Shown here: positions 1 through 64,000 of the stretch, piece by piece | How the letters are laid out: each line of letters begins with the position of its first letter | How positions within the stretch are numbered: position 1 is the stretch's first letter | NCBI RefSeq assembly: GCF_000768705.1 | Contig: NZ_AVPJ01000005.1 | Span: 1-64,000, forward strand | Length of the DNA stretch: 64,000 bases | From: Knoellia sinensis KCTC 19936 | Lineage (GTDB): Bacteria; Actinomycetota; Actinomycetes; Actinomycetales; Dermatophilaceae | Direction: 5' to 3' | Program-made: the position numbers and the translations under genes | Notes under the pieces: generated by a model | Told to the model about the DNA's origin: nothing | The model's database searches: none | The model's input: only the letters and a program-made list of their open reading frames with translations

Positions 1-69
1 AGGAGAGCCGGAATTCGGTGAGTTCGGGACACAGCTGAGCGGACGGCAAACGCGGTTGCGCGCGGCACC

Positions 70-75
70 TAGGAT
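70..75 (+). promoter_or_regulatory. -10 box of metG, leaderless type
   Basis: TAGGAT lies six bases before the GTG start of metG, so transcription would begin at or next to the start codon. No Shine-Dalgarno sequence precedes the gene. Confidence 0.5.
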
Positions 76-81
76 TCACCA

Positions 82-1899
82 GTGACGAAAATCCTCAGCG
101 CTGTCGCCTGGCCCTACGCCAACGGTCCGCGCCACCTCGGCCACGTGGCCGGGTTCGGTGTGCCCTCCGACGTCTTCAGCCGCTACATGCGGATGGCCGG
201 GCACGACGTCCTCATGGTGAGCGGCAGCGACGAGCACGGCACGCCCATCCTCGTCCTCGCCGACAAGGACGGCGTCACCCCGCAGGAACTCGTCGACAAG
301 CACCACTCGACGATCGCGCACGAGCTCGCCGGCCTCGGCTGCTCCTACGACCTCTACACCCGCACGACGACCGCCAACCACTACTCCGTCGCGCAGGAGC
401 TGTTCCGCCAGGTCCACGCCAACGGCTACATGATCGAGCAGACGACCCGGGGCGCCATCAGCCCGAGCACCGGCCGCACCCTGCCCGACCGCTACATCGA
501 GGGCACGTGCCCCATCTGCGGTTACGCCGAGGCGCGCGGCGACCAGTGCGACAACTGCGGCAACCAGCTCGAGCCGACCGACCTCATCGACCCGAAGTCC
601 AAGATCAACGGCGAGACGCCCGAGTTCATCGAGACCCAGCACTTCTTCCTGGACCTGCCGGCGCTCGCCGACTCGCTGCGTGAATGGCTCGAGGGCCGCG
701 AGGCGAGCGGCACGTGGCGGCCCAACGTCATCAAGTTCAGCCTCAACATCCTCGACGACATCCGCCCGAGGGCCATGACCCGCGACATCGACTGGGGCAT
801 CCCGGTGCCGCTCGAGGGCTGGGAGGACCAGCCGGCCAAGCGCCTCTACGTCTGGTTCGACGCGGTCATCGGCTATCTCTCGGCGTCGATCGAGTGGGCC
901 CGCCGCATCGGCGAGCCCGAGCGCTGGCGCGAGTGGTGGGTCCAGGGCGCGGTCCCCGACGCTCAGGACTCGTACTACTTCATGGGCAAGGACAACATCA
1001 CCTTCCACTCGCAGATCTGGCCGGCAGAACTTCTTGCGTATGCCGGCCGTGGGACTCGCGGGGGAGAGCCCGGTCCGTTCGGGGTCCTCAACCTGCCGAC
1101 CGAGGTCGTGAGCAGTGAGTACCTCACGATGGAGGGCAAGCAGTTCAGCTCGAGCCGCGGTCACGTGATCTACATCCGCGACGTCCTCGAGCGCTACGGC
1201 CCCGACCCGATCCGCTACTTCATCTGCGCCGCCGGTCCCGAGAACCAGGACAGCAACTTCACCTGGGCCGAGTTCGTGCAGCGCAACAACTCCGAGCTCG
1301 TCGCGGGCTGGGGCAACCTCGTCAACCGCACCGGCGCCATGATCGCCAAGAACTTCGGCGAGATCCCGAAGCCGGGCACCCTCGAGCCGGTCGACGAGGC
1401 CGTCCGCGCTGCGACGCTCAAGGCCTTCGACACCGTCGGTGACCTCCTCGCCAACCAGCGCATCAAGGCGGCCATCAACGAGGCGATGCGGGCGGTCGGC
1501 GACGTCAACAAGTACGTCACCGACACCGAGCCGTTCAAGCTCAAGGGCGACGACCAGCGCGAGCGCCTCGCGACCGTGCTGCACACCCTCATCCAGTGCG
1601 TCAGCGACCTCAACACGATCCTCGCGCCGTTCCTCCCGCACGCGGCCAACCGGGTGCACGCGTTCATCGGCGGCGAGGGCGAGTTCATCCCGATGCCGCA
1701 CATCGAGGAGGTCAACGGGCTCGACGCGGGCGACAGGGACCGGACCTACCCGATCATCACCGGTGAATACAGTGCGACGCCCCGCTGGGAGTCCCGCCCC
1801 GTCACGGTCGGTGCACCCATCGCCAAGCCCACGGGAGTCTTCGTCAAGCTCGACGAGGCGGTCGTGGAGGAGGAGCTCGAGCGGCTCGAGCAGTCGTGA
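82..1899 (+). CDS. metG: Methionine-tRNA ligase
   Basis: Cytoplasmic class I aminoacyl-tRNA synthetase that charges tRNA-Met. The 605-residue product has the HIGH-type motif [11 protein letters not shown] at residues 11-21, the KMSKS-type element KQFSSSRG near residue 353, and a zinc knuckle of paired cysteines (CPICG and CDNCG) near residues 140-160. An anticodon-binding helical domain follows. It lacks the C-terminal tRNA-binding domain of the long MetG form, as is usual for short actinobacterial enzymes. The GTG at 82 fits the first conserved residues ([14 protein letters not shown]) and the -10 box six bases upstream. It overlaps tatD by four bases, so the two are probably co-transcribed. 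Confidence 0.97.
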
Positions 1900-2753
1900 C
1901 GCACTCCAACTCCAGCACCACGAGCCGCATGGTCGTCCCCGACCTGCCGGACGCGCTGCCGATAGCTGTCGTCGACAACCACACTCACCTCGACATCGAG
2001 CGTGAAGGCGTGGCCGTCGACGTCGCGGACCTGCTGGCCCGCGCCAAGGCGGTGGGCGTCGACCGGGTGGTCCAGATCGGTTGTGACCTCCCGGCAGCGC
2101 GCCAGACCGTTGAGATGATCGACACGTATGCCGCGATGCTGGGTGGCGTTGCTCTCCACCCGAACGAGGTGCCCGGGTTGGCGGCGAGCGGGAGTCTCGA
2201 CGCGGCATACGAAGAAATCGAGGAACTCGCGCAGCACCCCAGGGTGAGGGTCGTGGGGGAGACGGGTCTCGACTACTTCCGCACGGGTCCCGAGGGGCGC
2301 GACGTCCAGCACGAAAGCTTCCGCTGGCACATCGACCTGGCCAAGCGGCTCGACAAGGCGTTGCAGATCCATGATCGTGACGCCCACGCCGACGTCATGC
2401 GCATCCTCGAAGAGGAGGGTGCGCCGAATTCGACTGTGCTGCACTGCTTTTCGGGCGATCTCACCATGGCACAGGAGTGTGCGGAGCGGGGCTACTACCT
2501 GTCGTTCGCGGGGACGGTGACGTTCAAGAACGCCCATGGTCTCCGGGACGCACTCTCGGTCACGCCGCTCGACCGGCTGCTCGTCGAGACCGACGCGCCC
2601 TACCTCACGCCGCACCCCCACCGGGGCGCCGTCAACGCGCCTCACCTCGTGCCACTGACGGTCCGGGCCATGGCCGCCACCCTCGGGGTCGCGGTGCCCA
2701 CGCTGTGCGAGGCGCTGTCGGAGAACTCGGAGCGCGTCTACGGCCCCTGGTGA
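1896..2753 (+). CDS. tatD: TatD family metal-dependent hydrolase/DNase
   Basis: A 285-residue TIM-barrel amidohydrolase of the TatD family, whose members are metal-dependent 3'-5' exonucleases and deoxyribonucleases. Visible family motifs are DNHTHLD (metal ligands, near residue 28), GETGLDYF, a QIHDRDAH segment, HCFSGD and [14 protein letters not shown] near the C-terminus. The GTG start overlaps the metG stop (GTGA), which indicates translational coupling. metG-tatD-rpf-rsmA is a standard actinobacterial order. The physiological substrate is not evident from sequence. Confidence 0.93.
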
Positions 2754-2990
2754 CACCCGTGGGCCAGGTCACCGTTATCAAAATTTGACCTTTGCAGGGA
2801 TTGACGTCATGGTGGATGGGTTGGCCGGAGCTGGGCTCCGGGCGAAGACAGGGGCGAGGACGCCGGTATTCACACCGTGCGCACCTCGCTCTCCTGTTGC
2901 CGGGACTCCTCCCCTGTGGAGCCCCGCGGTCCACCCCTGAAGGACTGTCGCCCGCCCCGGTGTCCGGAGAGTTCGATCATCGGAGCACTC
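2754..2990 (+). promoter_or_regulatory. Leader/intergenic region upstream of rpf
   Basis: About 237 bases between tatD and the chosen rpf start. It holds a comparatively A/T-rich patch near 2778-2790 and two TTGAC-type hexamers (2788 and 2802). Past about 2820 it is G/C-rich with the potential hairpin CCGGAGCT/GGGCTCCGG. I looked for the ydaO (c-di-AMP) riboswitch common before actinobacterial rpf genes and did not find its conserved core. It is probably a 5' untranslated leader. Confidence 0.35.
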
Positions 2991-4157
2991 TTGATTTCAC
3001 GTCCCCTGCGCCTTGCAGCCCAAGGTGCTGCCGCAGTCACCGTGGCCGCCGGATCCTTCGGTGTGGCCCACCTCGACAAGGCAGTCGCCGTGACGGAGGA
3101 CGGCAAGTCCACCTCGCTGCACGTCTTCGGCTCGACCGTCGGTGACGCCCTCGCCAAGAAGGGCATCAAGCTCGGCCAGCACGACGAGGTCACCCCCTCC
3201 GTTGGCAGCGAGATCAACGACGGCGACACCATCACGGTCCGCTACGGGCGCAAGCTCACGGTGACGGTCGACGGTGTCAAGAAGGAGCACTGGACGACGG
3301 CCACGACCGTCGACGCCGCGCTCCGCGACCTCAACATCCGCGCAGGCAGCAATGCCAAGCTGTCCGCCTCGCGCTCGCAGTCGATCGGCCGCCAGGGTCT
3401 GTCCCTCGCGCTGACCACCCCCAAGACGATCACTGTCTCGGTGGACAAGAAGAAGCTCTCCCACGACACGACCGCGGCCACCGTTGCGGACGCGCTTCGT
3501 GAGCTCGGCGTCAAGCACGACGCTGACGACAAGATCACCCCTGCCCCCACCACGCCGCTCAAGGCCGGCCTTGCGGTCGCCGTCCAGCGCGTCGGCAGCG
3601 GCCTCTCGACGTCGACCCAGTCGATCCCGTTCTCCACGGTGACCAAGAAGGACGCGAACCTCCTCGAGGGCACGCGCAAGGTCATCACCGAGGGCAAGAA
3701 GGGCTCGCGCACCGTCACCGTGCGTCGCACGACCATCGACGGCAAGCTCATCACCGTCCGCCCGGTCACCAGCAAGGTGACGGCCCAGCCGGTCGCGCAG
3801 GTCGTGGCCGTCGGCACGAAGCCCAAGCCGGCCGCGCCGAAGCCGTCCACGTCGTCGTCTTCGTCGTCGAGCAGCCGCCCGTCGGCGGGCAACACCTCCG
3901 GCGCCGGCATCAACCTCGCCAACGCCGCGATGTGGGACCGCATCGCCCAGTGCGAGTCCACCGGTCGCTGGAACATCAACACCGGCAACGGCTACTACGG
4001 CGGTCTGCAGTTCGACATCCAGACCTGGCTGAGCGAAAACGGCGACGACTTCGCGCCGCGGGCTGACCTGGCCACGCGTGCGGAGCAGATCACCGTCGCG
4101 AACCGCGTCTACGCCAAGCGCGGTCTGCAGCCCTGGGGCTGCCGTCACGCCGCCTGA
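2991..4157 (+). CDS. rpfB: Resuscitation-promoting factor (DUF348-G5-Rpf)
   Basis: Secreted or membrane-anchored peptidoglycan hydrolase of the RpfB/YabE type that acts on the wall during regrowth. Order in the 388-residue product: N-terminal hydrophobic signal/anchor, repeated DUF348 modules (about 30-210), a G5 domain (about 215-285), a Ser/Pro-rich linker, and a C-terminal Rpf transglycosylase-like core from about residue 313. The core has AQCESTGRWNINTGNGYYGG with the catalytic Glu after Cys, and WGCRH with the second disulphide cysteine. TTG at 2991 is preferred because GGAG lies five bases upstream and the signal sequence then begins directly. The upstream in-frame GTG at 2877 would add 38 non-conserved residues. 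Confidence 0.9.
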   Translation: MISRPLRLAAQGAAAVTVAAGSFGVAHLDKAVAVTEDGKSTSLHVFGSTVGDALAKKGIKLGQHDEVTPSVGSEINDGDTITVRYGRKLTVTVDGVKKEHWTTATTVDAALRDLNIRAGSNAKLSASRSQSIGRQGLSLALTTPKTITVSVDKKKLSHDTTAATVADALRELGVKHDADDKITPAPTTPLKAGLAVAVQRVGSGLSTSTQSIPFSTVTKKDANLLEGTRKVITEGKKGSRTVTVRRTTIDGKLITVRPVTSKVTAQPVAQVVAVGTKPKPAAPKPSTSSSSSSSSRPSAGNTSGAGINLANAAMWDRIAQCESTGRWNINTGNGYYGGLQFDIQTWLSENGDDFAPRADLATRAEQITVANRVYAKRGLQPWGCRHAA

Positions 4158-4195
4158 GCCTGACCCATCGCGTCGCCCTGACGGCGCACACCCTC

Positions 4196-4233
4196 GAGGC
4201 CGTGCCTCCCACTCCGGTGGGGAGCACGGCCTC
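4196..4233. terminator. Bidirectional terminator between rpf and tetR
   Basis: A near-perfect stem with arms at 4196-4212 and 4217-4233 (GAGGCCGTGC then a C/G-rich part) and a TCCG loop, placed between the convergent rpf and tetR genes. There is no long U tract, as is common in actinobacteria. Confidence 0.75.
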
Positions 4234-4239
4234 GTGCTG

Positions 4240-4986
4240 TCACGTCCGCTTGCGCGCGGACAGGCCCTCGATGAGGAGGTCGAGGCCGAGCTCGTACTCG
4301 TAGCCCACGCCCGCCTCGTGGTCCTCCCCCGGGGGGCCACCGACGTAGCCGCCCGAGAGGATGAGCGGGGCTGCGAACGGTAGCCGCTCGGGGGTGATGA
4401 CCGATCCCAGCTCCGCCATCGCCTGGGGTCCGAACTCGAGGTCCTCCTGCCCGGCGAGGTCTCGTTCGAGAGCTGCGAAGGATGACACGTAGGAGCTGAC
4501 GATGAGGATGATCGAGATGCGATCCCGGTCGTCGAGCTCGAGGGGTGCGAGAACCTGCAGCCCTTGGTCGACCAGGGCCACGGACGCCGGCATGAGGACC
4601 GAGGTGGGGCCCCGCCGGATGTCGAGAAGCCAGGGGTGGGCGGCATACATTTCGCGCAACGAACCCGCCCATTCGCGCAGGCCCGCCTTCCAGTCGTCGT
4701 GCCCGGCCGGCGCCTCGGGGAGGATCGTCTCCGATCCGACCATGAGCATGAAGAGCTCGTCCTTGTTGGCGACGTAGCGATAGAGCGACATCGTCGTGAA
4801 GCCGAGCGACTCGGCGAGTCGCTGCATCGTGACCCCGCTCAGCCCCTGCTCGTCGGCGATCTCGATCGCCTTGGCGACGATCTTCTCGTGGCTCATGCCC
4901 CGCCGTGGTCCGCTCTGCGGCTGCGCGTGGGTGCCCCACGCGATCGCGACTGCGCGTGGCAGTCCGCTCTCGGTCACCTCACCCAT
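4240..4986 (-). CDS. TetR family transcriptional regulator
   Basis: A 248-residue repressor-type regulator. The N-terminal helix-turn-helix reads GVTMQRLAESLGFTTMSLYR, followed by the YVANKDEL segment typical of TetR proteins; the C-terminal ligand-binding part is variable. The ATG at 4986 is chosen over an upstream start at 5046 because the extra 20 residues would run through the intergenic operator region. It is divergent from the ABC transporter genes at 5054, with about 67 bases between them, so it very probably represses that pump and itself. The ligand is unknown. A GTATGCC word lies just upstream. Confidence 0.88.
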   Translation of the reverse strand: MGEVTESGLPRAVAIAWGTHAQPQSGPRRGMSHEKIVAKAIEIADEQGLSGVTMQRLAESLGFTTMSLYRYVANKDELFMLMVGSETILPEAPAGHDDWKAGLREWAGSLREMYAAHPWLLDIRRGPTSVLMPASVALVDQGLQVLAPLELDDRDRISIILIVSSYVSSFAALERDLAGQEDLEFGPQAMAELGSVITPERLPFAAPLILSGGYVGGPPGEDHEAGVGYEYELGLDLLIEGLSARKRT

Positions 4987-5065
4987 GCGAGCACTGTATG
5001 CCGTCCGCTCACCAACTGTGTACAACGCACTCTGTGTATGCCACACTCAGTATATGACGTACACA
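4987..5065. promoter_or_regulatory. Divergent promoter/operator, tetR-ABC
   Basis: This short region has two direct repeats, CACTCTGTGTATG at 5028-5040 and CACTCAGTATATG at 5044-5056, and an inverted pair TGTGTAC (5017-5023) / GTACACA (5059-5065). It is more A/T-rich than its surroundings. The position between tetR and the pump genes fits TetR operators. The exact half-sites are inference. Confidence 0.5.
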
Positions 5066-6028
5066 AAGTCACCTGTGATCGAGCTCGAAGCAGTGGGCAA
5101 GCGCTACGGCGACGCGCACGTCCTGCGCGAGCTCGACCTTCGCCTTCCGGCGGGCGTCCACGCGCTCCTTGGCCCCAACGGGGCCGGCAAGACCACCATC
5201 GTCAACATCCTCACGACCCTCATCCGCCACGACAGTGGCACCGTGCGCGTCCTCGGACTCGACCCGGCGACGGAGGCGCACGCGATCCGTCCGCGGATCA
5301 GCGTGACCGGCCAGTTCGCTGCCGTCGACGAGGTCCTCACGAGCCACGAGAACCTCGTGATGATGGGCCGACTCCTGGGGCTGTCTGCGCGAGCCGCTCG
5401 GGCGAGGGCGCAGGAACTCCTCGCCCGGTTCGACCTCGAGGAGGCTGGCGGCCGCCCGGTGAGCACGTATTCCGGTGGCATGAAACGTCGGCTCGACCTG
5501 GCCGTCAGCCTCATCTGGCCTCCCGAAGTCCTCTTCCTCGACGAGCCCACGACCGGTCTCGACACCCGCAGTCGCCGAGTCCTCTGGGACCAGATCCGCG
5601 AACTCGCGCGCGAGGGCACGACGGTGTTCCTCACGACGCAGTACCTCGAGGAGGCCGACGAGCTCGCCGAGCAGATCGCAGTCCTCGACCATGGCCGGAT
5701 CGTCGCCCAGGGCAGCGCGGCCCATCTCAAGAGCCTCGTCGGCGCGGAGGTGTTGAGGGTGAGCAACGAGTCGGGCGACGTCGTCCGCGAACTGCCCACG
5801 GACGGTTCGGCCGGGGCGCTGGCCCGGGCTAGCGCCGAGGTCGCAGCCACCGATCCTCGCCTCCGTGTCGAGCTGCACCGCCCCACCCTCGACGACGCCT
5901 TCCTCAAGCTCACCGGTCATGCGGCGACGCCCGAGCGCGACGACGAGCAGGGCGCCGGCGATGACCGCGATGCCACGCCCGCCCGCGAGTTGAGCCGCGA
6001 GTTCAACGGAACGGGGGCCTCCCGATGA
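5054..6028 (+). CDS. ABC transporter ATP-binding protein, DrrA-type
   Basis: A 324-residue cytoplasmic ATPase of an ABC-2 drug or lipid exporter of the DrrA/daunorubicin type. Visible motifs: Walker A GPNGAGKTT near residue 40, signature YSGGMKRR near residue 139, Walker B VLFLDEPTTGLD, and the switch region TQYLEEADELAEQ. A C-terminal regulatory extension of about 100 residues is typical. ATG at 5054 lacks a Shine-Dalgarno sequence and is likely leaderless; GTG 5075 is an alternative. The stop overlaps the start of the permease (ATGA at 6025). It is paired with the divergent TetR gene. A second ATPase of the same type begins at 63099. Confidence 0.92.
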   Translation: MTYTKSPVIELEAVGKRYGDAHVLRELDLRLPAGVHALLGPNGAGKTTIVNILTTLIRHDSGTVRVLGLDPATEAHAIRPRISVTGQFAAVDEVLTSHENLVMMGRLLGLSARAARARAQELLARFDLEEAGGRPVSTYSGGMKRRLDLAVSLIWPPEVLFLDEPTTGLDTRSRRVLWDQIRELAREGTTVFLTTQYLEEADELAEQIAVLDHGRIVAQGSAAHLKSLVGAEVLRVSNESGDVVRELPTDGSAGALARASAEVAATDPRLRVELHRPTLDDAFLKLTGHAATPERDDEQGAGDDRDATPARELSREFNGTGASR

Positions 6029-6797
6029 CTGCTGCACCAGGAACCGGCGTCCTCACGCGTCGCGCGTCTTCGTCGGCCGCGCGACCCGGCACAGCATTCG
6101 CGACGTCGAGTCACTCCTCATGGCGGTGATCCTGCCGCTCATGCTCATGCTGATCTTCGTCTACGTCTTCGGTGGGGCGATCTCGCCGTCGGGGGCGTAC
6201 CTCGACTACGTCGTCCCCGGCATCGTCCTGACTGCCGCCGGCTTCGGCGCGGGCTCGACCGCCGTCGGCGTCAGCCGGGACATGACGACCGGCACGATCA
6301 ACCGACTGCGCACGATGCCCGTCCCGAGCGCCACCGTGCTCGTGGGGCACACGGTCGCCAGCCTGGGCCGCAACCTCCTCGCGACAGTGGTGGTGCTCCT
6401 CGCCGCCGTCGTCATCGGATACCGCCCGTCGGCCGGCGTCCTCGGCTGGTTGGGGGTCTTCGCCCTCCTCGGCCTCTACATCCTCGCCATCACGTCAGTC
6501 TTCGCGATGCTGGGACTCGTCGCGCGCTCACCCGAGGCGGCCACCGGCTATGGGTTCGGCCTGCTGTTCCTGCCCTATGCGTCGAGTGCGTTCGTGCCGG
6601 TCGAGACGATGCCCGGGTGGCTGCGCGGGTTCGCCGAGCACCAACCGATCACGCCGGTGATCGAGTCCTCGCGCGCACTGCTCATGGGGCAGTCGCCGGG
6701 CAGCGACGCCGTCGTCGCCGTCCTCTGGTGCGTCGGCATCATCGCGGTGGCCGCGGCACTCACGGCCTACGTCTTCCCCCGAAGAGTGGCTCGCTGA
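6025..6797 (+). pseudogene. ABC-2 permease, apparent frameshift near its start
   Basis: The natural start ATG at 6025 overlaps the ATPase stop, but its frame reaches TGA after about 34 codons. From about 6063 the next frame encodes the expected permease: [20 protein letters not shown], then [19 protein letters not shown] and five more hydrophobic segments to 6797. No usable start codon lies upstream in that frame before ATG 6120. An extra CG (or GC) in the run CGTCGCGCGTC at about 6058-6067 explains the break. An internal start at 6120 would give 225 residues without the N-terminal cytoplasmic segment. It could be a real lesion, a sequencing error or, less likely, recoding. Confidence 0.75.
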
Positions 6798-6852
6798 CGA
6801 CACGACACCGCGACAGCCACCCTGCGAGCCTCGGGCGCCCGTCCGCGGGTCG

Positions 6853-6858
6853 TAGGGT
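6853..6858 (+). promoter_or_regulatory. -10 box of rsmA, leaderless type
   Basis: TAGGGT ends seven bases before the ATG at 6866. The spacing suggests a leaderless transcript separate from the efflux genes upstream. Confidence 0.5.
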
Positions 6859-6865
6859 AGCGGCC

Positions 6866-7723
6866 ATGTCGACGTCTGGGCTCCTCGGTGCCGCGCAGAT
6901 CCGCGAACTCGCCGCCCGTTTCGGCATCCGACCGACGAAGACGTGGGGTCAGAACTTCGTCATCGACGGCAACACGGTCGAGCGCATCGTCCGCGTCGCT
7001 GGAGTGGGTGAGGGTGACGTGGTCGTCGAGGTCGGGCCGGGCCTCGGCTCGCTCACCCTCGCGCTGCTCCCCGTGGCCAAGCACGTCACCGTCGTCGAGG
7101 TCGACCCCGTCCTGGCAGGAGCCCTCCCGGAGACCGTCGAGACCGTCGCGCCCGACGTCGCGGACCGCCTCACCGTCGTCCACGCCGACGCGCTGCGCGT
7201 CGAGGACCTCCCCGGTGACCCGCCAACGGCACTCGTCGCCAACCTGCCCTACAACGTCTCCGTTCCCGTCGTCCTGAACTTTCTCGAGCGCTTCCCGACC
7301 ATCGAGCGAATCCTCGTCATGGTGCAGCTCGAGGTCGCCGAGCGCCTCGCCGCGAAGCCGGGGTCGAAGGTCTATGGCGTCCCGAGCGTCAAGGCCGCCT
7401 GGTACGCCGATGTCTCCCTCGCGGGCAACGTCAGCCGCTCGGTCTTTTGGCCGGTGCCCAACGTCGACTCGGGGCTCGTCAAGTTCGTACGCCGAGAGCC
7501 GCCACAGGCGACCACCTCACGTGAAGACGTCTTCGCCTGCATCGACGCCGCCTTCGCGCAGCGCCGCAAGACGCTCCGGGCGGCTCTCGCGTCGTGGGCC
7601 GGTTCGCCCCAGGCTGCCGAGGCCGCGCTCGTCGCGGCGGGCCTCGATCCACGCACCCGCGGCGAGCAGCTGGACGTGCACCAGTTCGCCGCGATCGCCA
7701 GCGCTCACCGCCGAAGTCAGTGA
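6866..7723 (+). CDS. rsmA: 16S rRNA (A1518/A1519) dimethyltransferase
   Basis: RsmA/KsgA dimethylates two adjacent adenines near the 3' end of 16S rRNA with SAM during small-subunit maturation. The 285-residue product has [12 protein letters not shown] at the N-terminus, the SAM-binding motif [12 protein letters not shown] near residue 55, the catalytic NLPYNVS motif, and a C-terminal helical domain with [12 protein letters not shown] at 6866 places the start just before the conserved [11 protein letters not shown] segment; an in-frame start at 6617 would be inside the permease gene. The usual neighbour ispE is separated here by about 2.4 kb of accessory genes. Confidence 0.96.
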
Positions 7724-7839
7724 TCGGCAGGCACAAACAGGGTCGCTAACCGTCCTGCAACTCACGAAGCTGATCAACCGGAATCAATCTGTCCAAGACA
7801 GGTTGACAACTTCCGTCAACCACGTTTGCGAACGGCAGA

Positions 7840-7855
7840 GTGGTTCGCGAACCAC
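7840..7855. promoter_or_regulatory. 16-bp perfect palindrome upstream of metalloprotease
   Basis: GTGGTTCGCGAACCAC is a perfect palindrome about 80-95 bases before the metalloprotease gene. A degenerate copy of one half (AACCACGTTTGCGAAC) lies at about 7818-7833. It could be an operator; no regulator gene is adjacent. Confidence 0.35.
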
Positions 7856-7935
7856 CGGCACCGACTCGACGGTGCTCGCCTGATTCGTCGCGCCATCAGG
7901 TCCTCACGCGAGTGGAGGATGTGCTTGACTCAGGC

Positions 7936-8511
7936 ATGTCTGGTCGATGCAAGGTGCCGGTCGCCGTCGTCGCTGGAACAATCGTCGGGGTGGGCGGGTC
8001 CCAAGTGGCGTTCGCGTATGAACTCTTTGACGGCTGCCATTACGTCACACCGACACTCAAATGGAAGCCGGCTCTCAAGAGCCAAACTTACCTAGATGAG
8101 GCTCAAGCGACTGCGTGGGCGTGGACTTCGACCTCAACGCCAATCTCATTAACCCAGGCGTCATCGGGTGCAAACGTCACCTTGGCCAGTGGGAACTGGG
8201 GGTCCACGGAGCACGACGGCTATATGCGGATGAACGATGGAGGGCCTTGGTACTGCGGCGCTTCTGGTCACTGGGATCAGGGAACGATCGCCTGGTTGAA
8301 CACCTACTACACGGACGGATATTCGTCGACCAAGAAGAAGTCCGTGTGGGTGCATGAGGTCGGACATTCTTTGGGCTTGGCCCATTCCGGCGAGGGGGCA
8401 GCCTGCAGTGTTATTCCCATCATGGCCCCCGAAACCTCGGATCGATACGGCCGTTGCAGCAAGAGCACTCCGCAGACGGATGACGTCAACGGGATCAATT
8501 TCCTGTACTAG
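7936..8511 (+). CDS. Secreted matrixin-like zinc metalloprotease
   Basis: About 191 residues with an N-terminal signal-like stretch (residues 6-27) and a metzincin zinc site HEVGHSLGLAH at about residues 140-150, followed by a Met-turn candidate IPIMAPE near residue 162. This matches M10-type matrixin-like peptidases, so a secreted zinc endopeptidase is likely. No separate pro-domain or cell-wall anchor is seen. Four cysteines in the mature part could form disulphides. The start is uncertain: ATG 7936 is taken, but GTG 7921 is also in frame, with GGAGG only two bases before it. Base use is visibly less G/C-rich than in neighbouring genes, suggesting acquisition. Substrate unknown. Confidence 0.78.
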   Translation: MSGRCKVPVAVVAGTIVGVGGSQVAFAYELFDGCHYVTPTLKWKPALKSQTYLDEAQATAWAWTSTSTPISLTQASSGANVTLASGNWGSTEHDGYMRMNDGGPWYCGASGHWDQGTIAWLNTYYTDGYSSTKKKSVWVHEVGHSLGLAHSGEGAACSVIPIMAPETSDRYGRCSKSTPQTDDVNGINFLY

Positions 8512-8529
8512 CCGCGATCGGAGGATCAA

Positions 8530-9045
8530 GTGAAGAGACTCATCCTGATTGCCGGGGTTGTGGCGGTGACGGCTTTTATGCTCACGTGGTTCGTGCGTCC
8601 GCCGGCTGACGACACCGCGACTGGAAGTCGCGTATCTGCTCCCAAGGACATCGAGGCCCTGAGTGCAGGGAGCGCTGTGGTGGTGATCGCGCGACCACAG
8701 GGGGAGCCCCGAGTCGAGACGGTTTTCAATTCCCCATTCATGGTTCAGGAGTTCGCCGTCACTGAACGTTGGAAGGGTGACCCGCCTGCAACGCTGGCGG
8801 TACGAATGGAGGGGAGTCCGGCTGACAACAAGGATGTTTCTCCCCAGAGGGAGTACGTGCTCTACCTCAACCCGTTCGAGTTCGAACGCGGAGTCTCGAC
8901 CGGTCAGTGGTGGATCAGTGGAGCCGGGGTCGATGGAATCTTCGTCGTGGACGGCGACAGCGCGCTTCGGATCAGGCACGATCCGGCATCCCCGATCAAG
9001 GAGCGGCAGTCGATCCCCTCGCTCAGGGCCGCCGTGGGCGGCTAA
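8530..9045 (+). CDS. Exported or membrane-anchored protein, unknown
   Basis: A 171-residue protein with one N-terminal hydrophobic segment (about residues 3-21) and a soluble outside domain of mixed strands; no lipobox or catalytic motif is recognised. GGAGG six bases before the GTG start supports translation from 8530. It begins 18 bases after the metalloprotease stop, so the two are likely one transcription unit. It could be an inhibitor, chaperone or partner of the protease, but nothing in the sequence proves this. Its stop overlaps the stop of the convergent epimerase gene by four bases. Confidence 0.7.
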   Translation: MKRLILIAGVVAVTAFMLTWFVRPPADDTATGSRVSAPKDIEALSAGSAVVVIARPQGEPRVETVFNSPFMVQEFAVTERWKGDPPATLAVRMEGSPADNKDVSPQREYVLYLNPFEFERGVSTGQWWISGAGVDGIFVVDGDSALRIRHDPASPIKERQSIPSLRAAVGG

Positions 9046-10064
9046 CCGCAGTCGCCTCGGTGGCCGAGGAGACCGAGCAGTCTCCGCTCGGTGTCGTCCG
9101 AGAGACCGCACCGTCTCGGGTTGGTCGCCTCTCGAACTTCTTCGTATGCCGTCGCGTCCCGGAGCGTGTCCGCCACCGGTCGGTGGGTGAGTCCGGCCGC
9201 CCGCGCCGCAGCTCCAGTGTGTCCGCCGAAGCCGCGCCACTGCGGGTCCGAGATCCACAGCGGCAGGCTGTCCTCGCCCATCCATTCCTGGACGCCGTGC
9301 TCGCTGAGCCAGTCCGTCGCGGCCGGGACGACAGGGCCCTCATGCCCGGCGACGTCGCGCGCCGCGTTCAACAGCGTCCCCAGGGTGCTTGGCTCGCCGA
9401 CGGCATCGAAGACCCCAGAGGTCCCGGCCCCGGCGCAACGCACGAGCCACGCGGCGAGGTCACGGACGTCGATGATCGACATGGGCAAGGCGGGGTCGTC
9501 CGGGGTCAGCACCGCACCATCGGCGCCCACGGGATGCGCGAACCGCCATGGCCACCACCCCGAGCGCCCGGTCGCGTCGCCGGGGCCCCCGATGAGCCCC
9601 GCGCGAGCGATGAGGGACCGCTCCTTCCCGAACCCCGAGAGCACCGCAGCCTCGCACGCGACCTTGGCCTCGCCATAGGTCGTCATGTCCTCCATGACGT
9701 CACCGTCCAACGGTGACAAGAGCGGAACCGACTCGTCGGTCGCGAGACCGGAGTGGACGGCATACACGTTGCCTGTCGACACGAAGACGAAGTGCGCCGT
9801 CAGCGGTTCGAGAGCGGCGACGGCTCGGCGCACCTGACCCGGTTGGCGTGAGACGTCGATGACGGCGTCCCACCGTTCGCCTGCGCCGGTGACGCCGTCA
9901 AGTCCACCGTCGAGGTCGCGGTCGCCGCGGACCCAGGTGACGCCGTCGGGGACGTCACCGGTGACGCCGCGCGCCAGACACGTCACGTCGTGGCCCTGCG
10001 ACACCGCCTCCTCGACAATCGCGCGTCCGAGCATGGCCGTCCCACCGAGCACGAGAAGTCGCAT
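9042..10064 (-). CDS. NAD-dependent epimerase/dehydratase-like protein
   Basis: A 340-residue extended short-chain dehydrogenase/reductase. The N-terminus carries a Rossmann motif LLVLGGTAMLGRAIVEEAV; the middle has the Thr/Tyr region FVFVSTGNVYA and TYGEAKVACE, close to the YxxxK catalytic pattern; it ends with a substrate domain. ATG at 10064 starts directly at the Rossmann strand, and the upstream in-frame ATG would add 12 unconserved residues. Similar proteins in actinobacteria are annotated as reductases or epimerases without a known substrate. It is convergent with 8530 and divergent from ispE. Confidence 0.8.
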   Translation of the reverse strand: MRLLVLGGTAMLGRAIVEEAVSQGHDVTCLARGVTGDVPDGVTWVRGDRDLDGGLDGVTGAGERWDAVIDVSRQPGQVRRAVAALEPLTAHFVFVSTGNVYAVHSGLATDESVPLLSPLDGDVMEDMTTYGEAKVACEAAVLSGFGKERSLIARAGLIGGPGDATGRSGWWPWRFAHPVGADGAVLTPDDPALPMSIIDVRDLAAWLVRCAGAGTSGVFDAVGEPSTLGTLLNAARDVAGHEGPVVPAATDWLSEHGVQEWMGEDSLPLWISDPQWRGFGGHTGAAARAAGLTHRPVADTLRDATAYEEVREATNPRRCGLSDDTERRLLGLLGHRGDCG

Positions 10065-10146
10065 GCCGACAGTCCACCCCGGCCGAGCGGCAAGCGCCAC
10101 CAGGTTTCGCGCAGAGCGTGAATGTGGAGCCAGAGCAAGCCATGAC

Positions 10147-10152
10147 TAGGGT
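10147..10152 (+). promoter_or_regulatory. -10 box of ispE, leaderless type
   Basis: TAGGGT ends six bases before the ATG of ispE. No Shine-Dalgarno sequence is present. Confidence 0.5.
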
Positions 10153-10158
10153 GGCGCC

Positions 10159-11091
10159 ATGACCTCGGCTCACTCGGACCCGGCGCCCGTCACGGTGCGC
10201 GTGCCCGCCAAGGTCAACCTCGAACTTCTCGTGGGGCCCCTGCGGGACGACGGCTTCCACACGTTGTCGACCGTCTATCAGGCGGTGAACCTGCACGACG
10301 ACGTCACGGTCGCGGTCAACGACGAGTGGGCGTGCAGTGTCGTGGGGCCCTATGCCGACGTCGTGCCGACCGACTCGAACAATCTGGCGGTGCGCGCCGC
10401 CCGGCTCCTCGCCGACGAGACAGCCATCGACACGCCGGTCCACGTGACCATCAACAAGTCGATCCCCGTCGCGGGCGGCATGGCCGGTGGTTCGGCCGAC
10501 GCCGCCGCGGCTCTTGTGGCCTGCGACCGGTTGTGGTCGCTCGGTCTGACGACCGAAGAGCTCGAGGAGTATGCCGCCGAGCTGGGTTCCGATGTCCCGT
10601 TCCTCATTCGCGGTGGCACGGCGATGGGGAGTGGTCGGGGCGAACGGCTCGCGCCGGTCCTGGCGCGTGGGAGCTATCACTGGGTCTTCGCGATCAGCGA
10701 CATCGGCCTGTCCACGCCCGACGTCTATGCCGAGTGCGACCGGCTGCGGGGCAAGGCTGTCGTGCCCGAGCCCAGGCCCAACTCCGAGCTCATGAGCGCC
10801 CTGCGCACGGGCGACCCGCACGTTCTCGCCCCACAGCTCTCCAACGACCTCCAGGACGCCGCGATCAGCCTGCGCCCCGAGCTCGGCAGTCTCCTCGAGA
10901 GCGGCATGGAGTTCGGCGCGCTGGGTGGCGTCGTGTCCGGTTCCGGTCCCACGGTGGCCTTCCTCGTCGAGGACGTGGAGGCGGCGATCGACCTCACCGT
11001 GGCCCTCACCGCCACCGGTGCGGCACGCGAGGTCCGCAAGGCCGTCGGCCCCGTGCACGGCGCGCACGTCATCCCCGCCCGGGTCGACTAG
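10159..11091 (+). CDS. ispE: 4-(cytidine 5'-diphospho)-2-C-methylerythritol kinase
   Basis: IspE phosphorylates CDP-methylerythritol, the fourth step of the MEP isoprenoid pathway, in the cytoplasm. The 310-residue GHMP kinase has the N-terminal substrate motif VRVPAKVNLELLVG, the ATP loop PVAGGMAGGSADAAAA at about residues 104-119, and the C-terminal GVVSGSGPTVAFL loop. Length is normal. Its stop overlaps the GTG of the following ABC-F gene by one base (TAGTG), so the two are coupled, as in related genomes where ispE follows rsmA. Confidence 0.95.
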   Translation: MTSAHSDPAPVTVRVPAKVNLELLVGPLRDDGFHTLSTVYQAVNLHDDVTVAVNDEWACSVVGPYADVVPTDSNNLAVRAARLLADETAIDTPVHVTINKSIPVAGGMAGGSADAAAALVACDRLWSLGLTTEELEEYAAELGSDVPFLIRGGTAMGSGRGERLAPVLARGSYHWVFAISDIGLSTPDVYAECDRLRGKAVVPEPRPNSELMSALRTGDPHVLAPQLSNDLQDAAISLRPELGSLLESGMEFGALGGVVSGSGPTVAFLVEDVEAAIDLTVALTATGAAREVRKAVGPVHGAHVIPARVD

Positions 11092-12977
11092 TGGCCGTCC
11101 TCATCTCGGTCGAGCGCGCTGCCCTCGCGCTCGGCACCGCTCAGGTGCTCGACGGCGTGTCCCTCGGCGTCGCCGGGGGCGACCGCATCGGCATCGTCGG
11201 TCGCAACGGTGGTGGCAAGACCACACTCCTGCGGGTCCTCGCCGGGGACCGCACCGTGGACAGCGGACGAGTCGCCCGACTCGGGGGTGCGACGGTCGGC
11301 GTCCTGACCCAGGACGACACCCTCGATCCGTCGGCCACGGTTCGCGAGGTCGTCCTCGGCGACCGGGCCGAGCATGTCTGGGCGGGTGACGCCCGAATCC
11401 GCGACGTCCTGACGGGCCTCCTCGGCGGTATCGACGCCCCCGCTGTCGGTGGGCTCGACTCGACGGTGGACGGCAAGTCCGGTGGTGAGCGCCGTCGACT
11501 CGGCCTGGCCCAGTTGCTCGTCGACGACCCCGACGTCCTGCTCCTCGACGAGCCGACGAACCACCTCGACGTCGAAGGTGTCGCGTGGCTCGCCGAACAC
11601 CTCGTGCGGCACCGCTCGCGGCCCGACAACGCGCTCGTCGCCATCACCCACGACCGCTGGTTCCTCGACGCCGTCGCCACCCGAACGTGGGAGGTCGTCG
11701 ACGGGCAGGTCAACGGGTTCGACGGTGGCTACGCGGCCTATGTGTTGGCGAAGGCGGAGCGCGAGCGGATGGCTCGGGTCACGGCAGAGCGTCGCAACAA
11801 TCTGCTCCGCAAGGAACTCGCCTGGCTGCGTCGCGGGGCACCTGCGCGGACGTCGAAGCCGAAGTTCCGGATCGACGCCGCCAACGCCCTCATCGAGGAC
11901 GTGCCGCCGCTGCGCAACGACGTCGAACTCATGGCGTTCGCGACGACGCGGCTGGGCAAGGACGTCATAGATCTCTTGGATGCCTCGGTGGCGGTCGGCG
12001 ACCGAGTGCTGCTCGACCGCATCACGTGGCACCTCGCGCCGGGCGCTCGGATCGGCATCGTCGGCGTGAACGGCTCGGGCAAGTCCACGTTGTTGCGGGC
12101 GCTGGCAGGGGAGGTGCCGTTGGCGTCGGGCAAGCGCAAGCAGGGCGTCACCGTCCGCATCGGTCACCTCACCCAGGAGGTCCGCGAACTCGATCGTCTC
12201 GCCGACAAGCGGGTCATCGAGGCCGTCGAGGAGGTCCGCAAGGTCACCGTCCTCGCCGGCAAGGAGGTCACGGCGTCGACGCTCGCGAAGCGGCTCGGTT
12301 TCCCCGGTCCTCGCCAGCAGACCCGCGTCCGCGACCTCTCCGGTGGTGAGCGCCGCCGGCTCCAGGTGCTGCGCATCCTCATGGACGAGCCCAACGTGCT
12401 CCTCCTCGACGAGCCAACGAACGACCTCGACATCGAGACGCTGACCTCGCTCGAGGACGTCCTCGACGGCTGGGCAGGCACGCTGCTCGTTGTCTCGCAC
12501 GACCGCTATCTGTTGGAGCGCATCGCCGACGAGCAGGTCGCACTTCTCGGTGACGGTCGGGTGCGGCAGCTGCCCGGCGGTGTCGAAGAGTACCTCCGCC
12601 TCCGCGCCACGATCACCCCCTCGTATGCCGTGAGCGCACCTTCGTCCGCCGCTGCACCTTCCGCCTCGCAGCCTTCCTCGCAACGTCAGCGAGAAGGGTC
12701 GCAAGAGGAGCCGTCCGCGCTGACGCAAGGGAGTCCGGCGAGTGCGCCGACGGCGACGCCGGCGGAGCAGCGCGAGGCCCGCAAGGTCATGGCCCGCGTC
12801 GAGAAGCAGCTGTCCAAGCTGGCGCAGCGCGAGGAGAAGATCCACGCCGCGATGACCGAGCACGTGAGCGACCACGCGAAGGTGCTCGAACTCAACACCG
12901 AGTTGCGCGGCATCGTCGACGAGCGCGAGGGTCTCGAACTCGAGTGGCTCGAGGCAGCGGAGGTCCTCGAGAGCTGA
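11091..12977 (+). CDS. ABC-F family ATPase
   Basis: A soluble 628-residue protein with two ABC domains and no membrane segments. ABC-F proteins act on ribosomes in translation control or antibiotic protection. Domain 1: Walker A GRNGGGKTTLL, signature SGGERRRLGLAQ, Walker B LLLDEPTNHLD. An inter-domain linker follows (about 230-300). Domain 2: GVNGSGKSTLL, LSGGERRRLQVL, LLLDEPTNDLD. A low-complexity stretch (about 510-560) and a charged C-terminal coiled coil close the protein. It is part of the ispE operon. The housekeeping position argues against a recent resistance gene, though some homologues protect from antibiotics. Confidence 0.92.
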   Translation: MAVLISVERAALALGTAQVLDGVSLGVAGGDRIGIVGRNGGGKTTLLRVLAGDRTVDSGRVARLGGATVGVLTQDDTLDPSATVREVVLGDRAEHVWAGDARIRDVLTGLLGGIDAPAVGGLDSTVDGKSGGERRRLGLAQLLVDDPDVLLLDEPTNHLDVEGVAWLAEHLVRHRSRPDNALVAITHDRWFLDAVATRTWEVVDGQVNGFDGGYAAYVLAKAERERMARVTAERRNNLLRKELAWLRRGAPARTSKPKFRIDAANALIEDVPPLRNDVELMAFATTRLGKDVIDLLDASVAVGDRVLLDRITWHLAPGARIGIVGVNGSGKSTLLRALAGEVPLASGKRKQGVTVRIGHLTQEVRELDRLADKRVIEAVEEVRKVTVLAGKEVTASTLAKRLGFPGPRQQTRVRDLSGGERRRLQVLRILMDEPNVLLLDEPTNDLDIETLTSLEDVLDGWAGTLLVVSHDRYLLERIADEQVALLGDGRVRQLPGGVEEYLRLRATITPSYAVSAPSSAAAPSASQPSSQRQREGSQEEPSALTQGSPASAPTATPAEQREARKVMARVEKQLSKLAQREEKIHAAMTEHVSDHAKVLELNTELRGIVDEREGLELEWLEAAEVLES

Positions 12978-13003
12978 GCACCCGGCATACGCGCCCTGCT
13001 TGT

Positions 13004-13112
13004 GTCCGCAAGTTTGGTCGCGGGGGCGACCACATCCCCGGACGCCCGACGTCCGGCACACGTCAGCGTCCGCAAGATCGGTCGCTGGGGCGACCACATC
13101 CCCGGACGCCCG
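13004..13112. repeat. Two 45-bp direct repeats with nested hairpins
   Basis: Copies at 13004-13048 and 13068-13112 differ at only a few bases. Each holds an inner hairpin GGTCGC-N-GGG-GCGACC and an outer GTCCG/CGGAC pairing. A third, more symmetrical member is at 44082-44124. They lie between the ABC-F gene and azlC and may end transcription, but the tandem arrangement is odd for a simple terminator. Confidence 0.7.
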
Positions 13113-13135
13113 CACGGGTGGGGCGCTCGAGTTCC

Positions 13136-13141
13136 TAGACT
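13136..13141 (+). promoter_or_regulatory. -10 box of azlC, leaderless type
   Basis: TAGACT ends six bases before the ATG at 13148. Confidence 0.45.
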
Positions 13142-13147
13142 CACCCG

Positions 13148-13885
13148 ATGACAGCGAGACGGTGGAGCGACGACGCGCGGTCGTCGTTCGCGAAGGGCCT
13201 GAGGCTGGGGGTCCCGTTCGCCCTGGTCGGCGGGCTGCTGAGTCTCTCGTTCGCCGTGCTCGCGCTGCAGGCAGGCTTCAGCGTCGCGCAGGCGATCGTC
13301 ACGTCCGTGATCGTGTTCGCCGGGTCCGCCCAGTTCGCGATGCTGTCCGTGCTCGTCGGTGGCGGTGGGATCGCGGCTGCGCTCACCGCGTCCGGCCTGA
13401 TGAACTCGCGATTCCTCGCGATGGGCATCGCCCTCGCGCCGTCGCTGCCCGGCGGCCCGGTCAAACGTGCTGCCCAAGGTCAGGCGGTCGTCGACGCTTC
13501 ATGGGCCCTCGCCAACCGCGGTGACGGGACGTTCGATCGGTGGCTGCTGTTCGGGACGACCCTGCCGCAGTACGTCACGTGGACCCTGGGCTCGGTCATC
13601 GGTGCCGTGTTCGGTGGATCCCTCGGCGACACCGACCGCCTCGGCCTCGACGCGATCTATCCGACGTTCTTCCTTGCACTCCTCATCGCGGAGCTGCGCG
13701 ACCGGGCCTCACGAGGTGTCGCGATTGCCGGCGGCCTGCTGGCCCTCGCGCTGGTGCCGATCGCGCCGCCCGGCGTGCCGATTCTCGCGGCGAGTGTCGT
13801 GGCGCTGGTCGGGCTTGCTCGGAGGCCCTCATCACGCTGTCGTCCACCCAGATCTGGGTGCTCATCGTGGCCTGCGCGGTGTTGA
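13148..13885 (+). CDS. azlC: AzlC-type branched-chain amino acid exporter subunit
   Basis: Large subunit of an AzlCD (BrnFE-type) exporter of branched-chain amino acids or related compounds. The product shows about seven hydrophobic segments and the family pattern FAGSAQFAMLSVL and SGLMNSRFLAMG near residues 58-90. The conserved part ends at about residue 227 (VGLARRPS). The last 17 residues look like translation of the azlD start region in the wrong frame. A single change of C13833 to G would create TGA here and ATG for azlD (ATGA overlap). As sequenced, the protein reads through to 13885. Confidence 0.85.
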   Translation: MTARRWSDDARSSFAKGLRLGVPFALVGGLLSLSFAVLALQAGFSVAQAIVTSVIVFAGSAQFAMLSVLVGGGGIAAALTASGLMNSRFLAMGIALAPSLPGGPVKRAAQGQAVVDASWALANRGDGTFDRWLLFGTTLPQYVTWTLGSVIGAVFGGSLGDTDRLGLDAIYPTFFLALLIAELRDRASRGVAIAGGLLALALVPIAPPGVPILAASVVALVGLARRPSSRCRPPRSGCSSWPARC

Positions 13886-14151
13886 CCGCCGTCATCAAGG
13901 GGTTCGGACCGGTGCTGCTTGGGGGGCGTGAGCTGCCAGCGTGGTTCAGCCGCGTGATCATCCTCATCGCGCCGGCCCTGCTGAGCGCGCTCGTGGTCAC
14001 GTCGGTGCTGGCTCTGGGGAAGACGTGGGCCGTGGGTGCGCACACGGTCGGCGTCGCCGTGGCGGGCGTGATGCTCTGGCGGCGGCTGCCGCTCGTGCTG
14101 TGCGTGGCGGTGGCGGTCGGTGTCACCGCGCTGCTCCGGGCGTCCTTCTGA
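13831..14151 (+). CDS. azlD: AzlD-type branched-chain amino acid exporter subunit
   Basis: Small partner of AzlC, 106 residues if counted from the expected start at 13831, with three or four hydrophobic segments (WVLIVACAVLTAVIKGFGP, then VIILIAPALLSALVVTSVLA). The codon at 13831 is ATC, not ATG, and no ATG, GTG or TTG occurs in frame between it and GTG 13858, which is already inside the first membrane helix. The gene may therefore be inactive, start rarely at ATC or CTG 13837, or reflect a one-base sequencing error. It overlaps the 3' end of azlC. Confidence 0.7.
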   Translation: MTLSSTQIWVLIVACAVLTAVIKGFGPVLLGGRELPAWFSRVIILIAPALLSALVVTSVLALGKTWAVGAHTVGVAVAGVMLWRRLPLVLCVAVAVGVTALLRASF

Positions 14152-14224
14152 ATCGCGAAGGTCAGCTCAGGCCGACGGCCTGGGCGGTGGGTCGGGGCCT
14201 GTGCAGTCGGTCGGGGCGCCCAAA

Positions 14225-14271
14225 GCCCCCGACCCGACGCAGAGCCCCCGACCCGACGCAGAGCCCCCGAC
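14225..14271. repeat. 19-bp tandem repeat, 2.4 copies
   Basis: The unit GCCCCCGACCCGACGCAGA occurs at 14225-14243 and 14244-14262, then partly at 14263-14271. It sits in the 150-base gap between azlD and the convergent tamR. No function is evident. Confidence 0.75.
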
Positions 14272-14302
14272 TGACGGGTGCGAGGGCGAGGCCGCGGGCG
14301 AA

Positions 14303-14797
14303 TCAGGGGGTTTCGAGGGGGACCAGCAGCGACCGGAGCTGCTTGGCGAGGGTCGTCCGCTCGGCCTTGGGCAGCTCGGCCAGGAGTTCGCGCTCGTGGG
14401 CCAGCAGGTCGTCGAGGGCGGAGTCGACGACCCTCATGCCTTCCGGCGTGAGCCGGACGATGACGCCACGACGGTCGCGAGGGTCTGGGTGGCGCTCGAC
14501 GAACCCGCGGGTGAGCAGTCGGTCGACGCGATTCGTCATCGTTCCGCTCGTCACCAGCGTTTCGGCGACGAGCTGGCCGGGGGAGAGCTCATAGGGTGAG
14601 CCCGCGCGTCGCAGTGCCGACAGGACGTCGAACTCCCACCCCTCGAGCTCGTGCTCGCTGAAGGCCTCCCCGCGTGCGAGGTCGAGGCGGCGGGCAAGGC
14701 GCGAGACGCGACTGAGAATCTCGAGTGGAGTGACGTCGAGCTCCGGACGCTCCCGGCGCCAGGCTGAGACGATACGGTCAACGTCATCCTCGGGCAT
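14303..14797 (-). CDS. tamR: MarR family regulator, TamR-like
   Basis: A 164-residue winged-helix regulator with the MarR core: GQLVAETLVTSGTMTNRVDR (recognition helix) followed by the wing DPRDRRGVIVRLTPEG. ATG 14797 is chosen because longer in-frame starts run through the operator. It is divergent from a trans-aconitate methyltransferase gene. In Streptomyces coelicolor the MarR protein TamR controls tam in the same arrangement and responds to aconitate/citrate-type ligands, so the same role is inferred. A palindromic site at 14822 lies just before the start and should give autoregulation. Confidence 0.85.
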   Translation of the reverse strand: MPEDDVDRIVSAWRRERPELDVTPLEILSRVSRLARRLDLARGEAFSEHELEGWEFDVLSALRRAGSPYELSPGQLVAETLVTSGTMTNRVDRLLTRGFVERHPDPRDRRGVIVRLTPEGMRVVDSALDDLLAHERELLAELPKAERTTLAKQLRSLLVPLETP

Positions 14798-14821
14798 GAG
14801 GGCGACTGTACTCCCGTCAAG

Positions 14822-14839
14822 TATCTTGACATCAAGATA
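14822..14839. promoter_or_regulatory. TamR-type operator palindrome
   Basis: TATCTTGA-CA-TCAAGATA has perfect 8-bp arms around a 2-base centre. It lies between the divergent tamR and tam genes, 24 bases before the tamR start. Size and symmetry match MarR-family operators. The A/T-rich arms stand out in this G/C-rich DNA and probably overlap the tamR promoter. Confidence 0.8.
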
Positions 14840-14904
14840 TCGACGGGGAAGAGTTGGGGACGAGCGGCTGGCCAGTCGCTCGCACACGGCAGGGAAGGGC
14901 AACG

Positions 14905-15720
14905 ATGCGCACACAGCCGAGCTGGGATCCCACGGCATACGCACAGTTCGGGGAGCAGCGCGGACGTCCCTTCGCCGACCTCATCGCCCAGGTGCGCGCC
15001 GATGCCCCGGCCCTCGTCGTGGACCTCGGGTGCGGCAACGGGCCGGCCACCCTCACGCTCGGACAGCTGTGGCCCGACGCCCGGATCGTCGGTGTCGACG
15101 CCGCGGAGTCGATGCTCGAGGCAGCCCGTGCCCTCGACAAGGACGACCGGGTCGAATGGGTTCAGGCCGACCTCATGGACTGGGACCCGGCCACCCTCAG
15201 CCAGGCGCCTGACGTCATCATCACGAACTCGACGCTCCAGTGGGTGCCCGGGCATCTCAACCTCCTCCCCACCTGGGTCGACGTGCTGGCGCCCGGCGGC
15301 TGGCTGGCCCTGCAGGTTCCCAACAACTTCGACGCGCCCAGCCACGCGCTCATGCGCGAGTCGGCCGGCACGCACGCCCGCGCCAACGAACTGCTCGCCG
15401 CCCTCGACCTCCCGGCCGTCGGCGAGCCCAAGACCTACCTCACCTTCCTCAGCCGCCTGGGGTGCACGGTCGACGCGTGGGAGACGGTCTATTCACATGT
15501 CCTCGACCCGGAGGGTGCGTCGGAGAACCCGGTGCTCGACTGGGTCAGCGCGACCGGACTGCGGCCAGTCCTCGACATCCTTCCCGAGGGCGAGGAACGC
15601 GACGCCTTCCTCGAGCCGTATGCCGCGGCCCTCGAAGAGGCCTATCCCCGCAGCGAGGTCGGCGTGCTCTTCCCCTTCCGCCGCGTCTTCGCTGTCGCTC
15701 GAAAGAACGAGGCCAACTGA
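14905..15720 (+). CDS. tam: Trans-aconitate 2-methyltransferase
   Basis: A 271-residue SAM-dependent methyltransferase that esterifies trans-aconitate, a toxic isomer formed from the citric-acid-cycle intermediate cis-aconitate. SAM motif I VVDLGCGNGPAT lies near residues 36-47; ITNSTLQWVPGH and GGWLALQVPNN match the Tam subfamily. AGGGAAGGG about four bases before ATG 14905 is the ribosome site. The divergent tamR gene and operator indicate induction by aconitate-like ligands. The next gene (VOC) begins within its stop codon. Confidence 0.9.
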   Translation: MRTQPSWDPTAYAQFGEQRGRPFADLIAQVRADAPALVVDLGCGNGPATLTLGQLWPDARIVGVDAAESMLEAARALDKDDRVEWVQADLMDWDPATLSQAPDVIITNSTLQWVPGHLNLLPTWVDVLAPGGWLALQVPNNFDAPSHALMRESAGTHARANELLAALDLPAVGEPKTYLTFLSRLGCTVDAWETVYSHVLDPEGASENPVLDWVSATGLRPVLDILPEGEERDAFLEPYAAALEEAYPRSEVGVLFPFRRVFAVARKNEAN

Positions 15721-16106
15721 TGGCGATCGTCGGAATCCACCACGTCCAACTCTCCTGCCCGGCCGGGTCCGAGGACCTGCTGCGCCACTTCTACGGCGTC
15801 GTCTGCGGCATGCCTGAGATCCCCAAGCCCGCGGCTCTGGCCGCTCGTGGCGGGGTGTGGTTCGCGATCGGTGAGGACGAACTCCACTGCGGCGTCGAGA
15901 CCGCGTTCGCGCCCGCGCTCAAGGCCCACCCCTGCCTCGCCGTCGACGACATCGACAGCCTCGCCGCCGCGATCGCGGGGGCCGGGGGAGACGTCCGCTG
16001 GAACACCGACATCCCCGGTGTCCGGCGGTTCCACACCGACGACCCGGTGGGCAACCGAGTGGAGTTCCAGCTCGTCGGCCGCAACAAGATCGACTTCATC
16101 GTCTGA
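15720..16106 (+). CDS. VOC family (glyoxalase-like) protein
   Basis: A 128-residue protein of the vicinal oxygen chelate fold. It begins GIHHVQLSCPAG, has a GDVRWNTDIPGVRRFHTDDP middle and ends with NRVEFQLV, the usual positions of metal-ligand His and Glu residues. Its ATG overlaps the tam stop (TGATG), so it belongs to the tam operon; a role linked to trans-aconitate detoxification is possible but unproven. Substrate unknown. Confidence 0.85.
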   Translation: MAIVGIHHVQLSCPAGSEDLLRHFYGVVCGMPEIPKPAALAARGGVWFAIGEDELHCGVETAFAPALKAHPCLAVDDIDSLAAAIAGAGGDVRWNTDIPGVRRFHTDDPVGNRVEFQLVGRNKIDFIV

Positions 16107-16110
16107 CAGC

Positions 16111-16175
16111 CGACTTCGTGCCCCATTGGGACATTCGTCGCCGCGCTCCTCTTGTCCCAATGGGGCACAAAGTCG
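16111..16175. repeat. Long intergenic palindrome, family member B
   Basis: Arms of 23 bases at 16111-16133 and 16153-16175 with one mismatch; the left arm begins CGACTTCGTGCCCCATTGGG. The 19-base loop resembles, in complement, that of the palindrome at 22758. It lies between convergent genes and may act as a bidirectional terminator, but see 46827 for a member between divergent genes. Confidence 0.9.
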
Positions 16176-16188
16176 AAGAGCGGAACCG

Positions 16189-16842
16189 TCAGACGTGGGT
16201 GATGGTCGGCTTCGACTCGAGGCCGGCGAGGCCGTTCCACGCGAGGTTCACCAGCGCCGCGGCGACGTCACGCTTCTTGGCCTTCGGGTTCTCCAGCCAC
16301 CACTGACCGGTGAGGGCCACCATGCCGACGAGCATCTGCGCATACATCGGCGCCTGCTTGGGGTCGAGTCCACGGGTGGTGAACTGCGCCGCGAGCAAGT
16401 GCTCGACCTGGGAGGCTACGTCCGACATGAGCGAGGCGAAGCTGCCGGTCTGCTGCCCGGGCGGCGAGTCGCGCACGAGGATGCGGAAGCCGTCCGTCGA
16501 TGTCTCGATGTAGTCGAGCAGCGCCATCGCGGCACGTTCCAGCAGCACCCGTGACCCGCCCTCGGAGGCGAGCGCACCGGCGATCGCCCCGAGAAGTGAC
16601 TGGATCTCGCGATCGACGATCACGGCATACAGGCCTTCTTTGCCGCCGAAGTGCTCATAGACAACCGGCTTGGACACCCCGGCAGCACTCGCGATCTCCT
16701 CGACCGTCGTCGCCTCGTAGCCGCGGTTCGCGAACAGCTGCCGGCCGATGCCGATGAGCTGCTCACGCCGCTGGGCTCCGGTCATTCGCCCCCGCGGAGT
16801 GCGCACCTTGGTCACTGCCTGGTCTCGACTCACTCGCCCCAT
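16189..16842 (-). CDS. TetR family transcriptional regulator
   Basis: About 217 residues. The N-terminal DNA-binding domain reads YEATTVEEIASAAGVSKPVV then YEHFGGKEGLYAVIVD, a textbook TetR helix-turn-helix. The C-terminal domain ends with WNGLAGLESKP, a motif also seen as WNGFASYTAES in the TetR gene at 41732, so the two are the same subfamily. ATG 16842 is a reasonable start; 16863 is possible. No divergent target gene is adjacent; the tRNA gene lies upstream. Targets unknown. Confidence 0.85.
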   Translation of the reverse strand: MGRVSRDQAVTKVRTPRGRMTGAQRREQLIGIGRQLFANRGYEATTVEEIASAAGVSKPVVYEHFGGKEGLYAVIVDREIQSLLGAIAGALASEGGSRVLLERAAMALLDYIETSTDGFRILVRDSPPGQQTGSFASLMSDVASQVEHLLAAQFTTRGLDPKQAPMYAQMLVGMVALTGQWWLENPKAKKRDVAAALVNLAWNGLAGLESKPTITHV

Positions 16843-16945
16843 TCTGCCCTGCCCGCGGACCACTCACCGCGGGGACCGGGCGAACCTCACGCTCGGGTCA
16901 ACTACCCTTGTCCGTCGTATGCCGTGAGCTCGCCTCGCGCATCGA

Positions 16946-17024
16946 TCCCCGGTTGGTCTGCCGGCAGGGCCCGCCTGACTTTGAATCAGGACTAGCGACG
17001 TAGGTTCGACTCCTACCCGGGGAG
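16946..17024 (+). tRNA. tRNA-Gln (anticodon TTG), atypical
   Basis: The acceptor pair TCCCCGG/CCGGGGA, anticodon stem-loop CCTGA-CTTTGAA-TCAGG (anticodon TTG) and T-arm GTAGG-TTCGACT-CCTAC are all perfect. A D-arm GGTC/GGCC with a GG in the loop can be drawn. CCA is not encoded. The variable region between the anticodon and T stems is 9 bases (ACTAGCGAC), giving 79 bases in total, longer than a normal class I tRNA. It is probably functional but unusual. Confidence 0.65.
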
Positions 17025-17070
17025 CACACATCAGGTCTCTGACCTGCGCATGTGGGATCGGAGGGGGGCT

Positions 17071-17592
17071 TCAACTGTTGACAGCGTCTGCGATCTGCCG
17101 AGCGGCCTGCTCAGGTGTGCGATGGGTGGTGTCGATGAACTCGCCCTCTTCCCTCAGCCAGGTGCGGGCAGCCTCGGCATAGGACTCGAGGTACTTGAGG
17201 CGGAATGGGGACGGACCAAGAACAGCGTCCGCGTCGATTCGCGCGCGAAGGGTCTCCTGGTCGGCGTGAATGACGAAGTGCCGAACCGGGATGGCATGGT
17301 GCGCGAGCCCCGCGCTGATCTCGCGCCAGTAGTCCTCGATCAGGACGGTCATGGGGATCACGAGGGTGCCGCCGGTGTAGTCGAGGATGTGGCGCGCGGT
17401 CTCGACCACGAGCGGCCGCCAAGGAGGCCAGTGCTGGAAGTTGTCCGTCTCGGGCAGGCCAGGGGTGATGTCCATCAGCGTCTCGCCGACCTTCTCGGCA
17501 TCGAACACCCGTGAGTGCGGAAGCAGCGACTGCACGAGCGCGCTGGTCGTCGTCTTGCCGGCGCCGTGGGTGCCGTTGAGCCATACGATCAC
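17071..17592 (-). CDS. TmrB-like ATP-binding protein/kinase
   Basis: A 173-residue P-loop protein beginning VIVWLNGTHGAGKTTTSALV; GTHGAGKTT is Walker A at about residues 7-15. The pattern LLPHSRVFDAEKVGETLM, then DNFQHWPPWRPL and GGTLVIPMTVL, matches the TmrB tunicamycin-resistance family and related small-molecule kinases. GTG 17592 puts the start just before the P-loop strand; the longer frame upstream is antisense of the channel gene. Membrane segments are absent. Its substrate cannot be told from sequence, and resistance is only one possibility. Confidence 0.8.
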   Translation of the reverse strand: MIVWLNGTHGAGKTTTSALVQSLLPHSRVFDAEKVGETLMDITPGLPETDNFQHWPPWRPLVVETARHILDYTGGTLVIPMTVLIEDYWREISAGLAHHAIPVRHFVIHADQETLRARIDADAVLGPSPFRLKYLESYAEAARTWLREEGEFIDTTHRTPEQAARQIADAVNS

Positions 17593-17637
17593 GAGGCCCG
17601 ACGCTAGCGCGCCGCGCCGACTGGCACACTCCCGCCC

Positions 17638-18294
17638 ATGACGGTGGAGAGGTGGGAGCGGCGCTCTGAGGTGCCGCTGATCTTGCTGGCCCTCGCGTTT
17701 CTCGTGGCCTACGCGTGGCCCGTGCTCGACCCCCGCATGGATCCGGACACACGAACCATCCTCGGTGCGGTGTCGTGGACGGTCTGGGGCGCCTTCGCCG
17801 TCGACCTGGTCATTCGGCTCGTGCTGGCCGAGGACCGACGCGAGTATGCCGTGCGGCACTGGTACGACGTCGCTCTCGTCCTCCTGCCCTTGCTCCGTCC
17901 TCTTCGGGCGCTTCGACTGCTCGCCTTGGTGCGAATCCTCGATCGATCCGCCGCGAACAGCCTCGCGGGGCGGGTGCTGGTCTACGTGGCCGGCGCGGCG
18001 TCACTCGCGGTCGGTCTGAGTGCGCTCGCGGTCCTCGACGCGGAGAGGGACGCAGAGGGCGCGAACATCACGACTTTCGGAGATGCGCTGTGGTGGGCCT
18101 GCACCACCGTGACGACAGTCGGCTACGGGGACCGATTCCCCGTCACGACAGAGGGTCGCGTCGTCGCGGTGGCGCTGATGCTCCTCGGCATCGGGCTCGT
18201 GGGCTCGGTGATCGCGACCGTGGCGACGCTGATCCTCCAGAGAGTCGCAGCCGAGCAGGCCGCCGAGGCTGCCGAAGGAGAGCACCGGCGATAG
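17638..18294 (+). CDS. Voltage-gated potassium channel-like protein
   Basis: A 218-residue single-subunit six-segment K+ channel of the Kv/KvAP type. Hydrophobic segments start near residue 12. An S4-like voltage-sensor helix with regularly spaced Arg (RPLRALRLLALVRILDR, residues 87-103) and the selectivity filter TVTTVGYGD (158-165) are clear. A pore-lining segment (about 174-200) and a short Ala/Glu-rich cytoplasmic tail follow. It is divergent from the TmrB-like gene with 45 bases between starts. Confidence 0.92.
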   Translation: MTVERWERRSEVPLILLALAFLVAYAWPVLDPRMDPDTRTILGAVSWTVWGAFAVDLVIRLVLAEDRREYAVRHWYDVALVLLPLLRPLRALRLLALVRILDRSAANSLAGRVLVYVAGAASLAVGLSALAVLDAERDAEGANITTFGDALWWACTTVTTVGYGDRFPVTTEGRVVAVALMLLGIGLVGSVIATVATLILQRVAAEQAAEAAEGEHRR

Positions 18295-18442
18295 GAGGGA
18301 CCGTGCCTTCGAGCCGAGCCTGCCTGGGCCAGCCGTGATGCCAGATCACTTCGCGAATGCCCCGTCGGGGCAGTCGCGGACAGTCACAACGCGTGATTCT
18401 GTCCGGCGCCATGTCTCCCTACGATGGCGAAGGAGGTGCCAG

Positions 18443-19039
18443 ATGGAGCAGTCTGACCCGATTGTCGACATCATCGGGGACTATCGCGCCTTTGCCGCGA
18501 CTCAGCGTGACCGCCTTCTGACTCGCGGCATCGACATCTCGCCGTACGGGCTCAGCCACATCGCCGTCCGCGTCGCCGATTGGGACCTCTACGTCCAGCA
18601 GCGCACCCTGCTGGAGCGCCACGCCAGAGCGAACCTCGAGAACCTCTGGAACGGGCGCCCGATCTCATTGATCCTGCTCGCCGAGCCGCTCGACGTCCTC
18701 GACGGCAAGCCGCTCTCGCGCATCGAACTCATCCCACCCGTTCACCAGCGGGTCTACCGGATGGGCCTGGAGCACCTCGGCGTCGTTGTCGGTGACGAGT
18801 TCGACGACTTCTCGCGAGACCACCGCGCGGCACTGACTGGGCAACAGTTCCAGAGTGCCGATGTCGACCCGGTCTACGTGCTGTTCGAGGACTTCACCCA
18901 CGTGAAGTTCTATCGGCGCTCGTTCTTCGACGTCGTCGCGGACGAGGGAGGAACCTTCGACGGCTTCACCCATGTCGAAGGCTGGGTGCCGCAGCGGCTC
19001 GTCACTGCCACCGGCCCGAATCCGTTGCCGCGGAGGTGA
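18443..19039 (+). CDS. YecM-like VOC superfamily protein
   Basis: A 198-residue protein resembling Escherichia coli YecM, a VOC-fold protein of unknown function. Recognisable stretches are ISPYGLSHIAVRVADWDLY, NGRPISLILLAEPL, IELIPP and MGLEHLGVVVGDEFDDF. AGGAGG six bases before ATG 18443 makes this start more likely than the in-frame 18335. A metal-binding enzyme is plausible from the fold but the substrate is unknown. It is not in an obvious operon. Confidence 0.78.
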   Translation: MEQSDPIVDIIGDYRAFAATQRDRLLTRGIDISPYGLSHIAVRVADWDLYVQQRTLLERHARANLENLWNGRPISLILLAEPLDVLDGKPLSRIELIPPVHQRVYRMGLEHLGVVVGDEFDDFSRDHRAALTGQQFQSADVDPVYVLFEDFTHVKFYRRSFFDVVADEGGTFDGFTHVEGWVPQRLVTATGPNPLPRR

Positions 19040-19083
19040 GGGGTCTTAGCCGCTGAGTGGATCCGCGAACCGCGCCGAGCGGC

Positions 19084-19482
19084 TCAGAGGTTGGGCCAGA
19101 GCTGTGGCCAGGCGTGGACGAGGGTGCTCTTGGCGCGGGCTGTCAGGTCGAGTGAGGTCATCTCGTCGAGGCTCCACCAGAGTGGGCCGCCCTGCCACGG
19201 GGTCGCCTTCCACACCCGCTCGGCTCCGCACCGGAACGTCAGGTCGAGGAAGTGCTCGCCGTGCTCGACGGCGCTCTCGATTCCCTGCCCGCGGGGTACG
19301 CCCGGGGATGCGCCCGTCTCGCGGATCAGGTTGCGCACCACACGAGAAGGATCTTCGTTGGTCTTGAGGTAGTCCCACGGCAAGGTCCACATCACGGTGC
19401 CGGGCTTCCGGGCGAGCAGCATGCGCTGGTCGTCATCGACCGCGATGACGTGCACCCTGATTCGGGGGCGCGCTGCATCCAT
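19084..19482 (-). CDS. NUDIX-like protein with degenerate box
   Basis: A 132-residue protein. RIRVHVIAVDDDQRMLLARK followed by GTVMWTLPWDYL and VVRNLIRETG resembles the beta strands and box of NUDIX hydrolases, but the box lacks the usual first Gly and the second catalytic Glu, so diphosphate hydrolysis is doubtful. GGAG seven bases before ATG 19482 supports this start over 19545. It may bind rather than cleave a nucleotide, or be decaying. Confidence 0.6.
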   Translation of the reverse strand: MDAARPRIRVHVIAVDDDQRMLLARKPGTVMWTLPWDYLKTNEDPSRVVRNLIRETGASPGVPRGQGIESAVEHGEHFLDLTFRCGAERVWKATPWQGGPLWWSLDEMTSLDLTARAKSTLVHAWPQLWPNL

Positions 19483-19611
19483 CCAAAGGCTCCTGACCAA
19501 ACGGCAGCCCTCGGCGTCGAGCACTGCATCCCCATGCGCTGCCAAGGATAGTGGTTCAACCTGTGGAGTCCATGCCCCCCTTGACGGACCTCACGAACTC
19601 GGCCACCTGAC

Positions 19612-20166
19612 CTATCGACAGGCGAGCTCGGCGAAGCCGGCGCGGTCGGTGCGCTTGTTGCCCACCGGGTGGACCGTCCCCGAAGCGTCAACGGACGGCT
19701 GGTCCGAGCTGTCGTACCGGTTGTGCAGCACCTCACCGGGCTTCAGTTCCGCCAGCTCCGCAGCGTTCACACTCAGCCCACGCGTCCTGTGCGCGCTGGC
19801 AAAGCCGTTCTCCTCGGCTGCAACCGAGAAGACGTCCTCCGAACCGAGGTGTTCGGGGAGTGCCGTGTCGGACTCCCAGTCGGGGTCGTTGCCGTACGGG
19901 GCGAAGTCGGTGGGTTCTGTCAGCACGCCACTACGCCGGTGCCACGAGAAATCACTCCCTGGCTCGTGGTTGGGGCCGACCATCGCGACGGTGAAGGTGT
20001 CGATCTCGCCTTCGCACGGGTTCAGGAGGAACACCGGCTTCCCGGACTCGTCGACGGTGACGCCGATGAGGCCGCCATTGGCCGGTGTGCAGCCGCTCAG
20101 GAGCGTCGTCACGACGCAGGCCACAGCCACCGCCGTGGCAGTTCTTCCAGCGTTGCTCCGCCTCAC
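19612..20166 (-). CDS. Putative lipoprotein, unknown
   Basis: About 184 residues from GTG 20166, with a positively charged N-terminus, hydrophobic core and lipobox LLSGC, so it should be a lipid-anchored outer-face protein. The mature part holds further cysteines and no family I recognise. A start at 20190 is also possible. It is divergent from glmU with about 100 bases between the starts. No partner gene is evident. Confidence 0.65.
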   Translation of the reverse strand: MRRSNAGRTATAVAVACVVTTLLSGCTPANGGLIGVTVDESGKPVFLLNPCEGEIDTFTVAMVGPNHEPGSDFSWHRRSGVLTEPTDFAPYGNDPDWESDTALPEHLGSEDVFSVAAEENGFASAHRTRGLSVNAAELAELKPGEVLHNRYDSSDQPSVDASGTVHPVGNKRTDRAGFAELACR

Positions 20167-20267
20167 GGCGGGAGCGTATCCCGGCACCATCCGCACCGAG
20201 TCGGTTTTCGATCCGGCCGTCGGTAGAGTGGCGCGGTACGCCGCCACGAACCCCGGGAGCCCCCCTC

Positions 20268-21749
20268 GTGACCACTGCTCGGCCCGCCGCTGTCATCATC
20301 CTCGCCGCAGGCGAGGGAACCCGGATGAAGTCAGCCACCCCCAAGGTGCTGCACCGGATCGGGGGTCGCAGTCTCGTCGGACACGCCATGGCCGCAGCCC
20401 GCGCCACCAACCCCGAGCACCTCGCCGTCGTCGTGCGTCACGAGCGCGACCTCGTCGCTGCCCACATCGCCGACGTCGACGCGACCGCGTCCATCGCGGA
20501 CCAGGACGAGGTCAAGGGCACGGGGCGCGCGACCGAGTGCGCCCTCGACATCCTGCCCGCGGACCTCACGGGCACGGTGCTCGTGACCTACGGCGACGTG
20601 CCGCTGCTCACGGGCGACACCCTCGTCGACCTCGTCGCGCGCCACGACGAGTCCGGCAGCGCCGCGACTGTCATCACCGCCCACCTCGCGAACCCCCACG
20701 GCTACGGGCGCATCGTCCGCGACGCCGACGGCGGAGTCGCTGGGATCGTCGAGCAGAAGGACGCCACCGAGGAGCAGCGCGCGATCACCGAGATCAACTC
20801 GGGCATCTACGCGTTCGACGTCGCTGTCCTCCGCGACGCACTGGGCCAGGTCGGCACCGACAACGCGCAGGGCGAGAAGTACCTCACCGACGTCCTCGCC
20901 ATCGCCCGCGACGCCGGCCGCCGCGTCAGCGCCCACGTCATCGACGACCTCTGGCAGACCGAGGGCGTCAACGACCGCGTCCAGCTCGCCACCTTGGGGC
21001 GTGAGCTCAACAAGCGCAACAACGAGAAGTGGATGCGCGAGGGCGTCACCATCGTCGACCCGGCCACGACGTGGATCGACACCGACGTCACCATCGGCCG
21101 CGACGCGACGATCCTCCCGAACACCCAGTTGCTCGGCGCGACGACCATCGGCGCGGATGCTCGCATCGGCCCCGACTCGACGCTCACGGACACCGAGGTG
21201 GGTGAGGGCGCCGAGGTCAAGCGCACCGAGGCCAACCTTGCGCAGATCGGTGCTCAGGCGACGGTCGGCCCGTTCTCCTACCTGCGGCCCGGCACCGTCC
21301 TCGGCGTCAAGGGCAAGATCGGTGGGTTCGTCGAGACCAAGAACACGACCATCGGCGACGGTGCCAAGGTCCCGCACCTGACGTACGCCGGCGACGCCAC
21401 CATCGGCGACGGCGCCAACATCGGAGCGGGCACGATCTTCGCCAACTACGACGGTGTCAACAAGCACCACACGACGATCGGCAAGCACTCGTTCGTCGGC
21501 TCCGACACGGTGCTCATCGCGCCGGTCGACGTGGCCGACGGTGCCTATGTCGCCGCGGGCTCAGCCCTCACCGGCGACGTCGAGCCCGGCCAGATCGCGG
21601 TGGCCCGCGGTCGCCAGAAGAACGTCGACGGCTGGGTCGCCCGGGCCCGCGCCGGAACGAAGACCGAAGCGGCAGCGAACGCGGCCACGGAAGCGGGCAC
21701 ACGGCATACGGACTCGTCTGACACGACCGACACGGACGGAAAGGCCTGA
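20268..21749 (+). CDS. glmU: Bifunctional UDP-GlcNAc pyrophosphorylase/GlcN-1-P acetyltransferase
   Basis: GlmU acetylates glucosamine-1-phosphate and couples it to UTP, giving UDP-GlcNAc for peptidoglycan. The 493-residue protein has the uridyltransferase motif LAAGEGTRMKSATPKVLH near residue 12, YGDVPLL, and a C-terminal left-handed beta helix of hexapeptide repeats (about 260-450), including LRPGTVLGVKGKIGGFVETK. A low-complexity tail of about 30 residues ends the protein. GTG 20268 begins at the conserved strand; TAGAGT about 39 bases upstream is a likely -10. prs follows two bases after the stop. Confidence 0.97.
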   Translation: MTTARPAAVIILAAGEGTRMKSATPKVLHRIGGRSLVGHAMAAARATNPEHLAVVVRHERDLVAAHIADVDATASIADQDEVKGTGRATECALDILPADLTGTVLVTYGDVPLLTGDTLVDLVARHDESGSAATVITAHLANPHGYGRIVRDADGGVAGIVEQKDATEEQRAITEINSGIYAFDVAVLRDALGQVGTDNAQGEKYLTDVLAIARDAGRRVSAHVIDDLWQTEGVNDRVQLATLGRELNKRNNEKWMREGVTIVDPATTWIDTDVTIGRDATILPNTQLLGATTIGADARIGPDSTLTDTEVGEGAEVKRTEANLAQIGAQATVGPFSYLRPGTVLGVKGKIGGFVETKNTTIGDGAKVPHLTYAGDATIGDGANIGAGTIFANYDGVNKHHTTIGKHSFVGSDTVLIAPVDVADGAYVAAGSALTGDVEPGQIAVARGRQKNVDGWVARARAGTKTEAAANAATEAGTRHTDSSDTTDTDGKA

Positions 21750-21751
21750 GC

Positions 21752-22753
21752 ATGAAGCAAGACCGGCCCAAGTCGGCCAACATCCGCAAGAAGCCGAAGA
21801 AGCAGCTCATGGTCTTCTCGGGGCGGGCGCACCCCGGGCTGGCGCAGGAGATTGCCGCGCTCATCGGCACCGAACTCGTCCCGACGAGCGCCTACAACTT
21901 CGCCAACGGAGAGATCTACGTCCGCTTCGAAGAGTCCGTGCGCGGCTCCGACGCGTTCGTCATCCAGAGCCACGCCGCCCCGCTCAACGAGGCGATCATG
22001 GAGCACCTCATCATGATCGACGCGCTCAAGCGGGCGAGCGCCAAGCGCATCACGGTCGTCATGCCGTTCTACGGCTACGCGCGCCAGGACAAGAAGCACC
22101 GTGGTCGCGAGCCCATCTCCGCGCGACTCATGGCAGACCTCTTCAAGACCGCCGGCGCCGACCGACTCATCATCGTCGACCTGCACACCGACCAGATCCA
22201 GGGCTTCTTCGACGGCCCGGTGGACCACCTCATGGCGCAGCCGGTCCTGTCCGACTACGTCTCGGCGAAGTACGGGCACGAGGACCTCGCAGTCGTCTCG
22301 CCCGACGCCGGCCGCATCAAGGTCGCGGAGCAGTGGTCCAAGCGCCTCGGTGGGGTGCCGCTGGCCTTCATCCACAAGACGCGCGACATCAACCAGCCCA
22401 ACCAGGCCGTCGCCAACCGCGTCGTCGGTGAGGTCAAGGGCCGCGTCTGCATCCTCGTCGACGACATGATCGACACCGCCGGCACGATCACCAAGGCCGC
22501 AGACGCCCTCATGGCAGACGGGGCCAAGGACGTCGTCATCGCTGCGACCCACGCGATCCTGTCGCCGCCGGCCGTCGAGCGGCTGCGCGAGTGCTCGGCG
22601 CGCGAGGTCATCGTCACGAACACGCTGCCCATCGACCCCGAGAACGAGTTCGAGGGGTTGACGATCCTGTCGATCGCACCGCTCATCAGCGCTGCGATCA
22701 AGGAGGTCTTCGAGGACGGCTCGGTGACGAGCCTCTTCGGCGGACGCGCCTGA
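21752..22753 (+). CDS. prs: Ribose-phosphate pyrophosphokinase
   Basis: Makes PRPP from ribose-5-phosphate and ATP for nucleotide, histidine and tryptophan synthesis. The 333-residue class I enzyme shows MVFSGRAHPGLAQEIA, FANGEIYVRFEESVRG, the metal/ATP flexible loop YARQDKKHRGREPIS, VDLHTDQIQGFF, and the PRPP-binding signature CILVDDMIDTAGTI. It is directly behind glmU (two-base gap), the common order in actinobacteria. A perfect 26-bp palindrome follows the gene. Confidence 0.97.
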   Translation: MKQDRPKSANIRKKPKKQLMVFSGRAHPGLAQEIAALIGTELVPTSAYNFANGEIYVRFEESVRGSDAFVIQSHAAPLNEAIMEHLIMIDALKRASAKRITVVMPFYGYARQDKKHRGREPISARLMADLFKTAGADRLIIVDLHTDQIQGFFDGPVDHLMAQPVLSDYVSAKYGHEDLAVVSPDAGRIKVAEQWSKRLGGVPLAFIHKTRDINQPNQAVANRVVGEVKGRVCILVDDMIDTAGTITKAADALMADGAKDVVIAATHAILSPPAVERLRECSAREVIVTNTLPIDPENEFEGLTILSIAPLISAAIKEVFEDGSVTSLFGGRA

Positions 22754-22757
22754 AACC

Positions 22758-22826
22758 CCCGACTTATTGCCCGTTCGGCCAGTGAGGAGTGCAGCGACGA
22801 ACTGGCCGAACGGGCAATAAGTCGGG
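22758..22826. repeat. Long intergenic palindrome, family member C
   Basis: Perfect 26-base arms at 22758-22783 and 22801-22826 (left arm starts CCCGACTTATTGCCCG) around a 17-base loop. Between convergent prs and the CGNR gene. Arm core CGACTTnnTGCCC is shared with 16111, and related CGACTG and CGTCTT versions occur at 45614 and 46827. Confidence 0.92.
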
Positions 22827-22836
22827 AAACAGATTT

Positions 22837-23385
22837 TCAGCTGTTCTGACGAGCCCTGTATGCCGCGACGTGGGCCTTGTTGGCGCACGTCCCGTCGCAG
22901 TAGCGCCGGCTTCGATTCTTCGTGAGGTCGATGACGACGTCGTCGCAGTCGTCGGCGGCGCACACCCGTAGGCGTTCCGTCTCGCCCATGCGGATGAGGT
23001 CCACGATGGCCATGGCTGCCTCGACCGCCATGCGGTTGGCGAGCGGGGCTTCGTCGTCAGTGGCGTGGATGTGCCAGTCCAGGTCGTCGTGACGGACGAG
23101 CCGGGGGAGGGCGTGGTGCTCGGCGAGCAGTTCGTTGACTCCGTCGACGAGGCCCTCGACGTCGCGGCCCCAGAGCTCGCGCAGGCGCGGGCGCAGCGCG
23201 TGCACGGCCTCGAGCTCCGCCCGGGTCCGAGGCTTGCGGCCGCTCCACCGCCACTGGTCGAAGAACCAGACCAGGGCCTCGATCGTCGGCAGATCCTCCT
23301 CCATCGAGTCGCCGAACCCGCGCTCCGTGTTGATGAGCGCGGTGGCGTGCTGAAGGGTCAGCTCTGTGTCAGATGCAAAAACCAT
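22837..23385 (-). CDS. CGNR zinc-finger (ABATE-type) regulator
   Basis: A 182-residue protein with an N-terminal ABATE-like domain (NTERGFGDSMEEDLPT region) and a C-terminal CGNR-type zinc finger, CAADDCDDVVIDLTKNRSRR then YCDGTCANKAHV, whose cysteines are spaced for metal binding and probably DNA binding. ATG 23385 is preferred to 23400 because AGGAG lies five bases upstream. It is divergent from an EamA exporter gene; the plus-strand promoter at 23387 abuts its start, so it is the likely regulator of that exporter. Confidence 0.88.
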   Translation of the reverse strand: MVFASDTELTLQHATALINTERGFGDSMEEDLPTIEALVWFFDQWRWSGRKPRTRAELEAVHALRPRLRELWGRDVEGLVDGVNELLAEHHALPRLVRHDDLDWHIHATDDEAPLANRMAVEAAMAIVDLIRMGETERLRVCAADDCDDVVIDLTKNRSRRYCDGTCANKAHVAAYRARQNS

Positions 23386-23386
23386 G

Positions 23387-23416
23387 TTGACTCCTGACAT
23401 TCGGGAGGTCTAGCGT
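23387..23416 (+). promoter_or_regulatory. Promoter of the EamA exporter gene
   Basis: TTGACT (23387-23392), an 18-base spacer and TAGCGT (23411-23416) form a good sigma-70-type promoter. The predicted leader is about 45 bases. The -35 box touches the start of the divergent CGNR gene, an arrangement suited to cross-regulation. Confidence 0.6.
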
Positions 23417-23466
23417 GATCGACGTAAGGACCAACACTACATTTTACTACTGACGAGGTGAGCATC

Positions 23467-24498
23467 ATGAACGCTGGAATCCAGACCCGATCCGCGCGTG
23501 CCATGGCGGTTGGCCTTGCCTTCGTCGTCCTCTCCTCCGCAGCGTTCGGTTCGTCGGGTGCGTTCGCCAAGTCCCTGCTCAACGCCGGCTGGACGCCCGG
23601 GGGCGTCGTGACCTGGCGTGTCGCGCTGGCTGCCGTGGTCCTTGTCCCGGTGGCGGTCTGGGCTCTGGGCGGCCGTTGGTTCCTGCTGCGGCGCAACGCT
23701 GGTCAGGTGCTGGCCTTCGGTGCCGTCGCCGTGGCGGGCTGTCAGTTCGCCTACTTCAACGCGGTCGAGACCCTGTCCGTGGCCGTGGCCCTGCTCCTCG
23801 AATACCTCGGGATCGTCTTCGTCGTGGGCTGGATGTGGGCACGCCACGGCCGACGCCCCTCGCGGTTGACCCTGCTCGGGGTTGGCCTCTCGATCGCTGG
23901 ACTCGTCCTCGTCCTCGACGTCTTCTCCGGAGTGCAGGTCTCGTGGACCGGTGTCGTGTGGGGTCTCCTCGCCGCCGTGGGTCTCGCGACGTACTACGTC
24001 ACGTCGGGACATGAGCACGAGGAGTCGCTGCCGCCGCTCGCTCTGGCCGGCTTCGGGCTGGGCGTTGGTGCGGTCCTCCTCGTCGTGGCCAGCGCGACGG
24101 GCCTCATCGACTACGGCACGGCGCGCGACAGCGTCCAGATCGCTGGCGCCACTGTCTCCTGGTGGGTGCCGGTCGCCGAACTCGCCGTGGTGGCGGCCGC
24201 CTTCGCCTATGGCATCGGCGTCATCGGCACGCGGCTCGTCGGCGCCACCGTCGCGAGCTTCGTGGGCCTGTCCGAGGTGCTGTTCGCCGTCCTCATCGCC
24301 TGGATGCTGCTGGGTGAGCTGCCCGGTTGGATCCAGGTCGTCGGCGGCGTGTTCATCCTCGGCGGAGTGGTCGCCGTCCGCCTCGGGGAGAAGCCCGAGG
24401 GTGAGGACCTCGACGTCGAGCCTGTCCCTGCGTCCGCAGATGCGGCTGCCCTGACGGCCACAGTCGCGGACGCAACGCCAGAGGTGCCGGTCGCCTGA
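23467..24498 (+). CDS. EamA/DMT family transporter
   Basis: A 343-residue inner-membrane exporter with about ten hydrophobic segments arranged as two EamA repeats of the drug/metabolite transporter superfamily. Family landmarks are SSAAFGSSGAFAKSLL in segment 1, EYLGIVFVVGWMW and, in the second repeat, GLSEVLFAVLIAWMLLGE. The C-terminal tail of about 40 residues is charged and Ala/Val-rich. ATG 23467 has GAGG eight bases before it. The substrate (amino acid, drug or metabolite) is unknown. Confidence 0.9.
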   Translation: MNAGIQTRSARAMAVGLAFVVLSSAAFGSSGAFAKSLLNAGWTPGGVVTWRVALAAVVLVPVAVWALGGRWFLLRRNAGQVLAFGAVAVAGCQFAYFNAVETLSVAVALLLEYLGIVFVVGWMWARHGRRPSRLTLLGVGLSIAGLVLVLDVFSGVQVSWTGVVWGLLAAVGLATYYVTSGHEHEESLPPLALAGFGLGVGAVLLVVASATGLIDYGTARDSVQIAGATVSWWVPVAELAVVAAAFAYGIGVIGTRLVGATVASFVGLSEVLFAVLIAWMLLGELPGWIQVVGGVFILGGVVAVRLGEKPEGEDLDVEPVPASADAAALTATVADATPEVPVA

Positions 24499-24562
24499 GG
24501 CGAGGGGGCCGCGGGAGGTGGGCGGACGGCATACGTCGATTTCCCTGCTCACGGCCCGTCGC

Positions 24563-24789
24563 CTAGACTCGTGGGGTTGCCTCGGCGAGGGACGCAGTAC
24601 CGGCCAGTGATGTTCGGGCCATGCGCGTCCGTGATCGACGCGGTGGTCATCGAAAGTTCGGCTTGTCAGCCCATGGCTTTCCGTGGACCCGCGCCTGTCC
24701 GTGCCGCGTCCCGCGTCGAGGCCACCGCAGACGTCGAGTCCCCACCGGCGTCGTCTCTGACCGATTCGCCCTCTTCCCAGGAGTCTCCC
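24563..24789 (+). promoter_or_regulatory. Promoter and long leader of rplY
   Basis: TAGACT at about 24563-24568 looks like the -10 box, leaving a leader of roughly 215 bases before the GTG of rplY. Such a long leader is unusual in this window. It may carry an autoregulatory structure for the 5S-rRNA-binding protein, but I could not draw a convincing one by eye. Confidence 0.4.
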
Positions 24790-25479
24790 GTGACCAACGA
24801 CACCTTCAAGCTGCAGGCCGAGGCCCGCACCAAGTTCGGCAAGGGCGCTGCCCGCCAGATCCGCCGCGACCACAAGATCCCCGCGGTCATGTACGGCCAC
24901 GGCGCCGAGCCCGTGCACATCACCCTTCCGGGCCACGACGCCATGATGGCGCTCAAGCACGCCAACGCGCTCCTCACGATCGTCCTCGACGGTGACGAGC
25001 AGCTTGCTCTCGCCAAGGACGTCCAGCGCGACCCGATCAAGCCGGTCATCGAGCACGTCGACCTCGTCATCGTCCGCAAGGGCGAGAAGGTCACCGTCGA
25101 CGTCTCCGTGCACGTCGAGGGCGAGGCTGCCCCCGAGACCGTCGTCAGCCTGGACCACTCGAGCGTCCAGGTCGAGGCCGAGGCCACCAACATCCCCGAG
25201 TCGATCACCGTCTCCGTCGAGGGCCTCGAGGCCGGCACGCAGATCCTCGCCGGCGCGCTCGAGCTGCCCGAGGGTTCCACGCTGGTCACCGACCCCGAGG
25301 CGCTCGTCGTCAACGTCACCCAGCAGATCTCGCAGGAGGCGCTGGACGCCGAGCTCGCCGAGGCCGAGGCCGAGGCTGGCGTCGAGCACGAGGAGCCGGA
25401 GGCCGCCGAGGGCGAGGCCGCCGAGGCTGCCGAGGGCGAGGCTGCAGAGGGCGACGCGGAGAAGTCCGAGGACGCCTGA
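24790..25479 (+). CDS. rplY: 50S ribosomal protein L25/Ctc
   Basis: Binds 5S rRNA in the large subunit; the long CTC form is also linked to general stress. The 229-residue product begins with the L25 domain (FKLQAEARTKFGKGAARQI, then IPAVMYGHG) and continues with the beta-barrel CTC domain. It ends in a Glu/Ala-rich acidic tail of about 40 residues. GTG 24790 has AGGAG about nine bases before it; starts further upstream lie in the leader. rplY-pth-mfd is the typical order. A strong terminator follows. Confidence 0.95.
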   Translation: MTNDTFKLQAEARTKFGKGAARQIRRDHKIPAVMYGHGAEPVHITLPGHDAMMALKHANALLTIVLDGDEQLALAKDVQRDPIKPVIEHVDLVIVRKGEKVTVDVSVHVEGEAAPETVVSLDHSSVQVEAEATNIPESITVSVEGLEAGTQILAGALELPEGSTLVTDPEALVVNVTQQISQEALDAELAEAEAEAGVEHEEPEAAEGEAAEAAEGEAAEGDAEKSEDA

Positions 25480-25520
25480 GCCACCGCGCTCCACAGAGCG
25501 ACTGCGCTCGACTGATCCAC

Positions 25521-25561
25521 CGGCAGGCCCGGTCCGTCACCACGACGGACCGGGCCTGCCG
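25521..25561 (+). terminator. Intrinsic terminator after rplY
   Basis: A perfect 18-bp stem, arms 25521-25538 and 25544-25561 (CGGCAGGCCCGGTCCGTC), with an ACCAC loop. It lies 41 bases after the rplY stop and separates rplY from pth. Confidence 0.9.
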
Positions 25562-25571
25562 TTCGTGTACC

Positions 25572-25637
25572 GAACTCACCCAATTGGACGGTTGGGAACA
25601 CGAGGGACCGTCGCCAGCCGTCCACTTGGGTGAGTTC
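25572..25637. repeat. Long intergenic palindrome upstream of pth
   Basis: Arms of 20 bases, GAACTCACCCAATTGGACGG at 25572-25591 and its complement at 25618-25637 with one mismatch, around a 26-base loop. It lies directly behind the rplY terminator, so a second terminator role is redundant. Similar in size to the CGACTT palindromes but with unrelated arms. Confidence 0.85.
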
Positions 25638-25672
25638 TGTATGCGCTGGGGCGGACGGCATACTTGGTCGTT

Positions 25673-26278
25673 GTGAGTGAGACGTGGGTGGTCATCGGAC
25701 TGGGGAACCCAGGGCCGACGTATGCCGGCAACCGGCACAACGTCGGAGCGATGGTCGTCGACGAGTTGGCTTCCCGGACGAAGAGCGCGCTGCGCGCGCA
25801 CAAGGCGCGGGCGTCGGCGGCCCAGGTCCGCATCGGCATGGGCCCCGGGGGAGTGCCAGGCCCGAGCGCCGTCATCGCGATTCCGCACAGCTACATGAAC
25901 GAGTCGGGTGGGCCAGTCAAGGCGCTCATGGGCTTCTTCTCGGTGACCCCCGACCGGCTCGTCGTCATCCACGACGAGCTCGACATCCCCGCGGGCGACG
26001 TCCGGCTCAAGCTCGGAGGCGGCGAAGGCGGCCACAACGGCCTGCGGTCGATCTCGAAGTCGCTCGGGACACGCGACTATCTCCGGGTGCGGGTCGGTAT
26101 CGGGCGGCCTCCGGGCCGTCAGGACGCGGCCGACTACGTCCTCAAGGACTTCTCGCCGACCGAGCGCAAGGAACTGCCCTTCCTCCTCGACGACGCCGCC
26201 GACGCTGTCGAGATGCTCGTGACCCAAGGGCTGCTCGACACGCAGCAGCGCTTCCACGCACCCGCAGCCGGGCGCTGA
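25673..26278 (+). CDS. pth: Peptidyl-tRNA hydrolase
   Basis: Releases tRNA from peptidyl-tRNA that drops off ribosomes. The 201-residue protein has all bacterial Pth landmarks: [19 protein letters not shown] with the catalytic His, [26 protein letters not shown] and [15 protein letters not shown] 25673 starts immediately before the conserved strand; TTG 25664 is in frame but less likely. A GGCATAC word lies 10 bases upstream and overlaps the promoter region. Confidence 0.95.
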
Positions 26279-26328
26279 CCGTCGGAGCCGTGAACTTCCG
26301 GCGGGAAAGTCGGGGTGCGGGAGAGCAC

Positions 26329-26334
26329 TAGGCT
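26329..26334 (+). promoter_or_regulatory. -10 box of mfd, leaderless type
   Basis: TAGGCT ends eight bases before the ATG of mfd. Confidence 0.45.
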
Positions 26335-26342
26335 GGGGAGCG

Positions 26343-29300
26343 ATGTCCACGCTGCAACCCGTCGTCGACCATTTCGGCGCCGCACCCCAGATCCACACCT
26401 TCCTCGACACCGCCACCGCCCGTGGCACGGCGCTGCTCGACGTCTCCGTGAGCGCCGGCGCACGCCCGGCACTCATCGCCTCGGCCGTCGCGCGAATGCG
26501 CGCCAGCGACCCGGCGCGGTTGCCGCTGCTGGTCGTCACGGCGACGAGCCGTGAGGCGGAGGACCTCACCGCCGCACTGGGCTGCGTCCTGGACCCCGAC
26601 GTCGTCGCCGACTTCCCCTCGTGGGAGACGCTCCCGCACGAGCGCCTGAGTCCGCGCTCCGACACGGTGGGACGCCGCCTCGCGGTCCTGCGGCGCCTCG
26701 CGCACCCCACGACGGTCGCCGATGACGACGCCGCCCATGGCCCGCTCTCCGTCGTCGTCGCCCCGGTGCGCGCCGTCCTCCAGCCGATTGCTCGGGGCCT
26801 GGGCGATCTCGTCCCCGTGGCACTCCGTGCCGGCGAGGAGCACGACCTCGACTCCGTCGTGGAGGGGCTCGCAGCGGCTGCCTACACCCGCACCGACCTC
26901 GTCGAGCGACGCGGCGAATTCGCGGTCAGGGGAGGCATCCTCGACGTCTTCCCGCCGACGGAGGAGCACCCGCTTCGCGTCGAGTTCTGGGGCGACACCG
27001 TCGAGGAGATCCGCTGGTTCAAGGTCGCCGACCAGCGCTCGCTCGAGGTTGCGTCGCACGGACTCTGGGCGCCACCGTGCCGCGAGGTGCTCCTCACGGA
27101 CGCCGTGCGTGATCGTGCAGCCTCGCTCGCCGACCAGCTCCCGGGAGCGGCGGATCTCCTCCACAAGCTCGCCGCGGGTATCGCCGTCGAGGGCATGGAG
27201 TCCTTGGCACCCGCCCTCGTCGACGGCATGGAGTCCGTGCTCGACAGCTTCCCGACCGGGTCACCCGTCGTCGTCTGCGACCCGGAGCGGGTCCGCACCC
27301 GCGCCCACGACCTCGTGGCCACGAGCCAGGAGTTCCTCGAGGCCGGGTGGGCCAATGCCGCGGCCGGCAACTCCGTCCCCATCGACCTCGAGCGCATCCT
27401 CGGCCAGGCGTCGTTCTGGTCGGTCGCGGACCTGCGCGACCACGCCCGCGAGGCCGAGCACCCGTGGTGGGACCTCACGCCCTTCGCGCTCGACACCGAG
27501 ACCGCGGACACGACCGACGGAGAGGTCGTCGAGACCGGCACCGAGGACGCGAACGCCTATCGCGGTGACATCGAGGCGGCCGCTGCCGACCTGCGTACGT
27601 GGACCGACGCCGGCTGGCGCGTCCTCGTCGCCACCGACGGACAGGGCTCGGCCAAGCGCATCGTCGAGGTCCTGGGGGAGGCCGAGGTCCCGGCCCGACT
27701 CGACGCGTCGCTCGAGGCCTTCGACCCCGGCCTCGTGCACGTGACGACCGCCCAGCTGGGTCGAGGGTTCCTCCACCCGGCGAGCAAGCTCGCCGTCCTC
27801 ACCGAGATGGACCTCACCGGCACTCCGTCCACCGGTCCGTCGACCAAGGACATGCGGCGTATGCCGTCCCGTCGCCGCAACCAGGTCGACCCCCTTCAGC
27901 TGAAGCCGGGTGACTTCGTCGTCCACGAGCAGCACGGTGTCGGCAAGTTCGTCGAGATGATGCAGCGCACGGTCCAGGGTGCGACGCGTGAATACCTCGT
28001 GCTCGAGTACGCCGCCAGCAAGCGGGGGCAACCGGGCGACCGCCTCTTCGTCCCCACCGACCAGCTCGACCAGGTGACGCGCTACGTCGGTGGTGAGCAG
28101 CCGACGCTCAACCGGATGGGTGGCTCGGACTGGAAGCAGACCAAGTCCAAGGCCCGCCGCTACGTCAAGCAGATCGCGGCCGAGCTCATCCAGCTCTACT
28201 CGGCGCGCATGGCGACCAAGGGGCACGCCTTCTCCCGGGACACCCCGTGGCAGCGCGAGCTCGAGGATGCCTTCGCCTACATCGAGACGCCCGACCAGCT
28301 GAGCTCGATCGACGAGGTCAAGGCCGACATGGAGCGTGAGGTCCCCATGGACCGGCTGCTCGCCGGCGACGTCGGCTACGGCAAGACCGAGATCGCGGTG
28401 CGTGCCGCGTTCAAGGCCATCCAGGACGGCAAGCAGGTCGCCGTCCTCGTGCCGACGACGCTGCTCGTGCAGCAGCACCTCCAGACCTTCACGGAGCGCT
28501 ACGCCCCCTACCCCGTGACGGTCAAGGCGCTGAGCCGCTTCCAGAGCAAGAAGGAGTCCGAGGCCGTCATCGAGGGCCTGTCCGACGGCTCCGTCGACCT
28601 CGTCATCGGCACCCACCGCCTCCTCTCCGACTCGATCAGGTTCAAGGACCTCGGCCTCGTCGTCGTCGACGAGGAGCAGCGCTTCGGCGTCGAGCACAAG
28701 GAGCAGCTCAAGTCGCTCCGCACGGCGGTGGACGTTCTTGCGATGTCCGCGACCCCGATCCCGCGCACACTCGAAATGGCTGTGACCGGCATACGTGAAA
28801 TGTCCACTCTCGCAACGCCTCCGGAAGAGCGACACCCCGTCCTCACCTACGTCGGTGCCTACGAGGAGAAGCAGATCACCGCTGCCATCCGCCGCGAGCT
28901 GCTGCGCGAAGGCCAGGTCTTCTACATCCACAACAAGGTGTCGACGATCGAGAAGGCTGCGGCCCGGATCCGTGAGCTCGTGCCCGAGGCCCGGGTCGCC
29001 ACAGCCCACGGCAAGATGGGCGAGCACAAGCTCGAGCAGGTCGTCGTCGACTTCTGGGAGAAGCGCTTCGACGTCCTCGTCTGCACGACGATCGTCGAGA
29101 CCGGCCTCGACATCTCCAACGCCAACACCCTCATCGTCGAGCGCGCCGACCGCCTGGGCCTGAGCCAGCTGCACCAGTTGCGTGGTCGCGTCGGGCGCGG
29201 CCGAGAGCGGGCCTACTCCTACTTCCTCTATCCGCCCGAGGCGCCGCTCACCGAGACCGCCCACGACCGGCTCCAGACGATCGCGAGCCACACCGACCTC

Positions 29301-29984
29301 GGCGCCGGCATGCAGGTGGCCATGAAGGACCTCGAGATCCGCGGCGCCGGAAACCTCCTCGGCGGCGAGCAGTCCGGCCACATCGCCGGCGTTGGCTTCG
29401 ACCTCTACATCCGACTCGTCGGCGAAGCCGTCGCGACTTTCCGCGGTGACGTCGACGAGGAGATCGCTGAGATCAAGATCGAGCTGCCCGTGGACGCGCA
29501 CCTCCCGCACGACTACGTGCCGGGGGAGCGGCTCCGACTCGAGGCCTACAAGAAGCTCGCCACCGTCACCGACGAGGCGGCGCTTGCCGAGATCGAGGCC
29601 GAGCTCATCGACCGCTACGGCAAACCGCCGGAGGCAGTCGGCAACCTCATCGAGGTGGCGCGACTGCGCACGGTCGCTCGGGCGGCCGGCATACGTGACA
29701 TCTCGGTGCAGGGCAACGCGATCCGCTTCGGACCGATCGAGCTGCGCGAGAGTCAGGAACTGCGCCTCAAGCGCCTCTATCCCGGCTCGATCGTCAAGGA
29801 GGCGCTCGGCACGATCCTTGTCCCGAAGCCGATGACCGCCCGCGTCGGAGGCAAGCCGCTGCGCAACCGGGAAGTTCTCGAGTGGGCGGGTGCTGTCATC
29901 CGGTCGGTCGTCATGGACAATGTCGGGGAAGCAGCGAAGGTGGCCACGTCCGGAACCGCGACTCACAGCCGAGCCACCCGATGA
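26343..29984 (+). CDS. mfd: Transcription-repair coupling factor Mfd
   Basis: A 1213-residue ATP-dependent translocase that removes stalled RNA polymerase and recruits UvrA. Order: UvrB-homology region (1-380); RNA-polymerase-interacting domain with DFVVHEQHGVGKFVEM (about 520-590); helicase domains with Walker A GDVGYGKTE, DEEQRFGVEHKE and SATPIPRTLEMA; then RQLHQLRGRVGR-like QLHQLRGRVGRGRER and the C-terminal TRCF domain. Length is normal. Two rare ATA codons both fall in the word GGCATACGTGA (28788 and 29688), inside the dispersed GTATGCC family. The stop overlaps a possible start of the next gene. Confidence 0.97.
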   Translation: MSTLQPVVDHFGAAPQIHTFLDTATARGTALLDVSVSAGARPALIASAVARMRASDPARLPLLVVTATSREAEDLTAALGCVLDPDVVADFPSWETLPHERLSPRSDTVGRRLAVLRRLAHPTTVADDDAAHGPLSVVVAPVRAVLQPIARGLGDLVPVALRAGEEHDLDSVVEGLAAAAYTRTDLVERRGEFAVRGGILDVFPPTEEHPLRVEFWGDTVEEIRWFKVADQRSLEVASHGLWAPPCREVLLTDAVRDRAASLADQLPGAADLLHKLAAGIAVEGMESLAPALVDGMESVLDSFPTGSPVVVCDPERVRTRAHDLVATSQEFLEAGWANAAAGNSVPIDLERILGQASFWSVADLRDHAREAEHPWWDLTPFALDTETADTTDGEVVETGTEDANAYRGDIEAAAADLRTWTDAGWRVLVATDGQGSAKRIVEVLGEAEVPARLDASLEAFDPGLVHVTTAQLGRGFLHPASKLAVLTEMDLTGTPSTGPSTKDMRRMPSRRRNQVDPLQLKPGDFVVHEQHGVGKFVEMMQRTVQGATREYLVLEYAASKRGQPGDRLFVPTDQLDQVTRYVGGEQPTLNRMGGSDWKQTKSKARRYVKQIAAELIQLYSARMATKGHAFSRDTPWQRELEDAFAYIETPDQLSSIDEVKADMEREVPMDRLLAGDVGYGKTEIAVRAAFKAIQDGKQVAVLVPTTLLVQQHLQTFTERYAPYPVTVKALSRFQSKKESEAVIEGLSDGSVDLVIGTHRLLSDSIRFKDLGLVVVDEEQRFGVEHKEQLKSLRTAVDVLAMSATPIPRTLEMAVTGIREMSTLATPPEERHPVLTYVGAYEEKQITAAIRRELLREGQVFYIHNKVSTIEKAAARIRELVPEARVATAHGKMGEHKLEQVVVDFWEKRFDVLVCTTIVETGLDISNANTLIVERADRLGLSQLHQLRGRVGRGRERAYSYFLYPPEAPLTETAHDRLQTIASHTDLGAGMQVAMKDLEIRGAGNLLGGEQSGHIAGVGFDLYIRLVGEAVATFRGDVDEEIAEIKIELPVDAHLPHDYVPGERLRLEAYKKLATVTDEAALAEIEAELIDRYGKPPEAVGNLIEVARLRTVARAAGIRDISVQGNAIRFGPIELRESQELRLKRLYPGSIVKEALGTILVPKPMTARVGGKPLRNREVLEWAGAVIRSVVMDNVGEAAKVATSGTATHSRATR

Positions 29985-29998
29985 CGAAGGGACACCTT

Positions 29999-30526
29999 GT
30001 GAAGGCCGTCAAGGCTCGCACCACTGCCATCGCCCTCGCGGGCGTCCTCGCCCTGTCGGCCTGTTCAGGCACGACGTCTGCCCAGACTGCTGCCGTGGTC
30101 GAGGGGCGGGTCATCACCGAGCAGCAGGTGTCCGAAGCCACCGACCAGCTCAACAAGGCCCTGAAGCCGGACCCGGCCCTCACTCCCGCGCGGACCCTCA
30201 ACTACCTCATCCTCGCCCCCTATGCGATCGATGCCGCCGCCAGTGCGGGTCAGCCCGTGAGCGAGTCCGCGGCGCGCGCGACTCCGGCGTTCCAGGCACT
30301 GGGGGAGGCGCCGGCCGCATCGACGATCGAGGTGTTCCGCGCTGACGCGAGCCTGCAGCAGCTCGACGAGGCCAGCGGCCAGTCGCTCACGAAGCAGATC
30401 GCCGGGCTCGACGTGACGGTCAACCCGCGCTACGGACGCTTTGACACGCGCGAGCTCGGGCTTGTCCAGGACCAGCCCAACTGGCTCATTCCCACCGCCC
30501 CCGCAGCCGACGCGCCGGCACAGTGA
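29999..30526 (+). CDS. Lipoprotein with SurA-N-like domain
   Basis: A 175-residue product with a signal peptide and lipobox LALSAC, then AAVVEGRVITEQQVSEATDQ and ARTLNYLILAPYAI, which resemble the N-terminal domain of SurA/PrsA-type folding factors without the PPIase part. It probably acts as a surface-attached chaperone-like protein. GTG 29999 has AAGGGA about nine bases upstream; ATG 29981, overlapping the mfd stop, is an alternative. The mfd-this-mazG order is common in Micrococcales. Confidence 0.8.
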   Translation: MKAVKARTTAIALAGVLALSACSGTTSAQTAAVVEGRVITEQQVSEATDQLNKALKPDPALTPARTLNYLILAPYAIDAAASAGQPVSESAARATPAFQALGEAPAASTIEVFRADASLQQLDEASGQSLTKQIAGLDVTVNPRYGRFDTRELGLVQDQPNWLIPTAPAADAPAQ

Positions 30527-30530
30527 CGTC

Positions 30531-31286
30531 GTGGGGCGCCTGAGCCTCCTCGTCACCAGCCCGCGCGTCTCGCCGGGGCTGCTGTCCCGCAGTGCCTGGT
30601 ATGCCGTGGAGTCGGCTTCCGTGCGTTTCTGCCGGGATGCGTCCGAGCCGGTTGTCGACGCCGTGGTGGAGTCGGGGTTGAGCGTCGAGGCGGTGGGACC
30701 CGAGGTGTCTGCGCCTGAGTTGGCCCGCCTGTTGGTGGGACGGGCCGCCGAGGGTGACGTGGTGTGGCTCGGGTCCTCTGACGCGGACCCCGGGCTGACG
30801 GACGCCATCGCGTCGGAGGTGTCCCGTCTCGAGGTGCCCCCGGAGGTCGAGGTCGTCGTGGGCTCGTGGGACGTGCCCGGGTCGCGGCTCCTCGACGCGG
30901 TGGCCGTCATGGACCGGCTGCGCTCACCGGGCGGCTGCCCGTGGGATGCGAAGCAGACGCACGAGTCGCTGGCGAAGTACCTCACCGAGGAGGCCGGCGA
31001 GGCCGTCGAGGCCATTGCGTCGGGGGACCGGCAGCACCTGGCCGAGGAACTCGGGGACGTGCTCTTGCAGGTGCTCTTCCATGCGCGCGTGGGTGAGGAC
31101 GCAGAGTCGCCCGAGGACGCGTTCGACATCGACGACGTGGCGGGACTCTTGGTCGAGAAGCTCGTGCGGCGTCACCCGCATGTCTTCGCTGATGGGGACG
31201 CGTCGACCCCCGAAGAGGTCGAGACGGAGTGGGCGCGCATCAAGGCCGAGGAGAAAGCGGCCAAGGCCGCGAATCGGTCGCATTGA
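30531..31286 (+). CDS. mazG: Nucleoside triphosphate pyrophosphohydrolase
   Basis: MazG hydrolyses (d)NTPs to monophosphates and limits mutagenic or stress-related nucleotides. The 251-residue protein has the MazG core in its second half: LRSPGGCPWDAKQTHESL, TEEAGEAVEAI and EELGDVLLQVLFHA, the last two carrying the metal-binding Glu/Asp residues. The first 110 residues are the variable N-terminal part seen in actinobacterial MazG. GTG 30531 is four bases after the preceding stop. Confidence 0.93.
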   Translation: MGRLSLLVTSPRVSPGLLSRSAWYAVESASVRFCRDASEPVVDAVVESGLSVEAVGPEVSAPELARLLVGRAAEGDVVWLGSSDADPGLTDAIASEVSRLEVPPEVEVVVGSWDVPGSRLLDAVAVMDRLRSPGGCPWDAKQTHESLAKYLTEEAGEAVEAIASGDRQHLAEELGDVLLQVLFHARVGEDAESPEDAFDIDDVAGLLVEKLVRRHPHVFADGDASTPEEVETEWARIKAEEKAAKAANRSH

Positions 31287-31336
31287 GGCGTGGCGGCGTG
31301 TCATCCTGAGCCGCCGTTCGACCCGAGGAGCCTTCC

Positions 31337-31828
31337 GTGTCGCAGTTCCACCCACCCCACCAGGGGTCGCCCTACACGCCGCCCGCCCAGGGTGGGCCTC
31401 CGGCGTATGCCGGCCACCCGGCATACGTCGGATATCCGGTTCCCCAGCCGCAGTCGAGCGGGCTCAACCCGTGGGTGGCGGGTCTGCTCGGTGCGCTTGC
31501 CGGGGCCATGCTCACGTTCATTGGGATGACTTTGCTGCCCATCCTGTTCTTCGGGTTGCTCATGGGCGGGCCGATGGGTGATGAGGGTTTCATGGGCCCG
31601 CCGGCCAGCCGCGTCGACGTGGCACCGGACGGGTCGGTCAGCGGGTTGGCGCTGGCTGAGGCCCTGGAGGAGGGCTACTACGAGGACGTCACCTGCCCGA
31701 ACACCCCCAAGGTCGGAACCGACGTCACGACGATTTGCGACGCCAACGACGGGTTCGCGAACATGCGGGTCGTCGTGGTGTTCCGCGGCACGGATGGCCG
31801 CTTCGGCGCGGCCGACCTGTTCGAGTAG
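31337..31828 (+). CDS. Pro/Gly/Tyr-rich small membrane protein, DUF4333-like
   Basis: A 163-residue protein with a Pro/Gln/Tyr-rich cytoplasmic N-terminus, one or two hydrophobic segments (about 45-78), and an outside C-terminal domain with two cysteines (VTCPNTPKVGTDVTTICDAN) resembling DUF4333-type exported domains. Function unknown. The N-terminal coding sequence includes an inverted pair of the GTATGCC word (31405 and 31420, encoding PPAYAGHPAYVG). Confidence 0.75.
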   Translation: MSQFHPPHQGSPYTPPAQGGPPAYAGHPAYVGYPVPQPQSSGLNPWVAGLLGALAGAMLTFIGMTLLPILFFGLLMGGPMGDEGFMGPPASRVDVAPDGSVSGLALAEALEEGYYEDVTCPNTPKVGTDVTTICDANDGFANMRVVVVFRGTDGRFGAADLFE

Positions 31829-31867
31829 GCGCTGGGAGCATGGCGGGGTGGACGGGTATACCGAACG

Positions 31868-34800
31868 TCAGGTTCCGCAGACCGACGTGAACGGTCGGTT
31901 CGGGAGATAGGTGCGCCACTCCTCTTGGGTGAGGTCGCGGCCGGCGAGGCGGCAGGCGGCGGCGCGCCACGTTGTCGGGTCGAGGTTCCAGGTCAACACC
32001 GACCCGGAATCGGCGGCGACAACAAGGCTCCTCTTGTCCTTCGTGAATGCCGGATCGCCGGTGGAATCCATCGGCATGGACGCCAGAAGGGCGCCGGTTC
32101 GGCCGTCCCACACGTGGGCGTGCCCGTCGTCCCCGACACTCGTAAACAGTGAGCCGTCGTCGGTGAACGCACCTTGCCAGCCGACCATCCGCGCCTGTGC
32201 CGGATTGGGGCGCGAGATCCATGTCATCGACTCCAGGTTGAGAAGCCCGGTTCCCGCTTCCAGTGCGTCGACAAAGAGGCGGGTGCCGTCCGGCGAGGGG
32301 AAGACGTCCTTGAACTCGGCGCCGAGGTCGGGATACTCGCGCACCGCACCGGCGACCGTGTCGACGATCCGGTCGCTGGTGAAGACCGAGTGCCCGTTGG
32401 CGTTCGGCATGAAACCGCCGAGGGTGCGGGGCTCTCCGCCCTCGGGTTCGTACACCTGGATGGGTTCACGAAGTGGTTTCAGGGTCCGCGCGTCGAGGAC
32501 GTGGAGGCGCCCCGTGGTGGTGCCGATCAAGAGGCGCTTTCCGTCGTCGGTGAACCATCCGAAGGCAGCCCCTTCGATGCCTCCGCCCAGAGGGTGCCGG
32601 GCCAGTTCCTTGCCCGTGGCGGCATCCCAGATCCGAACGGTCGGATCACCTGACGTGACGTTGAGGATCGATCCGTCCGGGTGCCACGTGAGGTCGACCA
32701 TGTTGCGTTGTTCCATGTCGATCTTGACCTCTTCGGACATGCTGCCCGCGGACATGTCGCGCACCCGGAAGGTCGGCCCGATGCTGGCGTAGCCCACCTT
32801 GGTGAGGTCGCGGGTCCACCGCACGACGGGCTGACCCAGTCCAGGGTCGAAACCCGTGCGATCGGTGAGGAAGCGTCGCTGCCCCGTGAGGTCCCAGGCC
32901 TGGAGGAGCCCCCTGTTTGCCGTGTAGACCGTGTTGCCGTCAGGGCTGAAGCGTGGGTGCTCAGAGAAGCTGTCCTGGACGAGAAGTTCCGTGGGTTCGG
33001 GGCCACTGACATCCCACACGATGAGCCGATCGCCACTGGCGGCCAGCCGCGTGCTGTCCGGCGAGAAGCCCACGCCGCTCGCCCAGCCCAGCCCCGGGAG
33101 GTAGGCCTTCGGCGTGAGTGACGCTGCATCGAGGACGACCACCTCGTCTCCGGCAGTCAGCGCGAGCATCGTGCCGTCCGGGCTGGCGGCCATGGAGTCA
33201 CCCAGTTCGCGGACCGCGAGATCGTCAGTCGTAATCGTTCGGCGCACTGATCCTGACGGGAGGTCGGTGACCTGGAGCCGGTCGCCACCCTTGGTGTAGA
33301 GCAAGCGGCCATCCAGGCTGACGATCGGGCTCCCCGGATTTTCGAGCGTCAGGGTCGCCACCGGACGGGTGGGTGACCTCAGATCCCACACCAGAGTCCG
33401 CTCGGCTTCCTCGCCTTGGGCGTAGGGGCGCAGGGTGGTGGAGAGCCAACGACCGTTCGGGCTGAAGTGCAGCTCCTGGAAGGTGTGGAAACCCTCGGGG
33501 GTGCCCCCGAGCTGCGTGGGTGACCGGGTGCCGTCCGCGTTGAGGAGGACGATGGCGGGGAGCATGCCGTCCCGCACCAGGGTCAGCTCACCGACTGCGG
33601 CAAAGCGCGTTCCATCAGGACTCGCGACGAGGCCGATTGCCCGGGTTCCCTCCTCGGGCTGGGTTGCGGGTTCGAGGCTCCCGCCCTCGAGGAAGCGAAC
33701 ATCCTGGCCGCTGGTGTTCGTGGCGACCAGACCAGTCCTGGGATTGACGGCCAGGCCGAAGGTGATCCCCGGGGCACGAGAACTCGCCAAAAGCGAAGGA
33801 GCGCGTCCCAGCGTGTCCAGCAGGTAGTTGCGGGTCTCCACCGAATCGTCCAACGTGACACCGGCAGCCGCCAGGAGCAGCGAACGGTCGTGGTCCTCGG
33901 TCCGCATGGCCTCCGCGCCGAGCCGCCGGGCGTCAGCCGTCCGGGCCTGAGCCGCCGCGGCCGCCGCCTCGGTGTCGGCGCGATCGGCGGAGGTCTTGGC
34001 AAGCGTGCCGAGGATGACCGCTACGGCGAGCAGCCCCGCCGTGGCCGCCAGACCGAGGCGCAGGCGCTGGTTGAGGCGGCGTTCGCGGCGGACCTGCTCC
34101 TCGGTTGCCTTCTCCTCGCGGTCGGCAAGACCTGCTGACGCCTCGAGGAAGCCCTGTTCCTCAACGGTCAGCGTCGGGTTGGCCCGTGCTCGCCATTCCC
34201 TGGCGCGTGCCTCACGTACACCTCGATAGAGCTCGCTGTCGGGGCGTCCGAGCTCGTCCCAACTTGTCGCCGCGACGGAGAGGTGGCGCATGGTCCGGAG
34301 GCCCTCGATGTCCTCGTCCAGCCATGACCGCAGTCGGGGCCATGCCAATGCCAACGACTCGTGCGCGATCTCGACTGTGTCACCGTCGCTCGCGAGGAGC
34401 CGAGCAGCCACGAGTTGCTCCACGAGTTCGGCGTGCGTCTGGTCGCCCGTCACAACTCGTCGAGGGACACGAGTCCGGACCGGGTCGCCGCCCTCGTCCG
34501 GGGACACCAAGCGAAGCATCAACTCACGGACGATGGTCTGGCGGTCGGGGGTGAGCTTCCGGAAGAGCCCTTCGGCAGTCTGCGAGACGGCGGCACGCAC
34601 CCCGCCAGTCGCCGCATATCCCTGAACCGTGAGGGTCGCCCCTTCACGGTGACGCCACGTCTGGCGCAGCACGTGCGACAGGAGCGGGAGGGCCGCGGGC
34701 TCGCCGGCCACCTCTCGCACGAGGAGGTCGACCAGTCCGGGCTCGAGCCGCAATCCGGCCTGGGCCGCCGGTCCCTCGATGGCGTGGCGAAGTTCCAGCT

Positions 34801-35145
34801 CGGTCATCGGGCCGAGCAGGTAGAGACCGCTCTCGACGACACGAGCGAACTCAGGGTGAGTCGACAACTCGCCCAGCCGGTCGGCGCGCATCGAGATCAC
34901 GAGCAGCTTCTTGTTCCTGCCACCGAACTCCACGAGGCGATCGAAGAACTCCGCTCGTGCGGATGAGTCGGGGTCCAGCGCAAGGACCTCCTCGCACTGG
35001 TCCACGACAAGGACGTCGAGGCGTGGCATGCGAATCGCGTCGAGCGCATCGACCGGGTTCGTGCCCGGCGTGATGACGCCCACTCGTCGGCCGTCGCGTT
35101 CGAGTGCCGCCCCCACGCCGGCTCGGGCCAAGGATGACTTCCCGG
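31868..35145 (-). pseudogene. nSTAND ATPase with WD40 propeller, 5'-truncated
   Basis: About 1090 residues remain. Order: damaged P-loop (ASGKSSLARAG only), Walker-B-like VLVVDQCEEVL, the nSTAND1 end motif IAHESLALAWPRLRSWLDED, a Leu/Ala-rich transmembrane helix near residue 400, then about 14 WD40-type propeller strands to the C-terminus. The usual first domain (often DNA binding) and the first half of Walker A are missing: coding homology stops at about 35145, where the sequence becomes the 5' end of a small gene on the other strand. The remaining frame may be expressed from ATG 35197, but an ATPase is unlikely. Confidence 0.8.
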
Positions 35146-35411
35146 ACGCGCCGGCCGGTGCCCGCCCCGACCCGGGAGAACCGTTGCACAACGGCACCGG
35201 TCAGACCCGACCGGACGGCTCCATCCTGCAGAACAACCCGCCCGATTCCGGATCGTCGATCACGGACAGTGGCCCTGCCACGGTCACGATCGACGACAAC
35301 GCCGTCGAGTACCTCCAGCTCGGCGCGGGCGTCCTCGCCGGTGTCGCGCTGGCAGGCGCCGGTGTGGCCATGGTCTCGCGCCACCACCACCGCGCCGCAC
35401 ACCCTGCCTGA
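35146..35411 (+). pseudogene. Small exported protein, signal peptide lost
   Basis: The frame APAGARPDPGEP then VEYLQLGAGVLAGVALAGAG and VSRHHHRAAHPA is clearly a paralogue of the intact gene at 35454 (APASARPDPG, VEFLQLGAGVLAGIAVVGAG, VSRRHHHAAHPA). It has no start codon or signal peptide: upstream of about 35145 the DNA is the antisense of the nSTAND P-loop. The C-terminal membrane helix and His-rich tail are intact. Confidence 0.78.
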
Positions 35412-35453
35412 AGGTCACACCCCCAACCCAACCGGTCAAGAAAGGACCAGGTC

Positions 35454-35756
35454 ATGTCACACACGACCAGCATTCGCCGAGCAGCCGCCACCTGTGGCGC
35501 TGCCGGAATCATCGCCCTCACGATGGCCGCACCGGCCAGCGCCCGCCCCGACCCGGGCACCGGAGAAAAGCCGCGGTGCACCACCTCCTGCTACGAGGGT
35601 GGCACCGCTCCCACGGGACCCATCGGCCCCAACACCGTCGAGGGCGGCGTCGAATTCCTCCAGCTCGGCGCTGGAGTTCTCGCCGGGATCGCCGTGGTCG
35701 GGGCAGGGGCCGTCCTGGTCTCCCGCCGCCACCACCACGCAGCGCACCCCGCATGA
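35454..35756 (+). CDS. Small exported membrane protein, His-rich tail
   Basis: A 100-residue protein with a signal peptide ending at about ASA (residue 29), a short Pro/Gly-rich outside part with two cysteines, one C-terminal transmembrane helix (about 67-88) and a cytoplasmic tail RRHHHAAHPA. AAGAAAGGA about nine bases before ATG 35454 is the ribosome site. It follows a truncated paralogue at 35146. No function is known to me; the His-rich tail could bind metal. A terminator follows at 35787. Confidence 0.8.
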   Translation: MSHTTSIRRAAATCGAAGIIALTMAAPASARPDPGTGEKPRCTTSCYEGGTAPTGPIGPNTVEGGVEFLQLGAGVLAGIAVVGAGAVLVSRRHHHAAHPA

Positions 35757-35786
35757 GGAGTGGCTGCACGGCGCCCAGCGCACATC

Positions 35787-35818
35787 GTGGGGTCTGGTCC
35801 GTGAGGACCAGACCCCAC
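35787..35818 (+). terminator. Intrinsic terminator after small exported-protein gene
   Basis: Perfect 14-bp stem GTGGGGTCTGGTCC (35787-35800) with a GTGA loop and complement at 35805-35818, followed by TTTCCT. Confidence 0.9.
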
Positions 35819-35864
35819 TTTCCTGCGCTTGCTTAGAAATACAAGTTATGCTTGAATAGTCAAT

Positions 35865-37031
35865 GTGAAGCTGACGCCCCAGGAACAGACGATCCTCGGC
35901 CTGCTGCGCTCGGACCCCTTGCTCGACACCGCCGGCCTCGCCGAGCGACTGGGCACGACCAAGGCCTCGGTGTCCGTCGCCCTCTCCAATCTCACGCGCA
36001 AGGGCGCGATCCTCGGCCGCGGCTACCTCGTCCGCCCCGAGTCCGCAGTCGTCGTCGTGGGTGGCGCTGTCATGGACATCAAGGCCCGCAGCGCCTCTGC
36101 CCTCGCGACAGCGACGAGCAATCCCGGCCACGTCACGACCAACGCCGGCGGAGTCGGCCGCAACATCGCGGAGAACCTCGCCCGCCTCGGGACGCCCACC
36201 CACCTCGTCGCGGCACTGGGTGCTGACGCGTTCGGCGAAGACCTGCTCGAGCACACGCGGGCAGCGGGAGTGCACCTCGACCACGTCGTCGTCGGGACCC
36301 GGCCCACCGGCACCTACCTCGCGGTGCTCGACCACGAGGGCGACCTCAACGTCGCCGTCTCCGACATGACGGCCACCGACGCACTCACGGTCGCAGATCT
36401 CGAGAAGGTCCGCTCGCTCGTCCAGCACAGCGCCCTGCTCGTGGTCGACGGCAACGTCCCGGTGGAGGTCACCGCATGGCTCCTGGAGACTGCGCGCTCC
36501 AGCGGAGTCCAGGTCGTCCTCGAGCCGGTGTCGGTCGTCAAGGCCGCCCGGATGGGTGCCGTGCTGTCGCCCGATCGCCCGGTCCTCGCGATGACTCCCA
36601 ACATCGACGAGCTCGCAGCCCTCGTCGGGCGAGACGTGCCGAACAACGTCACCGAGATCAGCCGAGCGGCTGCCGAACTGCACGACCGTGGGGTCGAGCA
36701 CGTCTGGGTGAGGCGTGGAGCCCGAGGCAGCCTCCTCAGCTCCCGCGCAACAGACACCACAGCCGCGACCGACCCCGCCGCAACGGAGCTGGCCACGCCC
36801 ACTGTCACGACGAACGACCTCATTGCCACCGATGTCGTCGACGTCACCGGAGCCGGTGACTCGATGACCGCAGGGTTCGTCCACGCCTGGCTGCGCGACC
36901 CCGATGCGGTGGGTGCTGCGGCATACGGGCAGGCCACGGCCGCCCTCACGACCGAGTCGGCGCACACCGTCCGACCAGACCTCACCGACGCGCTCGTCAC
37001 CGAGCGCCTGACCCACCAAGGAAAGAAATGA
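35865..37031 (+). CDS. psuK: Pseudouridine kinase with winged-helix domain
   Basis: A 388-residue PfkB-family kinase. Residues 1-58 form a winged helix-turn-helix ([20 protein letters not shown] then [15 protein letters not shown]). The kinase domain has [15 protein letters not shown] and the C-terminal [13 protein letters not shown] with the catalytic Asp. psuG follows with an ATGA overlap, which identifies the substrate as pseudouridine: PsuK phosphorylates it and PsuG splits the product. The fused helix-turn-helix suggests DNA-binding autoregulation. The promoter region (about 35827-35860) is A/T-rich with an inverted CAAG/CTTG near 35842. Start GTG 35865. Confidence 0.9.
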
Positions 37032-37972
37032 CCCACCACACGAAGACCCCGCATCCCGCCCTCGCCCTCGCCCCCGAGGTCGCCGAAGCCCTCGCCGCCG
37101 GCCGCCCCGTCGTGGCGCTGGAGTCGACGATCATCAGCCACGGCATGCCCTACCCGCGCAACGTCGAGATGGCCCGCGAGGTCGAGCAGATCGTGCGTGA
37201 CGGTGGCGCCACCCCCGCGACCATCGCGATCCTCGACGGGGTCGCGCGGATCGGCCTCTCGGCCGACGAGCTTGAACTTCTCGCCACCCACGAGGACGTC
37301 GCCAAGGTGAGCATCCGGGACCTCCCCCACGTCATGGCGACCAAGCGCCACGGCGCGACCACCGTCGCGAGCACCATGCGCCTCGCGGCGCTCGCGGGCA
37401 TCAAGGTCTTCGTCACCGGCGGGCTCGGTGGCGTCCACCGCGGTGCCGAGGACTCCATGGACATCTCGGCCGACCTCACTGAGCTGAGTCAGACCGACGT
37501 TGCGGTCGTCTCGGCCGGGGTGAAGTCGATCCTCGACATCGGTCGCACCCTCGAGGTCCTCGAGACGCTCGGCGTGCCGGTCGTGACCTACGGCTCCGAC
37601 GAGTACCCCTCCTTCTACTCGCGCGAGTCCGGCTTCACCTCCCCGATGCGCAGCGACAAGGTCGAGGAGCTCGCCGACATGATGCGGATCAAGTGGGACC
37701 TCGGACTTGCTGGTGGCATCTCGGTCACCAACCCCGTCCCGGAAGAGGACGAGATGACCCCCATCGAGATCTCGGCCCTCATCGACCACGCCGTCGCTGA
37801 GGCTGAGCAGCAGGGCATCGTCGGCAAGGACATCACGCCCTTCCTCCTCGGCCGCATCGTTGAACTGTCCGACGGCAAGAGCCTCGAGACCAACATCGCC
37901 CTGGTCCGCAGCAACGCCCGCCTCGGCGCGGCCCTCGCCAAGGCCTACGCGGCAGTCGCGCCGACGAACTGA
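37028..37972 (+). CDS. psuG: Pseudouridine-5'-phosphate glycosidase
   Basis: Cleaves the C-C glycosidic bond of pseudouridine 5'-phosphate to uracil and ribose-5-phosphate. The 314-residue protein has [16 protein letters not shown] at the N-terminus, [40 protein letters not shown] and [17 protein letters not shown], all PsuG signatures. It overlaps psuK by four bases (ATGA), so the two form an operon for pseudouridine salvage. Confidence 0.95.
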
Positions 37973-38051
37973 GGCGAGCACCCGGCATACGTCCGCTTGT
38001 GTGCAGTTGGACGCGCGCTCTATCCCGCACCTGACAGGACATAGTGGCGTC

Positions 38052-38252
38052 ATGCGGATGAAGGATGCTCTCACCGTGGCTCGGGTGCTGGGTCGCGAAC
38101 TCCGGGACGCCGCCCCCGACGAGGTCGCGGGGATCGAGGCAAGCATCGGCGCGATCCGAGGCCACATGCAGCACGTTCACTCCGTGGACTTCGACCCGGA
38201 CGCCTACGACGCTGCCGTGGCTCAGGGCCGAGCCGGGAAGCTTGGCTGGTGA
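38052..38252 (+). CDS. Small protein, unknown
   Basis: A 66-residue, largely helical, charged protein beginning MRMKDALTVARVLGREL. TAGTGG about four to nine bases before ATG 38052 may be a -10 box for a leaderless transcript. No cysteine pair, membrane segment or known motif is seen. The absence of overlap with other genes and ordinary codon use favour a real gene, but it is short. Confidence 0.5.
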   Translation: MRMKDALTVARVLGRELRDAAPDEVAGIEASIGAIRGHMQHVHSVDFDPDAYDAAVAQGRAGKLGW

Positions 38253-39662
<1,410 letters not shown>

Positions 39663-39672
39663 GGCACGGCTG

Positions 39673-40224
39673 ATGGCTCGCGGGAGCGGTCGCGGACCCG
39701 GATCGTCGTCACGGCGTCCGGGATCCTCGCGACCCTCCACGCGGGCCCGTGCGGGCCGTCAGCCCGCACTCGGCAAGGCGGCGGCGCAGGCCGCCGAGGC
39801 CGCGGCCTCGACCTGGCGTGGTCGGTTGGATGCGGTCACGGCCAACCGGCAGAACGTCCGTCGGGTCACTCTCGGTGTGCTGCTGCTCTTCCTCGTCGTC
39901 CTCGTCGGGCCGACCCTCAAGGCCTACTTGCAGCAGCGATCCGACATCAGCGCGCTGCGCGACAAGGTGGCTCAGCAGCGCGTGACCGTTGATGAGCTCC
40001 AGGCGGAGCAGGCCCGCTGGGAGGACCCGGCCTACGTCGAGCAGCAGGCCCGCACGCAGCTCAAGTTCGTCAAGGTCGGCGAGAAGTCCTACACCGTCCT
40101 CGACCCGAAGCAGCGTGACACCAGCGGCTCCATCGCCCACCGGACCGACACCGTCGAGCCGTGGTACGACACCGTGTGGTCCTCGATGCAGGCGGCCGAC
40201 GTGCCCGCCAACCACCGCCGATGA
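39673..40224 (+). CDS. Septum formation initiator, DivIC/FtsB family
   Basis: A 183-residue divisome protein. A basic Ser/Arg/Pro-rich cytoplasmic N-terminus (1-62) is followed by one membrane helix (about 66-84), then an outside coiled coil with AYLQQRSDISALRDKVAQQR and ARWEDPAYVEQQARTQLKFV, the DivIC signature. It should link FtsL/FtsQ-type partners at the septum. It lies 10 bases after eno and overlaps the next gene by four bases. Confidence 0.92.
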   Translation: MARGSGRGPGSSSRRPGSSRPSTRARAGRQPALGKAAAQAAEAAASTWRGRLDAVTANRQNVRRVTLGVLLLFLVVLVGPTLKAYLQQRSDISALRDKVAQQRVTVDELQAEQARWEDPAYVEQQARTQLKFVKVGEKSYTVLDPKQRDTSGSIAHRTDTVEPWYDTVWSSMQAADVPANHRR

Positions 40225-40766
40225 ATGCCGCGCCCGAGAGTTCGGGGTCGACCGAGTCGGCGGCCGTGACTCAGGCTGACGTCGACGCCGTCGAGCGTCA
40301 GTTGGGCCGGGTTCCGCGCGGCGTGGTCGAGGTGTCGCACCGGTGCCCCTGCGGTGAGCCGGATGTCCTGCGAACGCTCCCGCGGCTCCCTGACGGGACG
40401 CCCTTCCCGACGTCGTTCTATGCCACCTGCCCGCGTCTCACCGGCGCCATCAGCACCCTCGAGTCGCAGGGCGTCATGCGCGACATGACCGAGCGCCTCG
40501 CCGAGGACGCCGAACTGGCCCAGCACTATGCCGCCGCCCATGACGACTACCTGGCCCGTCGTGGTGAGCTGGGGCAGGTCGACGAGATCGACGGCATCAG
40601 TGCCGGCGGGATGCCAGACCGCGTCAAGTGCCTCCACGTGCTCGTCGCCCACTCTCTCTCCGTCGGCCCGGGGGTCAACCCGCTCGGCGACGAGGCGCTG
40701 GAGATGCTGCCCGACTGGTGGGCCACGTCGCCGTGCTCAGAGCTCCCGGAGGACGGGGCGCAGTGA
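40221..40766 (+). CDS. DUF501 domain protein
   Basis: A 181-residue cytoplasmic protein of the DUF501 family. Conserved stretches are VERQLGRVPRGVVEVSHRCP, PTSFYATCPRLTGAISTLES and RVKCLHVLVAHSLSVGPGVN. Several conserved Cys and His residues could bind metal. Function is unknown, but the family is nearly always between divIC and a Ppx/GppA gene, as here. Four-base overlaps on both sides show tight coupling. Confidence 0.92.
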   Translation: MNAAPESSGSTESAAVTQADVDAVERQLGRVPRGVVEVSHRCPCGEPDVLRTLPRLPDGTPFPTSFYATCPRLTGAISTLESQGVMRDMTERLAEDAELAQHYAAAHDDYLARRGELGQVDEIDGISAGGMPDRVKCLHVLVAHSLSVGPGVNPLGDEALEMLPDWWATSPCSELPEDGAQ

Positions 40767-41728
40767 CGCGGGTCGGCGCCGTCGACTGTGGCACCAACTC
40801 GATCCGCCTCCTCATCGCGGACGTCAAGGACACAGTCGCGTCGGGCCCTGTCTCTCTTGTGGACGTCGTCCGTCGCAGCGAGGTCGTGCGACTCGGCTAC
40901 GGCGTGGACCGCACCGGGGTCATCGACCCCGTCGCCATGGAGCGCACCCTGCGACAAACACGGGAGTATGCCGTCCAGTGCCGTGAGCACTCCGTCGAAC
41001 GTGTGCGTTTCGTCGCCACGTCCGCCTCGCGTGACGCCCGCAACGCCGCGGAGTTCGTTGCCGGTGTCGAGCAGGCCTTCGCAGCAACGGGATTCGACGT
41101 TTCGCCCGAGGTCGTGAATGGTGATGTCGAGGCCAATCTGTCGTTCAGCGGATCAACTGGAGACCTCATCGCCGCCGGCATTCCCGGACCCTTCCTCGTC
41201 ATCGACCTCGGCGGTGGCTCGACCGAGTTCGTGCGCGGATCGACGTCCGTGGAGGCGGGGCTGTCGGTTGATGTCGGGAGCGTGCGCATCCATGAGCGGC
41301 ACCTCACCGGTGACCCGCCCCACCACGAGCAGATCCAGGGCGCGCGCGGCGACATCGGTGCGGCCATCGACCGGGCTGCAGAGGTCGTCGACCTGTCCGG
41401 TGTCGCGACCGTCGTGGGTCTGGCCGGCAGCATCACCACGGTGACGGCCCACGCACTGGAGCTCACGGCATACGAACCGTCCCGGATCCATCTCGCACAG
41501 TTGAGCCCGCAAGCGCACCGCCTCGCCGCGCGAAAGCTGCTGCACCTGACCACGGCGGAGCGCGCGGCGCTCGGCTTCATGCACCCGGGTCGCGTCGACG
41601 TCATCGGAGCCGGCGCGCTCATCTGGCACGAGATCCTCGGTCGCGTCCTCGAGGCCTCACCAGAGGCTCAGGTCGTGACCTCGGAGCACGACATCCTCGA
41701 CGGGATCGCGCTCAGTTGCGTCGCGTGA
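40763..41728 (+). CDS. Ppx/GppA family phosphatase
   Basis: A 321-residue member of the exopolyphosphatase/guanosine-pentaphosphate phosphohydrolase family (actin-like ATPase fold). Phosphate-binding motifs are AVDCGTNSIRLLIAD at the N-terminus, FVATSASRDARN, and FLVIDLGGGSTEFV. It lacks the long C-terminal domain of Escherichia coli Ppx, as in other actinobacteria, where two such proteins often coexist. Either polyphosphate or (p)ppGpp turnover is possible. The GTG start overlaps the DUF501 stop. Confidence 0.92.
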   Translation: MTRVGAVDCGTNSIRLLIADVKDTVASGPVSLVDVVRRSEVVRLGYGVDRTGVIDPVAMERTLRQTREYAVQCREHSVERVRFVATSASRDARNAAEFVAGVEQAFAATGFDVSPEVVNGDVEANLSFSGSTGDLIAAGIPGPFLVIDLGGGSTEFVRGSTSVEAGLSVDVGSVRIHERHLTGDPPHHEQIQGARGDIGAAIDRAAEVVDLSGVATVVGLAGSITTVTAHALELTAYEPSRIHLAQLSPQAHRLAARKLLHLTTAERAALGFMHPGRVDVIGAGALIWHEILGRVLEASPEAQVVTSEHDILDGIALSCVA

Positions 41729-41731
41729 GAC

Positions 41732-42451
41732 TCAGCTCGGCGCGTTGAGGTCGACGTCCGGCACGGACTCGGCCGTGTAGGACGCGAAGCCGTTCCACAG
41801 AACCGCCATGACGATCTCGGTCGCCATGTCGAGATCGATCTCGGGGTGCCGCAGGCGCCAGGCCGCGACGCGCTCGTTGGTCGCGATCATGATCTCGGCC
41901 ATCGCCTCGCGGTAGGGCATCGGGTAGGCCGCGATCTGGGGGATGTCGCCGAAGCGTTCGGCGATGTCGCGGGCCTGGGCCTGACGGATGTTCTCGATGT
42001 CCTGACCGGCGACAACCGCGACTGCTGACTCCTGCATGTAGACCTTGAAGCTGCCGCGGCGCCGGTCGAAGAAGTCCATGAAGGAGCGCACGCCCGCCCG
42101 GAAGTAGTCCTCGACGGGGGAGCGCGGCGGGATGGCGTCGATGGCAGCCTTCGTCGACGAGAGAAGGTCCTCTCGAGCTCGGGCCACGACGGCGACGAGG
42201 AGCTTCTCCTTGGAGCCGAAGTGGTCGTAGATGACCGGCTTCGTGATGCCCGCCTCGGCTGCGACGAGCTCCATCGTCGTGTCCTGGTAGCCGTGGTCCG
42301 CGAACACGGCCTCGGCTACGTCGAGCAGCTGCCGCTCGCGCTCCTCGCGCTTCATCCGCGGCGCGCGGGGGGTCCCCTTGGCGGGTCCGCGCCGGCGTGG
42401 GGCGTTCGCGGGTGCGGCGTGGGTGGCTGCGGCGTCGTCCATCGCGGTCAT
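41732..42451 (-). CDS. TetR family transcriptional regulator
   Basis: About 239 residues. A basic low-complexity N-terminus precedes the helix-turn-helix YQDTTMELVAAEAGITKPVI and YDHFGSKEKLLVAVV. The C-terminal domain has DFFDRRRGSFKVYMQESAVA and ends with WNGFASYTAES, close to the regulator at 16189. The start is uncertain (42442, 42451 or 42493). It is divergent from padR with about 200 bases between, but whether it controls that pair is unknown. It is convergent with the ppx/gppA gene, with a three-base gap. Confidence 0.85.
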   Translation of the reverse strand: MTAMDDAAATHAAPANAPRRRGPAKGTPRAPRMKREERERQLLDVAEAVFADHGYQDTTMELVAAEAGITKPVIYDHFGSKEKLLVAVVARAREDLLSSTKAAIDAIPPRSPVEDYFRAGVRSFMDFFDRRRGSFKVYMQESAVAVVAGQDIENIRQAQARDIAERFGDIPQIAAYPMPYREAMAEIMIATNERVAAWRLRHPEIDLDMATEIVMAVLWNGFASYTAESVPDVDLNAPS

Positions 42452-42651
42452 GCTGAGAGTCGTCACTCCATTCGGGTGCGGTGTGGGACACATCAGACTA
42501 CCGGCCGTAGCCGCACGTCACAGCACGGTTGGCCGCCCGGGGACAGCCGACACGCGGTGGTCCTGTTGATGGCGTAGTAATGCGGAATGCGTAGTAGTGT
42601 GCGGTCTGCGCCACCACGGAGGTGGCTGTCAAGAAGCTGGAGGTGCCTGGC

Positions 42652-42984
42652 GTGGACGCCACACAACTCGTCAAGGGAGTGCTCGACCTCGCGGTCCTCG
42701 CCGTGGTCGCCCGTGAGGACGGCTACGGCTACGACGTCGTGCGTCGGCTGCGCGCCGCCGGGCTCGAGGACGTGGGGGATGCGTCGGTCTACGGCACCCT
42801 GCGCCGCCTCTACAGCGCAGGCGCGCTGACGTCCTACGTCGTGCCGAGCGACGAGGGGCCGCACCGCAAGTACTACGGGATCAATGCGCAGGGCCGCGAC
42901 GCCCTCGCCAGCCAGGGCAAGACGTGGGCCGCCTTCGCGCAGACGATGGCCGGCCTCCTCGACGAGGCAGGAGTGAAGGCATGA
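42652..42984 (+). CDS. PadR family transcriptional regulator
   Basis: A 110-residue winged-helix protein. The start VDATQLVKGVLDLAVLAVVA, then DGYGYDVVRRLRAAG, SVYGTLRRLYSAG and GPHRKYYGINAQGRDAL, are the PadR pattern. GTG 42652 is chosen because GGAGG lies seven bases before it; upstream in-frame starts have the site touching the codon. It overlaps the next gene by four bases (ATGA), the usual PadR-HAAS pairing in which the regulator controls the membrane protein. Direct repeats GCGTAGTA at about 42572 and 42590 may be its operator. Confidence 0.9.
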   Translation: MDATQLVKGVLDLAVLAVVAREDGYGYDVVRRLRAAGLEDVGDASVYGTLRRLYSAGALTSYVVPSDEGPHRKYYGINAQGRDALASQGKTWAAFAQTMAGLLDEAGVKA

Positions 42985-44075
42985 GCAGCGACACGATGTC
43001 GGTGGAAGTCCGTGACTATGTCGCCGGGGTGCGGGCTGCCCTGAGTGACCTGCCGGTCGAGGACGTCGAGGAGTTCACGACGGGGATGGAGGCCGACCTC
43101 GCGGAGCGGCTTGCCGAGCCGGGTGACGGCACCTTGCGTGACCGCTTGGGAGACCCGGAGGTGTATGCCGCAGAGTTGCGTTCCGCTGCAGGCCTCCCGC
43201 CGCGTGTGGCTGGGGTTGTCGGGAAGAAGCATGTGGGAGAACGAGTTTCGGACTGGTGGGCCGGAGTGAGCGGGAGCGTGCTAGACGCGCTGCCCTGGTT
43301 GCGTGACCTCCGCCCAGTGTGGTGGGCGGTGCGGGGGTTCTCGCTGGCGGCGCTGCCCGCGATGATGATCGGGGCGCCGATCACGTGGCTCGGATTGCTC
43401 GGTGCCGCGGTCTCGGTGGCCGCTGGGCTGCTCGCTCGGAACGGCAAGCTCACTGGCGAGTGGGTCGGACCGATCCGTGTCATCGGCAACGTGCTGGCGG
43501 TGCTCCTCCTGCCGTTCGCCTTCATCCTGTTCGTCGAACGAGGCTCGTACAGCGAGTCGGCCTACCCCGATTCGCAACCGGCGTTCGGACCGGGAATCTG
43601 GAACAACGGGGAGCCCGTCACCACCCTCTACGGCTATGACGAGACCGGGCGACGGATCGACACAGTCCGTCTGTACGACCAGCACGGCCGTGAGATCCGT
43701 GTCGACCCCTGGCACGTGCAGCAGTACCTGTCTCCGGAGGACCGCTCGTTGGCCTTCGACCCCCAGACCGGAGAGCCCCAACTCGACGACGCCGTCTTCC
43801 CGCTGCGATGGGGGTCGCACACGGGCTGGGAAGGGATTCCGTTGGAGCACGGCTGGGATCCGCCGGTGGCGATCACTCCGCTGCCCGGGCCGGTCCCGAG
43901 CGCCGAGGCCAGCCCGAGCCCGACCCCCACCGCTACTGCCACGGCGAGTCCGGCGCCTAGTGGCACGGCCGCACCCACGGCGAGCGCATCACCCTCTGGC
44001 GCCCCGGGTGCCACCCAGACGTCGCCCGGATCAGGGGCCGCGGCGACTCCCACCCCGACGGCAACGTCGAGGTGA
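42981..44075 (+). CDS. HAAS-domain membrane protein
   Basis: A 364-residue protein. The first 70 residues match the HAAS signalling domain (VRDYVAGVRAALSDLPVEDV, LRDRLGDPEVYAAEL). Two or three membrane helices follow (about 115-185), then an outside domain with repeated GREIRVDPW-type strands, and a long Pro/Ser/Thr/Ala-rich C-terminal tail of about 80 residues that may span the wall. It is translationally coupled to padR. HAAS proteins are thought to pass signals with PadR regulators; the signal here is unknown. Confidence 0.82.
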   Translation: MSSDTMSVEVRDYVAGVRAALSDLPVEDVEEFTTGMEADLAERLAEPGDGTLRDRLGDPEVYAAELRSAAGLPPRVAGVVGKKHVGERVSDWWAGVSGSVLDALPWLRDLRPVWWAVRGFSLAALPAMMIGAPITWLGLLGAAVSVAAGLLARNGKLTGEWVGPIRVIGNVLAVLLLPFAFILFVERGSYSESAYPDSQPAFGPGIWNNGEPVTTLYGYDETGRRIDTVRLYDQHGREIRVDPWHVQQYLSPEDRSLAFDPQTGEPQLDDAVFPLRWGSHTGWEGIPLEHGWDPPVAITPLPGPVPSAEASPSPTPTATATASPAPSGTAAPTASASPSGAPGATQTSPGSGAAATPTPTATSR

Positions 44076-44081
44076 AACCTT

Positions 44082-44124
44082 GCGTCCGCAATCTTGGTCG
44101 CAGGGGCGACCACGGTTGCGGACG
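44082..44124. repeat. Nested hairpin repeat, GTCCGCAA family
   Basis: Outer arms GCGTCCGCAA (44082-44091) and TTGCGGACGC (44115-44124) enclose an inner hairpin GGTCGC-AGGG-GCGACC. This is the most symmetrical copy of the repeat also found twice at 13004-13112. It lies seven bases after the HAAS gene stop and could end its transcript. Confidence 0.85.
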
Positions 44125-44160
44125 CAGGCAGGTGGGCTGCGGACCGAATATGGTGAGTGC

Positions 44161-44235
44161 GCCCCCGTGGCCCAACTGGCAGAGGCAGGCGACTTAAAAT
44201 CGCTCCCGGTGCGGGTTCGAGTCCCGTCGGGGGCA
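44161..44235 (+). tRNA. tRNA with TAA anticodon (Leu type), short variable arm
   Basis: Acceptor GCCCCCG/CGGGGGC, a D-arm with 3-bp stem and GG loop, anticodon stem-loop GGCGA-CTTAAAA-TCGCT (anticodon TAA, reading UUA), and T-arm GCGGG-TTCGAGT-CCCGT are all present; the discriminator base is A. CCA is not encoded. Total 75 bases with a six-base variable region (CCCGGT), whereas a normal tRNA-Leu has a long variable arm. The identity is therefore uncertain. Confidence 0.85.
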
Positions 44236-44244
44236 CTCCACCCG

Positions 44245-44304
44245 TCGAGGTAGTACGAAACGCCGCACGCGCTCACCCGCCTGCGGCGTTTCGTGCTACC
44301 TCGA
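44245..44304. repeat. Long palindrome downstream of tRNA
   Basis: Arms of 23 bases at 44245-44267 and 44282-44304 (left arm starts TCGAGGTAGTACGAAACGCC) with one G-T pair and a 14-base loop. It may end the tRNA transcript. The rest of the gap to 44441 holds no gene I can see. Confidence 0.85.
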
Positions 44305-44441
44305 CCGGGTGAGCGAAAGCGCCCGTGCGGGATCGTTGTCCACAGGTGATGGTGTCCCGGGAACACACGGGGGTCCAGACACGATTGAATAGGTGAACGA
44401 CGTCGTGGATCGCCACGGCGCCAGACCAACGGAGGACAACG

Positions 44442-45296
44442 ATGGCCAGCAACCCGGCCTTCAACCGAATGGAGCAGGACGCGCAGTCCGGCTACGCCGC
44501 CTTCCAGGAGCCCGGCCGCGGCGCCAACCCGGGCAACGTGTCGTACGCCCAGCAGGCTGGGGTCGACGCGTACTCGCAGCAGCAGCTCCAGGACATGTAC
44601 AACCAGCCGTCCGCGGGTCCGGTCGACACCGGCCGCGTGACGATGGACGACGTCATCATGAAGACGATGGGCCTGTTCGCTCTGGTCCTCGGCTTCGGCG
44701 CCGTCGGCTGGGTCGTCTCGGCCGCCAACCCGCAGATCGGCTTCATGCTGTGGATGGGCGGCATGATCGCCACGCTCATCCTCGGTCTCGTCATCGCGTT
44801 CAAGAAGACCCTGAGCGTTCCGCTCATCGTCGGGTATGCCGTCGTCGAGGGCCTGTTCGTCGGTGCGGTGTCGCAGTTCTTCGAGCAGCAGTGGGACGGT
44901 GTGGTGCCGCTCGCTGCGATGGCCACGGCCGGAACCTTCATCGGCATGTTCCTCGCCTACAAGGTCGGCCTGATCAAGGTCACCGCGAAGTTCCGCCGCA
45001 TCGTGACGATGATGATCTTCGGCTACGCGATCTTCGCGGTCATCAACTTCATCTTCGCGATGGTCACGAATACGCCATTCGGATTCGGTGGGACTGGCTG
45101 GCTCGGCATCGGCATCTCGCTGTTCGCCGTCGGCCTTGCGTCGGTCTCGCTGGCGCTCGACTTCGACATGATCGAGCGCGCCATCGCGACCGGCGCTCCC
45201 CAGAAGTACAGCTGGCTCCTCGCGCACGGCCTCATCGTCACGGTGGTCTGGCTCTACATCGAGTTCCTGCGCCTCTTCGCCCGCATGCGCGAGTGA
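44442..45296 (+). CDS. Bax inhibitor-1/YccA family membrane protein
   Basis: A 284-residue inner-membrane protein. A soluble Gln/Tyr/Gly-rich N-terminus (1-65) is followed by seven hydrophobic segments in the pattern of the BI-1/YccA (LifeGuard) family, including MTMDDVIMK-type entry, YAVVEGLFVGAVSQFFE and ALDFDMIERAI near the end, where an Asp is part of the family's pH/calcium-sensing region. GGAGG about six bases before ATG 44442. It may leak ions or assist membrane proteases. Confidence 0.88.
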   Translation: MASNPAFNRMEQDAQSGYAAFQEPGRGANPGNVSYAQQAGVDAYSQQQLQDMYNQPSAGPVDTGRVTMDDVIMKTMGLFALVLGFGAVGWVVSAANPQIGFMLWMGGMIATLILGLVIAFKKTLSVPLIVGYAVVEGLFVGAVSQFFEQQWDGVVPLAAMATAGTFIGMFLAYKVGLIKVTAKFRRIVTMMIFGYAIFAVINFIFAMVTNTPFGFGGTGWLGIGISLFAVGLASVSLALDFDMIERAIATGAPQKYSWLLAHGLIVTVVWLYIEFLRLFARMRE

Positions 45297-45328
45297 TCTG
45301 AACGACCTCGGAACCGATGCGCTGAACC

Positions 45329-45598
45329 ATGCATGCACTTCCCGACGACGTCTCTCGGGAGCTCGAGCGCGTGGTTCGCAGGTGGCGTGAGCTGCCGGCG
45401 GACCGCGCGCTCGCCGCGTCCGGAGCCGTGCAGGAGGTCGTCCGGGACCTCGCCGACGCCACCGCCGGCCAACCCGTGCCAGACCTGGGTGTGGCCGTGC
45501 TCATCGACCAGTTGCGCGTCCTGGTGTGGGATGCCGCATCAGCGGGGGTCCCCGACCTCGCCGACCGCCTCGCCGAACTCCGCCGCACCCTCCCCTGA
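45329..45598 (+). CDS. Small helical protein, unknown
   Basis: An 89-residue acidic, almost wholly helical protein (DVSRELERVVRRWRELPADR, then DLADRLAELRRTLP). It lies 32 bases after the BI-1 gene in the same direction. Codon use is ordinary for the window. No domain is recognised and the start is not well supported (no clear ribosome site). Confidence 0.6.
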   Translation: MHALPDDVSRELERVVRRWRELPADRALAASGAVQEVVRDLADATAGQPVPDLGVAVLIDQLRVLVWDAASAGVPDLADRLAELRRTLP

Positions 45599-45613
45599 CC
45601 CCGCCACCCCAGA

Positions 45614-45679
45614 CCGACTGATTGCCCGTCTCTGCACGCGCTCGCTGCGCTCGCCGTGCGGAGACGGGCAATCAGTCGG
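45614..45679. repeat. Long intergenic palindrome, family member E
   Basis: Arms of 25 bases at 45614-45638 and 45655-45679 (left arm CCGACTGATTGCCCGTCTC...) with one G-T pair and loop CGCTCGCTGCGCTCGC. It lies between convergent genes and its right arm overlaps the last codons of the SGNH hydrolase. Shares the loop type with 46827. Confidence 0.9.
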
Positions 45680-46748
45680 CGGGTTCGGCCGGTGAGGCGT
45701 TCCGGGTGGACGCGTCGACCTGTTCGACCTCGTCGGTCTCGGGGTCGCGCGCCGCGGGAACGGCGTCGGGACGGCGACGCAGCAACACGGCCCAGCGGCC
45801 GCGAGGACCTCTGGCCTGGCCGCCCACCTCGGTCGGCGCAACCTCGGTGCCCGCGTCCTTGACCGCCTGGCCGGCCGCGACGGCGACCGGGCCGACACCT
45901 TCGCCACGCCGTGCCTCCGGGGCGCGGTCCGCAGTGTCGTGACCCCACACCCCCAGGGCAGCGCACACCGATGGAAGCAGGGCTGCCGCAGCCCGGGCAT
46001 AACCGGCCGCGGACGGGTGGAAGCGATCCTCCGAGAACATCGTCCGCGGCGACGCTGCGAACTCCTTGCCGAGCAGGTCACCCAACGACACGGTGCGCCC
46101 GCCGGCCTCCACCACCGCGACGGTCTGGGCCGCTGCCAGGTCCCGACTCCACCGACGCGCGAGCAAACGTAGGGGCTGGGCCAGCGGCTCGATCGTCCCG
46201 AGGTCGGGGCAGGTGCCGACGACGACCTCACTTCCGAGCGCGCGAGCCCGGCGGACCGTGATCTCGAGGTGCCGCACGGCCGTCGCCCGGTCGATCCGGT
46301 GGGTGACGTCGTTCGCGCCCACCATGATGACCACGACGTCCGGGACGTCGATCGACTCGAGTCCCTGCGCGAGTTGGCGCTCGAGGTCGCTCGACTCGGC
46401 ACCCACGACGGCGCGGTTCGTCAGGTGCACACGGCGACCCAGCAGAGCAGCGACACCATTGGCCACGATCCCACCGACGGTCTCGTGTGGGTGCTTGGCG
46501 CCCATGCCCGCGGCACTCGAGTCGCCGAGGACGAGGATCTCGATTGGGTCCCCGGGGCCGGCGCCATAGGTGCCGTCGTCATCGGGTGACGAGTCGAAGG
46601 GTGTCCCCACGATGCGCCGAGCGAGCATGGCCTCGCCCTTGATGACGCCGTAGCCCACGGCGCCCAGCGCAGCAGTCGCCGCGGCCAGGCCGCCACCCCC
46701 GTATGCCGCGGTCGCCGCGATCTTGCGTGCCCGTCGTGCCCGTCCCAT
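45672..46748 (-). CDS. SGNH/GDSL-type hydrolase
   Basis: About 358 residues. An N-terminal membrane helix (near 10-35) is followed by an SGNH hydrolase domain: block I LGDSSAAGMG with the catalytic Ser, Gly in block II, VGANDVTH (block III Asn) and EDRFHPSAAGYARAA with the Asp/His pair. The C-terminal 100 residues are low complexity. It is likely a membrane-anchored esterase or lipase facing the wall. ATG 46748 has GGAGGG 11 bases upstream; the longer start 46793 is also possible. Confidence 0.85.
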   Translation of the reverse strand: MGRARRARKIAATAAYGGGGLAAATAALGAVGYGVIKGEAMLARRIVGTPFDSSPDDDGTYGAGPGDPIEILVLGDSSAAGMGAKHPHETVGGIVANGVAALLGRRVHLTNRAVVGAESSDLERQLAQGLESIDVPDVVVIMVGANDVTHRIDRATAVRHLEITVRRARALGSEVVVGTCPDLGTIEPLAQPLRLLARRWSRDLAAAQTVAVVEAGGRTVSLGDLLGKEFAASPRTMFSEDRFHPSAAGYARAAAALLPSVCAALGVWGHDTADRAPEARRGEGVGPVAVAAGQAVKDAGTEVAPTEVGGQARGPRGRWAVLLRRRPDAVPAARDPETDEVEQVDASTRNASPAEPAD

Positions 46749-46826
46749 GTGGTCGTCCACCCTCCTTGAAGTCTCGTCCACGCTAACGCTCACCGCCGAC
46801 GCTCACGTTCCCATCCGGCATACCAA

Positions 46827-46894
46827 CCTCGTCTTTGTGCCCTGTTGGGACAACTCGCTGGCGCTCGCCGTCCCAACAGGGCACAAAGACGAGG
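46827..46894. repeat. Long intergenic palindrome, family member F
   Basis: Perfect 25-base arms at 46827-46851 and 46870-46894 (left arm CCTCGTCTTTGTGCCCTG...) with loop AACTCGCTGGCGCTCGCC. It lies between divergent genes (SGNH hydrolase and cbs), so it cannot simply be a terminator of either. Confidence 0.92.
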
Positions 46895-46918
46895 CTGGCG
46901 AGGTGGGAGGATGGGGCC

Positions 46919-48295
46919 ATGAAGTATGCCGAGCACATCGTCGACCTCGTGGGCAACACCCCGCTCGTGAAGCTGAACTCCGTGACCGACGGAATCGCCG
47001 CGACCGTCCTCGCCAAGGTCGAGTACATGAACCCCGGTGGGTCCGTGAAGGACCGCATCGCCCTCAAGATGGTCGAGGCCGCAGAGGCCTCCGGCGCCCT
47101 CAAACCGGGCGGCACCATCGTCGAGCCGACGAGCGGCAACACCGGCGTCGGTCTCGCCCTGGTGGCTCAGCGCAAGGGCTACAAGTGCATCTTCGTCTGC
47201 CCCGACAAGGTGAGTGAGGACAAGCGCAACGTCCTCAAGGCCTACGGCGCCGAGGTCGTCGTCTGCCCGACCGCCGTCGCGCCCGACCACCCGGACTCCT
47301 ACTACGAGACGTCCGACCGCTTGGTCCGTGAGACCGAGGGAGCGTGGAAGCCCGACCAGTACTCCAACCCCAACGGTCCCGCCTCGCACTACGAGACCAC
47401 CGGCCCCGAGATCTGGAACGACACCGACGGCGAGCTCACGCACTTCGTCGCAGGCGTCGGCACCGGCGGCACGATCACGGGCACGGGCCGCTACCTGCGC
47501 GAGGCCTCGGCCGAGCGAGAGGGCGGGCGCGTCCAGATCATCGGCGCCGACCCCGAGGGCTCCGTCTACTCCGGCGGCACCGGGCGTCCCTACCTCGTCG
47601 AGGGTGTGGGGGAGGACTTCTGGCCGAGTGCCTACGACCCCGAGGTCGTCGACCGGATCGTCGCCGTGTCCGACGCCGACTCGTTCGACATGACCCGCCG
47701 CCTCGCCCGCGAGGAGGGCCTGCTCGTCGGTGGCTCGTGCGGCATGGCCGTCGTCGCCGCGCTCGAGGTCGCCAAGGACCTGCCCGCCGAGGCCACCGTC
47801 GTCGTCCTGCTCCCGGACTCCGGCCGCGGCTACATGAGCAAGATCTTCAGCGACGACTGGATGAGCTCCTACGGCTTCATGCACACCGACGGCGAGACGA
47901 CGGTCGGCCACGTGTTGCACGCCAAGTCCGGGGACATGCCTGCCCTCGTGCACACGCACCCCAACGAGACGATCCGCGACGCCATCGAGATCCTGCGCGA
48001 GTACGGCGTCTCGCAGATGCCCGTCGTCAAGGCCGAGCCGCCCGTCATGACCGGCGAGGTGGCCGGCTCCGTGAGCGAGCGCGACCTGCTCGAGCTGCTC
48101 TTCCTCGGCAAGGCGACCCTGCACGACTCCGTCGAGAAGCACATGGGCAAGGGGCTTCCGCTCGTCGGCGCCGGTGAGCCCGTCGCCACGGCCCGACACG
48201 AGCTCGAGCACGCGGACGCCGTCCTCGTCATCGAGGACGGCAAGCCCGTCGGCGTCCTCACTCGGGTCGACTTCCTGGGTCACCTCGTCGACTGA
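46919..48295 (+). CDS. cbs: Cystathionine beta-synthase
   Basis: A 458-residue PLP enzyme that condenses serine and homocysteine in the transsulfuration route. The catalytic domain has VGNTPLVKL, NPGGSVKDRIA with the PLP-binding Lys, TSGNTGVGLALVA and the phosphate loop GTGGTITGTG. Two C-terminal CBS domains (about 335-458) may sense adenosyl ligands and distinguish it from plain cysteine synthase. GGGAGG lies seven bases before ATG 46919; the longer frame runs through the palindrome. metB at 60085 supplies the following or reverse step. Confidence 0.93.
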   Translation: MKYAEHIVDLVGNTPLVKLNSVTDGIAATVLAKVEYMNPGGSVKDRIALKMVEAAEASGALKPGGTIVEPTSGNTGVGLALVAQRKGYKCIFVCPDKVSEDKRNVLKAYGAEVVVCPTAVAPDHPDSYYETSDRLVRETEGAWKPDQYSNPNGPASHYETTGPEIWNDTDGELTHFVAGVGTGGTITGTGRYLREASAEREGGRVQIIGADPEGSVYSGGTGRPYLVEGVGEDFWPSAYDPEVVDRIVAVSDADSFDMTRRLAREEGLLVGGSCGMAVVAALEVAKDLPAEATVVVLLPDSGRGYMSKIFSDDWMSSYGFMHTDGETTVGHVLHAKSGDMPALVHTHPNETIRDAIEILREYGVSQMPVVKAEPPVMTGEVAGSVSERDLLELLFLGKATLHDSVEKHMGKGLPLVGAGEPVATARHELEHADAVLVIEDGKPVGVLTRVDFLGHLVD

Positions 48296-48311
48296 GACCC
48301 CGCCACAGACC

Positions 48312-48357
48312 AAGGCCGCGTATGCCGGGAAGCCACCTTCCCGGCATACGCGGCCTT
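48312..48357 (+). terminator. Terminator built from an inverted GTATGCC pair
   Basis: A perfect 21-bp stem: AAGGCCGCGTATGCCGGG... (48312-48332), loop CCAC, complement at 48337-48357. Each arm contains one copy of the dispersed GTATGCCGG word. It lies 17 bases after the cbs stop. Confidence 0.9.
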
Positions 48358-48491
48358 GTCGTTCCTCCGTGATTCCCGAGAGACCTTGGGGGCCTTGCGG
48401 CCCGTTGGAGGGGTGGACGCGTTAGCGTCGGGGAAGAGGTGGACGCAGGCGGTCGCCCGGCCGCCCCACCGGCCGAAGGAGTGAGCACCGC

Positions 48492-48908
48492 ATGACCACT
48501 GCACGTGACCTCATGACCAGCCCCGCCGAATACCTCAACGCCACGGACACGCTCGATGTCGCGGCGCAGGCGCTCAAGACGAGCAACGTCGGCTCGATGC
48601 CGGTGGTGGGGGAGGACGGCCGCCTCTGCGGCATCGTCACCGACCGCGACCTCGTCATCAAGGCAATGGCCGAGGGCAAGGACCCGAACTCGACGCGCGT
48701 CGACGAGGTGTGCTCCGCCACCGTCGTCAGCGTCGGACCGGACGACGACGTCGCCGCGGTGGCGCAGGCCCTGTCCCAGAACCAGGTTCGACGCCTGCCG
48801 GTCCTCGACGGCGACGAGCTCGTCGGCATCATCAGCCAGGCCGACATCGCCCGCGAGCTCCCCAACGAGCGCACCGGAGACGTGGTCCAGGCCATCTCAC
48901 GCAACTGA
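48492..48908 (+). CDS. CBS-domain pair protein
   Basis: A 138-residue protein made of two CBS domains (about 8-62 and 73-130), with the nucleotide-contact pattern GIVTDRDLVIKAMA and GIISQADIAREL. Such stand-alone pairs bind adenosine nucleotides and regulate partners. The gene starts ATGACCACTGC at 48492 with GGAGTGA about seven bases before it. The preceding region (48358-48491) holds a promoter-like GTTAGCGT; the partner is unknown. Confidence 0.88.
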   Translation: MTTARDLMTSPAEYLNATDTLDVAAQALKTSNVGSMPVVGEDGRLCGIVTDRDLVIKAMAEGKDPNSTRVDEVCSATVVSVGPDDDVAAVAQALSQNQVRRLPVLDGDELVGIISQADIARELPNERTGDVVQAISRN

Positions 48909-48967
48909 CCGGGGAGCCACGCCCGACCACTGAGGTGGGCGGACGGCATACCGGATCGAGAGCAGGA

Positions 48968-49003
48968 ACACACCCGCACGAGGTAGTCCTCGTGCGGGTG
49001 TGT
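48968..49003 (+). terminator. Intrinsic terminator after CBS protein
   Basis: Perfect 16-bp stem ACACACCCGCACGAGG (48968-48983), TAGT loop, complement 48988-49003. Confidence 0.88.
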
Positions 49004-49006
49004 CCT

Positions 49007-51124
<2,118 letters not shown>

Positions 51125-51185
51125 GTGGTGCGTCTGCTGGCCGTGCTGTGCGGGACACGGACCTCTGACAGGGTTCGGCTCCAGA

Positions 51186-51318
51186 CGTGTCTTTGCGTCA
51201 GACGCGGAAGCAAAGACACGTTCGTTGCTCCGGTCGGCTGACGCAAAGACACCCCATTTGCCCTTACCTCGTGAAGCATGTGGGGGTGTCTTTGCATCGC
51301 GAGGGGGAGCAAAGGCAC
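51186..51318. repeat. GTGTCTTTGC repeats forming alternative hairpins
   Basis: CGTGTCTTTGC (51186) can pair with GCAAAGACACG at 51210-51220, or the longer GTGTCTTTGCGTCAG (51187-51201) with CTGACGCAAAGACAC at 51238-51252. A third arm GTGTCTTTGC (51286) pairs with GCAAAGGCAC (51309). These fill most of the 287-base gap between the oxidoreductase and the 51412 gene; nothing else is seen there. Confidence 0.8.
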
Positions 51319-51411
51319 GTCGGGGGGTGCACCTCACGCGGGGCCCTGGATCCCGGATTCCAGCGCGCGTGATGCCCCGAGACAGGCACGCGCCGTGGCA
51401 CTCTGTCAGGC

Positions 51412-51693
51412 ATGAGCGGATGGTGGTGGGTCGTGATCGTCCTGGCCGTGCTCGGCGTGCTGCTGCTCGTCGTCGGGTTCCTGCAGATGCGCAGTGCCCG
51501 GCCGACAGCCGAGATCAAGGGTGGGTTCGGAGGCCCTGCCGGCAGTTCTGACGTCGGTGGCACCGCCGGGTTCAACGCCCCGGACCCTCGCGCCCACTGG
51601 AAGGTCGGTGCGCCGCTTCGCATCGCCGGCTTCGCGGCCCTCGCGACCGCCGCGATCATCGGCCTCGCACTCACCATCGCCAAGGCCTTCTGA
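51412..51693 (+). CDS. Small two-helix membrane protein, unknown
   Basis: A 93-residue protein with membrane helices at about residues 5-25 and 69-91 and a Gly/Pro/Ala-rich loop between them. The second half (HWKVGAPLRIAGFAALATAA) has a positive flank before the helix. No family is recognised. It ends 15 bases before the convergent response-regulator gene. Confidence 0.7.
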   Translation: MSGWWWVVIVLAVLGVLLLVVGFLQMRSARPTAEIKGGFGGPAGSSDVGGTAGFNAPDPRAHWKVGAPLRIAGFAALATAAIIGLALTIAKAF

Positions 51694-51708
51694 CGGGGCG
51701 GCGCCGGG

Positions 51709-52377
51709 CTACCTGAGTCCGTGTTCGAAGGCGAAGACGACGACCTGCACGCGATCCCGCAGGTCGAGTTTGCGCAGCACTCCGCCGACGTGGGTCTTGA
51801 CCGTGGACTCGCTCATGTGGAGTTCGTCGCCGATCTCTGCATTGGACAGGCCGCGAGAAACGGCGTCGAAGACCGACCGCTCGCGCTCGGTGAGACGTCG
51901 CACGGCGGCGGGAACCGTTCGCGGAGTCGTGAACTGGGCCTCGAGCAGGCTGAGGAGATCGTTCGGGCCGAGCACGGAGTTGCCGCGGTGAACAGTCCGG
52001 ACGGCGTCCTGGATCTGGATGGGCGTGGCGGTCTTCAGCAGGAATCCGCTGGCGCCCCAGCGGATCGCCTGGGCCGCGCGATCGTCGAGATCGAAGGTCG
52101 TGAGGACGACGACTTTGGCCCGGTGTCCTCGACGCGCTGCACGGGACTCGTCGAGGATGTGCCGCGTTGCGTCCGCGCCGTCCATCTCGGGCATCCGGAC
52201 GTCCATGAGCACGACATCTGGTCGAAGCTGGTCGACGGCCACGAGCGCCCCGAACCCATCACCCGCCTCGCCGACAACGTTGATGTCGGGCTGGGAGTCG
52301 AGGATGACCCGCGCCCCGGCTCGGAACAGGTCTTGGTCGTCGACGAGGAGCACCCGGATGGTGGAGTCCGTGCTCAC
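51709..52377 (-). CDS. NarL/LuxR-type response regulator
   Basis: A 222-residue two-component regulator. The receiver domain has VLLVDDQDLFRAG, the phospho-acceptor Asp in VVLMDVRMPEMDG (about residue 58) and the conserved Lys in GFLLKTATP. The C-terminal LuxR helix-turn-helix reads LTERERSVFDAVSRGLSNAE then LHMSESTVKTHVGGVLRKL. It overlaps the kinase gene upstream by four bases. Closeness to the bacteriocin gene suggests control of that locus, which is inference. Confidence 0.93.
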   Translation of the reverse strand: MSTDSTIRVLLVDDQDLFRAGARVILDSQPDINVVGEAGDGFGALVAVDQLRPDVVLMDVRMPEMDGADATRHILDESRAARRGHRAKVVVLTTFDLDDRAAQAIRWGASGFLLKTATPIQIQDAVRTVHRGNSVLGPNDLLSLLEAQFTTPRTVPAAVRRLTERERSVFDAVSRGLSNAEIGDELHMSESTVKTHVGGVLRKLDLRDRVQVVVFAFEHGLR

Positions 52378-53519
52378 GGGTGCTCCTTCGCGCCGTGGAG
52401 AGGCAGGTGGGCATCCACGGTGAAGAGGGTGGAACTGCGCCGCACCTCGAGCTTGCCCTGCGCAGAGTGGACCCGTCGCCGCATGCCGGTCAGCCCGAGC
52501 CCGTCGGAGTGGCTGTCCTCCCGTGGGCGGTTGCTCACGACCAGCCGCAGGTCTTCGCGCCAGTCCCGGACGACCCGGATCGGACCCTCGCCGTGCTTGA
52601 TGGCGTTCGTCAGCATTTCCTGAAGCACCCGATGGGCGACGGTGGCCACCTCTGGGGGCAATGGGCGAGGTACGCCCATGACCCGGTCGCGGACGGTCAC
52701 CCCGGACGACGACAGGCTGTGCACGAGGCCGTCCAGGTCTGAGGCGTCCCGGTGGATGGGCTCAGCTGCGAGGACTTGACGGACCTCGGTCAAGGACCCA
52801 CGAGCGGACTCGGAGATCGTGTCGAGAACCGCTTGCACCTCGGGGGGCGTGCGAACGTCAAGGTATCGGGCCGACTCCGCCTGCGTGAGGATGACCGAGA
52901 GCGAGTGCCCCACGACGTCGTGGACGTCGTTCGCAAGCCGGGCCTGGTGCTCCTGTGCCTCGGCACGAGCCTGCGCCCGGACCAGCTCCCGTCGGCCCCG
53001 CTCGGCGGTGGCACGCCATCTGAAGGTGAGTCCGGCGAGCCACGGAAGGGCGAGCGGCGCCGCCATCATGATCACGAGAAGCACTGCGGCGACCGGCTCC
53101 TCAGCCAGACTGGCACGGTCGACGCGTCGCACCGCCTCGGTCCCGGGGTTCGTCAGGAACATGCCGCTGAAGAGGTAGGCGATCGGCATGAGGAGGCCGC
53201 TGAGCCACAGCGTCACGGAGCTCCCGCGTCGCGCGCACTGATACATCACGACGGCCGCCACCACCTCGTCCGTGTGGATCTCCGTACCGGTGACCACTCC
53301 GAAGAGCTCGAGCACGAGGAGCAATCCGAGGCCCGCCAGAGGCCGAAGCCTGGCACTCAGGACAATGAGCACCAGGACGCACGCCACCACGACGTGCACG
53401 ACGAAACCCTGGCCCGGACCCCCTTGGTCGCTCCCGCGAGACAACGCGACTTCGGCGACACCGACTGCGCCGGCCGTGACGCCGGCCAGGACAAGCGGTG
53501 TCCGTCCCCTCATCCCCAT
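52374..53519 (-). CDS. Histidine kinase, NarX/DesK type
   Basis: A 381-residue membrane sensor. About five hydrophobic segments (roughly 5-165) form the input part. The HisKA_3 dimerisation helix has NDVHDVVGHSLSVIL with the phospho-His (about residue 205); the ATPase domain shows LQEMLTNAIKHGEGP (N box) and GLGLTGMRRRV (G box). ATG 53519 is the first start before the membrane domain; the longer frame is antisense to the bacteriocin gene. It is co-transcribed with the regulator at 51709. Confidence 0.9.
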   Translation of the reverse strand: MGMRGRTPLVLAGVTAGAVGVAEVALSRGSDQGGPGQGFVVHVVVACVLVLIVLSARLRPLAGLGLLLVLELFGVVTGTEIHTDEVVAAVVMYQCARRGSSVTLWLSGLLMPIAYLFSGMFLTNPGTEAVRRVDRASLAEEPVAAVLLVIMMAAPLALPWLAGLTFRWRATAERGRRELVRAQARAEAQEHQARLANDVHDVVGHSLSVILTQAESARYLDVRTPPEVQAVLDTISESARGSLTEVRQVLAAEPIHRDASDLDGLVHSLSSSGVTVRDRVMGVPRPLPPEVATVAHRVLQEMLTNAIKHGEGPIRVVRDWREDLRLVVSNRPREDSHSDGLGLTGMRRRVHSAQGKLEVRRSSTLFTVDAHLPLHGAKEHP

Positions 53520-53611
53520 GGCGACGAGTATCCCCGACCGCGCGATGCCGTGCTGCGCACCCCGGGACCGTGTCCTGGCCCGACGTCCGCAGCACGACCT
53601 CGTGCAACCGT

Positions 53612-53929
53612 TCAGCAGGTGCGGTAGTAGTACGTGTCCGTGGCGCCCGACGTGTTGAGGGCGAACTTCTCGGCTGTCGACCGCTGGCCCGAGGCAGTGC
53701 AGGCGCTGCGCACCAGGTCCCCGTTGTACTTCACCGACGAGCCATGGGACGTGTTCACCGTGTAGTACGAACGCACCTTGGCGTTCCAGAAGCCGTAGGT
53801 CCAGGTGCCCCCGCTCGAGGGGTGCTGGGTGCTGGAACCCGGGTGAAGCCACGCCATGGCGGGGCTGGCGGCCCCGAGTGTCATGAGCAGCATGGCCCCC
53901 GTGGCGACTCCGTACTTGATCTTGCGCAT
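53612..53929 (-). CDS. Lactococcin-972-family bacteriocin precursor
   Basis: A 105-residue precursor. A signal peptide with hydrophobic core GVATGAMLLMTLGAASPAMA is cut after about residue 26. The mature part has the family landmarks GGTWTYGFWNAKVRSYYTVN, HGSSVKYNG and an aromatic end TDTYYYRTC; lactococcin 972 binds lipid II and blocks septum formation in its targets. GAGAGGGGA about nine bases before ATG 53929 fits a ribosome site. The DUF1430 and ABC genes that normally accompany this family are at 54896-57557 on the opposite strand. Confidence 0.85.
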   Translation of the reverse strand: MRKIKYGVATGAMLLMTLGAASPAMAWLHPGSSTQHPSSGGTWTYGFWNAKVRSYYTVNTSHGSSVKYNGDLVRSACTASGQRSTAEKFALNTSGATDTYYYRTC

Positions 53930-54059
53930 GTCTCTGATTCCCCTCTCTCGAGCCGCATGGCTCGTGACTGTTGGTGCGGCCAGCCTCGCCCGCTGGGGTC
54001 GGTCGCAACAGCGGGGGTCCGGGTGTCCAACCCTCCTTGACCGGGTCGGGTCCGGCGCG

Positions 54060-54710
54060 CTAAGGGGCCACTCGGCTGCGTCGCACAAGTGACACCAGCG
54101 CCATGCGCTTCCAGCCCCGTGCCCGGCTGGTGTCCTCGGGAAAGCACCGCCGGAAGAGGTGGTCGAGATGACGGTCGACACCCTTGGCCGTCAGGGCCAC
54201 TCCACGGTGACCCAGACCCTCGGCGATGTCGATGGACGAGGCTGGGCGTCCCGTCTCGGCCGTCCGTGCGCACAGCTCGTCAAGCACGGCGGCTCCGATC
54301 GTTCCCTTGCCCAGCCGAAGTCGCTTGATGGACGAAACGCTCTCGTCGCAAGGCATCGACCGGACCTGCTCGGTCTGCTCCGGGCCGAAGAGCGTCAGTC
54401 GTTCGCTGACAGCGCACCCCCCGACGTGGAACGAAGCCTCGGAGAACTCGAAGGGGACGACGAGGCGACGATGGCCAGCTGGTGCGCGGACCCGCAACTC
54501 GGGATTCTCGAGGTCGACCAGCCAGAGTTCCGCGTCGAGACTGAGGTTGGAGATCCACAGGTCGTCACCCAAGTGCAGCTCTGCTCGGAACCACGCGCCC
54601 GGCGCGGCTCGCAGGGTGATGTCGACCGAACACCGGACACAGTGGCACGAGCCCAGCACGAGTGAACCGTCCCTCGTGACATCCACTCGTCGTGGTGGCG
54701 TGCTCGCCAT
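54060..54710 (-). CDS. Putative regulator of the bacteriocin locus
   Basis: A 216-residue protein. The N-terminal half is beta-rich (VLGSCHCVRCSVDITLRA, then LWISNLSLDAELWLVDLENP) and may be an FHA-like or ligand-binding sandwich with three cysteines. The C-terminal half resembles a winged helix (LGKGTIGAAVLDELCARTAE, ALTAKGVDRHLDHLFRRCFP). It lies between the bacteriocin gene and the divergent DUF1430 gene. A regulatory role is inferred from position and the helix pattern; I do not recognise a named family. ATG 54710 has GGAAAGG about eight bases upstream. Confidence 0.5.
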   Translation of the reverse strand: MASTPPRRVDVTRDGSLVLGSCHCVRCSVDITLRAAPGAWFRAELHLGDDLWISNLSLDAELWLVDLENPELRVRAPAGHRRLVVPFEFSEASFHVGGCAVSERLTLFGPEQTEQVRSMPCDESVSSIKRLRLGKGTIGAAVLDELCARTAETGRPASSIDIAEGLGHRGVALTAKGVDRHLDHLFRRCFPEDTSRARGWKRMALVSLVRRSRVAP

Positions 54711-54860
54711 CACCGTGGCCTTTCCCCTGCCCCCCATGTCCCCGCTTCCCTGGACGATTACCGAACGTCATCGAGCGAAGCAGACGCGTGGATTGCTCCC
54801 ATCGCTCGCAGGTGCCGAAGGCCGGTACCTGAGGAGGAGGAGGAGGGGAGGGGCGCGCTC

Positions 54861-54866
54861 TAGCGT
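54861..54866 (+). promoter_or_regulatory. -10 box of the bacteriocin export genes
   Basis: TAGCGT, 29 bases before GTG 54896, in the divergent gap between the putative regulator and the DUF1430 gene. A GAGGAGGAGGAGG tract lies just upstream at about 54832-54850. Confidence 0.4.
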
Positions 54867-54895
54867 TTCAGCCATCCGACAGAGAGAAGGCCGCT

Positions 54896-56854
54896 GTGTA
54901 CCTGCGCATCATCGCCACGGTCACGACCGTGCTGTTCGCCCTGCTCGCTGTCGTTGCGAGTGTGATGACCGACCTGCAGGACCGGAGCTTCCCGCGCGCG
55001 CTGGGGGCGACGAGCGCGCTGTCCCTCGACTTCGAGCCGAGCGGACTTTCCGACTCGGAGGCACTGGGGCTTCTGGGTCGAGTCAGCGATGAGGCGGGGC
55101 TCGGACTCGTGCGCATCCTGCCCGACCTGGCAGGCGATTCGGACGGGCTGGTCTTCGTGCCCGTCGGGAAGACGGACCCACGCTTGCCCACCCGCTTCTC
55201 CTGGTTCGGCGACCAGCCGGACGGCGTCGTCAAGGGGCCGGAGACTTTGGCCCATTCCTTCGCGACAGGGCAGTATCTCGTGACCGGTTCGACGGCGGAG
55301 CTCGACGGGACGGTGATGTCCCTGGAGACGAGCGGTGTGCTCGTGCGGCGCGTGGATGCCACGACGGGACAGACGGCGAGCTTCCTCGTTCGGCAGGAGA
55401 GCTTTCGGACGACGATGCTGGCAAGCGCCGCGCTCATGCTCGCTCTGGCGTTGCTGTGGCTGTCGGTCCGGGCGCGGGGCCGTGCGCTTCGGGTCCTTGC
55501 AGGTGTGCGACCCGGTCGGATCCAGCTCGAGGACATCGGCCGGCTGGCCGTTGCCCTGCTGCTTCCCGCCGTTCCGGTGACCGGGGTCGCCGCCGCCGTC
55601 GTGGCCGCGTCGACCGGCACAACATGGCTTGTTCCCTTCGTCTCAACCTTGGTGGCGCTCGAACTCTTCGTCGTCGTCGTCACCGTCGTGAGCGCCGTGC
55701 TCATGTCCTTCGCAGCGTGGCCCAAAGTCGCGATGATCGCCGACCGCGTCCCGGCCGTTCGTGGGCTGCGCCAGTCCTCGGCCGCAGTCAAGGCCGCCAC
55801 CTTCCTGCTTGTGGTGCTCACGGCCGGGCCGGCTTCGTGGGCCTACCAAGAGGCACACGTCGCGGCCGAGCAGGAGGCTCGCTGGAAGTCCCTGGCGGAC
55901 CAGATGGCGCTCCGCTTTCCCGCGGGTCTCAGTGAGGAGGGGTTCGTCGCCCTCGCCGGACAGGTGGGCAAGGCGGTCTCCGATGCCGACAGTGACGGGC
56001 GGGTGGCACTGAGCTACGCACTGGATCCGCATGAGCTCGGGGTCGAACGCAGCGACGTCGAACGGGTTGCTCTCGTGAACCCCACGTGGCTCGAGCTCAT
56101 GCGCGGACCAGCATCGGCGACCTCGTCCGGCCTGGCGCGCGTGTCGCCGGCGACGGTGCCCGGCAGCCTGCGCGCCGCGCTCGAGCCCAACCTCACCCTG
56201 TGGCTGCGCGAGCCAGGCGCCGCCCAGGGCTTCTGGACAACCGTCGAGGTGTGGCAGGCGACGGATCCCAACGCGCTGCCCCTTGCGGCCGCGGGGAGCG
56301 GCGACCTCGTCTTCCCGCAGCGGTCGCTGATCGTGGTGGTGCCTGAACCGGCCACGACGTTCAATGACGACTTCCTCGCCTCGCTCGCCTCGAGCAGCAA
56401 TCTCATCTTCAGCGGCTTGGCCGAAACCACCAACGTCCTGCGTGAGCACGGCCTCGCGGGCACAGTGCAGGTCAAGCTCGCGGCCGAGGACGGGGTCCTT
56501 CGCGCCCAGTTCGCCGCGCACGAAGCGTGGTTGCGCGGGGTTGCCCTGCTGGCCCTGATCGTCGCGTTCGTCCTCTCGCTCGGTGTCAGTGCCGCGATCT
56601 CCGCACTCGTGTCGGCAAGACGCGACTACCCGTTGCGCCTCGCCGGCAGGACGTGGACCGCCATCGTTGCTCCCCGTGTCTCGAGGGAATGGGTCCTGGG
56701 AACCGTGATCGTCGGTGTCGTCCTCGCCAGCCAGGGACTCGACACCTGGGTTCCCACAGTCGGTGCCCTGGGCCTCGGCCTGTTGGGGACGGCACTGGGC
56801 CACATCGCGGCGGCGTCCCTGGTGTTCCGGCGGCTCGTGAACCGCCAACTCTGA
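54896..56854 (+). CDS. DUF1430 bacteriocin-associated membrane protein
   Basis: A 652-residue integral membrane protein of the DUF1430 family linked to lactococcin-972 loci. One N-terminal helix (about 5-24) is followed by an outside domain (about 30-160), a cluster of helices (about 165-305, including LLLPAVPVTGVAAAVVAA and FVVVVTVVSAVLMSFAAW), a second outside domain, and four C-terminal helices (about 550-645). The layout recalls FtsX/MacB permeases, and the ABC ATPase that should power it follows 37 bases later. It probably exports or gives immunity to the bacteriocin. Confidence 0.85.
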   Translation: MYLRIIATVTTVLFALLAVVASVMTDLQDRSFPRALGATSALSLDFEPSGLSDSEALGLLGRVSDEAGLGLVRILPDLAGDSDGLVFVPVGKTDPRLPTRFSWFGDQPDGVVKGPETLAHSFATGQYLVTGSTAELDGTVMSLETSGVLVRRVDATTGQTASFLVRQESFRTTMLASAALMLALALLWLSVRARGRALRVLAGVRPGRIQLEDIGRLAVALLLPAVPVTGVAAAVVAASTGTTWLVPFVSTLVALELFVVVVTVVSAVLMSFAAWPKVAMIADRVPAVRGLRQSSAAVKAATFLLVVLTAGPASWAYQEAHVAAEQEARWKSLADQMALRFPAGLSEEGFVALAGQVGKAVSDADSDGRVALSYALDPHELGVERSDVERVALVNPTWLELMRGPASATSSGLARVSPATVPGSLRAALEPNLTLWLREPGAAQGFWTTVEVWQATDPNALPLAAAGSGDLVFPQRSLIVVVPEPATTFNDDFLASLASSSNLIFSGLAETTNVLREHGLAGTVQVKLAAEDGVLRAQFAAHEAWLRGVALLALIVAFVLSLGVSAAISALVSARRDYPLRLAGRTWTAIVAPRVSREWVLGTVIVGVVLASQGLDTWVPTVGALGLGLLGTALGHIAAASLVFRRLVNRQL

Positions 56855-56891
56855 AAGCACCTTCCAGAACCCCGAGGCAAGGAAAGACAAC

Positions 56892-57557
56892 ATGATTCTC
56901 GAAGCAGTCGACATCCAGCTCGACATCGATGGACGGACGGCGTTGCGCAGCCAGTCGGTCGTGTGCCGCCCGTCCGTGATGACAGCCCTGGTCGGGCCGA
57001 GCGGATCCGGCAAGACGACTTTGCTGAACTGCTTGGGCCTCATGCAGAAGCCCACGTCCGGCCAGGTGCTCTTGGAAGGCGTGGACACGACCTCGTGGGG
57101 CGACGCGCGTCGCCGCCGCTTCTGGCGTGACCATGCCTCGTTCGTTCTCCAGGACTACGGGATCATGCTCGAGGAGTCGGTCGCGTTCAACGTCACGATG
57201 GTGAGCAGTCTGTGGGGTCGGCGGGTGGGTGGTGACGTCCAGCGCATGCGTCGTGCCCTGGCGATGACGGGTCTGCAGGCGCGTGAGGATGAGCTTGCCG
57301 CGCATCTCAGTGGCGGGGAACGACAGAGGCTGGGCATTGCGCGGTCCATCTACAGGGATGCGACCGTCCTGCTCGTCGACGAGCCGACGGCCTCGCTGGA
57401 CATCGCAAACAGGGACCGCGTCATCGAGCTCCTGCAGGAACGAGCGCGCCAGGGATGCACTCTTGTCGTTGCGAGTCACGACCCTGTGCTCATCGAGGCC
57501 TGCGACGTGCAGCACCTCGTTGCGGCACACGACGTCGCGCCGGTGATGGCGTCATGA
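56892..57557 (+). CDS. Bacteriocin export ABC ATPase, lactococcin 972 group
   Basis: A 221-residue ATPase with Walker A GPSGSGKTTLLNCLGLM, Q-loop VLQDYGIMLEESVAFN, signature LSGGERQRLGIARSI and Walker B VLLVDEPTASLD, closest to the LolD/MacB-type subfamily. It is paired with the DUF1430 permease-like protein upstream and overlaps the next gene by four bases. Together they form a mechanotransmission-type exporter or immunity pump. Confidence 0.9.
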   Translation: MILEAVDIQLDIDGRTALRSQSVVCRPSVMTALVGPSGSGKTTLLNCLGLMQKPTSGQVLLEGVDTTSWGDARRRRFWRDHASFVLQDYGIMLEESVAFNVTMVSSLWGRRVGGDVQRMRRALAMTGLQAREDELAAHLSGGERQRLGIARSIYRDATVLLVDEPTASLDIANRDRVIELLQERARQGCTLVVASHDPVLIEACDVQHLVAAHDVAPVMAS

Positions 57558-57949
57558 GCACCGCCGGCTCGCGGACGGGCCGCGCCTGGCCCCTCCTGAT
57601 CGGTGGAGGGGCGCTTTTCTTCGGACTCGCCCTGATGGTCGCCGGCGTGTTCGGTGGGTTCGTCCCGATCCCGGGGGTGACGACCGGCCCGGCGCGCCCG
57701 CCCTGCACCTCCCTACCCTCGGCCACCGAGGTCGAGGCGGCACTGTCCGAGCACGCGGACGTCACTCGGTCACTCCAACGCGCCGTGCCCGGGGCGCGGG
57801 TCACCGTCGTGAAACCCTGTGACGGGGCGGAGGCCGGTCGCGGAATGGCCTCCATCTCCGTTCCGGACGGCGACGCGGCGGAGGATGTCTCTCACTGGCT
57901 CGGGACGAACGACGGCTACGGGGTGCCGGTTGAGGTCACGACGCGCTGA
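57554..57949 (+). CDS. Small membrane protein of the bacteriocin operon
   Basis: A 131-residue protein with one N-terminal membrane helix (about 13-36) and an outside domain holding two cysteines (RPPCTSLPSATEVEAAL, VVKPCDGAEAG). Its ATG overlaps the ATPase stop (ATGA), so it belongs to the export operon. An immunity protein is possible by position only; it matches no family I know. Confidence 0.65.
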   Translation: MSTAGSRTGRAWPLLIGGGALFFGLALMVAGVFGGFVPIPGVTTGPARPPCTSLPSATEVEAALSEHADVTRSLQRAVPGARVTVVKPCDGAEAGRGMASISVPDGDAAEDVSHWLGTNDGYGVPVEVTTR

Positions 57950-57959
57950 AGGCCACGCG

Positions 57960-58116
57960 CCCGGGCCTCTGCGGCGTGCCGTGCATCCCTTCGTGGACGA
58001 AACAGACCGTTTCGTAGACGTGGCGCGCCCGCGGGTTGAAGTCGTAGACCTCCAGCGTGATCCGGTGAAGCGATCCACGACCGCGAGCACCAGCCGGTCG
58101 GCGGCGAGCGACCGAC
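57960..58116 (-). pseudogene. GNAT acetyltransferase remnant
   Basis: On the minus strand this gap encodes LHRITLEVYDFNPRARHVYE then VCFVHEG (about 58070 down to 57990), the C-terminal end of RimJ-type GNAT acetyltransferases. The preceding helix (LAADRLVLAVVD) is in another frame, broken near 58070, and no N-terminal part exists before msrA. So it is a decayed fragment. Confidence 0.7.
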
Positions 58117-58809
58117 TCAGGCAGGCGGCGCGATGTCTGTCTGCGCGGGCAGGTTCGCGACGCCGACGGGGCAGGTCAGCCCGTTCGGTCCGTGGTTGCA
58201 GTAGCCGTTGGGGTTCTTGTGGAGGTACTGCTGGTGGTAGTCCTCCGCGTAGTAGAACGTGCCCGCCTGGGTCGCCGGCGTCAGCTGCGTCGTGATCTCT
58301 CCGGCACCGACCCGCGTCAGCTCGCCCTGGAACGCGTCGTGGGTCGCCCGGGCGGCCGCCTCCTGTTCCGGTGTGGTCCAGAAGATCGCGGACCGGTATG
58401 CCGTGCCGATGTCGTTGCCCTGCCGGTTCGCCGTCGTGGGGTCGTGGTTCTCCCAAAAGGCCTTGAGGAGCAGTTCGGGGGTCGTCGCGGCCGGGTCGTA
58501 GGCGACGAGGACTGACTCGGCATGACCGGTGCGCCCGGTGCAGGTCTCCTCGTAGGTCGGGTTGGGCGTGAAACCGCCCATGTAGCCCGCGGCTGTCGTC
58601 ACGACACCCGGCAACTGCCAGAAGATGCGCTCGGCACCCCAGAAACACCCCATCGCGACGTAGAGGACCTGAGTGCCGTCCGGCCACGGCCCTTCGAGCG
58701 GCGTCCCGAGGACCTCGTGCGTCGCAGGCACGACGAATGGCCGCGTCGAGCGTCCGGGCAGCGCCTCGGCGGCGGTGGGCATCGTGGTCTTGGCGCGCGA
58801 ACCGAACAT
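58117..58809 (-). CDS. msrA: Peptide-methionine (S)-S-oxide reductase
   Basis: MsrA repairs oxidised methionine in proteins. The 230-residue product has the active-site motif [12 protein letters not shown] (catalytic Cys at about residue 55), [20 protein letters not shown] and FWENHDPTT. The C-terminal region has further Cys ([15 protein letters not shown]) that can serve as resolving residues with thioredoxin. GGAGGAG five bases before ATG 58809 fixes the start. The gene is monocistronic. Confidence 0.95.
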
Positions 58810-58971
58810 GTCGCTCCTCCGTGGGCGGGCAGGGATCTGTCCGGTGCAATGCTCCGGGCGACTCAATGATTCCCGGACGAGCTGCATCCAGCTGGGTATG
58901 ACCAGAACGAGGCGGCGGTACGAGCGTTAATCGGTGGCCTTGCAGCGCGCCACGCGAGCACGATGGTGGGC

Positions 58972-60009
58972 ATGACCAGTTCGGCCCCAGCCCACGACGC
59001 GCCCCTGACGAGCGCGGCCTTCCGCGTCGTGCCCGTGAGCACGCTGGATCCCGCCCAGACGGAGCTGGCGGAGGCGTGGCAGGCCGTCTTCATCGACTCG
59101 GCCATCGCGGACATGGGGGACGACCACGACGCCTGGTCCATGGACTCCCGCAAGGCCCGTGAACAGGACGCGGACTGGGAGAACCGCTACTTCGCCGCAC
59201 TCGACGGCACGACGGTCATCGCGTCCGCAGAGTTGATGCTGCCGATGCGGGACAACCCGCATTTGGCCATGGTCGACGTCGTGACGCGGCCCGAGCATCG
59301 GCGCCGTGGAGTGGGTTCACTGCTGCTGGCGCACCTCATCCGCGAGGCAGCCGAGACAGGGCGGACGTCACTCCTCGCCGAGACCACGACTCGGCCGAAC
59401 GGGACCGATGCCGGTGAGGTGTTCCTGCGCAAGAACGGGTTTGACCTGGGTCAGACCCTCCAGCGCAACGACCTCGACGTCGCTGCCTACGCCGGCGGCG
59501 AAAACCCCACGGAGACACCGGGATACATCATCGAAACCTCCACCGACGACACGCTGGACGAGTGGCTTGAGGACCGCGCCGTTCTCCAACAACGGATGAG
59601 CACCGACGCTCCCATCGGGAACCTCGACATCAGCGAGGAGACATGGGACGCAGACCGACTCCGGCGACTGCGCGACACGACCAGGCGCAGCAACCGTCGC
59701 GCCATCGAGTCCGTCGCGCGCCACGTCGACTCGGGTCGTCTCGTCGCGTTCTCCGGCCTCCAGATCCCGGCGAACGACCCGAGCCTCGCCTACCAGCAGG
59801 ACACACTCGTCCTGCGCGAACACCGCGGTCACGGTCTCGGGGCTGCGGTCAAGGCGGCCAACATGCGCGCCCTCCGCGCCGAGTTCCCGCAGACCCGCAC
59901 GGTCCGCACCTGGAATGCCGAGGAGAACGGTCCGATGATCAGGGTCAACGAGGCTCTCGGCTACCGCACCACCGCCCTCCAGCGCGAGTGGCAGAAGCGG
60001 CTCACCTGA
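58972..60009 (+). CDS. GNAT family acetyltransferase, two-domain
   Basis: About 345 residues with two GNAT folds. Domain 1 has the acetyl-CoA motif VVTRPEHRRRGVGSLLLAHL (about 100-120) and the strand AELMLP before it; domain 2 has TLVLREHRGHGLGAAVKAAN and ends RVNEALGYRTTALQREWQ. The arrangement resembles mycothiol synthase (MshD), though the MshD-specific residues cannot be confirmed by eye, so an orphan tandem GNAT is as likely. ATG 58972 and 58963 are both possible. Confidence 0.8.
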   Translation: MTSSAPAHDAPLTSAAFRVVPVSTLDPAQTELAEAWQAVFIDSAIADMGDDHDAWSMDSRKAREQDADWENRYFAALDGTTVIASAELMLPMRDNPHLAMVDVVTRPEHRRRGVGSLLLAHLIREAAETGRTSLLAETTTRPNGTDAGEVFLRKNGFDLGQTLQRNDLDVAAYAGGENPTETPGYIIETSTDDTLDEWLEDRAVLQQRMSTDAPIGNLDISEETWDADRLRRLRDTTRRSNRRAIESVARHVDSGRLVAFSGLQIPANDPSLAYQQDTLVLREHRGHGLGAAVKAANMRALRAEFPQTRTVRTWNAEENGPMIRVNEALGYRTTALQREWQKRLT

Positions 60010-60084
60010 GCGAGCGAAGCCAGCCGGACCACCAGACGCCCGGCGGCCGACGACGGAGGCGAGCACCCGGCATACCCTGTCGTC

Positions 60085-61284
60085 ATGACTGACGCAGGCA
60101 GCAACCCGGACCTCGGCTTCTCCACCCGCGCCCTCCACGCCGGGCAGGACCCGGACCCCACGACGGGCGCCGTCGTCACGCCGATCTACCAGACGTCGAC
60201 CTACAAGCAGGACGGCATCGGCGGGTTCCGCAACGGCTACGAATACAGCCGCTCAGCCAACCCCACCCGCACCGCGCTCGAGACCGGCATCGCGGCGCTC
60301 GAGGGTGGTGAGCGTGGGTTCGCCTTCGCCTCGGGCCTCGCCGCCGAGGACACGATCCTGCGGGCGCTGCTCAGCCCCGGTGACCACGTCGTCGTGCCGT
60401 CCGACGCCTACGGCGGCACCTACCGCCTCTTCAACAAGGTCCTCACGCACTGGGGCGTCGAGCACACCATCGCCGCGATCGCCGACAACGACGCCGTCCG
60501 CGCCGCGATCCAGCCCGGCAAGACCCGCATCGTCTGGGTCGAGACGCCGACGAACCCGATGCTCGGCATCGCCGACATCAAGGCGCTCGCTGACATCGCC
60601 CACGAGGCCGGCGCGCTGCTCGTCGTCGACAACACGTTCGCGTCGCCCTACCTGCAGCAGCCCCTGGCCGACGGCGCGGACCTCGTGCTCCACTCGACCA
60701 CCAAGTACTGCGGCGGACACTCCGACGTCGTCGGTGGCGCGGTCGTGGTCGGCCACGGCGTCACCGTCCCGTGGTTCGACAACGAGTCCGCGAGCGAGCG
60801 GGTGGCGTTCCACCAGAACTCGATGGGCGCGGTCGCCGGCCCGTTCGACTCGTGGGTCGTGCAGCGCGGCCTCAAGACCCTCGCCATCCGCATGGAGCGT
60901 CACAGCGACAACGCCGAGAAGATCGTCGAGTTCCTCCAGGGCCACCCCGGCGTCACGGCCGTGCACTACCCGGGCCTGCCCGACCACCCCGGTCACGAGG
61001 TCGCCAAGCGCCAGATGAAGCGCTTCGGCGGGATGGTCGCCTTCCGCGTCAAGGGTGGCGAGGACGTCGCGGTCAAGGTCTGCGCCGAGACCCAGATCTG
61101 GACCCTCGGCGAGTCCCTCGGTGGCGTCGAGTCGCTCATCGAGCACCCGGGCCGCATGACCCACGCGTCCGTCGCCGGCACCGAACTCGAGGTCCCCTCC
61201 GACCTCATCCGCCTCTCCGTCGGCATCGAGGACGTCGAGGACCTCATCGCCGACCTCAAGCAGGCCCTCGACCGCCTCACCTGA
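60085..61284 (+). CDS. metB: Cystathionine gamma-synthase/lyase
   Basis: A 399-residue fold-type I PLP enzyme of the Cys/Met metabolism family. Landmarks: FSTRALHAGQDPDPTTGAVV, YEYSRSANPTRTALE, FASGLAAED, VETPTNPMLG and the PLP-lysine region DLVLHSTTKYCGGHSDVVGG. Synthase (O-succinyl- or O-acetylhomoserine plus cysteine) and lyase activities are hard to separate from sequence. With cbs at 46919 it completes transsulfuration. It has a single GGCATAC word just upstream at 60069. Confidence 0.93.
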   Translation: MTDAGSNPDLGFSTRALHAGQDPDPTTGAVVTPIYQTSTYKQDGIGGFRNGYEYSRSANPTRTALETGIAALEGGERGFAFASGLAAEDTILRALLSPGDHVVVPSDAYGGTYRLFNKVLTHWGVEHTIAAIADNDAVRAAIQPGKTRIVWVETPTNPMLGIADIKALADIAHEAGALLVVDNTFASPYLQQPLADGADLVLHSTTKYCGGHSDVVGGAVVVGHGVTVPWFDNESASERVAFHQNSMGAVAGPFDSWVVQRGLKTLAIRMERHSDNAEKIVEFLQGHPGVTAVHYPGLPDHPGHEVAKRQMKRFGGMVAFRVKGGEDVAVKVCAETQIWTLGESLGGVESLIEHPGRMTHASVAGTELEVPSDLIRLSVGIEDVEDLIADLKQALDRLT

Positions 61285-61287
61285 CCT

Positions 61288-62619
61288 GTGCCTTCTCATG
61301 ATGCAGGGCTCGTCCTCTGCGTCGACGTCGGCTCGACCTTCACCAAGGCCGTCCTCGTCGACGTGACAACTGGCGCGCTCGTGGGTGCCGCATCGTCGCC
61401 GACGACCGTCGCCACCGATGTCATGGACGGAGTCGATTCCGTATGCCGTGAGCTCGCCTCCCACGGACCCGTCACCGAGACGCTCGTGTGCAGTTCTGCG
61501 GGCGGCGGGTTGCGGATCGCCGTCGTGGGATACGAGCGTGAGGTCACGGCCGAGGCCGGCCACCGAGTGGCGCTGTCGGCGGGCGGGCGAGTGGTGCACG
61601 TGTCGGCGGGGCCGTTGTCGGGGGAGGGTGTGCGGGAGCTTCGCGCCGCCTCGCCCGACCTCGTGCTCTTGGTGGGTGGCACTGACGGTGGCAACGCGGA
61701 TGTGTTGCGGCACAACGCCACTCGCCTCGCCAATGCGCGGCTCAAGGCGCCCATCGTCGTGGCTGGCAATGCAGATGCAGCCGACGAGGTGTCGGCGGAG
61801 CTGTCGCGCACCGACCGTCGGCATGTCGTCACGAGCAACGTTCTTCCACGCATCGGCGTCATCGCACCCGAGGCTGCGCGGGCCGCGATCCGCGAGGTGT
61901 TCCTCGAGCACGTCATCGGCGGCAAGGGGCTGTCGCGTGGGCGCGGCTTTGCCGAGTTGGTGCGCGCGGCAACTCCGGACGCGGTGTTGCGAGGTGTCGA
62001 GCTACTGGCGGACGTGCGCGGCGAGGACGTCATGGTCATCGATGTCGGCGGCGCGACGACTGACGTCTATTCGGTGATCCGGCCCCAGGGTGAGGACGCC
62101 GAGATCGAACGCGACGTCGCCGGAACCCTGTGGCACGAACGCACTGTCGAGGCCGACCTCGGCATGCGGTGGAACGCCCTCGGCATCCTTGAAGCAGCCG
62201 AGCGCGAGCACCTTCCGCTGTCACCAGACACTGCCGCGTATGCCGGTCACGTCGCCTCCGAGACCGCTCACCGGGCCTCATCGCCGGGGGAGTGGGACGC
62301 AGAGGGGGAGTTGGCTCGGGTCGCTGCGGTCGTGGCGGCCCGTCGCCACGGACGACCCCGCGTGGTGGGGGACCGGCCGCGGCCGTTGGCGGACGTGGGC
62401 CTGGTGCTCGGCTCGGGAGGGGTATTCCGTCACGGACCGGACGGACTCGCGGAGTCGGCGTTGGGCGCGGTCGGGACCGACCACGCCGGCGGGTGGACGG
62501 TTCCGGCGGATGCGACGCGAGGCGTCGACACGGCATACGTGCTCTTTGCCTGTGGGCTCCTCGCCGACACGCATCCGGCGGCAGCACGGGCGCTTGCCGA
62601 GACCGTCGCTCGGGGGTAG
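61288..62619 (+). CDS. glmL: GlmL/MutL family protein (glutamate mutase-associated)
   Basis: A 443-residue actin-like ATPase-fold protein of the MutL/GlmL family, normally found with adenosylcobalamin glutamate mutase and probably a reactivator. Landmarks are LCVDVGSTFTKAVLVDVTTG, CSSAGGGLRIAVVGYERE, LVLLVGGTDGGN and VMVIDVGGATTDVYSVI. It starts GTG 61288, three bases after the metB stop. The mutase subunits are not in the window, so its partner is elsewhere or it has another role. Confidence 0.85.
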   Translation: MPSHDAGLVLCVDVGSTFTKAVLVDVTTGALVGAASSPTTVATDVMDGVDSVCRELASHGPVTETLVCSSAGGGLRIAVVGYEREVTAEAGHRVALSAGGRVVHVSAGPLSGEGVRELRAASPDLVLLVGGTDGGNADVLRHNATRLANARLKAPIVVAGNADAADEVSAELSRTDRRHVVTSNVLPRIGVIAPEAARAAIREVFLEHVIGGKGLSRGRGFAELVRAATPDAVLRGVELLADVRGEDVMVIDVGGATTDVYSVIRPQGEDAEIERDVAGTLWHERTVEADLGMRWNALGILEAAEREHLPLSPDTAAYAGHVASETAHRASSPGEWDAEGELARVAAVVAARRHGRPRVVGDRPRPLADVGLVLGSGGVFRHGPDGLAESALGAVGTDHAGGWTVPADATRGVDTAYVLFACGLLADTHPAAARALAETVARG

Positions 62620-62660
62620 TGGTCCGAAAAAACGGTTGGGCGGCTGTCAGGGGACGGACC

Positions 62661-62666
62661 TAGGCT
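62661..62666 (+). promoter_or_regulatory. -10 box of the 62674 gene
   Basis: TAGGCT ends seven bases before ATG 62674, consistent with a leaderless transcript. Confidence 0.45.
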
Positions 62667-62673
62667 CGTGACC

Positions 62674-63099
62674 ATGAGTGCAGACGCCCCTCGACCTCAT
62701 GTCCGACCCCTTCTCGACCTCGTGGTCCTCGACTGCCCCGACGCGCTGGAACTCGCCCGGTTCTATGGCGAGGTGCTCGGGTGGGAGTTGGAGGCTGAGT
62801 CCGACAAGGATTGGGCCACGCTCGAGCCGCCGGGTGGCGGGATCGCGCCCGACCGTCTCGACGGACGCACGACCCTCGCGTTCCAGCGCATCGATGACTG
62901 GGTGGCGCCCACGTGGCCCGGCGGCGCACACCCGCAGCAGTTCCACCTGGACCTGGCCGTGCCGGTGATCTCCGAGGCCGAGCCCGCTGTGCTCGCTGCG
63001 GGAGCCTCGGTGGCCGCCGAACAGCCGAGCGACAGCGGGACGTTCAAGGTCTATCTCGACCCGGCCGGCCACCCGTTCTGCCTGGTGGGAGCACCGTGA
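62674..63099 (+). CDS. VOC family (glyoxalase-like) protein
   Basis: A 141-residue single-domain VOC protein (LLDLVVLDCPDALELARFYG, then QQFHLDLAVPV and DPAGHPFCLV). The His and Glu positions fit the family, but the substrate is unknown. ATG 62674 fits the -10 spacing; GTG 62668 is in frame. Its stop overlaps the start of the ABC ATPase gene, so it may be part of that efflux operon. Confidence 0.85.
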   Translation: MSADAPRPHVRPLLDLVVLDCPDALELARFYGEVLGWELEAESDKDWATLEPPGGGIAPDRLDGRTTLAFQRIDDWVAPTWPGGAHPQQFHLDLAVPVISEAEPAVLAAGASVAAEQPSDSGTFKVYLDPAGHPFCLVGAP

Positions 63100-64000
63100 T
63101 GCGCGACATCGTGATCGAGGCCGAGAGCCTCGTCAAGAAGTTCGGCGACTTCACGGCCGTCGACGACGTCAGCTTCGAGGTGCCCAAGGGGTCGGTGTTC
63201 GGCCTGCTCGGCCCCAACGGCGCAGGCAAGACCACGATCGTGCGGATGATGACCACGCTGGCCACGCCGACGAGTGGCTCCGCGCGGGTGGCTGGGCACG
63301 ACGTCGTCGCCGAACCGGCGGCCGTGCGCGCAGCGATGGGTTTGACCGCGCAGAGCGCCACAGTCGACGAGTTGCTCACGGGGCGGGAGAACCTCCGCCT
63401 CATCGGTGACCTCTACGGACTGGACCGGAAGTTCGTGCGCTCGAGGAGTGAGGAGCTGCTCGAGCAGTTCTCGCTCACCGAGGCCGGCAACAAGGTCGTC
63501 AAGGAGTACTCGGGTGGCATGCGGCGTCGCATCGACCTCGCCGTGAGCCTCATCGCGCACCCACCCGTGCTGTTCCTCGACGAGCCGACGACGGGCCTCG
63601 ACCCGCGCAGTCGCGTCGAGCTGTGGGACGTCCTGCGCGATCTCGTGCGCGACGGCACCACCCTGCTGCTCACCACGCAGTACCTCGATGAGGCCGATCA
63701 ACTTGCCGATGACATCGTCGTCATCGACCACGGTCGGATCATCGCCCAGGGCACGCCACTCGAACTCAAGAACCAGTCGGGCGCAGCGAGCCTCGTCGTC
63801 ACCGTCTCGAGGCACGACCGGGTGCAGCAGGCGGCCGAGCTTCTGCGTGGTGCCGTCGAGGGTGAGGTTCATGTCGACGTCGACGCGCGCAAGCTGACAG
63901 CCCCGGGCGGCGACGTGGCGGCGCTGAGCCTGGTGGCCGCGCAGCTCGACGACGCGGGCATCGAGATCGATGATCTCGGCATGCAGCGCCCGAGCCTCGA
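63099..64000 (+). CDS. ABC transporter ATP-binding protein, DrrA-type (partial)
   Basis: Open to the window end, at least 300 residues. Walker A GLLGPNGAGKTTIVRMM, signature EYSGGMRRRIDLAVSLI, Walker B VLFLDEPTTGLDPRSR and TTQYLDEADQLADDI are the DrrA pattern, as in the gene at 5054. The start ATG overlaps the preceding VOC stop (TGATG). The permease should follow beyond 64000. Confidence 0.92.
   Translation, partial: MRDIVIEAESLVKKFGDFTAVDDVSFEVPKGSVFGLLGPNGAGKTTIVRMMTTLATPTSGSARVAGHDVVAEPAAVRAAMGLTAQSATVDELLTGRENLRLIGDLYGLDRKFVRSRSEELLEQFSLTEAGNKVVKEYSGGMRRRIDLAVSLIAHPPVLFLDEPTTGLDPRSRVELWDVLRDLVRDGTTLLLTTQYLDEADQLADDIVVIDHGRIIAQGTPLELKNQSGAASLVVTVSRHDRVQQAAELLRGAVEGEVHVDVDARKLTAPGGDVAALSLVAAQLDDAGIEIDDLGMQRPSL

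Follow-up and report, generated by a model that had tools for sequence, protein, structure and literature searches.

As far as the literature covered here extends, DNA uptake words have so far been described only in Neisseriaceae and Pasteurellaceae. The DUS of Neisseriaceae, whose receptor is ComP, numbers ~1,900 to 5,900 copies in each genome, genic as well as intergenic, and comes in eight dialects of which several lie one base apart, with two neighbouring dialects in Simonsiella muelleri; its inverted pairs abound in every dialect genome, which suggests terminators (excerpts of PMC3630211). The USS of Pasteurellaceae, whose core is found 1,465 times in H. influenzae and has AT-rich flanks (excerpts of PMC7811141), occurs in terminators (excerpts of PMC13020248). 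Both DUS and USS show a steep drop from zero to one mismatch, yet their one-mismatch forms are clearly over-represented (excerpts of PMC1939737). In Micrococcus luteus, two tad clusters are both needed for transformation, and the comEA/EC locus was tested alongside (excerpts of PMC4322843); the terms 'uptake sequence' and 'sequence-specific' are absent from the main text of that paper and from the 2026 M. luteus competence paper PMC12849477.

Here we describe the word GTATGCCG, which probably serves natural transformation as a DNA uptake word and, as far as our literature searches show, would likely be the first in a Gram-positive lineage. Like DUS, it combines high copy number, genic and intergenic sites, one-base dialects, two-dialect genomes and inverted pairs. 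Unlike DUS, it is of unrelated sequence, belongs to Gram-positive actinobacteria of ~70% GC, has one lineage with an unrelated word, and occurs where the type IVa pilus is absent as a rule (PilT above the cut-off in 2/186 family genomes). It shares with USS a short sharp core and flanking bases that matter, but core, phylum and envelope differ, and where USS has two AT tracts, the flanks here hold one T each at +8 and +18, with A raised, only in Knoellia, at -11 to -7. One-mismatch neighbours of GTATGCCG are enriched mildly (0 to 6-fold, mostly 1 to 3-fold), in contrast to the clear over-representation in DUS and USS. As in M. luteus, with its Flp/Tad-dependent transformation, the host is an actinobacterium with comEA/comEC and tad clusters. 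Among the matches listed from the open-licence PMC literature, we found no paper naming GTATGCCG, the one word searched by its letters, as a genomic repeat, no uptake word in actinobacteria and no report of uptake-type self-recognition tags in Gram-positive bacteria.

Abundance of the word in the window and the genome

The window, i.e., the whole 64-kb stretch of DNA analysed, holds 45 copies of GTATGCCG, 25 on the + strand and 20 on the - strand, compared to 0.89 (about 0.9) expected from shuffles and 1.9 from a third-order Markov model. A preliminary description of this DNA had counted about 46 copies of GTATGCC, nearly all followed by G, and we find 46, with G as the next base in 45; it gave the word on both strands, split 26 versus 20, where the count for GTATGCCG is 25/20. 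The extended form GTATGCCGTGAG lies at 12623, 16917 and 61441 as reported, with a further copy on the - strand at 41462, and GTATGCCGTCC, reported at least six times, occurs 7 times in the window. As had been noted, mfd contains exactly two ATA codons, both within GGCATACGTGA. The sites are as follows ("word" denotes GTATGCCG).

1038..1045, +, word
2126..2133, +, word
2203..2210, -, word
4641..4648, -, word
4996..5003, +, word, extended form GTATGCCGTCC
9144..9151, +, word
9758..9765, -, word, extended form GTATGCCGTCC
10569..10576, +, word
12623..12630, +, word, extended form GTATGCCGTGAG
12983..12990, -, word
14933..14940, -, word
15618..15625, +, word
16623..16630, -, word
16917..16924, +, word outside called genes, extended form GTATGCCGTGAG
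17844..17851, +, word
21702..21709, -, word
22858..22865, +, word
24527..24534, -, word outside called genes, extended form GTATGCCGTCC
25656..25663, -, word outside called genes, extended form GTATGCCGTCC
25720..25727, +, word
27859..27866, +, word in mfd, extended form GTATGCCGTCC
28787..28794, -, word in mfd, contains one of two ATA codons
29687..29694, -, word in mfd, contains the second ATA codon
30599..30606, +, word
31405..31412, +, word, left arm of intragenic inverted pair
31419..31426, -, word, right arm of intragenic inverted pair
36919..36926, -, word, 3 mismatches in each of 3 aligned congeners
37983..37990, -, word outside called genes
38268..38275, +, word outside called genes, kept in 4/4 aligned congeners
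40966..40973, +, word, extended form GTATGCCGTCC, kept in 7/7 aligned congeners
41466..41473, -, word, extended form GTATGCCGTGAG, kept in 6/7 aligned congeners
43163..43170, +, word
44834..44841, +, word
46701..46708, +, word
46816..46823, -, word outside called genes
46924..46931, +, word
48312..48357, no strand, hairpin of two inverted words (48320-48327 + and 48342-48349 -)
48320..48327, +, word, hairpin left arm
48342..48349, -, word, hairpin right arm
48944..48951, -, word outside called genes, extended form GTATGCCGTCC
49834..49841, +, word
58396..58403, +, word
60068..60075, -, word outside called genes
61441..61448, +, word, extended form GTATGCCGTGAG
62238..62245, +, word
62531..62538, -, word

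The observation made in the window is real and larger than first reported. The whole 3.99-Mb genome carries 2,485 copies of GTATGCCG (1251 + 1234 by strand) and 68 of the reversed-word control (35 + 33); since this control is, by our reasoning, probably inflated in some genomes because GCCGTATG overlaps GCCGTATGCCG, we used densities per Mb. A genome sample of ~333 kb (G000; 340,906 letters, 333,427 of them A, C, G or T) contained 215 copies against 10.1 expected from the third-order Markov model, so the lack of enrichment over such a model, which the preliminary description had named as grounds for giving up the idea, is not what is seen. Copy numbers in the hundreds to thousands, far above Markov expectation, are a mark of uptake words, and those of GTATGCCG are of this order. 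The spread is even, with 5-kb variance/mean ratios of 0.86 and 1.11. Beyond the core, the sampled copies share no sequence by descent, conserved flank positions being scattered, and a transposable or REP-like repeat was rejected, as all 215 of 215 contexts of 68 bp differ from one another.

Maintenance, placement and structure of the sites

In five Knoellia congeners at ~82% identity, GTATGCCG was kept in 144/175 site comparisons (111/139 coding and 33/36 intergenic), compared to 98/272 when 8-mers encoding the same dipeptides were taken and 27-32% over 8-mers in general. Since the sites are kept far above the dipeptide-matched controls, selection acts on the DNA, as the preliminary description had proposed over selection on protein, and this is shown for Knoellia. 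In the same comparison, 25 sites were congener-only and 31 G000-only. Conservation was low in a 15-kb comparison within genus g54: for the mixed genome G084, G082 had 3/9 fully aligned GGATGCCG sites intact and a word at 0/7 of the aligned GTATGCCG sites.

Gene calls came from purpose-made simple callers, with no annotation used. In the G000 sample, 158 of the 215 sites are intragenic, 84 sense and 74 antisense, indicating no RNA sense; 122 of these 158 encode Tyr-Ala or Ala-Tyr, the pairs said earlier to predominate, and the word takes in 15 of the sample's 32 ATA codons. The density of GTATGCCG is higher between genes than within them, both in G000 (1.19/kb versus 0.54/kb, the intergenic value being an underestimate because N's were counted as intergenic) and in G003 (0.91 versus 0.59), and GGATGCCG and CGAAGGGGG show an intergenic excess too. 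Orientation was mapped against origin and terminus, as previously suggested, in the complete genome G003, and no orientation bias was seen (49/39 on arm 1 and 76/66 on arm 2, leaving out one boundary stretch with 10/11).

Most sampled GTATGCCG sites are single and are not hairpins. Opposed intergenic pairs less than 60 bp apart numbered 9 in the G000 sample, 8/9 of them lying no more than 40 bp from a gene 3' end, and 8 in the G003 sample, 4/8 of them so placed. In the window, 48308-48368 folds at -48.7 kcal/mol (z -11.4), and the hairpin at 48312-48357, whose left word begins 24 bp beyond a stop codon and which has no T run, is probably an intrinsic terminator. At unpaired intergenic sites in Knoellia (n=42), T is found at +8 in 74% and at +18 in 67%; in the main coding frame, where +18 is a wobble position, T still makes up 40% (n=73). 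These two T's beside the core are one helical turn apart. A is raised at -11 to -7 in Knoellia only, and T at +18 is not common to the other genera compared. Uptake words were judged by, among other features, DNA-level maintenance inside and outside genes with neither strand nor replichore bias, and by inverted pairs that form terminator-like hairpins; both were found, the former in Knoellia. Along with the intergenic rise and the helically spaced T's, these are hallmarks of DUS and USS.

Dialects across Dermatophilaceae

All 8/8 other Knoellia genomes examined carry 1,971-3,277 copies of GTATGCCG, while 0/361 genomes outside the family, drawn from 18 families of the same order, exceed 180. 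The comparison across relatives proposed earlier therefore shows a word confined to one family, Dermatophilaceae, with lineage-specific dialects inside it: related species carry one-letter variants of GTATGCCG or a different word. The four words are GTATGCCG, GGATGCCG, GTACGCCG and CGAAGGGGG, the last unrelated to the rest. With author-set thresholds per Mb of 100, 500, 300 and 200, respectively, and counts of GGATGCCG, GTACGCCG and CGAAGGGGG entered only for genomes judged near or above threshold, 142/186 family genomes have at least one word and 140 exactly one. In the two-word genomes G084 and G085, the words are one-letter neighbours.

None of the four words was found in 44/186 family genomes; G065 and G141 have none of them. 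Loss of the system in the Janibacter-like sister genera g63 and g67 was considered and dropped, as CGAAGGGGG occurs in 19/19 genomes examined, and loss in G118 was rejected because this genome carries GTACGCCG at 1,463 copies. GTACGCCG is made of preferred Tyr-Ala codons and shows no intergenic excess (0/27 sites in G059, 3/27 in G118) and no intergenic pair in these genomes. On a tree built from TadA-B-C of 21 genomes, GGATGCCG occupies two distinct branches. Genus g2 has no clear word among 12 genomes; two of these have elevated GGATGCCG counts (1,210 and 1,336), perhaps a fading dialect. In G181, 40 kb of sampled sequence showed an elevated AACGGCAA count.

Candidate roles and competence genes

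Among the roles named in the preliminary description, an uptake word fits best, given the dialects, the inverted-pair hairpins, the helical flanks and the competence and tad genes, while the absence of replichore bias speaks against a Chi- or segregation-type site. The main rival, which we consider unlikely, is a HIP1-like word that a methyltransferase and methylation-linked repair or marking create and keep, so that lineage words follow lineage methyltransferases. HIP1 is a high-frequency cyanobacterial 8-mer that tracks cognate methyltransferases and is seemingly replaced in some lineages (excerpts of PMC4390886), and the present words resemble it in being highly iterated 8-mers with lineage-specific replacements. 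Strand neutrality, DNA-level maintenance and a low phage count would fit too; in phage TJE1 of a family member (49 kb; one phage, host-strain dialect not determined), GTATGCCG occurs 2 times versus 2 for the control, and GGATGCCG 7 versus 5. However, HIPs are methyltransferase-tied palindromes, whereas all four words here are non-palindromic, and in the excerpts of PMC4390886 hairpins near gene ends, an intergenic rise and flanks reaching to +18 have no role.

The high genome-wide count and even spread would also suit a recombination- or replication-linked site, such as a Chi site for AdnAB/RecBCD, the KOPS read by FtsK or some other word of chromosome architecture. Both Chi and KOPS have an orientation, but the G003 replichores lack orientation bias, and within-genus dialect switching and inverted-pair hairpins would be unexpected, which makes this reading very unlikely. 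It is also highly improbable that an abundant nucleoid or regulatory protein binds the word, or that the word is a termination element spread through genes: the inverted pairs near gene 3' ends and the strong hairpin at 48312-48357 point that way, but 158/215 sites are intragenic in both orientations, the core is sharp and most sites are single. That the count stems from the usage of codons or dipeptides, or from a dispersed repeat element, has next to no probability and is refuted for GTATGCCG. Tyr-Ala or Ala-Tyr does predominate at coding sites, and the genome does hold dispersed palindromic intergenic repeats, but intergenic density exceeds coding density, dipeptide-matched controls were kept in merely 98/272 comparisons, the flanked sites all differ and nearly half of the rare ATA codons (15/32) fall in the word.

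For the uptake word, we infer an uptake preference, a receptor and a recombination drive. GTATGCCG would be the core of a word marking own-kind DNA, and a receptor at the cell surface, borne by a Tad/Flp-type competence pilus or sitting next to it, would prefer free DNA that carries the word; ComEA and ComEC would then import one strand for recombination with the chromosome. The word would spread, and persist at positions that are tolerable for the protein or terminator encoded there, because word-carrying fragments may be taken up and recombined more often. In related lineages, changes in receptor preference may have changed the dialect, to GGATGCCG at least twice (by the pilus-gene tree), to GTACGCCG, and to the unrelated CGAAGGGGG in the Janibacter-like genera. 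We find it rather likely that sequence-specific uptake was invented here independently for a third time, and for the first time in Gram-positives, with self-recognition words of Dermatophilaceae read by a Tad-type competence system and with at least four nearly exclusive dialects that would act as gene-exchange barriers between genera. If so, self-marking of DNA arose anew in bacteria whose pili differ and whose words are unrelated, the words reveal which DNA Dermatophilaceae accept, and natural transformation, poorly known in actinobacteria, becomes testable in many genera. Two switches to the same one-letter dialect, one full replacement and two two-dialect genomes would form a natural experiment, useful for finding the receptor and for testing genetic isolation of lineages by dialect.

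The genome contains comEA, comEC and three tad pilus clusters, but this machinery is generic: comEC occurs in 180/186 family genomes, with or without a word, and tad clusters c1 to c3 are also found in genomes without any of the four words. Searches of comEC, PilT and c3 TadB across the 186 family genomes did not find the receptor. Since the pilin genes of the c3 operon occur in GT, GG and word-less genomes (among the matches listed), c3 is not a discriminator. At the c3 locus of G118 and G033 the pilin part was unmatched, with other genes after tadC. Eight word-bearing genomes of completeness >=94% (G004, G008, G075, G109, G125, G145, G148 and G151) gave no strong c3 TadB match. By hand count, c3 TadB is missing or weak in 14/44 word-less versus 10/142 word-bearing genomes (Fisher p 8.9e-5, relatedness not corrected).

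Abundance and maintenance of GTATGCCG in Knoellia

The preliminary description had put GTATGCC at about 46 copies in the 64-kb window, and an exact count returned 46, with G as the next base in 45. The over-representation of this 8-mer, GTATGCCG, held up under a third-order Markov model, which predicts 1.9 copies in the window and ranks GTATGCCG as its strongest 8-mer, and dinucleotide shuffles of the window gave 0.89 copies, with a maximum of 4. The genome of the window (G000; 3,987,063 bases, 61 contigs) carries 1,251 + 1,234 copies compared to 68 of the reversed word, which served as the control, and a 333-kb sample of it held 215 copies where 10.1 were expected. One-mismatch neighbours of GTATGCCG occurred at 0 to 6 times expectation, mostly 1 to 3 times. 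The genomic signal is real, strong, and patterned.

We then aligned the window to five congeners at ~82% identity and found GTATGCCG intact at 144 of 175 comparable places (111/139 in genes and 33/36 between them), compared to 98 of 272 dipeptide-matched control 8-mers lacking the word and 27 to 32% of all 8-mers; a smaller earlier comparison had given 33 of 41 sites. The word was present in G000 alone at 31 places and in the congener alone at 25, so gains and losses are roughly balanced. As had been noticed beforehand, the only two ATA codons of mfd both lie within GTATGCCG, and across the G000 sample the word contained 15 of the 32 ATA codons and 73 of the 404 TAT codons. In Knoellia, GTATGCCG is maintained as DNA. 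In 15 kb from another genus, where G084, a genome using two words, was compared with G082, 3 of 9 fully aligned sites of the one-letter variant GGATGCCG were intact and at none of the 7 aligned GTATGCCG sites did G082 have either word; sites there therefore either turn over faster or are rewritten along with the dialect, that is, the word used by a lineage.

Placement, strand, and inverted pairs

Within genes, GTATGCCG lies in both reading senses (sense/antisense 84/74 in G000 and 112/100 in the complete genome G003) and is therefore not an RNA signal. Chi and KOPS flip orientation between replication arms. GTATGCCG differs from them in that no such flip was seen between the arms of the single-contig G003, which were set by GC skew and gave strand counts of 49/39 and 76/66 once the stretch at position 1 (10/11) was excluded. 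Copies are distributed almost at random along the genome (5-kb variance/mean of 0.86 and 1.11). The widest gap between words in the window spans 8.6 kb (49842-58395). It encodes an FMN oxidoreductase, a two-component pair, an ABC transporter ATPase, and a 652-aa protein that matched no Pfam family; the six proteins scanned from this region gave no sign of a phage or transposon.

The words are denser between genes than within them, at 1.19 vs 0.54 per kb in G000 and 0.91 vs 0.59 in G003 for GTATGCCG, 1.90 vs 0.76 in G033 and 2.36 vs 1.25 in G082 for GGATGCCG, and 1.15 vs 0.23 for the unrelated word CGAAGGGGG. Unpaired intergenic Knoellia sites (n=42) have T at +8 in 74% and, ten bases further on, T at +18 in 67%, together with an enrichment of A at -8. 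In the main coding frame (n=73), where +18 is the wobble base, T at +18 still reaches 40%. C at -1 recurs in other genera, and T at +18 does not.

When inverted pairs were defined as opposed intergenic words less than 60 bp apart, the G000 sample had 9, of which 8 lay no more than 40 bp from the 3' end of a gene, and the G003 sample had 8, of which 4 lay that close to one. One such region of the window, at 48308-48368, is predicted to fold as a single long hairpin (-48.7 kcal/mol, z -11.4), with its left word beginning 24 bp beyond a stop codon. Intergenic pairs were also formed by GGATGCCG (2 in G033 and 3 in G082) and by CGAAGGGGG (2, in genera g63 and g67). The window additionally contains dispersed palindromic intergenic repeats of ~65 bp:

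44241-44309, palindromic intergenic repeat
45614-45679, palindromic intergenic repeat
46827-46894, palindromic intergenic repeat

GTATGCCG is absent from these three copies, which look like REP or terminator hairpins. The repeats have many relatives throughout G000 and its congeners.

Words across the Dermatophilaceae

LeuS of G000 shares 93% identity with its Knoellia subterranea counterpart, which makes Knoellia the most likely genus, and named relatives point to GTDB Dermatophilaceae as the family. The 8 other genomes of the genus that were surveyed all carried 1,971 to 3,277 copies of GTATGCCG. From an order-wide draw of 396 genomes (35 of Dermatophilaceae and 361 of 18 other families), every one of the 361 outside the family had at most 180 copies, and the highest of these had 195 of the control. 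Among named loci no longer than 23 kb, the word was found in Knoellia, Phycicoccus elongatus (26), Terrabacter (13), Intrasporangium chromatireducens (10), Ornithinimicrobium (6 and 9), Serinicoccus (7), and Flexivirga (8), among others. Mobilicoccus and Intrasporangium flavum loci had one copy each, those of Janibacter indicus, two Austwickia, and one Ornithinicoccus had none, and 47 other loci (968 kb, mostly Streptomyces) totalled 13.

Samples of some family members free of GTATGCCG revealed alternative words, which we counted in 186 family genomes, assigning genomes to dialects by thresholds of our own setting. In three genera, 7 genomes carried between 2,099 and 4,480 copies of GGATGCCG, and GTACGCCG, likewise one letter from GTATGCCG, passed the threshold in 10 genomes of six genera (1,125 to 4,185 copies). 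CGAAGGGGG marked all 16 genomes of g63 (797 to 1,860) and all 3 of g67 (1,317 to 1,939), with at most 80 copies in each family genome elsewhere. Since the Janibacter indicus locus carries 9 CGAAGGGGG in 17.7 kb, g63 is probably Janibacter. Single words were assigned to 106 (GTATGCCG), 19 (CGAAGGGGG), 10 (GTACGCCG), and 5 (GGATGCCG) genomes; G084 and G085 combined GTATGCCG with GGATGCCG, and 44 of the 186 had none of the four words over threshold. A TadA-B-C tree of 21 genomes, which follows pilus genes and is not a species tree, placed GGATGCCG at two separate positions, one next to the GTATGCCG genome G028 and one near Knoellia.

GTACGCCG is the weakest case among the words because it is also composed of preferred codons. 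In the G059 sample, 22 of 27 sites were in the Tyr-Ala or Ala-Tyr frame and 0 of 27 were intergenic, and no intergenic pairs with GTACGCCG were seen in the samples. The first scan missed GTACGCCG in G030, which has 2,216 copies genome-wide, because strong local repeats in its sample (L028, L029) concealed the word. In genus g2, AACGGCAA occurred 12 times in 40 kb of G181 (L254, L207) vs 0.2, and GGATGCCG was also raised in G181 and G009, a possible fifth or fading dialect.

A likely uptake role and the competence genes

Judging by genomic hallmarks, we consider it likely that GTATGCCG and its dialects serve as a DNA uptake word. The Knoellia words resemble the uptake words of Neisseriaceae (DUS) and Pasteurellaceae (USS) in the genomic hallmarks that could be checked, and differ in belonging to another phylum with different pili. 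In published work, Neisseriaceae are described as having eight DUS dialects, several one base apart and two together in one species, with all dialect genomes rich in inverted DUS pairs (PMC3630211), the USS as having a sharp core with AT-rich flanks (PMC7811141), and uptake words of both families as lying within terminators in a 2026 study of thousands of genomes (PMC13020248). The chief rival explanation is that the words are linked to methylation, as HIP1 is. HIP1 likewise appears swapped for other words in some lineages (PMC4390886); the HIPs described in that paper are palindromes, whereas none of CGAAGGGGG to GTACGCCG is palindromic. Within the open-licence PMC literature searched, we found no uptake word described in Gram-positive bacteria, and by that literature an uptake role, if true by experiment, would be the first.

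G000 has comEA (SLBB, HhH) adjoining comEC and three tad pilus clusters. Cluster c1 comprises Flp-type pilins, TadE, CpaE, and TadA-C; c2 we take to be of the helicase/secretion neighbourhood type; and c3 comprises TadA-C, a small pilin-like protein that matched no Pfam family, two TadE-like proteins, and one TadG-like protein. Transformation of Micrococcus luteus requires two tad clusters, according to PMC4322843. ComEC was found in 180 of the 186 family genomes and therefore cannot account for which of them carry a word. The c3 TadB was weak or missing in 14 of 44 word-less vs 10 of 142 word-bearing genomes, 8 of the latter 10 being at least 94% complete, and kinship alone could produce this association. 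Phage TJE1 of Tetrasphaera jenkinsii (49 kb), a single phage of 58% GC whose host may use another dialect, had 2 copies each of GTATGCCG and its control, and 7 of GGATGCCG vs 5, which speaks only weakly for a scarcity of the word in foreign DNA.

By eye, c2 of G000 (C22, L198:5945-7312) also contains a sortase-like gene and one for a repetitive acidic surface protein, both between TadC and a DUF4244 pilin-like gene. At the c3 loci of G118 (L246) and G033 (L241), tadC is followed by other genes in place of the pilin part, among them, in G033, a gene whose protein has a unit repeated in tandem.
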